Source: Liolophura sinensis | Taxonomy: Eukaryota; Mollusca; Polyplacophora; Chitonida; Chitonidae | DNA: 64,000 nucleotides | Direction: 5' to 3' | Assembly: GCF_032854445.1 (NCBI RefSeq) | Contig: NC_088302.1 | Location: forward strand, 42,632,645 to 42,696,644 | In this document: positions 1 through 64,000 of the stretch, piece by piece | Layout: each line of letters begins with the position of its first letter | Numbering within the stretch: position 1 is the first letter of the stretch | Notes under the pieces: model-generated | What the model was told of the DNA's origin: nothing | Seen by the model: the letters and a program-made list of their open reading frames with translations, nothing else | The model's database searches: none | Translations under genes and position numbers: made by a program

Positions 1-301
1 ATTGCTTAACTGTTCCCCACATGTGACACTTCACTAAATTTTTCATGTTGGCACCTGAGTAGTTTAGTCGCATGTGTAAAAGTATAGCTGCTCCCACTGT
101 TCAACTCGAAAAATCTAATTCGTCCAAATACTTACACACGCACCTATTATAAGCATACCAATAGGACGGGAATCTCTTTCGTTCGAGTACCTCTGTATTA
201 GTACATTAACAGTGCCATCGGAGTGCAGTATACCATTCGGGTATCTAAATGTATTTGTAAATAACTACGTATAGGTGTTGGAACATCGGTATATATATAT
301 T

Positions 302-450
302 TAATTTTATTTACTTACGTGTATTTGACTGGTGTTTTACGGCGTAGGCCTACACAAGAATATTTCACTCATACGAGGGTGGTCAGCATTGTGGTGGGAG
401 GCCAGCCAGGGGAAACCCCACTACCATTCGCAGATTGCTGGCAATGTATG
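302..450 (-). mobile_element. SINE-A fragment
   Basis: Shows the SINE-A signature in reverse: GACTGGTGTTTTACGGCG, then AAGAATATTTCACTCATACG and a GTGGTGGGAGG core, ending in CGCAGATTGCTGGCA. The tRNA-like head is missing. It lies in a sarcoglycan intron. Confidence 0.8.
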
Positions 451-790
451 TCGCATAATTATGACGCTACCAACGGTGCCCATCCACTGTCATTGCTTGG
501 GTGACTAATGTGAGGTAGCTAATCGCAGGACCTACACGCATTACAACTAGAGGTGACTTACTACTAGGCTAGCGCAAGCTACTGACATATTGATTCACAT
601 ATTTGCGGCTGTGACTATAAGTCAGACGAGTTTTTCAGGTTACAGGAATGGTCGGTGGATTACCCCTCTGCCCGATTCCTCCAATCTGACCAGGACAAAA
701 TACTTGAGCACGGTCAATAAATGAATTGAAAGTGAGTCTTTCTCGTATTTTGTCATCGTTAGTCACAATTATCTTTGCTTTCCTTGTCAG

Positions 791-1465
791 AGTTGTGTCT
801 GTAACGCGGGATGTCAGAGTTACGGGCCCTGCTGGCGTAGAACTCAGGGCTCCGGCCGGCAAGATACATCTCAACAGTTTAAATGACATACTTATAACAT
901 CCAAAGGTCAAGGGGTAAATATACATGTACTTGAGCTGACTTGGTTATATGATAAATAAATGCCTTTTTGTACTTACATTATTGACACCCAACTTAACCC
1001 TGCTTTTCTTGTAAACTTGGGCCATGAATAACTTGTCCAGGAATCATTTTTGGATACTACGTTTTAAGACAGGACAGCTCCCGTAGGTCACATATTATGG
1101 TAACAAGGGTCGTTGTCCTCAAACAAATAAAGATAGAAGGCGACAAGACAAGTTGCACCTTTTTTAAAATGTAGAAAATTGCTCCTATTGACCATAAGAA
1201 AATTATGTTTTCATGCAGCCCTGAAAACTTGCATTCATGTATGAATCTTGCTGTTGTTTTCTGTTTTGTTTTTCCCTAATCTCTAAATCAGATCCGCTTT
1301 GATGCTGAGAAAATGTACCTGAAAAACCTTCCGCTGGGTAATCCGCCCATCGCCGGAGATCCGCCCGTCGAAGTGTACCAGCTGTGCGCTTGTAAGGATT
1401 CCGGACGTCTATTTCTGGACAAAGTTGACGGACCATGTACAAACACAGCCTCCATCTGTAGTTAG
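791..1465 (+). CDS. SGCD-like: Gamma/delta/zeta-type sarcoglycan, last two coding exons (partial gene)
   Basis: Two exons: 791-914 and 1292-1465 (stop TAG 1463-1465). The acceptor before 791 follows a T-rich tract, the donor is GGG|GTAAAT, and the phases agree. The first exon encodes a stretch with GPAGVELRAPAGKI and NDILITSKG, matching the sarcoglycan region with a PxGVxIxAxAGKI motif followed by DIL. The last exon continues RFDAEKMYLKNLP and ends in the family's cysteine cluster (YQLCAC, then two more Cys, the last just before the C-terminus). Sarcoglycans are single-pass type II membrane glycoproteins of the dystrophin complex in muscle; this is the extracellular C-terminal part. The 5' exons with the membrane segment lie left of the window. 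Which of gamma, delta or zeta it represents cannot be decided here. Confidence 0.87.
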
Positions 1466-2500
1466 TTCTCAACGGAACGAGGGACAGGCTGCGGCGTATA
1501 GACACTACGCATAGTATTCCCATTCTGGATCAAAAAAGGACTGGATTGAAGGCCTCACTCTGTGACTGGAGGAATGAAGTTCCGTCTGTGAAATGAAGTT
1601 TGTGTGTATGACAGATTTGATCAGAGGTATACATGTACGTGTATATCAAAGTGTGGTAGAGTTAAGCTCTAGTATCTCAGAGTTTTACTCTAGCCTCTGA
1701 GAGCTCTACTCTAGTATATGTATGTATGTATGTATGTATACCATAATTGGTCAGGCTTATGACATGATAAATGACATTGTTAGACCTAATACCACAGTTA
1801 TACCATGATACCGAACTTATACCATGGTGAATGACAATACATCCCAGTGGTCACAATGTAGCAGACTTGTTCTGAAGTGTTAAAACAAGATTGATTAAGA
1901 TCACTCTACGAATTAGGGTTAGCTAATTTACAATGGGTCGAATTTTTACCTCGATCGGTCATTTTTATCACAGCTGTTCAAAGTTATAGCTCGAAGGGTT
2001 TAAACACCAATACCATGGTGACTCACAGCGGTACCATAGAGGGACATACTCGTAGATGTGTCACGGTGGGTCAGGTGTAAGTTAACGGACTCGATTTATA
2101 CCAACGTGGAACAAACCTATACCCTAAGGGCACACCTCTTTTCACGTTGTTTCATATGTTTGCCATACATCTGTAGTATTACAAGTCTATAAATATCTTT
2201 TGATCGAACGGACCACTGCACCGTTTAAAAATTTTAAATCAATGTTGGGCCATCGTTTTTCTTGTCAGACTCTGTGTCATTTGTAACCACACAGCAATAG
2301 CTGGCCTTTTAGTAACTTAGAATCCAGTGAAAGTTCGATCTCCAGTACCCTGATATCTGTTGGTCCAGTTATTTATGTTTGTTCGTTGTTAGGTATTCTT
2401 GACATTTTTATTTTTGTCTTGTTTTTCACATCGACTAACTTCTCATGATGTTGTATAGAGTGTATTTTGGGTGCACAAAAATAAAGAAAGAATTCAAATG
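1466..2500 (+). other. Probable 3' UTR of the sarcoglycan-like gene
   Basis: No coding signal follows the stop codon. An AATAAA lies near 2481, which fits a ~1 kb 3' UTR. A short ATGT microsatellite sits at about 1715-1741. The extent of the UTR is inference. Confidence 0.4.
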
Positions 2501-2529
2501 ATTGTGTTTATTTCTGGAAGATTCCCTGT

Positions 2530-2915
2530 GGGCGAGTCATGGTGAGACAAGCTTGCATAAGTTTTCATGTAGGCGTATCATGGCATGACAAGCCTGCTTA
2601 AGTTTTCTTGTCGGCAAGTCATGACCTGACAAACTTCCATAAGTTTTCAGGTTGGTGAGTCATGACGTGACAAACTTGCGTACGTTTTCATGTAAGGAAG
2701 TCATGATTTGACAAGCTGACTTAAGTTTTCATGTGCGCAAGTCATGACGTGCCAAACTTGCATACGGTTTCATGTAGGCGAGTCATGACTTGACAAACTT
2801 GCAATAAGTTTTCATGTGGGCAAGTTATGGCATGACAAGCCTGCATAAGTTTTCAGGCGAGCAAGTCATGGCGTGACAAGACTACATCAGTTTCCATGGG
2901 TCACGAGGCGACGAG
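2530..2915. repeat. ~42-bp degenerate tandem repeat
   Basis: About nine imperfect units built from AAGTTTTCATGT, GAGTCATGAC and TGACAAACTTGCAT lie just beyond the presumed sarcoglycan polyadenylation site. They are non-coding. Confidence 0.75.
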
Positions 2916-3739
2916 CATGCACTGATGTTTCTAAAAAATGTTTCTTCTAGCGACAACATGCTTTATTACTGTGTTCTAATATACACACGGTATACATATA
3001 CACAAGTATATATTTAGTTGCTTGATTGATGTTTAACGCCATACTCACTTTTTTTAACCAAATGCGACGGCGATCACCTTTATGGGCAGAAGAAGCCCGT
3101 AGCAGCAATAAGTAACCAATAAGGAATTTGTCTTAGTCGCAAAGATCAGCGCACACAGATTTTTTTACCTGACAGACCAAGCTCCAAGAACGTGAGTTCA
3201 ACAGAAATACTAACACTATCTGGAAAGATGGAAATCCAACGAATGCACTACCGTAGCGATTGATAAGTAGGTATTTTCTTATGCTATAAGATCGGGGGGA
3301 AGGGGGGGGGGGGCGCAATTTGTATTGTAAATAATGGAAGTCATTGCATCTCCATGTAACGAACCCCATTTTTAGGTGCGCGGCTCGGCGTGTCGATGTG
3401 GGTGCCATGGCACTCCTAGAATGTTCAGAAATATCTCGTCTCGACACTTTCAGGCTGATTTGTGATACATCAGATATGATTTAAAGCAACATTGAAGCTC
3501 ACACCAATAGTCATCGACCAGCTATATATGAATGACCATTCAGTTTACCACAGCAATAGGCCTATCAGAAGTGTAGCCATGTCTACATTACATTAGATGC
3601 AGGCCTATTTTCTCTAATTAGATGTTCAAGGACGCAAAAGGTACTTGCATACTTGGGCAAGAATTTCATTTTTACCTCTATTTGAATTTACGTACCTTTG
3701 AACAGGTGTCACAAACCAATGTTGTTCGTAAATGGGGAA

Positions 3740-3890
3740 ATCTACATCCATCCGCTGCTGGTATACCGTCCCACGCACGGCCGCAGAGGGAGCAAGCATT
3801 AGCTGGACATGAACTTACAGTGCTGCACTGGTGAGAGCCTCCTGGGTCACTGAATTGTGCTTGAACGTTATAACCACTAGGTCACGTAAG
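3740..3890 (-). mobile_element. SINE-A fragment, tRNA-like head part
   Basis: Contains CATCCGCTGCTGG, GCCGCAGAGGGAGCAAGCA and GGTGAGAGCCTCCTGGGTCA, the head half of SINE-A in reverse orientation. A weaker tail-like fragment may lie at 3016-3110. Confidence 0.7.
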
Positions 3891-4149
3891 GAAAGTCTCA
3901 GCATACTGCTATCATATTTAAATTAGAAATCGATTTGAACGGCGTTAAAATACGATGGCGGTCAAACAAAAGAATCAATCAAATCCAGATACTGACTATC
4001 AAGAATTTGTCAACGTACTCTCCTCGTTCTTGCAACACACACTATTTCACTGTGAGATTGACTAGGCAAACCTACCGAGCACTTACCCGGGATAAACCTT
4101 CAACCTCATGCAAGTTACTGACGAACTTGCCAACATGTCGTTTATTTTT

Positions 4150-4460
4150 TTATCGCTTCTGTGGTTTAATGTTTAGAGCGTCCACTTCGAAGTCTGGAGA
4201 CCCCGGAATCAAGCCCGTGCCGGGGTCATACCAGACTTTAAAAATCATAGGCCCATTTGCTGGTGCCTCGTTTGGCGCTCAGCACTGAGAGGTTAGAGCA
4301 AGGAAACATGGCTGTTCGTTCCGGTGTCAGTACACTGTGGCCTGGTGGGCTGTCATGCCTTCGGCATGATACGGTAGGCCCACTTCAGTGGCGGTAGCAC
4401 TGTAGCGACTCCTCGTCGTCTTATGACTGAAAAGCTGTTAAGTAGGCCTAGGCCTAAATG
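4150..4460 (+). mobile_element. SINE-B, near full length
   Basis: It begins with a tRNA-like head (GGAATCAAGCCCGTGCCGG as a B-box-like region), then a body with TTTGGCGCTCAGCACTGAG. It ends in the family tail TCGTCGTCTTATGACTGAAA followed by TTAAACCCC. Other copies are at 6300, 49660 and 50445 (reverse). Confidence 0.78.
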
Positions 4461-4984
4461 TGCGAGATTAAACCCCATGCAATCGGTCACACGAGCGTTG
4501 TCAACGGCTTTTTGTCTTTATGCTCCCTCGATCGGGCCAGTGAGAGTGGGACTAGGAATATATGCATACTTGTATATAACTTATCATGCAACCACACACC
4601 AGTACAAGAAAAAGAACGAAGCCTTCGTTGGCTCGCTCTAACGAAAACCACTTTTTTCTTTATTATTTTATTCAAACTATTCCGCTCTACGTCGTCTACG
4701 CTCTTTTTTTTTTTCTTCCTATTCCTTTTTTTTAATTTAGTTAATGCTGGGACTAATATGAAAGATCTCTTGTATTAGTCCCAGGTTAATGTAAATGTGA
4801 GGTAAATAGACTTCCTTTGTTTCGCATATATGGCGATCAACTGCTCCATGGTCTGTGCAGGCAAGGTACGAGATGGTATGACGTACAAGTTTAGTGGGTA
4901 TATGACGCACAATATTTGTTTCTACTTCCAGGCGTTGTTGTGCGACATGCATGAAAATATCGAATCAAGGGACAGGCCGGGAGG

Positions 4985-7900
4985 ATGGCGGTGTTTGTGT
5001 TATGCCTGGGATGGCTCGTGCTATCATTAGGCGTTCTCATCGGCTATATTTTGATGCATTTAGAACTTTTACCAATACCAATTAAACATCTGTACCTTTT
5101 TGGTAAATTAAGGAAAAGAACAGAGCCACCTTCCTTCGTAAGATATGCAGATGTTCCAAAAAGGTAACGATGACAGATGAGGACTAGCTCACGAAAATTG
5201 GACCTTTTTCTATACGAGATATATTCCGAGGCCAAGAATTGCCTGCTGGCTTGGCTTGTTCCAAAGTGCCGTGCATGTAAAAAAATGTTAAGAAGAGTTC
5301 TTCCTTAGAACGGGGTGTTCGACAGAAATACGGTTCTGTAGAATTAACCAGGCGAAAATAATAATAGATTTATTTGTCTACCGCTATTTGGCTGGAAGAT
5401 CATTCCCACAAATTTTCTCACTTACAGCGATGGTGGACAGTTTTAATTTTTCTTGGGTGGAAAGTGGAGTGCCAAGCACAATTCACCAGCCTTTAGCAAA
5501 TTACCAGTATGCGTTCTCACACTTGTGACGTAGAGATATGGGGGATTACATGGCTTACAAACAGTGAGAGAGGGTGAATCTTCGAATTCCATGTCCAAAT
5601 CCGGTTTTGAACCCTTGTGTGTCCTGATGATTAAAAGTCAATCACCTTAACCTCTAGGCCACAGCCCGCCATCCATTATAATACATGTTGATCATACCTT
5701 TGTTTAAAAAAGGCACTTCTGATTGACAAGGAGGCTTATAAAATCTCTGAAAATCAGACTTCCCTTAACATGTTTATACGCTTGGCACTATGATTAGAAC
5801 AAGCTAAGCAGCAAGCTGTCAAACATTACATCAGTACGGCACAGTTATACGCAGTGTTCTCAAACGTGGAGATGGTGATGTCATGCTGCGTACTCTAGTG
5901 AGTAGGCATACTGTATACTGTACAAATGCTGTGAAGTGAGAAGATGTGTATGTGAGAAGGTCTGTCAGAAACCTGCAGATGGTCATGGCTTTTCCTCTTG
6001 GCTCTGCTTGGTTTCCTCCCACCATAATGCTAGGCACCTTCATGTAAGTGAAATAGTACAGCATAATAATACATAGATCAAATATAAAGTAAATAGATAA
6101 ATAGACGCAGTGCAGCATTACTGTAACATGTATACTGGTGTGTTAATTTGTCTAGATGTAGACATCTACTGATAGCTTCATAACACCAGGTAGCAAGTTG
6201 ATAGACGGGATGTTAAACTGCTGACACTAGGTATGTGTTCAGTGATAGTGTTGGACTGGGATTTCTGGATTCACCTGTTTTTATTGTGTTCCAACTTAAA
6301 ACATAAATCGACCGCTTTTGCGGCCTCGTGGTTAAAAGTCGGGATCAAACCAGGGTCGGGTCAAAGACTTTATAAATGGTACATTGTGCTGTCTCGCTTG
6401 GCACTCAGCACTGAGAGGTTAGAACAAGGATACAGGACTGGCTGGCCAAGTGTCAGCATAATGTTTGGGGTATCATATTTGGAGTCTTCGGCATGGTACA
6501 GTGGCAGCAGCACTTTGAGGCATGGACTCGCCGTAGCACGAGAAGACACATTATATGTACATACATCTGATGACCTGTTCTTGTCTTATGACTGAAGTTT
6601 TATTAAGTACGATGTTAAACCCCAAGCATACATAAAACATAAATCATACACGTACAAGCACATGTATGTATTTACAAAGAAATACAAGAAGCTAATGAAA
6701 TGGTTTCGATATTCATCCATTCTCTTCGTCTGTTTTAGGTGGTTTCTACATTTCTACCTGATCGGCTTGGTGTGTAATACAAGTGCTCTCATGATAATCC
6801 TGGAGGTGTGGAAGGTGCACCTGCCCGGTTCAACTGAAGACATCCTACAGGTGCTCCATATAGGCAAAGCAAACTATCGCGGTAAGTCCGACGTGGTTGC
6901 TGGCTGTAACTGTCAGGCAGTTAATCAATGAGGTTGCGTGTTCTGATCCAGCTTTTCGCTGTTTCTGATATGGCTATGTCAGAGTGTTTGCCAGGTACCT
7001 AGCGAAGGTTGGTGGTTTTATTCCAGGCATGGGTATGGTGTGCATACCTGTGTGTCACATACATGCAAAGGTTGTTGGTAACTGTCAACGAGCACGCCAG
7101 TTTCCTCCTCTCATAGTAGTGACGACTGTTGTATAAGTGAAACATTCTTGGGTATGGCATATAAAAGCTTATCAGGCTATAGCTGCATGCAGTTTGACGG
7201 CTTTCAAGCAGTCTGTATACGCAGGTTTTAGCATCTGCTTCAGAACAAATGAGTTGGTACGAATACCGAGGGAATGGACACTCACTTAATTTGGGGGCGT
7301 ATTCTTTCACTTTTGTAACTAATAAATGTAAAACAAAATCATTTGCTCCCTGATGGTCATGTGCTGTTGTTCAGATTGTGTCGTCGTTTAGTTGATGTGC
7401 TGTTGTTGTTGTTGTAGCTGAGCCCAGCCCAGTGTTACCTGTCCTGCTGGTATTAGTTTGTGAGGAGCTGCAGGTATTACGACGTCTATATGAGTGTATG
7501 GCCGTCAGTGTTTACTCTGACAGCAAGATGAGCGTCATCCATTACTTCACAGGAATCATCATGTACTCAACATTTGGGGTCAGTCTTCTAGCCGAGCTGG
7601 TGAGCAGGGAGAGGATGCCAACAGAAGGTGAGTGAGAACTGGTGTCACTGTCTGCACCACTGTCTGGGGTCAGTCTGCAGTCAGTCTGCCAGCCAAGCTG
7701 GTGAGGAGGGAGAGGATGCCAACAGAAGGTGAGTGAGAACTGGTGTCACTGTCTGTACCACTGTCTGGGGTCAGTCTGCGGTCAGTCTGCCAGCCGAGCT
7801 GGTGAGGAGGGAGAGGATGCCAACAGAAGGTGAAGGAGAACTATCATTGTCTTTACCATTGTCTGAGGTCAGTCTTCTGACAGAGGTAGTGAGCAGGGAG

Positions 7901-9316
7901 AGGATGCCAACAGAAGGTGAGTGGGAACTGTCATTGTCTTTACCATTGTCTGAGGTCAGTCTTCTGACAGAGATAGTGAGCAGGGAGAGGATGCCAACAG
8001 AAGGTGAAGGAGAACTATCACTGTCTTTACCATTGTCTGGGGTCAGTCTTCTGACAGAGGTAGTGAGAGGGAGAGGATGCCAACAGAAGGTGAGTGGGAA
8101 CTCTGTCACTGTGTTTACGACAGTTTTATATCAGTCTGCTAGCATAACTGGTGAGGAGGGTGAGGGTGCTAGCAGAAGGTGAGTGAAAAGTCTGTCACTG
8201 TCTTTACCACTGTTTGAGATCAGTCTATTAGCAGAGCTGGTGAGCAGGGAGAGGATGCCAACAGAAGGTGAGTATCTTTACCATAGTTTGAGATATGAAG
8301 GCTGCTCACTATGGAATTCAGAGATCTATACATCTCTATACATCTGTACATCTCAGAATGTCTTAATGACATTGTTTTTTCCTATGTTGTTTTTACAGTG
8401 AACTGGGGTCTAAGTTTACCTCAGTGTTTAGGGCTGGTGGTGTTTGTCTGGGCTTGGTGTAAGCAATACTCACTGACAAAGATGCTGGCTCGACTGAGGA
8501 CACAGTCAACAAGTAAGTGCTTGTGTACAAGATCAGGATGGCTCAGCTGGTTGGACCAAGAGCTTAAGTGAGCTTTTCATACTTCTTTAGGGTCGATTAA
8601 ATGTTACATGTGAAAAAGAATAAAGTGTGATGGAGTATATGTAGCTAAACATTCTCTTTTGGGTAACATTTTCTGTCTTAGTGCACGCAGTATATTGACC
8701 CTTGACCACTTAGCCCGCAAATGTTCATGAAGGCCAACCATATCCAACATACAAAGCAGTGCACATAAAGTGGATCTCTTTGCTTGCGTAGGACTTTATG
8801 CTGATTTATGTATTGTCTCATTTTTTCAGTGCTCATTCTTCATATGTACAGTTAATTCGTTTTCTGCCTAAGCAAGTCAGTTTTAGTGCTTGTGAACTAC
8901 CTCTTTGTTTTAAGAGCCTAACAATACACAAGGTGTACATATTACAGAAATACACAAAGGAGTACACTGCTTGGATCGACTTCTTTTTGGCAGGCAATGT
9001 TCGCGATTGTCTAAGTTTTTTAATACTATGAGCGTTCTTGTTGTGCAATGTTGTAGGTGGATCTGGGGACATTTCCCATCACCTCCCATCTGGGGACTTG
9101 TTTGAGCTGGTCTCATGCCCCCACTACCTCATGGAAATCCTGCTGTACACCTCATTCTGCCTCATCACCCGCTTCCAGTCCCCCACACTCAACTGTGTGG
9201 CCTGCTTTGTGCTGGTCAATCAGCTTATCTCGGCCCAGTTGACCCACACCTGGTACAGGGCTTCCTTCTACAAATACCCACCACACAGACGGGCCATTCT
9301 GCCCTACCTGTTGTAG
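4985..9316 (+). CDS. SRD5A3: SRD5A3, polyprenol reductase (steroid 5-alpha-reductase 3), complete, five exons
   Basis: Exons: 4985-5163, 6739-6881, 7418-7627, 8399-8512, 9057-9316 (stop 9314-9316). All junctions are GT/AG with consistent phases, giving 301 aa against about 318 in human. The start was chosen because an in-frame TGA lies just upstream (about 4951) and the next codons form a membrane segment. Conserved marks are DVPKR followed by WFLHFY at the exon 1/2 junction, RRLYECMAVSVYS in exon 3, and in exon 5 HHLPSGDLFELVS (residues 223-235) and the C-terminal KYPPHRRAILPYLL. The family is an ER multipass NADPH-dependent enzyme that reduces polyprenol in the route to dolichol, the lipid carrier for N-glycosylation. 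Two minisatellites have grown from this gene's own exon ends (7572-8296 and 9288-9590). It is convergent with MAGT1. Confidence 0.95.
5360..5690 (-). mobile_element. SINE-C, near full length, in SRD5A3 intron 1
   Basis: On the - strand it starts with a tRNA-like head: TGGCCTAGAGGTTAAGG as box A, GGTTCAAAACCGG as box B. It runs into a body containing the reverse of ATTTTCTCACTTACAGCGATGG. Related pieces lie at 15270, 55140 and 59072. Confidence 0.7.
5960..6058 (+). mobile_element. SINE-A fragment in SRD5A3 intron 1
   Basis: Contains AACCTGCAGATGGTCATGG, GGTTTCCTCCCACCATAATG and TAAGTGAAAT in forward SINE-A order. Confidence 0.75.
6300..6640 (+). mobile_element. SINE-B in SRD5A3 intron 1
   Basis: Body with CTTGGCACTCAGCACTGAGA and a tail with TATGACTGAAGTT and GTACGATGTTAAACCCC. 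It ends about 100 bp before exon 2. Confidence 0.78.
7572..8296 (+). repeat. Minisatellite made from the end of SRD5A3 exon 3 plus its 5' splice site
   Basis: Eight units of about 85-105 bp. The first is the authentic exon 3 end; seven more fill intron 3. Each unit contains GGTCAGTCT, GAGAGGATGCCAACAGAAG and a following GGTGAGTG or GGTGAAGG, so exon end and donor travel together. Several copies keep an intact AAG|GTGAGT and could act as alternative donors. Confidence 0.92.
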
Positions 9317-9590
9317 GAGACGGGCCATTCTACCCTACCTGTTGTAGCACACTGGCCATTCTACTCTACCTGTTGTAACAGACTGGCCATTCTACCCTAC
9401 CTGTTGTAGCACACTGGCCATTGTACTCTACCTGATGTAGCAGACTGGCCATTCTACCCTACCTGTTGTAGCAGACTGGCCATTCTACCCTACCTGTTGT
9501 AGCAGACTGGCCATTCCACCCTACCTGTTGTAGCAGACTGGCCATTCTACCCTACCTGTTGCAGCACGCTGGCTATTCTACCCATGCTCT
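9288..9590 (+). repeat. 31-bp minisatellite made from the C-terminal coding end and stop codon of SRD5A3
   Basis: The codons for the last residues and the stop (CCCTACCTGTTGTAG) are copied about nine more times immediately downstream. Each copy carries GGCCATTCTACCCTACC at a 31-bp spacing. The array occupies the first ~270 bp of the 3' UTR. Confidence 0.9.
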
Positions 9591-9699
9591 TATTGTAAAT
9601 GTAGTGTTGGCATCAAGAGTAGTGTTTTAAGACTTTTACGAGCTTCTGAAAGTTCAGTTTTACGTCAGACTTTAGGTAAAAATCCTCAACGTTATCCTA

Positions 9700-10705
9700 T
9701 TTGTACATGTATGTGCTATACCAGGTGTGTGCTATACCAGGTGTGTGCGCTATACCAGGTGTGTGCGCTATACCAGGTGTATGCGCTCTACCAGGTGTAT
9801 GGCCTCTACCAGGTGTGTGCGCTATACCAGGTGTATGTGCTGTACCAGGTGTATGCGCTATACCAGGTGTGTGCGCTATACCAGGTGTGTGTGCTATACC
9901 AGGTGTATGTGCTGTACCAGGTGTATGCGCTGTACCAGGTGTATGCGCTATACCAGGTGTGTGCGCTATACCAGGTGTATAGGCTCTACCAGGTGTGTGT
10001 GCTATACCAGGTGAATGTGCTGTACCAGGTGTGTGCGCTATACCAGGTGTGTGCGCTATACCAGGTGTGTGTGCTGTACCAGGTGTGTGCGCTATACCAG
10101 GTGTGTGCGCTATACCAGGTGTGTGTGCTATACCAGGTGTGTGCGCTATACCAGGTGTGTGCTATACCAGGTGTGTGTGCTATACCAGGTGTATGCGCTA
10201 TACCAGGTGTATGGGCTATACCAGGTGTGTGCGCTATACCAGGTGTGTGCTATACCAGGTGTGTGTGCTATACCAGGTGTGTGGGCTATACCAGGTGTGT
10301 GCGCTATACCAGGTGTGTGCGCAATACCAGGTGTATGTGCCATACCAGGTGTGTGGGCTCTACCAGGTGTGTGCGCTATACCAGGTGTGTGTGCTATACC
10401 AGGTGTGTGCACTCTGCCAGGTGTGTGCGCTATACTAGGTGTATGTGCTATACTAGGTGTGTGTGCTATACCAGGTGTGTGCACTCTGCCAGGTGTGTGG
10501 GCTATACCAGGTGTATGTGCTATACCAGGTGTGTGCGCTATACTAGGTGTGTGCGCTATACCAGGTGTGTGCGCTCTGCCAGGTGTGTGCGCTATACCAG
10601 GTGTATGGGCTCTACCAGGTGTGTGCGCTATACTAGGCGTGTGCGCTATACCAGGTGTATGGGCTATACCAGGTGTGTGCACTATACCAGGTGTATGTTA
10701 TCCAC
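9700..10705. repeat. 18-bp minisatellite
   Basis: Roughly 55 copies of an 18-bp unit, CTATACCAGGTGTGTGCG with variants, lie just downstream of SRD5A3. Because 18 is a multiple of three, every frame looks open. The apparent ORFs of 90-340 codons are repeat artefacts. Confidence 0.93.
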
Positions 10706-10732
10706 ACATAGGCTATTCTGCCTTGCTGTGTA

Positions 10733-10977
10733 TTTATTTATTTGACTGAAGATTTACAGAACACTCAAGAATATGTCACATACAGCAGTAGCCAGCAGAA
10801 AAGCATGCAGAGGGGATACCCACAGCCATCCGCGGGTTGCTAGCAGTCCTTCCCATGCACACATATGACTGGTGAAGAAGCCAGTTCTGAACTCGCAGTG
10901 TTCGCATTGGAGAGAGGCTCCTAGGTCATTGTGTTGCACTAGCATGCTAATCACCAAGCCACAGACACCCCGGCCTT
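10733..10977 (-). mobile_element. SINE-A, diverged, near full length
   Basis: Reverse-orientation SINE-A: TATTTATTTGACTG, ACACTCAAGAATATGTCAC, CATCCGCGGGTTGCTAGCA, then GAGAGGCTCCTAGGTCATTG. It abuts the 18-bp array. Confidence 0.8.
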
Positions 10978-10979
10978 GC

Positions 10980-12440
10980 AAAGTAAGCTGATAATGCAGG
11001 GTGTTGCTTATAAAACACATAAAAGGTGCACAGGGCTATCATTATGTTTGCTGAGTAAAAGGTTATCCTGGAAAGTGTAGTCAGCTACCGGTGGCTGACT
11101 TAATACCAGAATTAAACGTAAATGAGGTGAAATAGGAGCTGTGGTAAAAATAGGACGCTACCTGATCAGTATTTTACAAAAGTATTTTACACGGAGTAAT
11201 AACTTACAATGTACTGATATAGTAAGTGGATGCCCTCTTTCAAAACTTTCTGAAGAACTTCCTTGTGTGCCAAAAGCTGATGGTTAACAAGATTTCACAG
11301 AAAGTTCTTGGAATGGATTCATGTCAGCAGTGATGAACAAAAGGCTTACATGACAAGGCATAATGTAATTCAATAGGATTCACGAGAATATATTAAATGG
11401 TTAGCAATGACTTCCTTCAGGATAGTTCATGAATACTATTTTGATGTAGTTTAATTTTTTTTTTTTTCGTAATGCTATCCTGTTTTGCTTCCACAGAAAT
11501 ATGAGTGTGAATGCATTTTGTGTATTTGCAGGGATAATCATACATGCTTGGTTACACTGACTAGATTTTGTAACCTTTTTCTGGCAGACCTTTATGGTGT
11601 TTCACGGTAGAAATGATTGTAACGATCTGAAAACTCTTTCAATGAGGAATCTAGTGTTCTGACAAGTCTGAATAGTTACCATTGTGTTCGTCTGATGGGT
11701 GTGAACGGAAGGATATTTGGCATCCCCAAACATACCCAAGTACTCCTTAGTTACTGGAGTTTTCAGCTAGACTGGTCGTTAGCTATGAAATAGCAGACCA
11801 ACTTACACCCCATGGGTGGTCTTTTAATCAAGACACAGCTTGCATATCATTCCTGGGACTGTCATAGAAGTAATATGTTGTTAATCAAAAACTAACTTCT
11901 ACACGGCTTTTTGTCCAGTATGAGATACTTAAGCGAAAAGTAGGTGATATTCTTACATATATATAAATGATCCGCAGCTATTGCTATTCAATACAATAAT
12001 AAAACAGTTTGTCAGTAATGCTGATTATGCATATTTATAATTTGATTTTGGGAACAAAACTACATTGGTTAGATTGGCCAATTTCACGGTTTTACAAAAA
12101 GTATAATTTTATCAGTCAACACAGCCTTCAGAATATGCTTGAATAAACACCTTGCAAACACGTGAAAAGGCTGAAGAATTACAGTAATGCAGTTTTAGGC
12201 ATGGTTTAGTCAGTCAAAGGTAAGGATGCTGCTTTTCAATGCAACTTTGGAAATGTGCCACATTATTCAAATAACCTTCACTGTATTGCTGTGTTTCTAC
12301 ATTTATCATCAAACATTGTGAAGTGGCAAACTGTATTCAGTCACATTTTCCAGAAATCTTAACATAACACAAGCAGGAATATCACTAATTTGTTTTTTTT
12401 TTAAATGGAATAATATAAAGTCTTTGTAATATCAAACAAC
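10980..12440. other. Space between the convergent SRD5A3 and MAGT1 3' ends
   Basis: AT-rich sequence without a recognisable exon or mobile element. Confidence 0.5.
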
Positions 12441-12463
12441 AGGTGGTACAAGTTACAAGATAT

Positions 12464-12469
12464 TTTATT
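12464..12469 (-). terminator. Likely MAGT1 polyadenylation signal
   Basis: An AATAAA on the - strand, about 320 bp after the MAGT1 stop codon. It is the first good candidate downstream of the last exon. Confidence 0.5.
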
Positions 12470-12786
12470 TCACTTTCTGACTACCTAGCACATGCATTCA
12501 AAATATAACAAAAATGTACATCAAAGTAAATAAGGACTTAGTCCATATCATACATACAGGTATGTAAAGATACATTTTACAATGTCACATAAATGCAGAG
12601 TGCAATAATGTTTTCCTTTTTTTAAATTTGCTTTTAATACATATTTTTACAATGTTCGAATGTACACATTTTTTTTTCAATGAAGTAAAATGAGAATTTA
12701 CAACACAAACTTGTCTTTGTTTTCTCCCTTTGACAAGCATGGAACACCAGCTCAGGAAATGAACACGTTCTCACTGTTGTTCAGGA

Positions 12787-15700
12787 TTACTTGAACAGGA
12801 AACTGAAAGTACAAGAAAACTTGCTTCTGTACTATGTTCAATAGTTCAAAAGTATATAAAAGTAATTCAGTGCAATTTAAAATTCTTAACGTAAAATAGG
12901 GCATGTAAAAACAAATGGTCTTTCGCAATGCTTTTAATATGTACTACATGTACTTACAGTTTTCAATCGGAACACCTGAACTGTAAGGATAACTCTGGGG
13001 CCCATTTCACAATACTTCTGTAACCGGCTAAGGGTCATTTAGCCGACTAACGTAAGTAGGCTATGAATAAAATTGACCAGGGCGTTTCAAAAAAATAAAA
13101 GTGTCTAATGCTTAGCTGGCTCACCATATATAGCTGGCTTCATGGCCGCTCTGCAGCAATCTGATTGGTTCATCAATGCCAATACTTTGCTAAATTATAT
13201 TCAAAATATATTTAATTATTAAAATTACTATATATGAATAACAGAAAAAATGTGATGTTTACATGTGAATACTGAACACTTGACACCTACCTGTAAGGAT
13301 AAGCCTGGTATTTGGATGTGAACACTGAACACCTGACACCTAGCTGTAAGGATAACCCTGGTATTTAGATCTGAACACTGAACAATTGACACCTACCTGT
13401 AAGGATAACCTCTGGTATTTACATCTGAACACTGAACACCTGACATATAGCTGTAAGGATAACCCTGGTATTTAGATCTGAACACTTAACACCTGGCACC
13501 TACCTGTAAGGATAACCCTGGTATTTAGATCTGAACACTGAACACCTGATACCTACCTGTAAGGATAACCCTGGTATTTAGATCTGAACACTGACAACAG
13601 AAGACTGAAGAAGAATGCCAGGCAGCCCAAACCTACCAAGGCTAAGACTGGAACAGAAACAAATAGAAACTTTAGGCACTGTAGGCAGTGGCATTCTGCA
13701 TGTATATCTGTTAACCCCATGTTGTAGAATTCTACAACTACAACATTGCATATGCCAGAAACATATGCAAAGCCAGAAACATGCTTCTAAAATAAATGTG
13801 AATTACCAACGTGCATCCAAAGTTAGGCAATCATAGCAAATGTTTAATAACTTGTTAATATGCCATTAGTAATTAAATTGACAGATCTACATCAAGCTAA
13901 ATTGACAGATCCCAACATTTCGTTGCGAATGATGTGAGCTACATGCTGTTCTTCAGATCATCTACTGAAAACCATGTTCACAACGAATTGATGAGATTTT
14001 CATAAGAGATTTTTAATGAAACCCTACTACTTCGTAGGGCAGTGAGTTGCATACATCTTTAATTCACTTTCAGGAATATTTCACTTATACAATTGTCGTA
14101 AGACAGTTTAATGCATGAAGCAAACTGCAGAGAGCTGAATAAAACCACCGACCTATGGCAAGTACATGTAAAAAAACAAGCGTTCTAACATCTGAAGCAT
14201 TGAGATATATCCAATGACATGATTCAATATTCATGTTTAACTTTTGGCACACAAATGATCAAAGAAGAACTTCTGTGACAGGATATTTTGTGATAATATG
14301 CCTGTTTTGTGAGATAATCACAGAATATGCACATTATCCCCTATTCTATAAAAATCTACCTATTCTGTGATAAATATATCAGGTGGGGGAACTTACTTCT
14401 CTTTTTCCCAGCATCTCCTTTCACCAAGTTAGCCTCATTTAGCAAAATCATACCAGCAACAACAGCGACATCTGATTGGTTAAGTCCAACATGTCAACAG
14501 TTCTGGTATTCATCAATAAGCCTGTCCTGTATACAAGTAAACAAGGTTAAGAGGACTCTTCTCTTCATGTAACATGTGGCTTGCCACGAGTTACAAGTTT
14601 ACTGTATAAGAGTACAGGTTACAGGTTCACCCATTTTCCTAATATACACTTGTGTAAACTTCAATGAGATTCACATTAGTTATGTTAATGCTAGGATTTT
14701 GCATTTTTTTTTTTTATCTATTGAATGATGTAATCTGTGTATTTTGTTTCACAAATCCCTGATTCAATTTCTTCTGTGAAACAACACAACTGACCTACAC
14801 AACACATTGGTGTTCTTTTTAAGTGGAAAGAAAATTGAATACTGGGTTAAAAAATGTGTGAATGGTTGCCCAGTTTGTAGTTACCAGCAGAAGTAGTGAT
14901 CACATGCCAAGGATGCAGTGGAACATTGTGCCTGTTTATACTATCACCTAATTTCCTGGAGATTGAAGATAACTGGCTAAAAGGGCCAAAAACTGGCAAA
15001 AAGGATACTCAGCAACATTACAATGTAAGTCTCCATGATGAACTGGCCCTGGCTACTGCTGTGAATGTAGAGCTTAGAAACAGAATAGAAAACATAAATC
15101 ACAATGAGGCTGGATTAATACAAATCATAGATGCCAGCAGATGCCCACAGCCATTAGTGCACGAATAATATGACATACAGTATCAAGGTAATGGGATCAG
15201 GGTATGTGAAAAAACAAAACAAAAAAAACAACCACTCTAATAATCAACTGCTGTCAATCATCAATTGACATGAATTTCTCACTTACACAATGGCGTCCAG
15301 TTTGATGGGTGGAGAAAATGGAATGCCTGGATTAAACCACTGACCTTTGGTAAGTTACCCATGAGCTCTTCCACTAGTGAAAAGTCACGTAGTTACTGGT
15401 TGAAAGCTTCATGAACCTTTTTGCATATGAAAGATCAACTTGAAAGAAATTTAGGCACATGTATAATTTGTTTTTCGAGGCAAAACTGGTTGGATAGTCC
15501 AATATCAGGGCCAACTCGGGATCTCATCTATTTCCTAATGAGCTCATGATGACGTTACACACATTTACTATGAACATTTTCATTAATCCTAAGTACTGAA
15601 TACAGAACTCTGGGGAGAGTTCATCTTTACTCCTCTTTCTCTTGTGAGTTGTATGGCAGATTGTACATCTACAAAATTGGATTCCACAATATACACAAGA

Positions 15701-18700
15701 AAGTGAAAGTGAAAGTGTACACACCACTTGTCCAGTGTTGGGATTTCTGTGCATGAATGGAGGTCCACGGATATGATTCCACATCTGTCCCGAGGTCATG
15801 GCAAAGATCACACTCTGAGAAGCAATACAACAAACATTTCATGCATTAATATATTTATTTATTTGATTGGTGTTTTATGCTGTACTCAAGAACATTTCAC
15901 TTATACGACGGCAGCCAGAATTGTGGTGGGAGGAAACCGAGATCATCCGCAGAGCCCCGCGATCATCCACAGGTTGCTGGAAGGCCTTTCCTCGTACGCC
16001 CAGAGAGGAAGCCAGCATTAGCTGGACTAGACCTCACAGCAGCAGCATTGGTGTGCAGTCATATCGGTAAACATATAAAGTAGATGAACATGAAGGATAC
16101 CGGGGAAAGGATAATTCTAATTCCAGAGAAATAACCATAGAATTCATTGTGAACTATAGTAGTGACAAGTGCAAACATGAGGCAATCTGCTATGTATATA
16201 CAATTATACATACCAGTGATCATTTGCATGTCTGTAGAATATTATCAGGGATTCCATTAAACAATTACATGATAAGCAAGCCTCTGACTACAAAGAGACT
16301 TCAAAATTTTGAAGGTTTTCTTCAGGAAAACTTCTAATGGTATACTCGCCACGATATGGCTGAAATATTGCCGATGTGGCGTTAAGCCATAATCAATCAT
16401 TCATTCATTCTAATGGTATGTACAAATGTCAGAAAAACTTGATAAACAATTTGGGGGACACATTTCTGAAAATGTAATAGTCACTTAAGTGTGGCAATGA
16501 GTGAGAGGTCTAGTCTATTATTTTCTGAAACTCCAAAAACTTTTACCAGAAACTCCAATTTCACTGCCAACCTGTCATGGTGGAGTCCAGTACTAAGCTT
16601 CAACTCAATGAAGTTAAACTTAGTCTTGAACAGAAATAAAAATAACATAAAACACAAATAGATATAAGCCTGGATTAAGTTTTGAGATGTTTCTAACTGT
16701 AAAATCAAAGGCACAAAAAACTGAAAGAGAAACAGATTAAAATTCATCACAGATCGAGAGTTTTTGTGTGTGAAATTTCACCTCACCAGAGCAGCTATCC
16801 CCCAGGAGGTCTTGTTGTAGAGAAACTCGAGGTTGTTCCGCTTTAGGTAGAGCAATCCACCAATCAGAGAGAAGAGCAAGGCCAACAGGAGCGTGCCCGA
16901 GTAGTTGGGAGGTCTGAAAACACGGATCTGAAATAAAAACAGGATCAAATTTTGGGTATCATAAAACTTATGAACATCTGTGATCAAGATCTATTTTAGA
17001 AAAATGCTAATGAATTGTGCTTGTAGACACATGAATGTTACAGTACAAATCACAACTATCCAAGTAGAGCACAGATTTTACTCCAACATAATTAATGAAG
17101 TCCCATACCTTTAGTGATATGTTTAGCAATCAATATCACGTAACCACTAAAAGATGACATTCATATTTCTGAATAATTGCCAGGCAATATATCAAGAGTA
17201 AAATTACACACCCATAAAGTTGAGAATAGATTTTATTTCAAAATTATTCAGAAAAGTCACACAACCTAAATAATACATGAATGTATGGTAGCCCAAATCA
17301 TGAGACTACTACAAATCACAAGGCATTCTGACAATCCCACCAGCTTGCCTGGTATAGCAGTCAACAAGACAGTGGAATCAGAATAAAGATAAAAGTTGTA
17401 AAGTGTGGTGGTGGTAAAGACATCATAGTGGGGAGTTTGTACGCAACACTGAGGCAGTGGTCTTTGATATGCAAATTGTCAACTGCATGCGGCAACTCCA
17501 ATGCTGTAAATGGCTGAGCAAATGTTGAGCTAGGGTAGTGAAAGCACATGCATCGGCCAGTATCACAGGCTCCTAGTACTGATACAGATGTGGAAAGCTT
17601 TCTACAGATACTGTGTATACCAGATAAATTGGTGTACACCAAGGTAAATTTTTAAACTATACAAGAGACAAAAAGCTTATCTAGATAAGTGATTGCATAA
17701 GAAACTGTAGCCTAATAAGAAAGGCTTGTAGAAATCCCTGTGTTTACATGAGAACAGAATGAAGTCAATCTGACTATGTGTCCACAAAACAGGAAAATGG
17801 TGACAAATCTGGTAAAATCACCAGAGGAATTCAATACCCTCCTTGTTCTCCTACATGTTGGTAGGCATGTGCATAAAAATTGTAGCCCTACATGAAACTT
17901 TCCTTGATTACAAAAGTAGTAAATCTGGCAAAGTCCATAAATCTCATAAGCAATAAAGTTACAGAAACCCTGTATAAAAGAAACTGTTGCCCTGCTAAAT
18001 TTCTATTGAACATGTTTGGTACAGAAAAAAAAAGTTTATATATCTGGTAAATATGTGAATTGAAAGTCTATTACTTAAAATCACTGAAAAACATTATCAT
18101 AGCCTAAATCACTAAAACCAATAAAACAGTTCAACCTTCCATCAGTAGGCATTTTGTAGATGTACACAGGTGAAAAGAAATATAAAAAAAGAAATATAAA
18201 AAAAAACACAAACAAACATAACCTTTTTGTTGAAGATCCATGTATGACTGCCATTATACAGGAGCTAAAAAAACTTAAACTGCCATCTGAGAATCTGCAT
18301 TCACACACCTTACCTTAGATTAGGCAGCGAAAAAAAAAAGCCTGACCTTCGATCCATCTATGATAGTCAAATATACAAAAGCTAAAAGTTAAAAACTTAA
18401 CCTGCCACTGGAAAAGCAAAGCCTAAAAGGAAAACAAAGCCTAACCTACAATCCATGTATGACAGCCAAATATACAAGAGGTAAATAGAAGCCTAACCTT
18501 CAATTGTTTATGTTTGAGGGAACAGGTCAAGTGAACAAAACATCATATGTGTTATCACACTACTTTCCCTCTCACACGAATCATATACAGCAGCCTGCAT
18601 ACACTAGACTTACCTGAATATCTGTCCTCTCAGCCACCCAGCGAGACAGCGTCTCAGCCGAGAACCCCACCCTGAAATCAGCAAGAGTACCCGTTGTTGG

Positions 18701-21700
18701 GTTTGTATAAATAGTTATAAATCATGTGTATGTTGAGCATAGTGCAAAATCTGTTCAACACTGAATAAATAGCATCCATACATGAATACATGAGTATGTA
18801 TGAAAGTTCTATATATACCACATGACACTTCAGTCTTAATATTTGCTTTGTTGCTGCATTCTATAAATGGGATGTAACAATTTCCGATCATTTTATGCAT
18901 TTATTTATTTGGTGCTTATTCAAATTAATGCTCCAACTTTTTAACTAAAGTGTCAAAGTTTTACAAATGACAGTGGGGGGAATGTAACAAATTTTGGTTC
19001 GAGGATATTAGGTCTTTAAAACTTAAACATCTCAATAAAAAAAAAGAACACAATCCAAACTGAACTGGCATAACACAACTTTCCATTTCTATACAGTACT
19101 TTTCTTTGCCAAATGACACCTCAGATCAAAGATGAACTGACCATTGTTTTGTGAAATGTTTGAGTAATGCTGTACACATTTGTCTGCCAAATATCATTGC
19201 AAAGGCAGGAATGAACAATGACTGGCACAGAATTAGGCTTGAATTAAATTTGTGGGAAAACAACTTCCCCATATATTTTATTTGCAGACTTATCTCCCTT
19301 CTTGGTCCTTGTAAAGTAGCATAGAGTAATTTCCCCTTACCTGTGGATGTCCATTGTGTCACCTCTCTTGGGCTTCCCTTTCGCAGGGAAGTGCATGAAC
19401 ACGGGAGCACTGTTCAGCTTCAGCTAAAAACAGACGAAACAATCAGTTTATGACACAAAGAATGTACACAACCATAGGTTGTATCATTCTAGAAAGTGTA
19501 TGGCGGCACAAGAACTGTGTCTCCCAAATAATATTTTCCTGTGGTAAATGACCAGAAGTTTCTTCCATGACGAAGTTGCACATTTTGCCGGATTCTGAGA
19601 GTTCTAACAATCCTAGATATTTGAGGTTTGCTTGGAAGGTGGCTTGATCTGTACAGCAAAAATGAAGATCTCAGCACCTAAAGTAATATTTAATGGAATT
19701 TATTTGCCCCTTAACATTGTAGGCCATTTACAGTAAATGTTGCTCGCCACGATATGGCTGCAAAACTGCTGATGTGGCGTTCCAAAAATAATGCACGCTA
19801 GAAATGAGCAACCATTACACTGAAGTGTTGAGGACAAGGAAAAAAAAAAATTAAAACATGACTTTCTTCTATTAAACCAGTATGTGTCATACATTTTGAC
19901 AGTAATTTATCAGCCCTGGTTGAATCTAAATGTAAACATTTTACTGAAAGCTTAATTATACAATGAATGTCAAATTTTGTCTGTATATGTACAAGTATCC
20001 TATCAGCTTTCCTGTAACTTCAACATCGTTGGAAGCATTTTCAATTTGTGTCGATTTCAGCTTTGACAATAATCAGCCTTACCCTAAAATTACTCAGTGT
20101 GATGTATTCACTAGGATGTTATTAGGCAATGCTGTAATGTAATCTGTCCAATCACTTACTCCGCTGAAGACGTCCGAACCTTCATCATAATCAACCATGG
20201 CAAAGAACAGCTTATTGGAGTACTGCTGGGAATAGCGCCAGGAGTTGGCCAGAATGGTAAACTCATCATTGGCCTGCCTAAAAACACAAATAATTTATTT
20301 ATTTGGTAGCAGTTTAATTCTGTGTAAGAACTTTTACTTATGCTCTCCATGATCATGTTTATGCTAGGAGAAAACTGGGGTTAGCTCGGAAAAACCACTG
20401 CCTTTGTAGTACACCTGAAGAGCTCATCAAGAGCTGTATTTGAGCATGCAGTAATTGGTAAAGGTTGTATTAGCTGTGACCAGAGTAATGCTTTACCTGA
20501 CTGTCAGTGAACTGAAATACATGTATATGTATACACAGGAGGATTGGGATGTCATCCTGTCTATTAAGAAAAATAAGGGAGACAACAGAATGTTATAGAA
20601 ACTTGTCATTGCTGTAGACATTTTTGAATCTCTAACAGTAAAAGTACACATATAAAAAAAATGAACCCTGGAGCAAAAAGGAAAAACAAACCTGCAAACA
20701 GCACACTGCCTCTGTGGTTGAAGAGCTGTCAACATTAGCACCACGGAGTAGTTACGGGGACTCGTCTTCACATACTGACGAAACTTCTCACCGTTGAACC
20801 GGATCACAGACTTCTTAGTGTTCCATTCCATTAACTGTTGAACTTTATCAGTGAGGACATTCTACATTAAATAACACAAGAATTGGAGTATAGCTTTCAT
20901 AGTAACATACTTTCCATTATAGTGTATGGTATGCAATGTAACACACCCTTGTGGTGTATGGGGTGTAACACGCCCTTGTGGTGTATGGGGTGTAGCATAC
21001 CCTTGTGGTGTATGGGGTGTAACATACCCTTGTGGTGTATGGGGTGTAACATACCCTTGTGGTGTATGGGGTGTAGCATACCCATGTGGTGTATGGAGTA
21101 TAGCATATCCTTGTGTGTATGGGGTGTAGCATACCCTTGTGTGTATGGGGTGCAGTATACCCTTGTGGTGTATGGGGTGTAGCATACCCTTGTGGTATAT
21201 AAGGTGTAGCATACCCATGTGGTGCATGGGGTGTAGCATACCCTTGTGTGTATGGGGTGTAGCATACCTTTGTAGTGTATGGGGTGTAGCATAGCCTTGT
21301 GGTGTATGGGGTGTAGCATACCCTTGTGGTGTATGGGGTGTAGCATACCCTTGTGTGTACGGGGTGTAGCATACCCTTGTGTGTATGGGGTGTAGCATAC
21401 CCTTGTGGTGTATGGGGTGTAGCATACCCTTGTGGTGTATGGGGTGTAGCATACCCATGTGGTGTATGGGGTGTAGCATACCCTTGTGGTGTATGGGGTG
21501 TAGCATACCCTTGTGTGTACGGGGTGTAGCATACCCTTGTGGTGTATGGGGTGTAGCATACCCTTGTGGTGTATGGGGTGTAGCATACCCTTGTGGTGTA
21601 TGGGGTGTAGCATACCCTTGTGGTGTATGGGGTGTAGCATACCCTTGTGGTGTATGGGGTGTAGCATACCCTTGTGGTGTATGGGGTGTAGCATACCCTT

Positions 21701-23413
21701 GTGTGTACGGGGTGTAGCATACCCTTGTGGTGTATGGGGTGTAGCATACCCTTGTGGTGTATGGGGTGTAGCATACCCTTGTGGTGTATGGGGTGTATCA
21801 TAGCATATTTTCAATTTGTAGTAAAAGGTGTGCATCGTGGCATAATTTCAATTTCAGTAAATTGTGTGCATCATATCAAACTGTCCTCGTAGTGTAAGTG
21901 TGCATCGTAGAATATTTTCCCCTGTAGTGTACAGTGTGCATCCTATCACACTTTTCCTTGTAGTGTACAATGTGCTTCTTATCATCAAGTTTATGGGATA
22001 GGTATTTGAAATATGCCCTTTTTGACAATGTTGCATTGATTAATGTCAAGGCGTTAGTTTGTGAAATGGTTAATGATGTGTTGCCTCTTAAAACCAGTCT
22101 TTATACCCGTACAGCCTGTCATTCAGGTCATTAGACAGGCCCGTATTTTTCGTCAAGCTGTAAAAACATGGAGATATGAGTGTCACACTAAGTACACACT
22201 ATGAAACACAATCATACTGTACATAGGACTACTACAGATTCCACCACAATAGCAGTACATCACATTTCAAACAGTAGAGTGGTACTGTGGGAAAATGTAA
22301 AATTGACAATTGTCATTTACCACCTTCCTCAGATGATCATTACCAGCTAGATCGAGCCAGATGCTGCTCCCACAGCATTCCCACATCATCTCAAGTACAT
22401 AAATTTGCTCAACTTCGAAGTCCGTCTCCGCCGCCTATCTCTTTTCCAGGCCGTGCTTTATTTATCTGGCCTGACACATGATCCATTCATGATGTCTCTC
22501 TACATAGTAGTAGTACGACTTGCAAGGTTAGCAGGCATGTTAACACTCGCATAGACAGGTGGTCCTGTCAGTGTGGGTGTGATTGTGGCTTGGGGAATGC
22601 CATGGGAGCCGCCCCGGCTCAAACTAACTGGTACACTCGCACTCCCTGCTGCTTGAAAAATAGATTCGTCCATGCAATTATATCACATCCACATACATCA
22701 GCTTTACAACTCTGGGTCCCATTTTACAAAGCACATGTTGCTCTACATACACGCAGCTACCATAGCGATGTAATACCTATAATACTGGTTGGCAATGAAG
22801 ATAAATGTAGCATTATGTGCGCTTTGTAAACGAGCCCTATATAGGTTTGTCCTTTTGTTAGTCAATCAGACCCTTCTTAGTGACAAGCAGGTTCTTCAAT
22901 GAATTTACATCACTTTACCACGTGATAGCAAAGTCAAGTTTGAAATTCCCAAACATCTTCAGTCGTGGTCATCCCCGTTATCTACAGCGTTGTTGTTGTA
23001 GCCCCTTTGATACAAGTCATTAGTTCATACACTGTGCAGGAGACACTGATTACGAAATTAGCTTTACATTCTAGCAGTCCAGATAAACAAAGCGGCTGAA
23101 CAAGGAAGGCTTTATTTACGTATTTTATGAAAATTGGTTACGTCAATGCTTCCATAACTGAGCTAGCTTAGCTGTTCAGTGCGTGGTACGTTTTCATTGG
23201 AGGAATCTGATCCTATGTCAATGTCCACACCGGCACACTTTAATGTTTTCTGAACTACATCCTGCAAGTACACCTGATGCGAGTGATAGTGACACAAATT
23301 ACCTCTTTCTTCTTGTACTGCGAGGATGTTATCTGGATGAGAACACAGAATATTAAGCAAACCCAAAGAAACTGTAGCGCAGCCATCCTCCGTGTACCTT
23401 TCGCACAAGCCAT
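12787..23413 (-). CDS. MAGT1: MAGT1/TUSC3 (OST3/OST6-type subunit of oligosaccharyltransferase), complete, eleven exons
   Basis: Exons in transcript order: 23413-23303, 20861-20692, 20277-20160, 19423-19341, 18671-18614, 16927-16787, 15814-15725, 15072-15009, 14471-14397, 13647-13557, 12802-12787. All have GT/AG borders and agreeing phases; the 1017 nt encode 338 aa (human paralogues 335-348). Residues 11-31 form a signal peptide. A luminal thioredoxin-like domain follows, with RFNGEKFR, the N-x-S sequon at Asn74 and the redox motif C90-A-V-C93. Then come RPPNYSG (from 185) and four membrane segments, with [13 protein letters not shown] in exon 7 and GYPYSFLFK at the end. The family forms mixed disulfides with acceptor proteins in the STT3B complex so that sequons are glycosylated; Mg2+ transport is also reported. 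The last exon has four codons and a stop. A transposon lies 3 bp upstream of the start codon. Confidence 0.96.
13266..13605 (-). repeat. Minisatellite made from the end of MAGT1 exon 10 plus its 5' splice site
   Basis: Six units of about 55-60 bp on the - strand; the first contains the authentic end of exon 10. Each carries AAATACCAGGGTTATCC, TTACAG and, in most, GTAGGTGTCAGGTG. The five extra copies lie in intron 10. In two of them AGGTAG has become AGCTAG, which destroys the donor GT. A partial relic lies near 12972-12995. Confidence 0.9.
15270..15375 (-). mobile_element. SINE-C-like fragment in MAGT1 intron 7
   Basis: ATGAATTTCTCACTTACACA followed by TGGCGTCCAGTTTGATGGG resembles the body of the SINE-C copy at 5360. 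Confidence 0.5.
15850..16062 (-). mobile_element. SINE-A in MAGT1 intron 6
   Basis: Contains TATTTATTTGATTGGTGTTT, CTCAAGAACATTTCACTTAT, ATCCACAGGTTGCTGG and GAGAGGAAGCCAGCATTAGC in reverse SINE-A order. Confidence 0.85.
16342..16412 (+). mobile_element. SINE-D 3' tail in MAGT1 intron 6
   Basis: ACTCGCCACGATATGGCTG, ATATTGCCGATGTGGCGTTA, then an (ATTC)n end. This tail is recurrent in mollusc genomes. A second piece is at 19741. Confidence 0.75.
19741..19785 (+). mobile_element. SINE-D tail fragment in MAGT1 intron 3
   Basis: GCTCGCCACGATATGGCTG followed by CTGCTGATGTGGCGTT, a diverged copy of the tail at 16342. Confidence 0.65.
20925..21805. repeat. 27-bp minisatellite in MAGT1 intron 1
   Basis: About 32 copies of a 27-bp unit (CCCTTGTGGTGTATGGGG then TGTAGCATA), with some units shortened to GTGTGTATGGGG. 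It begins only about 65 bp upstream of exon 2. It does not resemble a MAGT1 exon. The period is a multiple of three, so it produces long false ORFs on both strands. Confidence 0.93.
21805..23302. other. MAGT1 intron 1 remainder
   Basis: The first ~190 bp hold a decayed ~49-bp repeat (GTGTGCATC, GTAGTGTA). The rest shows no exon or recognised repeat. Confidence 0.5.
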
Positions 23414-23416
23414 GCT

Positions 23417-23424
23417 GCTCAAGG
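23417..23424. other. 8-bp target site duplication, left copy
   Basis: GCTCAAGG, repeated exactly at 42932-42939, directly outside the two element ends. On the - strand it lies 3 bp upstream of the MAGT1 ATG, within what should be its 5' UTR. Confidence 0.78.
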
Positions 23425-23724
23425 GAGTAGCACTGGGCAGCCGCCATCCATGAGGAGAACGTCCACGAGGAGAACGGACATCCATGAGCAGAACGGAACA
23501 AGTAACTTGTTCGTTTACGAATAATTGGGCAAGGTACGAGAGTATAGGCCTGCATATTTATATAGGCCTATAGCCGAGCAGATAAATTCTCAACACTTTA
23601 AACCCCTTATTATCCGAAAACACAGACATTACTGTAACCCTAAAGACCTTCTCTAATGTGTCATTGTTAATTAGTAACCTAATAGTCCTCCATCACTAAC
23701 TTAAAGAAAAAATATTAAAGATCC

Positions 23725-26700
23725 ACGAGGAGGACCTTGCCTAGTTCACCTCCCCATAGGTATAAAGTATAACATCCACGAGGAGGACGGTGGCTAATTT
23801 ACCTTCCTACTGGCATAAGATACTACATCGACGAGAAGGACAGTGGCTAATTTACCTTCCTCCAGGTAAAAGGTACAACATCCACGAGGAGGACGGTGGC
23901 TAATTTACCCTCATATAGGTATAAAGTACAACATCCACGAGGAGGACGGCGGCTTATTTACCTTCCTCCAGGTAAAAGGTACAACATCCACGAGGAGGAC
24001 GGTGGCTAATTTACCTTCATATAGCCATAAAGTACAACATCCACGAGGAGGACGGTGGCTAATTTACCTTCATGTAGGTATAAAGTACAACATCCACGAG
24101 GAGGACGGTTGCTAGTTTACCTTCCTATAAGTATGAGGTAGAACCTCCACGAGGAGGACGGTGGCTACTTTACCTTACTGCAGGTATCAGGTACAACATC
24201 CACGAGGAGGACGGTGGCTAATTTAACTTCATATAGGTATAAGGTACAACATCCATGAGGAGGACGGTGGCTAATTTACCTTCCTATAGCCATAAAGTAC
24301 AACATCCACGAGGAGGACGGTGGCTAATTTACCTTCCTGCAGGTATAAGGTACAACATCCATGAGGAGGACGGTGACCAGTTTACCTTCCTGCAGATATC
24401 AGGTACAACATCTACAAAGAACACGGAGGCTAATTTACCGTACTATAGGTATAAAGTACAACATCCATGAGGAGGACGGTGGCCAATTTACCTTCCTGCA
24501 GGTATTAGGTACCGTACAACATCCACAAAGAGGACGGTGGCTAATTTATCTTTCCTCAGGTGTAAAGTACAACATCCACGAAGGGAACGTTGGCTAGTTT
24601 ACCTTTCTGGAGGTGTCAGGTATAACATCCACGAGGAGGACTGTGCCTAATTTACCTTCCTACTGCTATAAAGTACAACATCCATGAGGAGGACGGTGGC
24701 TAATTTACCTCCATGTAGGTATAAGGTACAACATCCAGGAGGAGGACGAGGGCTAACTTACCTCCATGTAGGCATGAGGTACAACATCCACGCGGAGGAC
24801 GGTGGCTAATTTGCTTTCCCATAGGTATAAGGTACAACATCCACGATGAGGACGGTGGCTAATTTACCTTCATATAGTTATAAAGTACAACATCCACGAG
24901 GAGGACGGTGGCTAATTTACCTTCATATAGGTATAAAGTACAACATCCGTAAGGAGGACGGTGGCTAATTTACCTCCATGTAGGTATAAGGTACAACATC
25001 CACGAGGAGGACGGTGGCTAACTTACCTCCATGTAAGCATGGGGTACAACATCCACGAGGAGGACGGTGGCTAATTTACCTTCATATAGGTATAAAGTAC
25101 AACATCCACGAGGAGGACGGTGGCTAATTTACCTTCCTATAGCCATAAAGTACAACATGCACGAGGAGGACGGTGGCTAATTTACCTTCATGTAGGTATA
25201 AAGTACAACATCCATGAGGAGGACGGTGGCCAATTTACCTTCCTGCAGGTATTAGGTACAACATCCACAAAGAGGACGGTGGCTAATTTACCTTTCCTCA
25301 GGCGTAAAGTACAACACCCACGAAGGGAACGTTGGCTAGTTTACCTTTCTGGAGGTGTCAGGTATAACATCCACGAGGAGGACTGTGCCTAATTTACCTT
25401 CCTACTGGTATAAAGTGCAACATCCAGGAGGAGGACGGGGGCTAATTTACCTCCATGTAGGCATGAGGTACAACATCCACCCGGAGGACGGTGGCTAATT
25501 TGCTTTCCCATAGGTATAAGGTACAACATCCACGATGAGGACGGTGGCTAATTTACCTTCATATAGTTATAAAGTACAACATCCACGAGGAGGACGGTGG
25601 CTAATTTACCTTCCTATAGGTACAAAGTACAACATCCACGAGGAGGACGGTGGCTAATTTACCTTCCTTTAGCCATAAAGTACAACATCCACGAGGAGGA
25701 CGGTGGCTAATTTACTTTCCTATAGCCATAAAGTACAACATCCACGAGGAGGACGGTGGCTAATTTACCTTCATGTAGGTATAAAGTACAACATCCACGA
25801 GGAGGACGGTGGTTAATTTACCTTCCTATAGCTATAAAGTACAACATCCATGAGGAGGACGGTGGCTAGTTTACCTTCCTATAGGTATTAGTTAGAACAT
25901 CGACGAAGAGGACGATGGCTACTTTACTTTACTGCAGGTATAAAGTTCAACATCCACGAGGAGGACGGTGACTAGTTTACCTTTCTATAGGTATAAAGTT
26001 CAACATCCACGAGGAGGACGGTGGCTGATTTACCTTCATATAGGTATAAAGTACAACATCCACGAGGAGGAGGTTGACTAGTTTACCTTTCTATAGGTAT
26101 AAAGTTCAACATCCACGAGGAGGACGGTGACTAGTTTACCTTTCTACTGGTATAAAGTACAACATCCACGATAAGGACGGTGGCTAGTTTACCTTTCTGG
26201 AGGGGTCAGTTACAACATCCACGAGGAGGACGGTGCCTAATTTACCTTCATACTGGTATAAAGTACAACATCCATAAGGAGGGCGGTGGCTTATTTACCT
26301 CCATGTAGGTATAAGGTACAACATCCACGAGGAGGACGGTGGCTAGTTTACCTTTCTATAGGTATAAAGTTCAACATCCACGAGGAGGACGGTGGCTAGT
26401 TTACCTTCCTACTGGTATAAAGTACAACATCCACGAGGAGGACGGTGGCTAATTTACCTTCCTACATGTATAAAATTCAACATCCACGAGGAGGACGGTG
26501 ACTAGTTTATCTTTCTATAGGTATAAAGTTCAACATCCACGAGGAGGACGGTGACTAGTTTACCTTCCTACTGGTATAAAGTACAACATCCACGATAAGG
26601 ACGGTGGCTAGTTTACCTTTCTGGAGGGGTCAGTTACAACATCCACGAGGAGGACGGTGCCTAATTTACCTTCATACTGGTATAAAGTACAACATCCATA

Positions 26701-27130
26701 AGGAGGGCGGTGGCTTATTTACCTCCATGTAGGTATAAGGTACAACATCCACGAGGAGGACGGTGGCTAACTTACCTCCATGTAAGCATGAGGTACAACA
26801 TCCATGAGGAGGACGGTGGCTAATTTACATTCCTACTGGTATAAAGTACAACATCCATGAGGAAGACGGTGGTTAAGTTGCTTTCCCATACGTATAAGGT
26901 ACCACACCCACGAGGAGGACGGTGGAAAATTTATCTTCCTATACTTATAAAGTACAACATCCACGAGAAGGAGAGTGGCTAATTAACCTTTCTACATGTA
27001 TAAAATTCAACATCCACGAGGAGGACGGTGACCAGTTTACCTTCCTATAGCTATAGAGTACAACATCCATGAGAAGGACGGTGGCTGATTTACCTTCCTA
27101 TAGGTATAAAGTTCAACCTTTATAGGTATA
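23725..27130 (+). repeat. 53-bp satellite array, left subterminal arm of the KDZ element
   Basis: About 64 units of 53 bp. The core CATCCACGAGGAGGACGG is followed by TGGCTAATTTACC, TTCCTATAGG and TATAAAGTACAA. The core is better conserved than the middle of the unit. Orientation is inward from the left end. The same unit in the opposite direction forms the right arm. Confidence 0.95.
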
Positions 27131-29417
27131 AAGTTTTCCATCCTTCGGGTATGCAGTACAACATTGATGATTACCAAATTAACTTCTAATAAAGATTTAA
27201 CTGATTGATTGACACACACTTATGAGGACAATAGATAAGTTATATGTCGTTTTGGTACAGCTAAAATCTATATGCAGAGGACTGTTGCCTTGTTTATTTC
27301 TGAGAAATATATATAACATATAATGTATAAGTATGTATGTAAGGTGATGGATACCAGGGTTTGTTACATGTTTAGGAAACTTTTTTAAAACTAAGTATTA
27401 GCCCGATTTGAATGGAAGCCCTATAAGTTATATAATAGCTCTTCGCCAGCCTGATCACACTTGTGTGGTAATTAACCATAGGTTGTTTATTGTTACTTAG
27501 AAATGTTATATGTTTTATGTACATGATTATTATTATTGCTTTATTCTGTGTACAGTAAACTTCTGACGCTTAATGTTGTAATCCCTTTTGATCTCTGCCT
27601 GTGCATAGCTGTTCACAGCGCTCTTGTTGTCAATTAACGTTCAATGGCCATTTAATTAATATGTAAAAACTTGCAGAGATATAAAGCCTGGCGAATTGTT
27701 ACGCTCAGTTCCTTGATAAGGACAAACAAGGTCTTTGCTGCTGTTGTATAGCCTTATTTATAACCCCAAAAATACACATATGTAGCTTGAGACCATAATT
27801 TGTAAAGTGCGAAAAACATTGAATATTTAAGAAAGCTTATTTTGCCAAAGATATCAAGTAAGTTTTTCAGAGCTTGCTTCTTAACACACCCCACACATTA
27901 TTTCCTCTTATGGCAGAGAAAGGTTCAAGCGTCTAAATTCTGTGTGTCTGACCTCTGACTTTCATGCATGACCCAGTTTATTTTGTTAAACCGCAGAAGC
28001 TTACATCCACATATATCAGATTTCACTGGTGGACAAGTGATCGCCCGCTTTATTGCTCCTGAATTCTCTAAGTGAAAACATTTAACTTGAAACTAAATTA
28101 GGCGTCTCCATCTTATAGGGTTTTCATATGTCGCGCTACCATAAAGTTACTTGCTTTATTTATGTATTTATTTATTTGATTATTGTTTAACGCCATCCTC
28201 TCTTTAGGACACATGGTTTGTTTATTCACAACGTAATGTATATAACATCCTAGCCCAGCAAACCACGGTGGAATTTTTAGAAAGACATTATAGTCCTCAG
28301 ACTTAAAAAGGAATTCAGACTTATCTCCTTGTCAAGGAAATCTGTCAGCTATAACTTTCTCATACCCAGAGTTGTTTTCTTTGACCTAAGCAAGATGCAT
28401 TTATTACTACTATTATTAAGTTTTAAAAAATAAAATGATCAGAATCATAAAAATCCACACATCACAAAATATTTCTTAACAAATATGTGTACAGGCAAAA
28501 GAATGCAACAATACAGGTGTATGTAAATATACCGTCAATGTAATTATGTAACTCAATTCGCATTAAAATTTGCCTTTCCCTGCCCGACAACCAAGCAGCA
28601 GAAGATCCATGTATAATACAATATGAATTGGGGTCGGGCTTTTTGAATAGCGCTTTGATTTTATTCATACAATGAATGAAATCCTCATGAAATGGCTGAA
28701 AAGGAAGTATGTCAAGCAAATACCATTTCATTTGTACTACCTAGCACACTGGGCCTACTATAGTGCTTGAAAGTCATATCTGCAGTGTCGTGATAACTTT
28801 TGTTATGGTTGAAGAATTTAAAATGTACTTCGGACCAATATCTTCATCTTAGAAATTAAGTAGGACTATTTCATTTTGTTCATATGGACATGTTGTCTCA
28901 CATGAATGATCTTCATGTCTCCTAATCCCATTTTACTTGGAATTCGACGGTGGAGAGTTATTTCCAGAAAAATTAACGAGTTCTATCATGTACGAGTTTG
29001 TTTATGTTTCTCGGACGCCAGAGCAATACAATATTTGGAAAAACTCGATGTTGATAGAGGTATAAATGATTTTCTAATTCGATTATAAGATAAAACATTT
29101 TCAGTTAAAGTTAAAAACGTGGAGTTTCTAAGAACATTCAGTATATAGGCTTGCTCTTTCTACACTTTTATACCTCCGTGCATCACTTGCCACAATGTCT
29201 AAACAAAACAAATTTATGGGTAACTTTCGTGTGTCTGGACCGTGGAAAGCCGAGGTGGCGGTGTGTTTGTAAACACAGTTTCCCATCGCATGTCTGCTGA
29301 AGTAATACTATCTCAGGGTGACTTGTTAGCTTTGCAGTTTGGCTAATGTAGTACATAGCTTTTATAAAAGCTTTCCACTTTTCCGACGAGTTTATTTCTG
29401 GACGCTGCAATGTAACA
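27130..29417. other. Interior of the KDZ element left of the transposase
   Basis: No exon recognised. A SINE-A tail fragment (TATTTATTTGATTATTGTTT) lies at about 28152-28205. The transposase promoter probably lies near 29160-29410, but no clear TATA box was found. Confidence 0.45.
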
Positions 29418-32400
29418 ATGACAGCACACCAACCTGTCGTGATTCAGTCTGTGGATGAATTGTTAAGTTGTGTAAAAAGTTGCAAGGATTGTTGTAAAGG
29501 AGACTATATTTCATTCCATTGTCCGTTATGTCCACCGTCAAAGTTCAAGCCAACAAGGAAGAAGAAAGTAGAGAACCATTTGAGAGCTGTACACTGGAAA
29601 GCACGCGTTGAGGGACAAAACGGTACGTAAAATTAAGCATCAATACGTTTCATTCATCTAAAATACTGTGTACATATATAGTTATCGTCTGCGGCTTTAT
29701 ATGATAGGCGAGCTTTTTGATTAACTTTTCATGTTAAAAAAATAGATACATTCCCTGTCAATGAGATGATATGTTCTTAAATTATTTTTCTACATCTTTT
29801 TTCGAAATGTATACTCCTAGTGGTCATCCAGACGCATATGCAGATTTATCGGCTCTGTAGGTGACGCCAATTTAAAATATTCTTCCACTGATGAGGCAGA
29901 GTAAAATAGGTATCAAAGCAAATCTAAACTTACAGATCTTATTTTCGTGATTGGCCCCGGAGATGGATGTAAAACAAAAAGATGCCATCAACTTCCGGTC
30001 GGGCAAATGCAAGTGTCTAATTTGCAAGGGAAAAAATAACTAACACAAATAGATCAGATCATCTGTGCCTGCAATAGAACTTCTACTCAATGGCCTCATG
30101 TGAATAGTAGTTGTGTAGTGTTTGTGTACATATTCTCTCTATTAGACCAACAGATTAGTCATTTGGCGTGTATGTTTTAATACCACACAATGTAAAGAAC
30201 GCTCCCGCTGCGCTAACCGTAACTCGAAAGCCAACAGATGTTTTTCTTACATAATGCATGAACGGTGGCAAAAATTTTAATGCCAATCACTGGAAAACTA
30301 TTCATCTGAAATAATTTGATACGAGAGAAGAGCACAATTTGTCCTGCTGACCAACTTTCAACATTGCACCATTACTGTTTTTCGCATCGTGTCTCAAAAA
30401 TCAGAATAAAGTGTGCCTAAAAGCGAAAACTTCTTAAGAAACAAAACAAAGCCACATTCGTGGTTAGCTCTTTATGCCTAATGCATGAACAGTAGGTAAA
30501 TTGTGGTCAAACTTCTTAAGCTAGAACAAAACTAGAACAAAAGCAAAGCCAGATTCATAATCTATTTGTCAAATTACACTGTATATATTCACACAAGAAA
30601 TTGGATCAGCTCTGCACGGGTTTAAACTTCTTTCCAAAGGCTTCACTGTGCGAGCAATCTAATTAGGCTTTAAGTCTGCGCTACAGTTACAGTTAATATG
30701 CTACAGTCCATGCACATATGTCCATAAAACTGACCGCCATCACATGGGCTGTAAATTGAGCTGTTTTTGAGGCGTAAAACACCATTGAAATAAATAACTA
30801 ACTTATCACAATGTTCAAAAGACGTGTTTATTTTTGTAGGTAAAAGTGCCGTTCTTTGCCATCTAACTGAACACAGTTCTTCACGGCATTTCCACTGCAC
30901 GTCATGTTCAAGGATAATTATTCGCAAAGAGAACTTGAAGCACCACGTTCAAACATGTGTTAATAGTCTTAACACGCCTGTTGCATCCAAATTAATCCCC
31001 TCTACCCGTACAGCGAAAAATTCTTATTCGTCGCGTGCAAAACACAGATCAGAAAACCATCAGAATAACGCAGTAGAGGCACAGGAAAGTGACGCGGTGA
31101 CAAGTGACAAAGACCATTGCTATGCCACCCAGAGTATTAATCTGAAGACGACTTGTTCTAGATCATTGGATTCCCAGATTTCAACAAAGACGTCATCACT
31201 TCGAGCAAGTTGTATACTATGTGGTAAAATTATAACAGTGAAATGGATGAAATCGCACTTGAAATCTCACCAGTCTCTACAGCATGATGTTAATGTCTAC
31301 AATCATCACCATACTGTTGTAATCGATCCAGCCAAAGGAGTGTATTGTTCGTCCAAATCAAGAAGTGGTCCTCAGATCCCGATACATCTGCAGAAAAATA
31401 CGCTCACAAATACTCCGATCAGCATTTGTGAAAACAACTCATGTATTGTGTTGAAATCGGCGGCAAGAAGAGGTGGGAACAGTTCCTTTGAGTGTGATCA
31501 CGTTCGTTCCGTTCCTTATGCCATTCCTGGAAGAGAAACAATTCTTAGACAAGACACGCTTGAATGCATGCGGAGTGAAAATTTCATCACTGAAAGTAGA
31601 TACAATGAACTAAAGCAGTGCCAAGAAACAGCTGAAAGCTCAGGACGCCCATTTGTAGTACTCATTCCACCTCATCAGTCGACCTATTATCCTAGACATA
31701 TTCATCTGTCTGTGTACACGGGGAAAAAAAGGTTCTGGTGCAAACTACAACGGACTATAGTAACGTACGATAAACAAAGAAACACCACAATATGCAGGTG
31801 CACAAAAAGCATTCGCACATGCCTCCATAAACTCATCTGCAAATGGTATCTAAAACAAGAGCTACCAGAATTGATATCGTCAGATGACGTGCAGTCATTA
31901 TCTGATCAAGAAACTGACCAACAAGAATCTGACACCGAACAGGTAAACGGGAGCCAAAGGCCTGTTCCACTGAGAAATAACAGCCAACATTTCCGATCAT
32001 TACTAAGGAGTATACCAAAGGATATCCCTCTGGAAGTCAGGCAAATTATCAGAAATCACAAAAGAGACGGTATCCTCGAAATCACTCCAAGAGAAACATC
32101 ATGTGTTCGATGCCAAGGACCACTCGATGTTCGTCTTGTTTCCAACAAGTCGAAAATAATACAAGGTAAGGTCTCCAACTATCAAGAACTTTAGGTCACT
32201 GTGCTCAGAACAACTGAAGGAATGAATGGTTATGGACATGATATATCCACAATATTCTTGTCATGCGGTATCCTGGCACAAGCTGGGTCCAAATTCAGGA
32301 CACTAAGCAGAACTGAACAATGAAAAAACCAGCTTGGTTTAATATTAAACATGGCATTGTAATATATTCACTGTTAAATAATTATATTAAGCCTTTATGT

Positions 32401-35400
32401 CTGATCCTATATATCATACGCTCACGGCATCGTGAGCAAAGCTGTCCGATAATTGAAAAGATTATGTGGATATTTCGTCAAAAATACACCCACGTTGGAA
32501 ATGTTCTCATAAAAAACACAAAAGCTTTTGGAGAGAGTGATATACGTAAATATGATGTAGTGTATTAATGATTCAGCATGGAATGGTTTAGCATGGCAGT
32601 TCTTATAGTTCCTTGATTTTCTATTTGGTTACATTTATCTGAAATTAGACCATGTCTGGATATCCTAATGGTTCGCCGTTATATAATTAATAATAGTTAA
32701 TATAATTAAGTATAAAATTTTAGAATTATCAAACGCCTTCTCTTTCAGATATAACCGTATACAACAAGGTATGCAAATCATGCCAACTGTTGTATCAATA
32801 TAAAGAATGGAACGAGGGCATTCATAACTTCAATGATGTCATTTTCCTTGGGCTTGATGTATGTCTTTTCATCAGAGCTGGACTACAGGTACTCTGAAGT
32901 GTTTTATGTTTATTAATGATAAAATGTCAGATTTACTCTATTTTATTTATTTCACTCTATTGAGCATGCAGCATGTAGATTTTAACAGAAAATTTAACAT
33001 CAACAAACCTTCCAGTTTAATGTTATCTCAAGTCAGGATATACTTACTAAAACTTCAGTTCTCAATATTGAAGATAAAATTTTGACGTTTAATTGTTTTC
33101 AGAACCACGTTGCAATAGGACGGTCTGTTGCCATGCTTCAAGAAATGATCGGAGAGAATGTTGATACCTACACTTTACATCAAGCATACCTACATTTCGA
33201 GGCATGTACTGACCACGATTACAGTTTCCATTGTGTCCTTTGTGGGTATCACCCTTCCATACTTATCTTCGACACCTGTCGCAAAGTAGCGTTCCGCCAT
33301 TCAGGTAGGTGGGCATGCAGCGTATATGACAAGACATGTAATTGGATGATATACATTTCTGAATATTCTGAATCAGAAGATTAGATTTAATGTTACACAA
33401 TGACATGTATAAATGTGGTTGAAAAGCGCTCTAGATATCCAGCAATATTAACATTAACACCCCAACAGCAAAACCATAAATACATATTCGATTACCTGCC
33501 CATACATGTCAACTTTCATGCCAAAGGCATAAAATTGAAAGTGTACTATTCTCAGGGAGCAGTTATTGCATTTTGTACATTTTGGCGCAATTTCTATGGC
33601 TCTTTTACGGTTATGTGCATCCTTGTTTTTTATTCCGAGATATGTTCAAAAGAATTTTTGATGTCTGGAAAGGATTTTCAGATATGTGAAATACATGATC
33701 TATATATTAACACAAGGCTGCTATTTAAGAAATCTAGAAATGAATTGTAGATATCTGAAAATTAATTCAAGATATCTGAATTAGGCCGAAATGGCTTGCC
33801 ATAAGTAAGGGCAGATACTTTACACGTCATGAAGGTGGAGGTAGATGTATATATGTACCAACACGCAAATGAAGTACAAGTTATTCAATGATATACACCT
33901 GTTATGGGGAAAGTTTTGTGGTCACATGAAAATGCTACACACTCAACTATAAGTCAATAACGACGTCACTTTGTTATCTTTCAGTGTCTGGTTTGTCCAT
34001 TCCGTCTGGCGAAGTTTCTGACACGGTTGATGCTAAGGCTTTCTGGTCTGCAGTTGAGAACAGCGTAAGAAACCCTGGCACTCGACCAGGTAAGATATCA
34101 ATATGCTAAAAGTAGTCAAATTTTAATTATTGTTTTGGCAATTGACTACAAAATTTACTGCACAACTAGTGAAGCTCTACGTGTAAATTTAAAGACCTTT
34201 CACGATACAATCTTCCAGTCCGAAAATGTAGGACAGTGTGTATTTTCAACTGAAAGCAATGATTGATCTTGACCCTGTCCCACAAAGCAATCGTAGGCGA
34301 AGGTTATTGTAACTAGCATGGCTGCCCATCTCTTTTACATGGGTTGTCATGGTAGTTATAATCAGCTTAGAATAAGGCTGGTTTGTGGAACAGGGCCCAA
34401 AGCAAACGTAGGCTAAGCTGATTGTAACTACCATAGCTACCTATCTCTTTAACATGAGTTGTCATCGTAGTTACAATCAACCTAGTTTACGACTGCTTTG
34501 TGGAACAGGGGCCAGGTGATTAGCAAATGAGGTTAACTACTAACAGGTTGTTCTCCCTTGCTTTAGAACAAAATACCGTAACTCCGTCCTACGAGTTTTG
34601 GAGTCCTTGGATTGGCGAAAACTCTCGCAGTGGTGACTTGATTTACAACACGGAAATAAAGAAATGTTCTCAAAGTATAAACAAGGATAATGAAGACCCC
34701 GTGTCCGAACCGATGCCAGAAGAAACCATCATGAACATGTTAAAGGATGAAAAGGTATTTCCAGTGTAGGATGTAATAAAAATTTACTGTATGCACTCAA
34801 GTGAAAAGAGAACGTTTAAGAGTTAAGGGTATTTGCACTTACTTCAAAGTGCATGTACTTATCTGGGAATATTTTATCCTATATTCTCTCAACGTTTGTC
34901 TGTATAATGCAAATGCCTTTTTTCTCTGACATTAATTTTCGGTGATTTGCTTCGAAAACAAATTCGCTGGATTTAAATTTCGCGGATATATAGGGTGGAA
35001 TAGTATTATGAAGATTTAGTTATTTATTTGATTGGTGTTTTACGACCATATTTATAAAGACTGTGAAGAAATAATGATGAACACAAAAGCTTCAACACAG
35101 CTCAAACCAAAAAATTCTCATATCTTTTGACTGGTGTCGACAATCCGAAAAATGTGTCGTGAAGTGGGTGTTAAAGCAGAAGGGTCCTCCGTTGATATGA
35201 TCAGGAGGATGAGAGACATGTCGATTTCACGTGGGGCATTGGACAAGGCTTATGAGAAATTATTTGGATGCTCTGGTGAGAAGGCGCAATACCGCCTAAT
35301 TATTTCTTAACCTGGACACCTGGAGTGAACCGTATAAACTTAATTAGATATGGCCAAGTATAAACATGGCAGGTTTCCTCACATGAACATTTTTAGGTGA

Positions 35401-37032
35401 TACAACATCAGTTAAACTGTCATTATATTTATTAAATCGTTCTCTTTGGCTGTGACGCTTAAAATCACTCAGCCATCAAGAAGTTTATTATCCTTAAAGA
35501 CGTTCTTTATTCTTCTAGGAGAATGGGCGGTTGGTTGTTGCTATCACGGTGTTGTTTATGCCATTAAAAGCCTGTTGCGATCTGAAAGTTCAAGGGATTA
35601 TCTCGACATTGAAAGATCTATGAAACATCGACCTAATATTACCATCTGCGACATAGCGTATCTACTGGCAAGACAGGCCAACAAAATAATTCCACATTTT
35701 TATTCCCCAAACGAAGGAAGACTGGCACCTGATACAGATTTAAACATTGCAAGAGCCGAAAAAAGAGAGCTGGATTGCGGGGCCGAATTTCTGACAAATC
35801 CCATTTTTTCCCCCGACTGTGTCGAATCGAACAAAAACTCCGTCACAGGATCTGACGTACACTATGCGCTCATAGACTGGTTCCACCAAGAAAACTGTAA
35901 GAGCAGGCAAGAGATACTCCGACGGTGTTCCCTGCTACCTGAGCTTAGTGGAATCATTGACACCCAAGCGGTGGAGCAACTCTTCAGCTCTCTGAAACGG
36001 GACATCTAGTATTTAAATAACATGTCCCCGGTCAAACATATTTTTCTTTTTCGACTCATTATACAGCCCAGAAACGTCAGATGATACCGAGAACTCCTTC
36101 GTAAACAAACGACAAGATTTGGACAGGGATTGTTCTACAATCAATTTGGACAGGCCTGTCAGAAATATCTAACCGAAGTTGTGCAACCCACACTGACGGA
36201 TGACACCATCCAGACGCCTGTTCGATCTGAAATTGTTGTCGACTGGGAGTATGAACATGGCGAGACGAATGAAGAGATCGCCAATACTTCTGAAAGTGGA
36301 CGTGGGGAACCATCAGCCTGTGGATTAACGGATACTAAAGTCCAAGAGAACATACTTTTGGGCTCCACTCAATCAGAGTTAAAGCACTTGTACACAAGCT
36401 AGTCCAGCTATCAGGAACCGAGCGAATTCAGAAGATTTTAAATGTGGATGGGTTTATATTTACCTTGTATTTTATCTGTTTGTTTTTATTTTTTGGTATA
36501 ATTAGATATGGCTATTTTGGCTCCAGTTATGCATGGAGTAGTATCGGAATGGCTTTCCAGCTTTCAAGTTATCTATATACAGACTGTATAAGGAGGAAAG
36601 TAACTAAGAATATTGTAGTCATCAAATAGTCATTTACATGTAGATGTGTGTTTAATTATTTATCATTATAATTTCATAATTTTGTTCCGCGCATGACTTG
36701 CTAAAAAGTGTGCAGGCATATATGTTTAATTAGTAGCAATCTATATACATTTCCAGATTTCAGTCTCTTACAAATGAATAGGAAGCCTTTAACAGGATTG
36801 CATTCTGTTCACATTTTTTCTTTGTAGGTACGAAGGGACAGTCAGGAATAGGAGATGTAAGGAAGCTTTGGTTCGGGATGTAGTCGCACTACTTGTATCC
36901 AACAAACTGCACATATCTTTACCAGAAGCAAGACGAAGATGCTGTCAAACTGAACATTCATCGTTTCACACGGCACTTAAAAAAAGTGAACAATTAAGAG
37001 CACACCGCTTAATCAGCAGTACTGAATCGTAA
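29418..37032 (+). pseudogene. KDZ-superfamily transposase (HMGXB3/CxC4-like), intron-rich, with in-frame stops
   Basis: Exons with matching phases: 29418-29622, 30840-32165, 32749-32888, 33103-33304, 33985-34089, 34567-34754, about 35101-35275, 35519 to about 36402, and 36828-37032. Exon 1 has a C2H2-like finger (FHCPLC, then HLRAVH). Exon 2 has two more Cys/His clusters and a SWIM-type CxC-x6-CxH finger (31793-31833), as in HMGXB3 proteins. Exons 2-4 have paired CxxC knuckles (CVRC, CKSC, CVLC). Exon 8 holds the RNase H-like core: CYHGVVYAIK, a CDIA aspartate, DWFHQEN and DTQAVEQL. The frame is broken in exon 8 by TAG (36007-36009), inside a conserved block, and by TGA (36082-36084). Exon 7 has a TGA (35128-35130) and no convincing acceptor. 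Apart from these, the frame is open over more than 900 codons. Most likely a recently inactivated copy. The join to the last segment is uncertain. Confidence 0.87.
35017..35065 (-). mobile_element. SINE-A tail fragment next to KDZ exon 7
   Basis: TTATTTATTTGATTGGTGTT followed by TTACGACCAT, the 3' end of SINE-A in reverse. It ends about 35 bp before the presumed exon 7 start, where the expected acceptor cannot be found. Confidence 0.65.
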
Positions 37033-37310
37033 CTGGCATGCTGTGTATGTAAATAATAGATGACTGATGAGTTGAAAATGTGTATTTTATAGCATTGTTA
37101 TCATTGTATCATGGCTATATGCCTTGTACATATAGCCTACACCTATAATGTATTTTCCATTCCACCGCCATACCATTCATTGCCTAACTTACACATGTAT
37201 AGAATCTTAGAATGTACAAGAGAGTTAATACACTAATAAACTTGCCTAGGGTACTGCAGCATATGTATTAAAACACAACTTTTATCCTTACATCTCAGTA
37301 AAGCGTTCTT

Positions 37311-38079
37311 CAGTTGTTATGTGCACGACTGCCGTCAGTTTCTAAATTTAGCTTGCCACTGTTTACATATGCTAAGTTCAGGGAGTGCTGTCTGCCTCTA
37401 CCTTAGAATATTCCAGAATGCGCTCAGTTCGGTGCCTGTTTGTTTACATCAAGTGTTCATGAATTTTCTTATTCTGGACAATTCCACCAGGCTATATAAA
37501 AACTATGAGAGACGGAGAGAACAGAGATCGGAGAACGGAGAATTATTGAGAGTTTTGGATGCTTTCGCTGTGTATTATTTTAGTAGGCCCTTTTGTGCTG
37601 AATCTTGGTGTCTTTATAGCCTCTGGCTTTGTTATATCCTATCTCCACCGAGCACTTGTTCAGTCTGAACTTGTATGTTTAATTTGTGCTCTTGTATACA
37701 CAGTGCTTATTAGTACACGGACCCTGTCTGGGGAATTTTGTGTATATTTCGTCATACACTCAGTTATACTGTGGATTTTCCCTCTTGTGAATTTGCCTCT
37801 GAGCATTTATGCCTGTGTGGTATATATTGTGAAATATATGCGTCCGTTTGGACTTGACACCGTAAGTACCTTAGTATTTGTATAGATACTGCTATCCTTT
37901 CTTGTTAAACTTAAGTACTTTAATATTTGTATAAGTCTTATTACCTGTTCTTGTTAAGCTAATAAATTGTTGTAAAATAAAATCTGCTTGTTTTGGTTAC
38001 TTTTTTGTGCGGCTAGACTGTCGTGTATTTCGAACAAGCCATCTCTTTATAATACAGGCAGTTTGGGTCGTAACACAGT
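37311..38079 (+). mobile_element. Solo LTR with 4-bp target duplication
   Basis: The LTR runs 37315-38075 (761 bp), starts TGTTA and ends TAACA, and is flanked by CAGT on both sides (37311-37314, 38076-38079). It contains TATATAAAA at about 37494 and AATAAA at about 37962, in the spacing expected for U3-R-U5. No internal retrotransposon genes are present, so it is a recombined remnant, probably of a Ty3-like element (family inferred only from LTR form). It lies inside the KDZ element, between the transposase and the right array. Confidence 0.75.
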
Positions 38080-38424
38080 TTATAATAGTTTTTCTGTAAA
38101 GGTTTTGGCAAACCGGATGAATACAATGCTGTAACCAGCTTTAGGGATAGGAACTTGTTGAATTAGAGTTTCTGTTGGCAAACTCTCCATGGGGATGGGT
38201 TATGGCACTGCGCGAGGGCTCCTTAAAATACATATATTTAAACTAGAATGTGGTTGTTGATTTTTTTATTCAACTGTCCGGAATTGGTGGTCACTGGATT
38301 TCTCATATTCTGTGAATCGAGGATTATATTCTAAGGCTCTGTAAAAATTTTCTCATCTACGTACATGTAGAGAAAGGAAAAATCGGTTTCTCCTCGTTCG
38401 TGTTGGGCTTTTCCCATCTGCGGA

Positions 38425-41400
38425 GAAAAAGGATGGTAAATTAGTCACCGTCCTCCTCGTGGATTTTGTACCTGATACCTGTAGGAACGTCAATTAACCA
38501 CCGTCCTCCTTATGGATGTTGTACTTTATACCTATAGGAACATAAATTAGTCACCGTCCTCCTCATTGATGTTGTACTTTATAGCTAAAGGAAGGTAAAG
38601 AAGCCACCGTCCTCCTCGTGGATGTTGTACTTTATACCTGCAGGAACATAAATTAGTCACCGTCCTCCTCGTGGATGTTGTACTTTATACATATAGGGAT
38701 GTAAATTAGCCACCGTCCTCCTTCTGGATGTTGTACTCTGTACCTATAGAAAGACAAAGCATCCACCGTCCTCCTCATGGATGTTGTTCCTGATACCTGG
38801 AGGAAGGTAAATTAGCCACTGTCCTCCTCGTGGATGTTGTACTTCATACCTGCAGGAAGGTAAATTAGCCACCGTCCTCATCGTGGATGTTGTTCCTGAT
38901 ACCTGTAGAAAAGTAAATTAGCCACCGTCCTCCTCGTGGATGTTGTACTTTATACCTGCTGAAAGGTAAAGTAGCCGCCGTCCTCCTCGTGGATGTTGTA
39001 CTTTATACCGGTACCTACAAGAAGTTAAATTAGCCACCGTCCTCCTCGTGGATGTTGTACTTTATACCTGGAGAAAGGTAAATTAGCCACCGTCCTCCTC
39101 GTGGATGTTGTACTTTATACCTAGAGAAAGGTAAATTAGCCACCGTCCTCCTCGTGGATGCTGTACTTTATACCTACAGTAAGTTAAATTAGCCATCGTC
39201 TTCCTCGTGGATGTTGTACTTTATACCTAGAGAAAGGTAAAGTAGCCGCCGTCCTCCTCGTGGATGTTGTACTTTATACCTGCAGAAAGGTAAAGTAGCC
39301 GCCGTCCTCCTCGTGGATGTTGTACTTTATACCTACAGGAAGGTAAATTAGCCACCGTCCTCCTCGTGGATGTTGTACTTTATACCTACAGGAAGTTAAA
39401 TTTGCCGCCGTCCTCCTCGTGGATGTTGTACTTTATACCTACAGGAAGGTAAATTAGCCACCGTCCTCCTCGTGGATGTTGTACTTTATACCTGCAGGAA
39501 GTTAAATTAGCCACCGTTCTCCTCGTGGATGTTGTACTTTATACTTATATGAAGGTAAATTAGCCACCGTCCTCCTCGTGGATGCTGGACTTTATACCTG
39601 GAGAAAGGTAAATTAGCCACCGTTTTCCTCGTGGATGTTGTACTTTATACCTATATGAAGGTAAATTAGCCACCGTCGTCCTCGTGGATGTTGTACTTTA
39701 TACCTGCAGGAAGTTAAATTAGCCACCGTTCTCCTCGTGGATGTTGTACTTTATACTTATATGAAGGTAAATTAGCCACCGTCGTCCTCGTGGATGTTGT
39801 ACTTTATACCTGCAGGAAGTTAAATTAGCCACCGTCCTCCTCGTGGATGTTGTACTTTATACCTGCAGGAAGATAAATTAGCCACCGTCCTCCTCGTGGA
39901 TGTTGTACTTTATACCTGCGGGAAGTTAAATTAGCCACCGTCCTCCTCGTGGATGTTGTACTTTATACCTGGAGAAAGGTAAATTAGCCACCGTCCTCCT
40001 CGTGGATGTTGTACTTTATACCTGCAGAAAGGTAAAGTAGCCGCCGTCCTCCTCGTGGATGTTGTACTTTATACCTACAGGAAGGTAAATTAGCCACCGT
40101 CCTCCTCGTGGATGTTGTACTTTATACCAACAGGAAGTTAAATTTGCCGCCGTCCTCCTCGTGGATGTTGTACTTTATACCTACAGGAAGGTAAATTAGC
40201 TACCGTCCTCCTCGTGGATGTTGTACTTTATACCTACAGGAAGTTAAATTTGCCGCCGTCCTCCTCGTGGATGTTGTACTTTATACCTACAGGAAGGTAA
40301 ATTAGCCACCGTCCTTCTCGAGGATGCTGTACTTTATACCTGCAGAAAGGTAAAGTAGCCGCGGTCCTCCTCGTGGATGCTGGACTTTATACCGGGAGAA
40401 AGGTAAATTAGCCACCGTTTTCCTCGTGGATGTTGTACTTTATACCTATATGAAGGTAAATTAGCCACCGTCCTCCTCGTGGATGTTGTACTTTATATCT
40501 GCAGGAAGTTAAATTAGCCACCGTCCTCCTCGTGGATGTTGTACTTTATACCTACAGGAAGTTAAATTAGCCACCGTCCTCCTCGTGGATGTTGTACTTT
40601 ATACCTACAGGAAGGTAAATTAGCCACCGTTCTCCTCGTGGATGTTGTACTTTATACCTACAGGAAGTTAAATTAGCCGCCGTCCTCCTCGTGGATGTTG
40701 TACTTTATACCTGCAGGAAGGTAAATTAGCCACCGTCCTCCTCGTGGATGTTGTATTTTATACCTGCAGGAAGTTAAATAAGCCACCGTTCTCTTAGTGG
40801 ATGTTGTACTTTATACCTACAGGAAGTTAAATTAGCCACCGTCCTCCTCGTGGATGTTGTATTTTATACCTGCAGGAAGTTAAATAAGCCACCGTTCTCC
40901 TCGTGGATGTTGTACTTTATACCTACCGGAAGTTAAATTAGCCACCGTTCTCCTCGTGGATGTTGTACTTTATACTTATATGAAGGTAAATTAGCCACCG
41001 TCCTCCTCGTGGATGTTGTACTTTATACCTGCAGGAAGTTAAATTAGCCACCGTCCTCCTCGTGGATGTTGTACTTTATACCTGCGGGAAGTTAAATTAG
41101 CCACCGTCCTCCTCGTGGATGTTGTACTTTATACCTGGAGAAAGGTAAATTAGCCACCGTCCTCCTCGTGGATGTTGTACTTTATACCTAGAGAAAGGTA
41201 AAGTATCCGCCGTCCTCCTCGTGGATATTGTACTTTATACCTGCAGGAAGGTAAATTAGCCACCGTCCTCCTCGTGGATGTTGTACTTTATACCTTCAGG
41301 AAGTTAAGTTTGCCGCCGTCCTCCTCGTGGATGTTGTACTTTATACCTACAGGAAGGTAAATTAGCCACCGTCCTCCTCGTGGGTGTTGTACTTTATACC

Positions 41401-42480
41401 TGCAGGAAGTTAAATTAGCCACCGTCCTCCTCGTGGATGTTGTATTTTATACCTGCAGGAAGTTAAATAAGCCACCGTTCTCTTCGTGGATGTTGTACTT
41501 TATACCTACCGGAAGTTAAATTAGCCACCATCCCCCTCGTGGATGTTGTATTTTATACCTGCAGGAAGTTAAATAAGCCGCCGTCCTCCTCGTGGATGTT
41601 GTACTTTATACCTACAGGAAGATAAATTAGCCACCGTCCTCCTCGTGGATGTTGTACTTTATACCTACAGGAAGTTAAATTAGCCGCCGCCCTCCTCGTG
41701 GATGTTGTACTTTATACCTACAGGAAGGTAAATTAGCCACCGTCCTCCTCGTGGATGTTGTATTTTATACTTGCAGGAAGTTAAATTAGCCATCGTCCTC
41801 CTCGTGGATGTTGTACTTTATACCTGCAGTAAGGTAAATTAGCCACCGTCCTCCTCGTGGATGTTGTACTTTATACCTGCAGGAAGTTAAATAAGCCACC
41901 GTTCTCTTCGTGGATGTTGTACTTTATACCTACCGGAAGTTAAATTAGCCACCATCCCCCTCGTGGATGTTGTATTTTATACCTACAGGAAGGTAAATTA
42001 GCCACCGTCCTCCTCGTGGATGTTGTACTTTATACCTACAGGAAGTTAAGTTTGCCGCCGTCCTCCTCGTGGATGTTGTACTTTATACCTACAGGAAGGT
42101 AAATTAGCCACCGTCCTCCTCGTGGATGTTGTACTTTATACCTGCAGGAAGTTAAATTAGCCACCGTCCTCCTCGTGGATGTTGTACTTCATACCTACAG
42201 GAAGGTAAATTAGCCACCGTCCTCTTTGTGGATGTTGTACTTTATACCTATATGAAATTAAATTAGCCGCCGTCCTCCTCGTGGATGTTGTACTCTATAC
42301 CTACAGGAAGTTAAATTAACCACAGTCCTCCTCGTGGATGTTGTATTTTATACCTGCAGGAAGTTAAATAAGCCACCGTCCTCCTCGTGGATGTTGTTTT
42401 TTATACCTGCAGGAAGTTAAATAAGCCACCGTCCTCCTCGTGGATGTTGTATTTTATACCTGCAGGAAGTTAAATAAGTT
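38425..42480 (-). repeat. 53-bp satellite array, right subterminal arm of the KDZ element
   Basis: About 76 units of the same 53-bp repeat as the left arm, in reverse orientation (CCGTCCTCCTCGTGGATG, TTGTACTTTATACC, CAGGAAGGTAAATTAG). Units here are more alike than in the left arm. Confidence 0.95.
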
Positions 42481-42481
42481 A

Positions 42482-43104
42482 AATACCAAGTACCTGTATA
42501 TTGTATAGGCTTAGTCCTATAGGCCTATGAACCCCATGTCGGGAAAACGGGTCTGGAGAGGCCTTGGGCTGTTGTATCCTTTTGATATAGAATACCGGTA
42601 CCTTGCCTTATTCATCATCTGTCGTCGATAGTTTGATAATTTATACCGATAATTTATAACATACCTTGTCTTACTCATCATCTGTTGTCGATAGTTCGAT
42701 AATTTGGGGAAGCACTGTAGTAAATAAAATTTAAGTTAATGGTGTCAGATATACAGTGATATAATCCGTATGTCTTTTTACTGAACACAAATGTGTAACT
42801 ATACCCCACTACTTTGCATTTCGCGCCATATGTATGGTCATGCGCACTGCAACGTCCTCCTGATGGATGTCCGTTCTCCTGGTGGATGTACTTCCGTTCC
42901 CCTCGTGGATGTAGGCTGACGAGTTTTGTTGGCTCAAGGCAGGTACATAATACCCATTTCAACGTCATCAGAGTTTGTTAACTCGTATCTTGCTCTCGGC
43001 TTCCACACCAATCAAATGTGCTGTTCCGTGTTGCGTGTTTTTATGTCAATATTGACAAGTTTACGAATGTATTTATTTTTTTGTTTTCACGAAACCTGTT
43101 TTTG
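42482..43104. other. Right end of the KDZ element and host flank (left contig end)
   Basis: 42482-42931 is the non-array end of the element, with the terminal motif cluster. 42932-42939 is the right target duplication GCTCAAGG. From 42940 the sequence should be the original upstream flank of MAGT1, cut by the gap. Confidence 0.65.
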
Positions 43105-43304
43105 NNNNNNNNNNNNNNNNNNNNNNNNNNNNNNNNNNNNNNNNNNNNNNNNNNNNNNNNNNNNNNNNNNNNNNNNNNNNNNNNNNNNNNNNNNNNNNNN
43201 NNNNNNNNNNNNNNNNNNNNNNNNNNNNNNNNNNNNNNNNNNNNNNNNNNNNNNNNNNNNNNNNNNNNNNNNNNNNNNNNNNNNNNNNNNNNNNNNNNNN
43301 NNNN
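43105..43304. other. Assembly gap (200 N)
   Basis: Exactly 200 Ns, a fixed-length scaffolding gap. ORFs reported across it are meaningless. Confidence 0.99.
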
Positions 43305-46300
43305 TATCTCCACCGAGCACTTGTTCAGTCTGAACTTGTATGTTTAATTTGTGCTCTTGTATACACAGTGCTTATTAGTACACGGACCCTGTCTGGGGAA
43401 TTTTGTGTATATTTCGTCATACACTCAGTTATACTGTGGATTTTCCCTCTTGTGAATTTGCCTCTGAGCATTTATGCCTGTGTGGTATATATTGTGAAAT
43501 ATATGCGTCCGTTTGGACTTGACACCGTAAGTACCTTAGTATTTGTATAGATACTGCTATCCTTTCTTGTTAAACTTAAGTACTTTAATATTTGTATAAG
43601 TCTTATTACCTGTTCTTGTTAAGCTAATAAATTGTTGTAAAATAAAATCTGCTTGTTTTGGTTACTTTTTTGTGCGGCTAGACTGTCGTGTATTTCGAAC
43701 AAGCCATCTCTTTATAATACAGGCAGTTTGGGTCGTAACACAGTTTATAATAGTTTTTCTGTAAAGGTTTTGGCAAACCGGATGAATACAATGCTGTAAC
43801 CAGCTTTAGGGATAGGAACTTGTTGAATTAGAGTTTCTGTTGGCAAACTCTCCATGGGGATGGGTTATGGCACTGCGCGAGGGCTCCTTAAAATACATAT
43901 ATTTAAACTAGAATGTGGTTGTTGATTTTTTTATTCAACTGTCCGGAATTGGTGGTCACTGGATTTCTCATATTCTGTGAATCGAGGATTATATTCTAAG
44001 GCTCTGTAAAAATTTTCTCATCTACGTACATGTAGAGAAAGGAAAAATCGGTTTCTCCTCGTTCGTGTTGGGCTTTTCCCATCTGCGGAGAAAAAGGATG
44101 GTAAATTAGTCACCGTCCTCCTCGTGGATTTTGTACCTGATACCTGTAGGAACGTCAATTAACCACCGTCCTCCTTATGGATGTTGTACTTTATACCTAT
44201 AGGAACATAAATTAGTCACCGTCCTCCTCATTGATGTTGTACTTTATAGCTAAAGGAAGGTAAAGAAGCCACCGTCCTCCTCGTGGATGTTGTACTTTAT
44301 ACCTGCAGGAACATAAATTAGTCACCGTCCTCCTCGTGGATGTTGTACTTTATACATATAGGGATGTAAATTAGCCACCGTCCTCCTTCTGGATGTTGTA
44401 CTCTGTACCTATAGAAAGACAAAGCATCCACCGTCCTCCTCATGGATGTTGTTCCTGATACCTGGAGGAAGGTAAATTAGCCACTGTCCTCCTCGTGGAT
44501 GTTGTACTTCATACCTGCAGGAAGGTAAATTAGCCACCGTCCTCATCGTGGATGTTGTTCCTGATACCTGTAGAAAAGTAAATTAGCCACCGTCCTCCTC
44601 GTGGATGTTGTACTTTATACCTGCTGAAAGGTAAAGTAGCCGCCGTCCTCCTCGTGGATGTTGTACTTTATACCGGTACCTACAAGAAGTTAAATTAGCC
44701 ACCGTCCTCCTCGTGGATGTTGTACTTTATACCTGGAGAAAGGTAAATTAGCCACCGTCCTCCTCGTGGATGTTGTACTTTATACCTAGAGAAAGGTAAA
44801 TTAGCCACCGTCCTCCTCGTGGATGCTGTACTTTATACCTACAGTAAGTTAAATTAGCCATCGTCTTCCTCGTGGATGTTGTACTTTATACCTAGAGAAA
44901 GGTAAAGTAGCCGCCGTCCTCCTCGTGGATGTTGTACTTTATACCTGCAGAAAGGTAAAGTAGCCGCCGTCCTCCTCGTGGATGTTGTACTTTATACCTA
45001 CAGGAAGGTAAATTAGCCACCGTCCTCCTCGTGGATGTTGTACTTTATACCTACAGGAAGTTAAATTTGCCGCCGTCCTCCTCGTGGATGTTGTACTTTA
45101 TACCTACAGGAAGGTAAATTAGCCACCGTCCTCCTCGTGGATGTTGTACTTTATACCTGCAGGAAGTTAAATTAGCCACCGTTCTCCTCGTGGATGTTGT
45201 ACTTTATACTTATATGAAGGTAAATTAGCCACCGTCCTCCTCGTGGATGCTGGACTTTATACCTGGAGAAAGGTAAATTAGCCACCGTTTTCCTCGTGGA
45301 TGTTGTACTTTATACCTATATGAAGGTAAATTAGCCACCGTCGTCCTCGTGGATGTTGTACTTTATACCTGCAGGAAGTTAAATTAGCCACCGTTCTCCT
45401 CGTGGATGTTGTACTTTATACTTATATGAAGGTAAATTAGCCACCGTCGTCCTCGTGGATGTTGTACTTTATACCTGCAGGAAGTTAAATTAGCCACCGT
45501 CCTCCTCGTGGATGTTGTACTTTATACCTGCAGGAAGATAAATTAGCCACCGTCCTCCTCGTGGATGTTGTACTTTATACCTGCGGGAAGTTAAATTAGC
45601 CACCGTCCTCCTCGTGGATGTTGTACTTTATACCTGGAGAAAGGTAAATTAGCCACCGTCCTCCTCGTGGATGTTGTACTTTATACCTGCAGAAAGGTAA
45701 AGTAGCCGCCGTCCTCCTCGTGGATGTTGTACTTTATACCTACAGGAAGGTAAATTAGCCACCGTCCTCCTCGTGGATGTTGTACTTTATACCAACAGGA
45801 AGTTAAATTTGCCGCCGTCCTCCTCGTGGATGTTGTACTTTATACCTACAGGAAGGTAAATTAGCTACCGTCCTCCTCGTGGATGTTGTACTTTATACCT
45901 ACAGGAAGTTAAATTTGCCGCCGTCCTCCTCGTGGATGTTGTACTTTATACCTACAGGAAGGTAAATTAGCCACCGTCCTTCTCGAGGATGCTGTACTTT
46001 ATACCTGCAGAAAGGTAAAGTAGCCGCGGTCCTCCTCGTGGATGCTGGACTTTATACCGGGAGAAAGGTAAATTAGCCACCGTTTTCCTCGTGGATGTTG
46101 TACTTTATACCTATATGAAGGTAAATTAGCCACCGTCCTCCTCGTGGATGTTGTACTTTATATCTGCAGGAAGTTAAATTAGCCACCGTCCTCCTCGTGG
46201 ATGTTGTACTTTATACCTACAGGAAGTTAAATTAGCCACCGTCCTCCTCGTGGATGTTGTACTTTATACCTACAGGAAGGTAAATTAGCCACCGTTCTCC

Positions 46301-48716
46301 TCGTGGATGTTGTACTTTATACCTACAGGAAGTTAAATTAGCCGCCGTCCTCCTCGTGGATGTTGTACTTTATACCTGCAGGAAGGTAAATTAGCCACCG
46401 TCCTCCTCGTGGATGTTGTATTTTATACCTGCAGGAAGTTAAATAAGCCACCGTTCTCTTAGTGGATGTTGTACTTTATACCTACAGGAAGTTAAATTAG
46501 CCACCGTCCTCCTCGTGGATGTTGTATTTTATACCTGCAGGAAGTTAAATAAGCCACCGTTCTCCTCGTGGATGTTGTACTTTATACCTACCGGAAGTTA
46601 AATTAGCCACCGTTATCCTCGTGGATGTTGTACTTTATACTTATATGAAGGTAAATTAGCCACCGTCCTCCTCGTGGATGTTGTACTTTATACCTGCAGG
46701 AAGTTAAATTAGCCACCGTCCTCCTCGTGGATGTTGTACTTTATACCTGCGGGAAGTTAAATTAGCCACCGTCCTCCTCGTGGATGTTGTACTTTATACC
46801 TGGAGAAAGGTAAATTAGCCACCGTCCTCCTCGTGGATGTTGTACTTTATACCTAGAGAAAGGTAAATTAGCCACCGTCCTCCTCGTGGATGTTGTACTT
46901 TATACCTTCAGGAAGTTAAGTTTGCCGCCGTCCTCCTCGTGGATGTTGTACTTTATACCTACAGGAAGGTAAATTAGCCACCGTCCTCCTCGTGGGTGTT
47001 GTACTTTATACCTGCAGGAAGTTAAATTAGCCACCGTCCTCCTCGTGGATGTTGTATTTTATACCTGCAGGAAGTTAAATAAGCCACCGTTCTCTTCGTG
47101 GATGTTGTACTTTATACCTACCGGAAGTTAAATTAGCCACCATCCCCCTCGTGGATGTTGTATTTTATACCTGCAGGAAGTTAAATAAGCCGCCGTCCTC
47201 CTCGTGGATGTTGTACTTTATACCTACAGGAAGATAAATTAGCCACCGTCCTCCTCGTGGATGTTGTACTTTATACCTACAGGAAGTTAAATTAGCCGCC
47301 GCCCTCCTCGTGGATGTTGTACTTTATACCTACAGGAAGGTAAATTAGCCACCGTCCTCCTCGTGGATGTTGTATTTTATACTTGCAGGAAGTTAAATTA
47401 GCCATCGTCCTCCTCGTGGATGTTGTACTTTATACCTGCAGTAAGGTAAATTAGCCACCGTCCTCCTCGTGGATGTTGTACTTTATACCTGCAGGAAGTT
47501 AAATAAGCCACCGTTCTCTTCGTGGATGTTGTACTTTATACCTACCGGAAGTTAAATTAGCCACCATCCCCCTCGTGGATGTTGTATTTTATACCTACAG
47601 GAAGGTAAATTAGCCACCGTCCTCCTCGTGGATGTTGTACTTTATACCTACAGGAAGTTAAGTTTGCCGCCGTCCTCCTCGTGGATGTTGTACTTTATAC
47701 CTACAGGAAGGTAAATTAGCCACCGTCCTCCTCGTGGATGTTGTACTTTATACCTGCAGGAAGTTAAATTAGCCACCGTCCTCCTCGTGGATGTTGTACT
47801 TCATACCTACAGGAAGGTAAATTAGCCACCGTCCTCTTTGTGGATGTTGTACTTTATACCTATATGAAATTAAATTAGCCGCCGTCCTCCTCGTGGATGT
47901 TGTACTCTATACCTACAGGAAGTTAAATTAACCACAGTCCTCCTCGTGGATGTTGTATTTTATACCTGCAGGAAGTTAAATAAGCCACCGTCCTCCTCGT
48001 GGATGTTGTTTTTTATACCTGCAGGAAGTTAAATAAGCCACCGTCCTCCTCGTGGATGTTGTATTTTATACCTGCAGGAAGTTAAATAAGTTAAATACCA
48101 AGTACCTGTATATTGTATAGGCTTAGTCCTATAGGCCTATGAACCCCATGTCGGGAAAACGGGTCTGGAGAGGCCTTGGGCTGTTGTATCCTTTTGATAT
48201 AGAATACCGGTACCTTGCCTTATTCATCATCTGTCGTCGATAGTTTGATAATTTATACCGATAATTTATAACATACCTTGTCTTACTCATCATCTGTTGT
48301 CGATAGTTCGATAATTTGGGGAAGCACTGTAGTAAATAAAATTTAAGTTAATGGTGTCAGATATACAGTGATATAATCCGTATGTCTTTTTACTGAACAC
48401 AAATGTGTAACTATACCCCACTACTTTGCATTTCGCGCCATATGTATGGTCATGCGCACTGCAACGTCCTCCTGATGGATGTCCGTTCTCCTGGTGGATG
48501 TACTTCCGTTCCCCTCGTGGATGTAGGCTGACGAGTTTTGTTGGCTCAAGGCAGGTACATAATACCCATTTCAACGTCATCAGAGTTTGTTAACTCGTAT
48601 CTTGCTCTCGGCTTCCACACCAATCAAATGTGCTGTTCCGTGTTGCGTGTTTTTATGTCAATATTGACAAGTTTACGAATGTATTTATTTTTTTGTTTTC
48701 ACGAAACCTGTTTTTG
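43305..48716. other. Second copy of 37640-43104, probable unmerged contig overlap
   Basis: Starts at the base equivalent to 37640 and stays collinear to 48716, which equals the last base before the gap. Lengths are 5412 and 5465 bp; the 53-bp difference is exactly one repeat unit (lost near 46865, present at about 41190-41270). It holds the 3' part of the solo LTR (to 43740), a 53-bp array (about 44090-48092), the element right end (48543) and the target duplication (48544-48551). Confidence 0.93.
44090..48092 (-). repeat. 53-bp satellite array (duplicate of the right arm)
   Basis: Same units in the same order as 38425-42480, one unit shorter and with a few base changes. Not an independent array if the overlap interpretation is right. 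Confidence 0.93.
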
Positions 48717-48796
48717 GTTTTGTATTTTCCTTTTTTTGTTTGTCCTTTCTTTTTCTATTCGTGCTTTTTTAGCCTTGTCTTTCTCTCTTCTTAGCC

Positions 48797-48945
48797 AGCG
48801 CATACATTTTCTGATTGGTGTTTTACGCCGTACTCAAGAATATTTCACTTATAGGACTTACGATGGTGGCCAGCATTGTGGTGGAAACCGGCCAGAGCAC
48901 GAGGGAAAATCACGACCATCCGCAGGTTGCTGGAAGACCATCCCA
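48797..48945 (-). mobile_element. SINE-A fragment
   Basis: CTGATTGGTGTTTTACGCCG, ACTCAAGAATATTTCACTTA, GGCCAGCATTGTGGTGG and CATCCGCAGGTTGCTGG in reverse SINE-A order. It lies about 250 bp beyond the KDZ right flank. Confidence 0.85.
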
Positions 48946-49454
48946 GAGATTTTAAACATCTGTATCTAAACATACACAACTTAGCTTTTCACAGTTCATT
49001 TGCATAATTAGTCAAAAAAAATCCACGAACGTACACTTGAGGTAACCCATAGACAATACATGCCCTACCGGTACTTGTGAAATACAATTGCACTGTGCAG
49101 ATTTTCATGTGAGCTACCTTTAAACAAAACAGTTTTGGTCTGCTGACTGCTGCGCTGTTTTTCACTCGGTGGTGATGGAGATATGGCTATAGGCTATACA
49201 TATACACGCAGGGCTATCCGTGTGGAACGGGTCAACCACTGATTTCTTATCTATCTGAGTGTTTCTTCTCGCCATATTTAGGGAAATGTTTCTCGGGAAA
49301 AGCCATCGACATTTGCCGGGTTACTGACGTACCGGTACGTTCTCCCATTTGACGTAGGCCTACTGATAAAATTAATGCTTACCTCCTCACCGCCTGTTCA
49401 AATGAAATCGCTACAGACCTATGCTTCATACATTAACGTCAACTTCATGTTTTA

Positions 49455-49608
49455 ATTGATTTATATATTTGATTGTGTTTTACGTCGTACTCAAGAATAT
49501 TTGCCTTACACGACGGCGGCCAGCATTATGGTGGTAGGAAACCGGGCAGAGCCCAGGAGAAACCCACGACCATCCGCAGGTTGCTGGCAGACCTTCCCAC
49601 GTAGGCCT
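49455..49608 (-). mobile_element. SINE-A fragment
   Basis: Contains TACTCAAGAATATTTGCC, GACGGCGGCCAGCATTATGG and CATCCGCAGGTTGCTGGCAG. Confidence 0.85.
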
Positions 49609-49659
49609 CATGTTTTAAAGCCTACTAATAATCATTCATAATATTTTCGGCCTTTACGA

Positions 49660-49995
49660 TTTTAAACTGTAATCGAAAGCATCTGCCTCGAAATCGGGAG
49701 TTGGGTCATACGAAAGACTTTAAAACTGGTAATTGTTGCGGCCTCGCTTGGCGTTAAGCTCAGAGGGGCTAGAGCAAGGAAAAATGAATTATTGGCCCTT
49801 TGTCAGTATATTGTGACTGAGTGGGGTGTCATGTCTGGTGTCTTTGGCATGATACTTCAGTGGCGGCTGCTCTTTGGTGGAATGGACTCGTTCTGATACA
49901 AGAAGACACAGTACTCACACGTAATGACTCTTCGTCGTCATATGACTGAAAATTTGTTAAGTACGACGTACAACCCCAAGCATTCTTTCATTCAT
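49660..49995 (+). mobile_element. SINE-B, near full length
   Basis: Body GCCTCGCTTGGCGTTAAGC, GTCTTTGGCATGATACTTCA; tail TTCGTCGTCATATGACTGAA, GTACGACGTACAACCCC and an ATTC-rich end. Confidence 0.82.
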
Positions 49996-50444
49996 ATTAT
50001 GATTGTTCTTATTTTATACATCGAGTTTCTCACCATATGTTCCTATCAGACAATCGCGACATCCTCAATTGTTTCTTCCTCCATCAAGTCGTGTCAGTAT
50101 TCCCCACAACAGCATTTGTGTAAACGCGCATGTCAACATTTTTTACGGTACACAGTACGATGAAATCGATATTTTTACACAACTATATTTAAGAGTCAAT
50201 GCAAATCTTTACTTTTTTCTTATTTAAAGATGCCTTTGTTTTAATTGTGTACATTTACTGAACTGTGAGATTTTTTTTATATAAAGGTAACCTGTTATTA
50301 TAATTTACATAGTCTTTTACACTTTATTTATATATTATATTATCTATTTGTTGTTGTTATCAACTCTGTAACTTGGGCAATCGGACTTGTTGAGATTGAA
50401 ATCAATAAAATAAAATTTAAAAAATTAAAAAAAAAAACATATGC

Positions 50445-50710
50445 TGTGCAGTTCTTGTGGCAAAGTGAGTTCATACCGCCAAAGTGCTGCCACCACTGAA
50501 GTATCATGTCGAAGTAACCAGACACCCAATCGCATCATACTGACACCGGGCCAACCCTGCTATTTGCATGCTTTTACCTCTCATAGCTCAGCGCCAAGCG
50601 AGGCAGCAACAAGTACTATTTTAAAGCGTTTTGGTACGACACAACCCAGGTTTGATACCAGGCTTCCAGACTTCGAGACAAAGGCTTCAACAATTAAGTC
50701 ACCGAAGCGA
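50445..50710 (-). mobile_element. SINE-B, reverse orientation
   Basis: Reads as the reverse of SINE-B: GCTGCCACCACTGAAGTATC, TCAGCGCCAAGCGAGGC, then ACCCAGGTTTGATACCAGG and CTTCCAGACTTCGAG at the head end. Confidence 0.75.
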
Positions 50711-51334
50711 TCAGTAACCCTTCGGATAAGGAGTATCGCTTTACGCCAGGCGATATAAAGGCGTCGCCCTGAAATAGACGAAGGCTGTCAGCATGAAAGT
50801 CATTTGATATAAGCACAACCAAAGAGGTTACTTAGTGCACAAAGAGTATTTCTTTTATACACCAAACTAACATTGCTGAAGTCACGCACCAGCCTGTTCA
50901 CAATAACTGAATGTGCGTTATGCCGGGAGTTTCTGTGTTTTCCTGATATCAGCTCGCGCAATCCCAGCCAAATGATGAGCGTATAGCATGACCTTAACAT
51001 CGGGTGAATTTTACCATCTGAGCCAATCAAACAACAGTTCTCCGCTAGATTGGGTCTCTCGCACTAACGGAGGTAAACATATTGACTCAACGTGCTTCGT
51101 GAATTTCCTTCCACCAGCACGATGCATGCATGACCTATAGGCTACCGTGTGCAAATGTCCCGTATGTACCTGTTACTGCACACCCCATCGCCCCCCCCCC
51201 CCCCCCCAGCGCCCCCCAACCTCATCCAACCACCCACCCGCCCGCTGACAAAGCAATCTGTCCCTTTGCCGGGATTTCAGGTCATATCCTTAGCTACGTT
51301 CACACCACGCCCGAAACTCTATCTGGCGTCTGGG

Positions 51335-51500
51335 CCGGTTTTCGGGAACAATACAATTTTCGGTTTGCTATAATCACGCCTGCCGAATATTTCGGCAACA
51401 ATACAATTTTCGGTTTGTTACAACCACGCCTGTCGAATATTTCGGGAACTATACAATTTTCGGTTTGTTGTAACCACGCCTGTCGAATATTTCGGGAACG
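51335..51500. repeat. 57-bp tandem triplication
   Basis: Three copies of a unit with AATATTTCGGGAAC, ATACAATTTTCGGTTTG and CCACGCCTGTCG. A C-homopolymer tract (51190-51208) lies upstream. Confidence 0.8.
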
Positions 51501-52602
51501 AACTTGGTTACTGATGAAAATATAAGTAGTCAGTTTGATATTCATAATTCATCGCCTAGGATATACATTTATGGCATTTCACTTTCAAGGTGAAAATGTA
51601 AAATACTGTTTTATCTATTGAACATCCTTAAAGGATTTCGACGATGATTGACTGACAGTAGACATAGGATTTCCTGGATTAAACCCTGCAGCCTGGACTG
51701 GTCAAATTCTTACACCAAGCCAGTCTGACTCGATTTTGTGTCGCTTCAAGGATACCAAGCAGGCTAGCCCACTAATAATGAAAATCGAGTCACCACCTTT
51801 AAATTCCACTCGCTAGGATTCTTTCCATATTGCCCGAATCCGTAGTCATGCGAGAAATCGTCTCCGGTGCATGTGGACTGTTATGCGTTTTAGCTCTTGA
51901 TCCATTGCCAAAATAATTTCAACGGAATTAGGTTCGGAAACCGAACGGAAGCCGGACGGATTTTCGGACTTTGTGAACGTAGTTTTAGACCTGGAATCAT
52001 ACAAGTACTCACTGCACATCTCATTACGTCACGGCGAGCTCTCTTGTCAGTTTACACGATCAACAACCACAAAGGCATTCACGAGATGTTAGTGTAAACA
52101 GATGTTACAGTATAATTACCACTGTAGTACCGGTATCGTTATTTCACGGTATGAATATCTGGGTGTGGCGTAGATTCATGTGCTGAAAATTGCATGGCTG
52201 AGTTTCGAACTTAACCCAAAAGTTCAAATCCCCCATTACGATACTACATCTACTCTTTACCATGTATACCAAACTTCATTAATTATCAACAGGTCGTCGA
52301 AATAGGCCTATGTGGTAGATGTATACATCTAGTGCCACTTGAGGTACAGCTATTCACCGCTTTATAGACTGCACAGGTATAACATGATTCTCTGTAAAAG
52401 TTACAGCCTACTATTGTTCAAAACTTCTGCGCGCTTCGGATACATGTATTGTTGAATATCGTATAACACATATAATTGGTCCCATCACACTAGCTGTCAA
52501 CTAGTTACAAATGAGTCCTGTGACATGGGTAAACTTTACCTCTTTATGGCTTGTGTACTGTGCATGTGTAAGTTTATGACCTGGATGGGTCAGAAAGTGT
52601 AC

Positions 52603-53043
52603 CTATACGTAGTCTAGTGAAGTAATACACGGCACTGGGCAATTCCAGGTATCGCATCCATTAAGTGTAACAAAAAGACCAGCATAGAGATAATGTGGTT
52701 TTGATCTCATGCTCATAGCCAAACACAAAAGACAGAAAGAATACACAGTTGCAAGGTTACCCGTTCCCACGGTAAACTGCAGTATTAGTGTCATCCAGGT
52801 TAAGTAGATGAGAGGCTTTCGCACAGTTTTGAAAACTTTTGTTGCTAATTTCTTGAAGACCACATAACACAGTGAAAAAACTAAGAGCAGAATGAAATCA
52901 GTGACCCGATAGACATAAGAATACGTTAAGTTTACATTAAATTTAATATTTTTTGATGTGATTTCATATTTTCCACCAATGGCGAGTTTCAAACGTTGTG
53001 AATGAATTTCGACGCCTTTCTCAAACTTTGGGTCAGTCTTCAA
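52603..53043 (-). CDS. Uncharacterised 146-codon open frame with hydrophobic segments
   Basis: Open from an ATG with two or three hydrophobic stretches (around residues 50-62, 78-96 and 98-110). I recognise no family. No splice-linked neighbours were found, and interspersed repeat sequence starts close to its 5' end. It may be a decayed repeat fragment or chance; kept only because it is the longest unexplained frame in this part. Confidence 0.15.
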   Translation of the reverse strand: MKTDPKFEKGVEIHSQRLKLAIGGKYEITSKNIKFNVNLTYSYVYRVTDFILLLVFSLCYVVFKKLATKVFKTVRKPLIYLTWMTLILQFTVGTGNLATVYSFCLLCLAMSMRSKPHYLYAGLFVTLNGCDTWNCPVPCITSLDYV

Positions 53044-53069
53044 GAATATAAAATTTTAGAACAATCTGA

Positions 53070-53415
53070 TCATAAGTTCTCGAGAAAACCGTTTATAAAA
53101 AGGCGGCCAAACCAGGTGACCAACTTTGTCCCGTACTTACATGACGCTGCTCCCAGGCATACCCAAAAACTTACTAAGTTGCATTAAAATCGGATCCAAT
53201 TTCTGAGAGGTTTAGCAGTAACAAATTTTGAGTGAAGTAGTCCCGAACAAAACAACAGAGATTTAAGCCTTAGTGGCTTGAACATCTAACAATAATAATA
53301 ATAAAATTTCGAACAAAAACAATATGGAGGTTTAAGCCTGAATGGCTTAAACCTCTAATAATAATAATAATACAAATCCGAAAGAAACTACACGGATTTA
53401 AGCCTGAAATGGTAT
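53070..53415. repeat. Unclassified interspersed repeat with two hairpins separated by (AAT)n
   Basis: Two tandem modules each contain a stem-loop (AGGTTTAAGCC / GGCTTAAACCT with a 5-nt loop near 53330-53356; an imperfect version near 53257-53288), each followed by an AATAAT run. A third half-stem lies at 53395. The leading part (TTGCATTAAAATCGGATCC) resembles widespread invertebrate repeats, but I cannot name the class. Confidence 0.5.
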
Positions 53416-54154
53416 AAAAACGAGATCATGCTATGTTGTGTTGATAAAGTCGACTTTTCCAAGGTCACATTTTGTCTCATCCCGGCATGTGATTCTATGC
53501 ATGAGGTTATGTAAAATGCTGTCTAAGTTAATAGCAGGATTGTAGAAGAACAGCATATCACACCTCATCTTGCAGTGATCTCCAGCTACACGTTGATTTT
53601 TTTTAATTGCTGGTATGCACTCTTTAAACGATTACTCATAACGTCTTTGCTGGGTCAGGATCAGACGTATAGACGTACTGTCAAGGTATCACAGTCTGTA
53701 GCCTAACCTTAAGAAGTGGATCATGTTTTCTGCCTGAGATTCTCTCTACTCACAAAATAAACAAATAAATAAATAATGTGGCTCTCATTTTCAAAGCTCA
53801 TGCAGAGATTTCTGCTCGCCCAAAACACAATGATAAATATTGCATCTGAGACAACAAACTTAAACCCTATGTTAACACGCTGGAGTGCAGAACACCAGTG
53901 ACCTAGTTTTCAGTCGTGTCCATATAATCAGTGAACAAAAGTTGTATTCTGTCGGCCTACATGGGGTAAGTGTTGGGTAAACAACATTCTTATTTTGTAC
54001 ATGTAGTTTGGATCCTTTGCCAACTTCACCGACTAAAATATTTTCATAACTGTGTTAAAAAGTCGAAAGATGTTTGTCGCTGCCGGTACTCATTCACAAG
54101 AGAACACCAAGGTAAAGAGTACGACTTATCATGTGAAGAATGTATGTGGGAGTA

Positions 54155-54260
54155 GAGAGGCGGCCATGGTCTAACAATCACTGGTTCAAAACCGACCTTG
54201 GGCAGTTAATTTGTAGATATTCCCGCCCTCATTGTTTGTGGGAATTTGGTAACAATATAA
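54155..54260 (+). mobile_element. SINE-C-like tRNA head
   Basis: GGCCATGGTCTAACAATCAC followed by GGTTCAAAACCGACCTTGGG gives box A- and box B-like motifs as in SINE-C. Confidence 0.5.
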
Positions 54261-54289
54261 AAGGCCGACGATGGTCATCTTTGTCCAAA

Positions 54290-54470
54290 CCAGCGCTACG
54301 TGAAGATCACTTGTGTTCCACCAGTGTGATGTCCGAAACGCGCGGAGAAGTTCGTGGGAAAGCTTGCCAAAGGACTGTGGTTTTCCCTACAGGCACTCCG
54401 GTATCCCCATGCACACATAATGTTGACCACCACTATATTAGTGAAAAATTCTTGAGTTTGCCAACAACAC
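54290..54470 (+). mobile_element. SINE-A, strongly diverged
   Basis: TTCGTGGGAAAGCTTGCCAA, GTGGTTTTCCCTACAGGC and TTAGTGAAAAATTCTTGAGT keep the forward SINE-A order. Confidence 0.5.
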
Positions 54471-55139
54471 CACCACGTCACGGTGTGTATGACACTGATA
54501 ATCTGTCCTTTGTGAACCAGACTTAGCTGAATACTGAGTTTTAAGTAGCCTATAATACCAGGACATAAGAAGGGCAATCGTTTTAGAATTGCTAGAGAAT
54601 AACAAACAAGAGGTCGCTGTAATGTGGAACCACACCTAAATTTAAATGCAAATACATTTAAATACACACCAGTGCAAATTTGTGTGGCAAGAGATTTTTC
54701 TTTATTTCCTTGTTTGTTACGTGCAAATAGGACATCTACCCGCAACAATCCCAATCTTGACTGAGTGTATCTCCCAACTCAGCTCACTAGAATTCTTTAC
54801 AAGTATACAGCATTTAACTGTAGGCTTACACTCTAAAAACAAATGTTTTGTTTATAAACACATTTATGGTACACATAATAAACACATCCAAAGAGACTGT
54901 TCAGTAATTAAAGTAATGTGTTTATTACAGTGAACGGATGAAATATAACGTATATTAATGTGGTGGTTATTTTCAATGAACACAAACTATCCAGTAGACA
55001 TGACCATGTTATTGAGTGGAGGATACCAATATACATGCTTACATAGTAAACACATTCACATGCCTATCAGCATAACACCGTTTTTAGTATGTACTATTTA
55101 GGATCGTCCTTTACTCATGTGCGTAAAGCTTTGTCATCA

Positions 55140-55335
55140 CACCCTAGCCAGTGAGGTCGATAATTCAAATCCAGATCTCGTGTTGAGAACATTATAAGTT
55201 AGGAGGTCTGTTAAACCATCCGTGGTTTATTCCGGGGACTTTACCTCCATTGTATCAGTGATAATTTCAACATAAGGAGAATTCATCCTGCAGGGTTAAA
55301 TACAGAATAAATAAATAAATAAATAAATAAATATA
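55140..55335 (+). mobile_element. SINE-C-like element with (AAAT)n tail
   Basis: Head AGCCAGTGAGGTCGATAATT with CAAATCCAG as box B, body with GGGGACTTTACCTCC, and a tail of about nine AAAT units. Confidence 0.5.
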
Positions 55336-55705
55336 ACACAAATAAATAATATATCACATTTTGACCAAAATCCAAATGAAGTGTTTATCGTGTAATGTAG
55401 CTTATTTGAAAAAAAAGTGCAATATATAAACAGGAAAGTGTAATGTGAAAATGAACTTCTAGGCTGAACATTTTCTCCATAATAAGTTGTCCCGATAATG
55501 TATAAAATGATGAGTTATGAATGATGAAGAATGGTGATGAATGAGCTTCCGTTAACCTGAACTTTATTGGTTAGGGCGTTATTCAACAAATAAATCTTAT
55601 TTTTAGGGATGAAAATACTCGAAACAGTAGATCTTTTCTTTCATATTGTGCAATTTACGATGTGACTTATTATATAAAGGTACAAAAATTCTTGGAGCAA
55701 CAGAG

Positions 55706-55978
55706 GGGCTTCCGTGGTTCAGTCGGTTAACGCGGTAGCGCGGCGTAATGACCCAGGAGCCTCTCACCAATGCGGTCGCTGTGAGTTCAAGTCCAGCTCA
55801 TGCTGGCTTCCTCTCCGGCCGTACGTGGGAAGGTCTTCCAGCAACCTGCGGACGGTCGTGGGTTTCCGCCGGGCTTTGCTAGGTTTCCTCCCACCATAAT
55901 GCTGGCCGCCGTCGTATAAGTGAAATATTCTTGAGTACGGGGTAAAATACCAATCAAATAAATTAATAAATGAATTGA
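55706..55978 (+). mobile_element. SINE-A, full-length reference copy
   Basis: Complete and well preserved. The tRNA-like head has box A (GTGGTTCAGTCGGTTAACG) and box B (GAGTTCAAGTCC). The body has GGAAGGTCTTCCAGCAACC, GTCGTGGGTTTCCGCCGGG, CCACCATAATGCTGGCCG and TATTCTTGAGTACGG. The tail is AATCAAATAAATTAATAAAT. It defines the orientation of all SINE-A copies. Confidence 0.9.
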
Positions 55979-57486
55979 AGGTCTATTGATTGCCACAGTC
56001 ATTCTCATTAATTAAGTCCACATTCAGGGGAGGTTCAGCATATACAGCGCTGTTAGCATTGCTACATTACTGCCACATTCCTGACAACTTGGAGGCATAT
56101 TCTACCAAGCACTATAGCTCGTGTTATACTGTCACAACAAGCTGTTAACAAACAGTCATGAGTAACACTCACAACTTCGCAGACAATTCATTGGGCACAT
56201 TTATATCTGGCAGGAAACCATTTCATGGCACGAACACAGATTAAAAGAAACCAGTCGTGTCTCTCCATTTATTAACCGAGCCAATTTGTATTTGTCTAGT
56301 ATAACAGAGCTGGTTGTCTTTAACTATAAATCATTTACTCTTCCCTGTTCACCTCGGTTAAGGGAGGGAATGTTCTAGCTACCGCGTTGATTACACACAG
56401 TGGCTTTAAGTCAGGAAGTTGTCATGTAACGATTAAAATGCAATAAAATAGATAAGTACTATTACTTATAACCGGAAAATATTTGTAAGAGTAAATATAC
56501 ATATAGATCACAACTCTGCCTGAGACGCCATTTGTGGTCAGAATATACTCTGTGTTATCTTAACACCTATAAATTGTTCATAGTACTAGCTGCCCTTGCT
56601 GAGTGACCTGAGGTTGACTTTATATCAGCATACATGTAAATAATTACAATCTGTTCATATTAATGAAAGCATTTTTAATCATACTGAAATCTTGGCCAGT
56701 CGTACAATTATGGTTTTATCTCCTCGTAAAGCGTTAAGAACATATATAGGTTATTCATGGTGAATATATACGGATAGAAAATGGTTAGTGATCCATAAAA
56801 TATAAAGGACAAATTACACGTATATCTTCTCCACCCATATTCGTTGTGAGCTTTCCGTTGTGTACAATGAGAGACAGCCAATACCGGTCAAGATTTGACG
56901 GTCGGGCATTCACCGTAGCCCATAATAGATGCTTTATGGCAGGGAGGAAATTCAGTAGCAGTGAAAAAAAATGTTTGTTGATATGTTGTGTAAAGCCCGG
57001 GAAAATGACGAATAAAGGGGCCAGCCTGGAAGGGTGAGGCGGAGACGTCGCGGATTCTTCTACCCGGCCTAAATTTGCCTTACTTACCCGAGTGGCTTTT
57101 GTCAGGTGAAAACAGAGCCATGAATAGGATCAGGTGTTATCGCCCTTTCATTCCCCTCCCACCTCCCCCTGTACTCTGAAAAAAACCGGCTGATTGGCAG
57201 AGATGTAGGAGTGTATGTCTTCAGAAGTTGTGCATACTTCGTGACCCGAAGGTGTCCACAGTTCGCATGTCTGACGTATAGGTTGTTCTTAAGCAGTACC
57301 CACCGTCAAATAAACAGTCTTACCTGGCCTACAGCACACAGTCAGCAGGTGAGTACGACCTGTCCTCAGATAAGGAAAAGAACTCAAAACTCTAAACGAG
57401 CGATGAGAAATCCAGACTAACCCTCCATTGTTCTGATTCAGAACTGACCATCTCTGGCGACAGGACATGTTGTGGCGGTCAAAAAT

Positions 57487-57675
57487 TATTTATCTGTTTA
57501 TTTCATTGATGTTATACGCCGAACTCAAGAATATTTCACTTAAACAACGGCTGCCAACAATATGGTGAGAAGAAACCTGGCAGAACCTTTGGGAATCCAA
57601 CGACGGTCAGCAAGTTGTTGGCAGATCTCCCCATATACGACCGGAGAGGAAGTAAGCATACGCTGGATTTAAACT
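57487..57675 (-). mobile_element. SINE-A, diverged
   Basis: TTATACGCCGAACTCAAGAA, AACAACGGCTGCCAACAATA and ACCGGAGAGGAAGTAAGCAT in reverse SINE-A order. Confidence 0.8.
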
Positions 57676-57694
57676 CAAAACGATAAGCTTGAAT

Positions 57695-57835
57695 ACTGGC
57701 CTAAATCACAGATGTTTGCTGACTCCTTGGGCCTAAATAGGCCTATATCACAAATGTTTGCTGACTCCATGGGCCTAAATAGGCCTAAATCACAGATGTT
57801 TGCTGACTCCATGGGCCTGAGCATGTATCACACAT
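57695..57835. repeat. ~50-bp tandem triplication
   Basis: Three copies of a unit with ATCACAGATGTTTGCTGACT and CCATGGGCCTAAATAGGCC, next to a SINE-A. Confidence 0.75.
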
Positions 57836-59071
57836 GTTTTGTGACTTTATCATCCTAAGTATAAAATCTAAATGGTGATTGCCACAGCTTAGGGCAGGGC
57901 GATAACACCAGATTCTATTCATGTTACGCCGTATAATGATTGATTACATATAGTGTTAGGTTACAAGATTTTTAACATTTAGAATGACGAACATAAGTGT
58001 TAATTTGTCAAACTAGAGTGTGTTAGACTATAACTTTTTCATAGTACTTATTAAAGTTTCAAATTTATGACATTTTATTAAGTCTTAATATAACACAAGG
58101 AGTGCTATCCCTTCTCCACCACAGCCAAAACGATGGATTTAATACTGTGTATTGTATGTATTTTAAAACTGTACACAACATTTCAGTTTAAAGAGAGTAT
58201 ATTTTTAGAAAAATGTATCTGGAACTAAACCAAAGACGTTTTTTGTTTTGAGCAATTTGCACTCTTGTGTCGTTGTACGTGTTTTACATAGTCATTGTCA
58301 TAGCTTTGATAATACATGCATATATGTAGCACTATTAACCCCTGTGTATAATACCCACTATATAATCGGCCAGTCTGCAGTATACACTTTTTATCTCTGA
58401 CTGAGTTGAGGGGGTGGAACACGTTCTGCTTTGTTAGAAAATGGATTTTGACCTTAAACAAAATAAAGCTATATTTTCTTTTACCAGTTCAAAAAGACAG
58501 TTCTTCCACACTACATTATTGGCTTCAGTGTGTCTCTCATTCAAGGAGGTACACGTCGATCCTTTATTCGCACCTGGACCCCAACACATGACGGTAAAGG
58601 ACTACCGAGGCATGCAATCCTGCAATATTGTTGATTGTTATTATTCGGTAGTCCGTCGCTGTTAAATCTGTTCTTTTCTTACACTGTGATTTCGCCGTGC
58701 ACGTCAGGAAGAGATAATTCATAATCATATATCCGTATCGTTTCTTACACTGTGTTTCGCCATCCACGTCGGGAACAGACAATTCATGATTATTATATCC
58801 GTATGATAACCATGAACATTGTAAATGCCTTCAAGAATAGTCTGGCACGTGGTGTATACAACAGTTTGTTTCACGGTCTGTTACATGTACCATCAGAGCA
58901 TGACTACAGTTAGGGATATAGGTTGATCGATGTACCGATACAAGAACTCGAAATTCCGGCAGTTTAGTTTGTGTGGTCTTCACACAAATGAAATGTAAAC
59001 AAGTGACAAAAGCTCTACATATAATGCATACTTACTCCTAACCTTCTGTCGACACGCATACATTTCACGGA

Positions 59072-59392
59072 GTTGACTGTAGTTCAGTGGCTAAGGCTTG
59101 CTTTTCAGTCACAAGTTTCGTCGTCATATGACTGAAAAATTGTTAAGTACGACGTTAAACCCCAAGAACCCACTCACTCACTCAGTTACGAGTTCAAAAC
59201 CGTGCTTGGATGGAATTTGCAGATTACCCGCTATCCGCTTTTAGGGCCTTGCGGAAAGTTTCTCACTAACTCGCCAAACACTGATGATTTACACCGGACA
59301 TTGTGGTTTCCTCCACCATAAAAACTAATCGCCAATGTAAAGTGATAATTTCTGTGAATGACATTTAAAAATTAATTAAATAAATAAATATG
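59072..59392 (+). mobile_element. SINE-C interrupted by a SINE-B tail
   Basis: A tRNA-like head (GTAGTTCAGTGGCTAAGGC) is broken at about 59105-59180 by a SINE-B 3' tail (CGTCGTCATATGACTGAAAA, ACGACGTTAAACCCC, CACTCACTCA). It resumes with GAGTTCAAAACCGTGCTTGG and a SINE-C body, ending in TTAATTAAATAAATAAATA. Confidence 0.65.
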
Positions 59393-59415
59393 TATTCTTC
59401 CATTTCCAGACGAGA

Positions 59416-62400
59416 ATGTGGTGTCTGGTAGGCGCCATCTTGGTTACGTTTGTCCGGGCTCAGGAGATACCAGTCTCGTAAGTATATAGACCTTAAATAT
59501 TGTCTTTTTATATCACACATTTCACATATTACTTGTATTATCAATTATAAATAAACCTCATACTGTAAAGAAAGTTTTCCAAACCATTAACACCAACATC
59601 GACAACAAAAGTTGATAACAATAATATCGTATTCAATAATTGCTTCTAGGTCTTTTCCAGCCTTTTATTTTCACAACCGTGAAAATTGCTGTAAGTTTGT
59701 CGTATTTTTTAAATTGTCAGGTTTCGTAAAGCGATACCATGTATAATATATGTCTGTTTAAACTCTTTAAATATAGCTATACCTAACAGATGTACACGAG
59801 ATTGCTGTCTTTCGAATCTGCTCAACAAAACAAAGTAACAAATAATATGCTGAACCAAAAAAGAAACTTCACATGTGTTACTTTATGTTCCAAACATACA
59901 GTACCCATATAAAACAAAGTGTTAAGCTCGTGGATAAATCTGGCTTATGGACGTAAAGGGTGTATACTAAAACAGGATTAGACATTAAGGTGCGTTTGGT
60001 GCACCATTCACACTCAGCGCTAGCATGATGGCGTCATTTTTTGATTTCACACGGACTAGCATCTGTATTGCAGACTGTTCAATATGGTGTATGCGATCGT
60101 AAAACTATTACACAAATGACCTAGCCGAATCTGATTGTCCTCGACATGTGTCGTCACACAAGGTCGTCCCGACCTAGGGCGATCAGATGTCGTACCCGTT
60201 TGATGTGCACTTATCCACTGGTTGCAAATTGCCTCTCTTCTGCATCACATTCAACAGCCACAGTAGAATGGCCAGCCTGGAGCATAACTGTGCACGTTCA
60301 CGGTCAACGTTTGTAATTTGTGACATTGTCTCTCAAGGATTGTTAGCGTGTTTTTTTTTTCTAATTGCCAGCAAATTCTGCACACGCTTTGGTGTTTGGT
60401 GAAATTGTTGTCACGTGTTGTCACGTGTTATCACGCATAAATACAGGGTCGAGTTTTCACAAAAGAGCGTGCTTCATGAACCCCGCCTAGTTCACCACAT
60501 TTGAAAATGATCGGATGCGTCAGATTATATCTGGTCATTATGGTTTTCGCCCATATTAACCACATCGTTCTATTCATTTTGATTATAATGCATTTAACCA
60601 AATGTGAAGTTTCTTCCTTTGTCGGGTATATGTGGAGAGGCATTTAGCGCTGTCCAAGACAGTTGATTGAGACAGTTCTGAATATTCACTTTTGGTGCAT
60701 TACATTGAAAATAGCTTGATACATTTTATTTTTGCCTATCTTAGCCAATTTATCTGTTTTAATTCTCCCATTAAACTATTGAAGTACACCCGGCCCCAAG
60801 TCTGAAGTGGTTACATATGGCGACACATATATCGTGGGTGTACCGCAGTGTATCCGGCCGGGCCTATCCACGGATGTGTACGTGGATATCGTGAGACGGG
60901 TGGGGCCATGCACCGTGCTGGTGGAGTTGTACAACCGCACGACGGGCATTGTGTACGCTTCCTCTCAGGATATCGTTCATCCAGGTAAGAACATCTGATG
61001 CTTATACCAACATTGTGTACGCCTTCTTTCAGGATATCGCTAATCCAGGTAAGAACATCTGATGCTTATACCAACACTGTGTACCCCTCCTCTCGGGATA
61101 TCGCTAATCCAGGTAAGAACATCTGATGCTTATACCAACACTGTGTACGCCTCCTCTCAGGATGTCGTTCATCCAGGTAAGAACATCTGATACGTATACC
61201 AACACTGTGTACCCCTCCTCTCGGGATATCGTTCATCCAGGTTAGAGCATCTGATACTTATACCAACACTGTGTACGCCTTCTTTCAGGATATCGCTAAT
61301 CCAGGTAAGAACATCTGATGCTTATACCAACACTGTGTACGCCTCCTCTCGGGATATCGTTCATCCAGGTAAGAACATCTGATGCTTATACCAACACTGT
61401 GTACGCCTCCTCTCAGGATATCGCTAATCCAGGTAAGAACATCTGATGATTATACCAACACTGTTTACGCCTCCTCTCAGGACATTGTTTATCCAGGCAA
61501 GAAATTCTGATACTTATACCAGCACCGTGTTCGCTTCCTCTCAGATACCGTTCATCCAGGTAAGAACTGCTGATTCTTATACTGATGTGAGGAAACTGAA
61601 TAGAGCCCAGGGGAAATCCACGTACATCCGCAGGCTGCTGGAAAATCTTATGGCCAGAGAAGAGGCCAGTATGAGCTGAATTGAACTCACAGCGACCGTA
61701 TTGAGTCATTGTGGTATGCTAGCGTGTTAACTACCTCAGCCACGGAGGCCCCGATACATTTGTATATTTTATTTTATTTATTTGTTTGGTGTTTTACGCC
61801 GCACTCAAGAATATTCCTAGAATATATGCTGGAGAGGAAGCCAGCATGAGTTGGACTTGAACTCACAGCCACCGCAGTGGTGAGAGACCCCTGGGTCATA
61901 ACGCTGCGCTAGTGCTAACCACGTGAACCACGGAGTACATTCGTAGAAGTGTATGGTCTATCAATATATAAGTGCTTATATGCTTATGCATTCTCTAAAA
62001 AAAATTGCATACCACTGATACCGCCTGTCACTGTGGATGGTTTTTGTGGATGTGCAATACAGCATTTGATAAATTCTGCACTGGTGACGTCAGATATATT
62101 AAAATTACATCAATACATATTTTTTACCTAATTCTGCTGAAGCCATGATGCTAGGAGTCGAATAATTTGATATTATTTAAATAGTTACATGAACACCTGG
62201 TAAACTGCCTGTGGTCATTGCTCTGGTTTTACTCTGTATTCTCCATTGTTTCATTTTAGCCACAGTACCGTGAATCATTCACACACAGTAGTTTCTAAAG
62301 TGAATTTGATTCTACGCGCCTCTTGTAAATTTGCGAACTTTTAACATCTCTGATTGTTGTTGCGTGTAGCATCGCTGAATCCTATTGCTGTTCTGCCAGT

Positions 62401-62624
62401 TCTCGTGGTCTGATGGTTACCACTTGGGCAATTAGAGGCGACACGTCAATGTTCGCGATCAGAGCCCACTGGCAAAAAATTGTATGGTTTGAAGAGAACG
62501 GAGGCAGGGTAACTAGGTTGGCTAATGGTAGATGCGAATCGTAGATGCTAGGAATGTACAGGAGACGCACTTAAAGTGTGTCACTTCAACTGTTACAGGT
62601 AACCCACAGCAGATTACCCTTCAG
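59416..62624 (+). CDS. CD109-like: CD109/alpha-2-macroglobulin-family thioester protein, first three coding exons (partial)
   Basis: Exons 59416-59477, 60785-60984 and 62599-62624, with agreeing phases and GT/AG borders. Exon 1 encodes a signal peptide (about 16 residues ending VRAQ); an acceptor-like TTTCCAG just before the ATG suggests a 5' UTR exon upstream. Exon 2 encodes the start of macroglobulin domain 1: TYIVGVPQCIRPGLSTDVYV, with the family's Y-x-V-x-x-P-x-x-x-R-P-G pattern, then GPCTVLVELYN. Exon 3 adds NPQQITLQ, the usual end of that strand. Secreted or membrane-anchored members bind proteases or opsonise microbes. The thioester and later domains lie beyond the window, so CD109, TEP and A2M cannot be separated. 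Exon 2's end has been multiplied (60945-61570). Confidence 0.8.
60945..61570 (+). repeat. 64-bp minisatellite made from the end of CD109-like exon 2 plus its 5' splice site
   Basis: Ten units at an almost exact 64-bp spacing; the first contains the real exon end (CAGGATATCGTTCATCCAG followed by GTAAGAACATC). Most copies keep CCAG|GTAAGAAC; two have altered donors (GTTAGA at about 61240, GCAAGA at about 61497). The array fills the start of intron 2. Confidence 0.93.
61575..61750 (-). mobile_element. SINE-A fragment in CD109-like intron 2
   Basis: ACATCCGCAGGCTGCTGG, AGAGAAGAGGCCAGTATGAG and TCAGCCACGGAGGCCCCG; includes the tRNA-like head. It abuts the 64-bp array. Confidence 0.85.
61773..61940 (-). 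mobile_element. SINE-A with internal deletion
   Basis: TTGGTGTTTTACGCCGCACT, AAGAATATTCC, then directly GGAGAGGAAGCCAGCATGAG, so the central ~90 bp are missing. The head is present (GTGAACCACGGAG). Confidence 0.85.
62395..62475 (+). mobile_element. tRNA-like SINE head
   Basis: CTCGTGGTCTGATGGTTACC (box A-like) followed by GTTCGCGATCAGAGCCC (box B-like). Too diverged for a functional tRNA, and no cloverleaf was confirmed. Confidence 0.4.
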
Positions 62625-64000
62625 GTAAGTGCTTTTACTTATTTCGCACTGAGCCAGATTTTTCTAAATTGTATGTGGCGGGTTGTTTCTTAACGCATTG
62701 TAGAGTAAGCCTTTCCGCTTTTGAATGTTTCAAATAAACAATCGGTAAATGAGAAAGCCTCTGAATGCTAGTGCAGACTACCGGTGAACATCGGATGGCT
62801 TAGTTCAGATCCACTCACTGTTGTTACCTTTCCAGTACATGGAGGTTTAAGGCAATATTGAGCGCAGCACAGTCTCTGTAGAGGGCGGCAGATATACCAG
62901 TGGATTCCAACACTATTTGACAATAAATCAACCGTGTATGGCCTTTCGAGTTGTCTGATCTTTCAACAAAGCCTACCCCGGAATAAACTGAGCTCCTTCA
63001 CTGATGTCAGTTCAACTTTCGCCCATACATCTACAGTATTATGATTACAATTTCTTGCTTCACATTACTGCATCATACCTGAGACGTTATGTCTATGAAA
63101 ATCTCATGTAATCCACCCACTGGTCAGCAGAAGTACGCATGTTATTCTCGCAGTATTGATAAATCACGCAAGCGAGATGATATATCTTATCTTCACTTGT
63201 ATTTGTAAAAAGACTAAAATGGTTTCCTGTAACACCGACTTTGCGACTAGAATAGTTTCAATTTTGACAATTTTGTAAATTATCCTTACTTGGATAACAA
63301 GATGCATTGTACTTAAGGGTGTTGGCATTTGCTGTGTACTGTACATATCTCGCCTTGTAGCATATTCTAGATTCTGTGTGTTATGCGAAGATTTCAAGCA
63401 TGCGGCGCAACAAGTTATTGCTGCAAAAATTGATGTGTCCAGATTATACATGTGCCATCCAACGTCGTGTGTAAGTAGTGTGTAAGTTTCATCAGTTACC
63501 AATGACTATATTGTAAGTAAATATGGACACAGTGCCCAGAATGTGAGGCAGTCTGCTTCGTAACTGTGCTTAATTCAGCTTAACCCCCGTTGTTATGTGA
63601 CAGCATTATGATCGTGCTGAGTTGGATCGTCATGTTGTATACATGGACAGTTGCAACCAAAGCTCTTCTGGAATACACATTTTTCATTATTCATTTGCCT
63701 AGAACATTCTTTGCGTCTTTTCTCCATCATTATAAACTTTTGGTTGCTTTGCATCTGAATTCCGCACTTAAAATATATTCTTAACTCTTTGGTGGTTTGG
63801 GTTGAACTTAGGCTTGGCAATTGGTCTTGCGAGTATTGACTTACGACGTCTGTTGTGAAAGCTGGTATACGAATGTCTGTTTTGACGACTACATTCCACA
63901 GGAATAGCCCACATCCCACTGGACTCTATTCCCTTCCGTTTCTCCTCGAGAAATATTCTCCAATATCATTGTTCTTGCTTTTCTACTGAAAAATAAAATA
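62625..64000. other. Intron of the CD109-like gene
   Basis: No further exon of the macroglobulin family was recognised before the window ends. Confidence 0.5.

Follow-up and report, generated by a model that had tools for sequence, protein, structure and literature searches.

Mirage-type minisatellites at exon ends in the genome of the chiton Liolophura sinensis

Minisatellites that straddle exon-intron boundaries are known from amphioxus as mirages; PMC3087553 and PMC3902484 describe them in the globin, Adh3, TnC and PGBD5 genes and cite Canestro 2002 for them, and RT-PCR reported in the former (PMC3087553) suggests that splicing is undisturbed by the repeats. In the human IFI6 (6-16) gene a minisatellite offers several splice donors (Turri 1995, as cited in PMC4526556), and two of its downstream units serve as donors and give rise to isoforms (PMC4526556). 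In human segmental duplications, exon-intron boundaries can harbour variable internal tandem repeats, which can alter splicing (PMC2812944), and the Rogers model, as outlined in PMC4974935, derives intron gain from tandem duplication.

The arrays reported here, from the chiton L. sinensis (deposited as L. japonica; one haploid assembly), belong to this known class, which PMC3087553 already describes as amphioxus mirages. New are the mollusc host, a sampled frequency (17 of 204 donors, 5 of 211 acceptors) and a donor bias, the chiton case being drawn from genome sequence alone. As in IFI6, tandem units each present a donor (a predicted one in the chiton) after an exon; unlike the later units of IFI6, which yield isoforms, the later chiton donors are predicted mostly to lead to a stop. 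The chiton minisatellites resemble the human segmental-duplication repeats in their position at exon-intron boundaries; the latter vary between recent paralogs, whereas the chiton arrays adjoin conserved exons in a number of gene families. As in the Rogers model, tandem duplication multiplies splice signals, but the chiton duplications sit at pre-existing introns.

The window, i.e. the entire stretch of 64,000 nucleotides that was analysed, holds 15 distinct arrays (period at least 10, at least 2.8 copies), of which a preliminary description of the locus had singled out four; window exons are annotated in part only, which bears on the exon contact of the remaining 11. All four were found close to where they had been placed. 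Splice sites are predicted throughout.

Arrays 1 and 2 lie on the forward strand in one gene of the 5-alpha-reductase family, presumably SRD5A3-like by its context. The coding exon of array 1 (7418..7627; open frame 7396-7632) has a modest acceptor at 7418 (score 3.6) and a donor GT at 7628; a Pfam search with this exon gave no meaningful match, and its call rests on the open frame, the acceptor and its position ahead of the 5-alpha-reductase exon. Array 1 (7580..8274) repeats 48 bases of exon tail, the donor and the intron head in units of about 87-101 bp (TRF period 87), with seven ungapped copies and eight donor copies including one gapped; copy 1 is the tail of the open exon, and later copies match it at 46-51 of 55 positions. 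The last coding exon of the gene (9059..9316, start approximate; PF02544, E=2.3e-19; PDB match to 3-oxo-5-alpha-steroid 4-dehydrogenase) ends in a TAG at 9314-9316, at which copy 1 of array 2 terminates. Array 2 (9286..9595; 10 copies of a 31-bp unit) repeats the last 28 coding bases with the stop codon, and its unit thus spans a stop codon and not an exon-intron boundary as in a mirage.

Array 3 lies on the reverse strand in an OST3/OST6 (MAGT1/TUSC3-like) gene. Its coding exon (13557..13647, donor GT 13556-13555) has both a predicted acceptor and a predicted donor and matches PF04756 (E=2.5e-06, profile positions 265-294 of 294), and the exon upstream of it matches MAGT1 (PDB). The array (13258..13594) comprises six copies of a 53-bp unit with 38 bases of exon tail and the donor, the GT being lost in two of the six; a decayed extra copy (12975..13018, reverse strand, 27/44 matches) was found about 240 bp past the array. 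Array 4 (60945..61582, the latter being the TRF end; forward strand) has about 10 copies of a 64-bp unit with 40 bases of exon tail and the donor, nine of them ungapped at period 64 from 60945. It follows a coding exon with an open frame (60783..60984, start approximate; forward strand; donor GT 60985), for which Pfam and PDB searches gave no match of value; similar open exons occur elsewhere on the same contig (47-49% amino-acid identity). The exon may be macroglobulin-like.

The units of arrays 1, 3 and 4 straddle the exon-intron boundary, as in mirages, and in all three the coding frame meets a stop just beyond donor 1. A whole-genome search with these three units, in which copy counts for repeats are lower bounds, returned no match outside each array's own locus; the three arrays were therefore presumably born locally, and a transposon or dispersed-satellite origin was rejected for them, each matching only itself. 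The anatomy given in the preliminary description was largely confirmed: the units contain 28-48 bases from the coding end of the exon, together with the 5' splice site in three arrays and with the stop codon in the fourth, and the four arrays represent three genes, since arrays 1 and 2 share one. The unit lengths of 31 and 64 bp stand; array 3 has a unit of 53 bp instead of 57 bp, and array 1 a TRF period of 87 against the earlier figure of about 90. The authentic exon end indeed comes first, with the copies downstream, but this order would be nearly forced by geometry, because the gene works only if copy 1 abuts an intact exon.

Beyond the window, 239 sampled homology-defined exons provided 204 predicted donors and 211 acceptors. 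Seventeen of the 204 donors, about one in twelve sampled exons, lie inside arrays that repeat exon tail and donor, although three of these are weak cases, namely L125 with 2.4 copies at 78% and L132 and L135 with five exonic bases each; the 17 are spread over five protein families and 15 of the 107 sampled 50-kb bins, and the pattern is thus present outside the locus where it was noted. Arrays also span 5/211 acceptors, and hence either exon boundary can be duplicated. The claimed excess of exon ends over exon starts was found (17/204 against 5/211; Fisher p=0.008) but drops to p=0.05-0.13 when at least three copies are required, and exon starts are struck as well. A second exon set pointed in the same direction (4/45 donors, 2/44 acceptors) but is too small to be tested alone. 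The exonic part of the unit measures 5 to 115 bases, and its offset from the donor is not constant. At donors, array coverage tapers smoothly from the intron towards the exon; at acceptors, a stretch of about 150 bp is depleted of arrays. Selection on splice signals predicts such a profile. Tandem arrays cover 19.2 of 190.7 kb and 8.0 of 68.8 kb in two sets of sampled regions (about 10%).

Upstream edges of arrays occur at 1.12 per kb in the last 60 exon bases, at 0.18 per kb over the next 350 intron bases, and at 0.34 per kb in the mirror baseline upstream of acceptors; the exon-tail density is 3.3 times this baseline (13 edges against 4.0 expected, p=0.0015). GC content alone predicts an exon-tail excess of about 1.5-fold, and the GC-matched expectation, which was derived from thin bins (46 intron-only arrays, seven in the top bin), is 5.0 edges (2.6-fold, p=0.002-0.007). 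Composition was rejected as the whole cause on these figures, within the limits of the thin bins. It leaves exon tails with some 2 to 3 times as many array starts as expected, a surplus that could reflect biased birth or biased retention. Of the arrays that cover intron position +110, 15/22 start in the exon, against 5/17 acceptor-side arrays at -140 that reach the exon (p=0.025). By the measure proposed in the preliminary description, the enrichment over intronic sites failed: exon-end 30-mers recur downstream in 10/204 cases, with no excess over intronic 30-mers (15/204, 15/203, 20/200). A sequence-independent effect of position is partly supported, by the edge density above mirror and GC-matched rates, and is opposed by the 30-mer recurrence, the 1.5-fold effect of GC and the 5/211 exon starts.

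Authentic donors are stronger in array exons than in other exons (5.86 against 4.61, p=0.013; p=0.007-0.04 for better-placed donors only). Within the 17 arrays, the authentic donor scores higher than the mean of its own copies in 11, ties in four and is lower in two (p=0.02), and the best later copy reaches or exceeds the predicted score of the authentic donor in 14. Many copies retain a donor score above 5, and donors of copies are weakened or lost in L004, L093 and L154. Selection against later donors was set aside as the cause of their weakness (11 to 2, with four ties); neutral decay predicts the same, and the weakness is therefore no proof of a filter. A second donor could be aligned in 15 sampled arrays. 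In 13 of these a stop falls between donor 1 and donor 2, and only L166, in a chaperonin gene, keeps an open reading frame through to donor 2 and in phase with it, its open unit having 22 codons. The graded alternative splicing suggested earlier is doubtful, because a frame continued past donor 1 mostly runs into a stop, as it also does in arrays 1, 3 and 4.

Donor motifs were also searched genome-wide: a pattern of three AGGTAAG spaced as in a minisatellite matched 2473 times, its reversed form 1272 times, and for two CAGGTAAGT the figures were 470 and 232. Long arrays dominate these match counts. A hand count of clusters on contig C1 gave at least 15, counted over 93.4 of 96.4 Mb, against 8 reversed, which is not significant (p=0.21). 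In 5 of 17 fetched clusters (L188, L190, L193, L194, L197) an acceptor-like site stands in a frame that is open to the first donor-like site, as judged by frames without homology. These arrays were set aside as evidence for exon anchoring, given the five open frames and the cluster contrast.

We consider it likely that these mirage-type minisatellites arise by ordinary local tandem duplication and are tolerated at coding/non-coding boundaries. An array would be born by a short duplication straddling the boundary and would be amplified afterwards by slippage or unequal exchange; copy 1 would stay attached to the exon body and preserve the function of the exon and of its donor (or stop), and surplus copies would land in the intron or the 3' UTR, where they may be nearly neutral. 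Such duplications would be tolerated because copy 1 leaves the exon intact. Acceptor-spanning arrays are rarer, most likely in that doubling the branch point, the pyrimidine tract and the AG before the exon would be less tolerated. The first donor is presumably the one used in splicing, the later ones being decoys that would mostly lead to a stop. Tolerance is supported by how common arrays are, the coverage profile, the parity of 30-mers with intron, the variable exonic part, the duplication of both boundaries, the stronger authentic donors and the local uniqueness of the units. Simple tolerance also predicts that array starts in exon tails should not exceed those in intron, against which stand the 13 seen for 4.0 (mirror) or 5.0 (GC-matched).

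The same exon-tail edges (1.12 against 0.34 per kb, p=0.0015; 13 against 5.0 when GC-matched), together with the larger share of donor-side arrays that start in the exon (15/22 against 5/17, p=0.025) and the unrelated unit sequences, would suit the position-specific mutational process put forward in the preliminary description, which would act on exon-intron junctions of any sequence, e.g. in connection with transcription, with R-loops or with a polymerase that pauses at 5' splice sites. We regard it as unlikely: 30-mers recur no more than at intron sites, the acceptor contrast is not significant at three or more copies, array 2 lies across a stop codon, a place without splicing, and selection that differs between donors and acceptors could mimic its traces. 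That arrays are simply so frequent that some cover exon ends, unbiased and selectively read, fits the 15 arrays of the window, the tenth of sampled DNA in arrays and the recurrence at exon ends equal to the intron background, but appears quite improbable in view of the edge pile-up and the donor/acceptor asymmetry, each of which points the same way in the small second set (4/45 against 2/44). Similarly improbable is selective retention, in which stacked donors would make splicing robust or, via U1 binding, shield the intron from premature polyadenylation; the many copies scoring above 5 and the stronger donors of array exons agree with it, and the weakened or lost donors in L004, L093 and L154 and the stop past donor 1 in 13/15 do not. 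Its U1/telescripting form was rejected, as sense donors are no more frequent than antisense ones in intron-only arrays (1 against 1 of 47).

It is doubtful whether a mutational process recurrent in animals as distant as chiton and amphioxus duplicates 5' splice junctions preferentially, whatever their sequence; thousands of introns in one genome would then start with stacks of their own donor, a lasting source from which introns could be gained, exons extended and in-frame protein repeats formed (as in L166). If about 8% of the donors in this chiton carry such stacks, as in the sample (17/204), mirages would be common here, beyond a few lancelet genes; they would provide many natural cases of spliceosome choice among near-identical donors, and a test bed for tandem duplication at splice sites as a live path to new introns. 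Annotators should be aware that many exon ends in this genome would be ambiguous by construction.

The preliminary description placed four exon-end minisatellites in the window, and all four are present: array 1 at 7580-8274 (+), array 2 at 9286-9595 (+), array 3 at 13258-13594 (-) and array 4 at 60945-61582 (+). They had been chosen from 15 arrays in the window (period at least 10, at least 2.8 copies; manual count). According to the copy tables, the first copy in each of arrays 1, 3 and 4 consists of the end of an open coding exon together with its donor (5' splice site; 7628, +; 13556, -; and 60985, +, respectively); copy 1 of array 2 comprises 28 final coding bases and the TAG stop of a gene common to arrays 1 and 2. 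The array 2 exon matched the 5-alpha-reductase family (PF02544), with a concordant PDB search, and the array 3 exon matched OST3/OST6 (PF04756), with MAGT1 matched by an upstream exon. The array 4 exon gave no real match in Pfam or PDB; two similar open exons (47-49% identity) lie on the same contig. A Pfam search with the array 1 exon gave no meaningful match, and its putative membership of array 2's gene rests on position, frame and acceptor (3' splice site). Arrays 1, 3 and 4 found no match in the genome besides their own loci.

Beyond unrelated sequence, 12975-13018 holds one decayed unit of array 3, as if separated by an insertion into the array. Other repeats in the window include an 18-bp unit (9715-10694, about 55 copies) that begins about 120 bp past array 2, 3' of the same gene's stop codon, and two large arrays of one common 53-bp unit in opposite orientations (23721-27117 and 38430-48087; about 64 and 182 copies). 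In the latter, matching TRF rows (37863/43528 and 42853/48465) hint that blocks of about 5.6 kb are themselves repeated.

Exons elsewhere in the genome were sampled by protein family. The species, a chiton, is named Liolophura japonica in the assembly paper (PMC11068029), which a published correction renames L. sinensis; the preliminary description was right to place it among molluscs. For the first set, 187 of 304 family matches were picked by hand before sequence inspection (45 of 133 kinase, 56 of 73 myosin and 86 of 98 kinesin matches), those set aside having for the most part a long open frame or several stops; the second set comprised 52 of 67 chaperonin and adaptin matches, the criterion being several exons per region. 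The 239 exons yielded 204 predicted donors and 211 predicted acceptors, obtained with a simple frequency-based weight matrix.

Exon ends were spanned by arrays more often than exon starts, as had been proposed: 17/204 predicted donors vs 5/211 acceptors (Fisher p=0.0079), with 13/159 vs 3/167 in the first set and 4/45 vs 2/44 in the second. Every family contributed (kinase 3/41, kinesin 5/70, myosin 5/48, chaperonin 3/28, adaptin 1/17), and three of the 17 cases are weak (L125, 2.4 copies, 78%; L132 and L135, five exonic bases each). With a score of at least 100 and varied overlap, the contrast gave p=0.01-0.03 when 1.9 or more copies were required and p=0.05-0.13 when three or more were, the latter a harsh filter because the short fetched flanks cut long arrays. 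Among loci L001-L180, tandem arrays were depleted across some 150 bp upstream of acceptors, with no depletion downstream of donors.

Against intron, the result depended on the measure. Exon tails (11,628 bp) and the intron sequence that follows them (71,382 bp) each held 13 upstream array edges, or 1.12 and 0.18 per kb; the mirror baseline, taken as right edges on the upstream side of acceptors, was 21 in 61,189 bp (0.34 per kb), and exon heads held 5 right edges in 12,027 bp (0.42 per kb). Exon tails exceeded this baseline (p=0.0015) and exon heads did not (p=0.43); the remaining edge classes were lower (0.08 and 0.10 per kb, counts reduced by the ends of the fetched flanks). From the array rate in intron windows of matching GC, the expectation was 5.0 donor-spanning arrays, against 13 seen (p=0.002, or a mean p of 0.007 once uncertainty in the rate is allowed for), compared with 3.9 expected and 5 seen for acceptors. 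The enrichment over intron that the preliminary description anticipated was not borne out by its own measure: a 30-mer recurred in the next 300 bases at 10/204 exon ends vs 15/204, 15/203 and 20/200 intron sites (+5, +60, +110), and by this count exon ends therefore carry arrays about as readily as intron does, without an excess. Upstream intron gave 3/194, 10/194 and 11/194; exon starts, exon interiors and shuffled sequence gave 3/211, 3/204 and 0/204. The two measures disagree because arrays starting in the exon also cover intron sites: 15/22 arrays covering +110 start in the exon, vs 5/17 covering -140 on the acceptor side that reach it (p=0.025). In our reading, array starts show a modest excess in exon tails, and coverage shows no hotspot.

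The pattern of copies running downstream on either strand was present, but is no evidence of directed growth: an array over an exon end would need copy 1 joined to the exon body, since the gene would otherwise be broken, and this polarity would be expected of every surviving case. The exonic part of sampled arrays ranged from 5 to 115 bases, so the donor offset is not fixed.

Later donor copies were alignable in 15 of 17 donor-spanning arrays. Read-through from donor 1 met a stop before donor 2 in 13 of the 15 sampled arrays whose second donor could be aligned, the exceptions being L004 (open, out of frame) and one of two arrays at L166; the coding frame of arrays 1, 3 and 4 in the window terminates just beyond donor 1. 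At L166 (G000:C8:53404370-53408030), the repeated end is that of a PF00118 chaperonin exon (C8:53405971-53406162, -). The 66-bp unit is divisible by three, the frame read on from the exon is open across about seven copies, and the donor score of later copies is unchanged at 5.6; in-frame exon extension via these predicted donors is possible. Among 17 scorable arrays (14 from the sample and 3 from the window), the authentic donor outscored the average of its copies in 11, tied in 4 and was weaker in 2, and the best single copy equalled or exceeded it in 14. Authentic donors scored 5.86 in array exons vs 4.61 in other exons (p=0.013). This difference is consistent with, though not proof of, a filter whereby arrays persist where donor 1 can win. 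In all or most later copies, with the exonic part near identical, L004 and L154 share a weakened donor and L093 has lost the GT.

Tandem repeats with units spanning an exon-intron boundary were named mirages in amphioxus (PMC3087553); further reports add lancelet PGBD5 and TnC (PMC3902484), a human IFI6 minisatellite with multiple donors (cited in PMC4526556), exon-intron-boundary minisatellites within human segmental duplications (PMC2812944), and tandem duplication as a route of intron gain (PMC4974935, PMC2809761). Passages on earthworm metallothionein introns with minisatellites (PMC12783039) mention no boundary-spanning, nor do those on an abalone intron minisatellite describe it so. Among chiton papers, PMC11068029 does not contain the word 'tandem', and a word search of PMC12005716 for 'minisatellite' and 'tandem repeat' was likewise negative; no description of boundary-spanning arrays in any mollusc was found in listings and passages of the open-licence literature, with a paper on Conus introns (PMC3862624) covered by its listing. 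The donor bias of the arrays is modest; exon-end arrays are a real, common and already named repeat class, and one that is, as far as literature searches show, new for this phylum.
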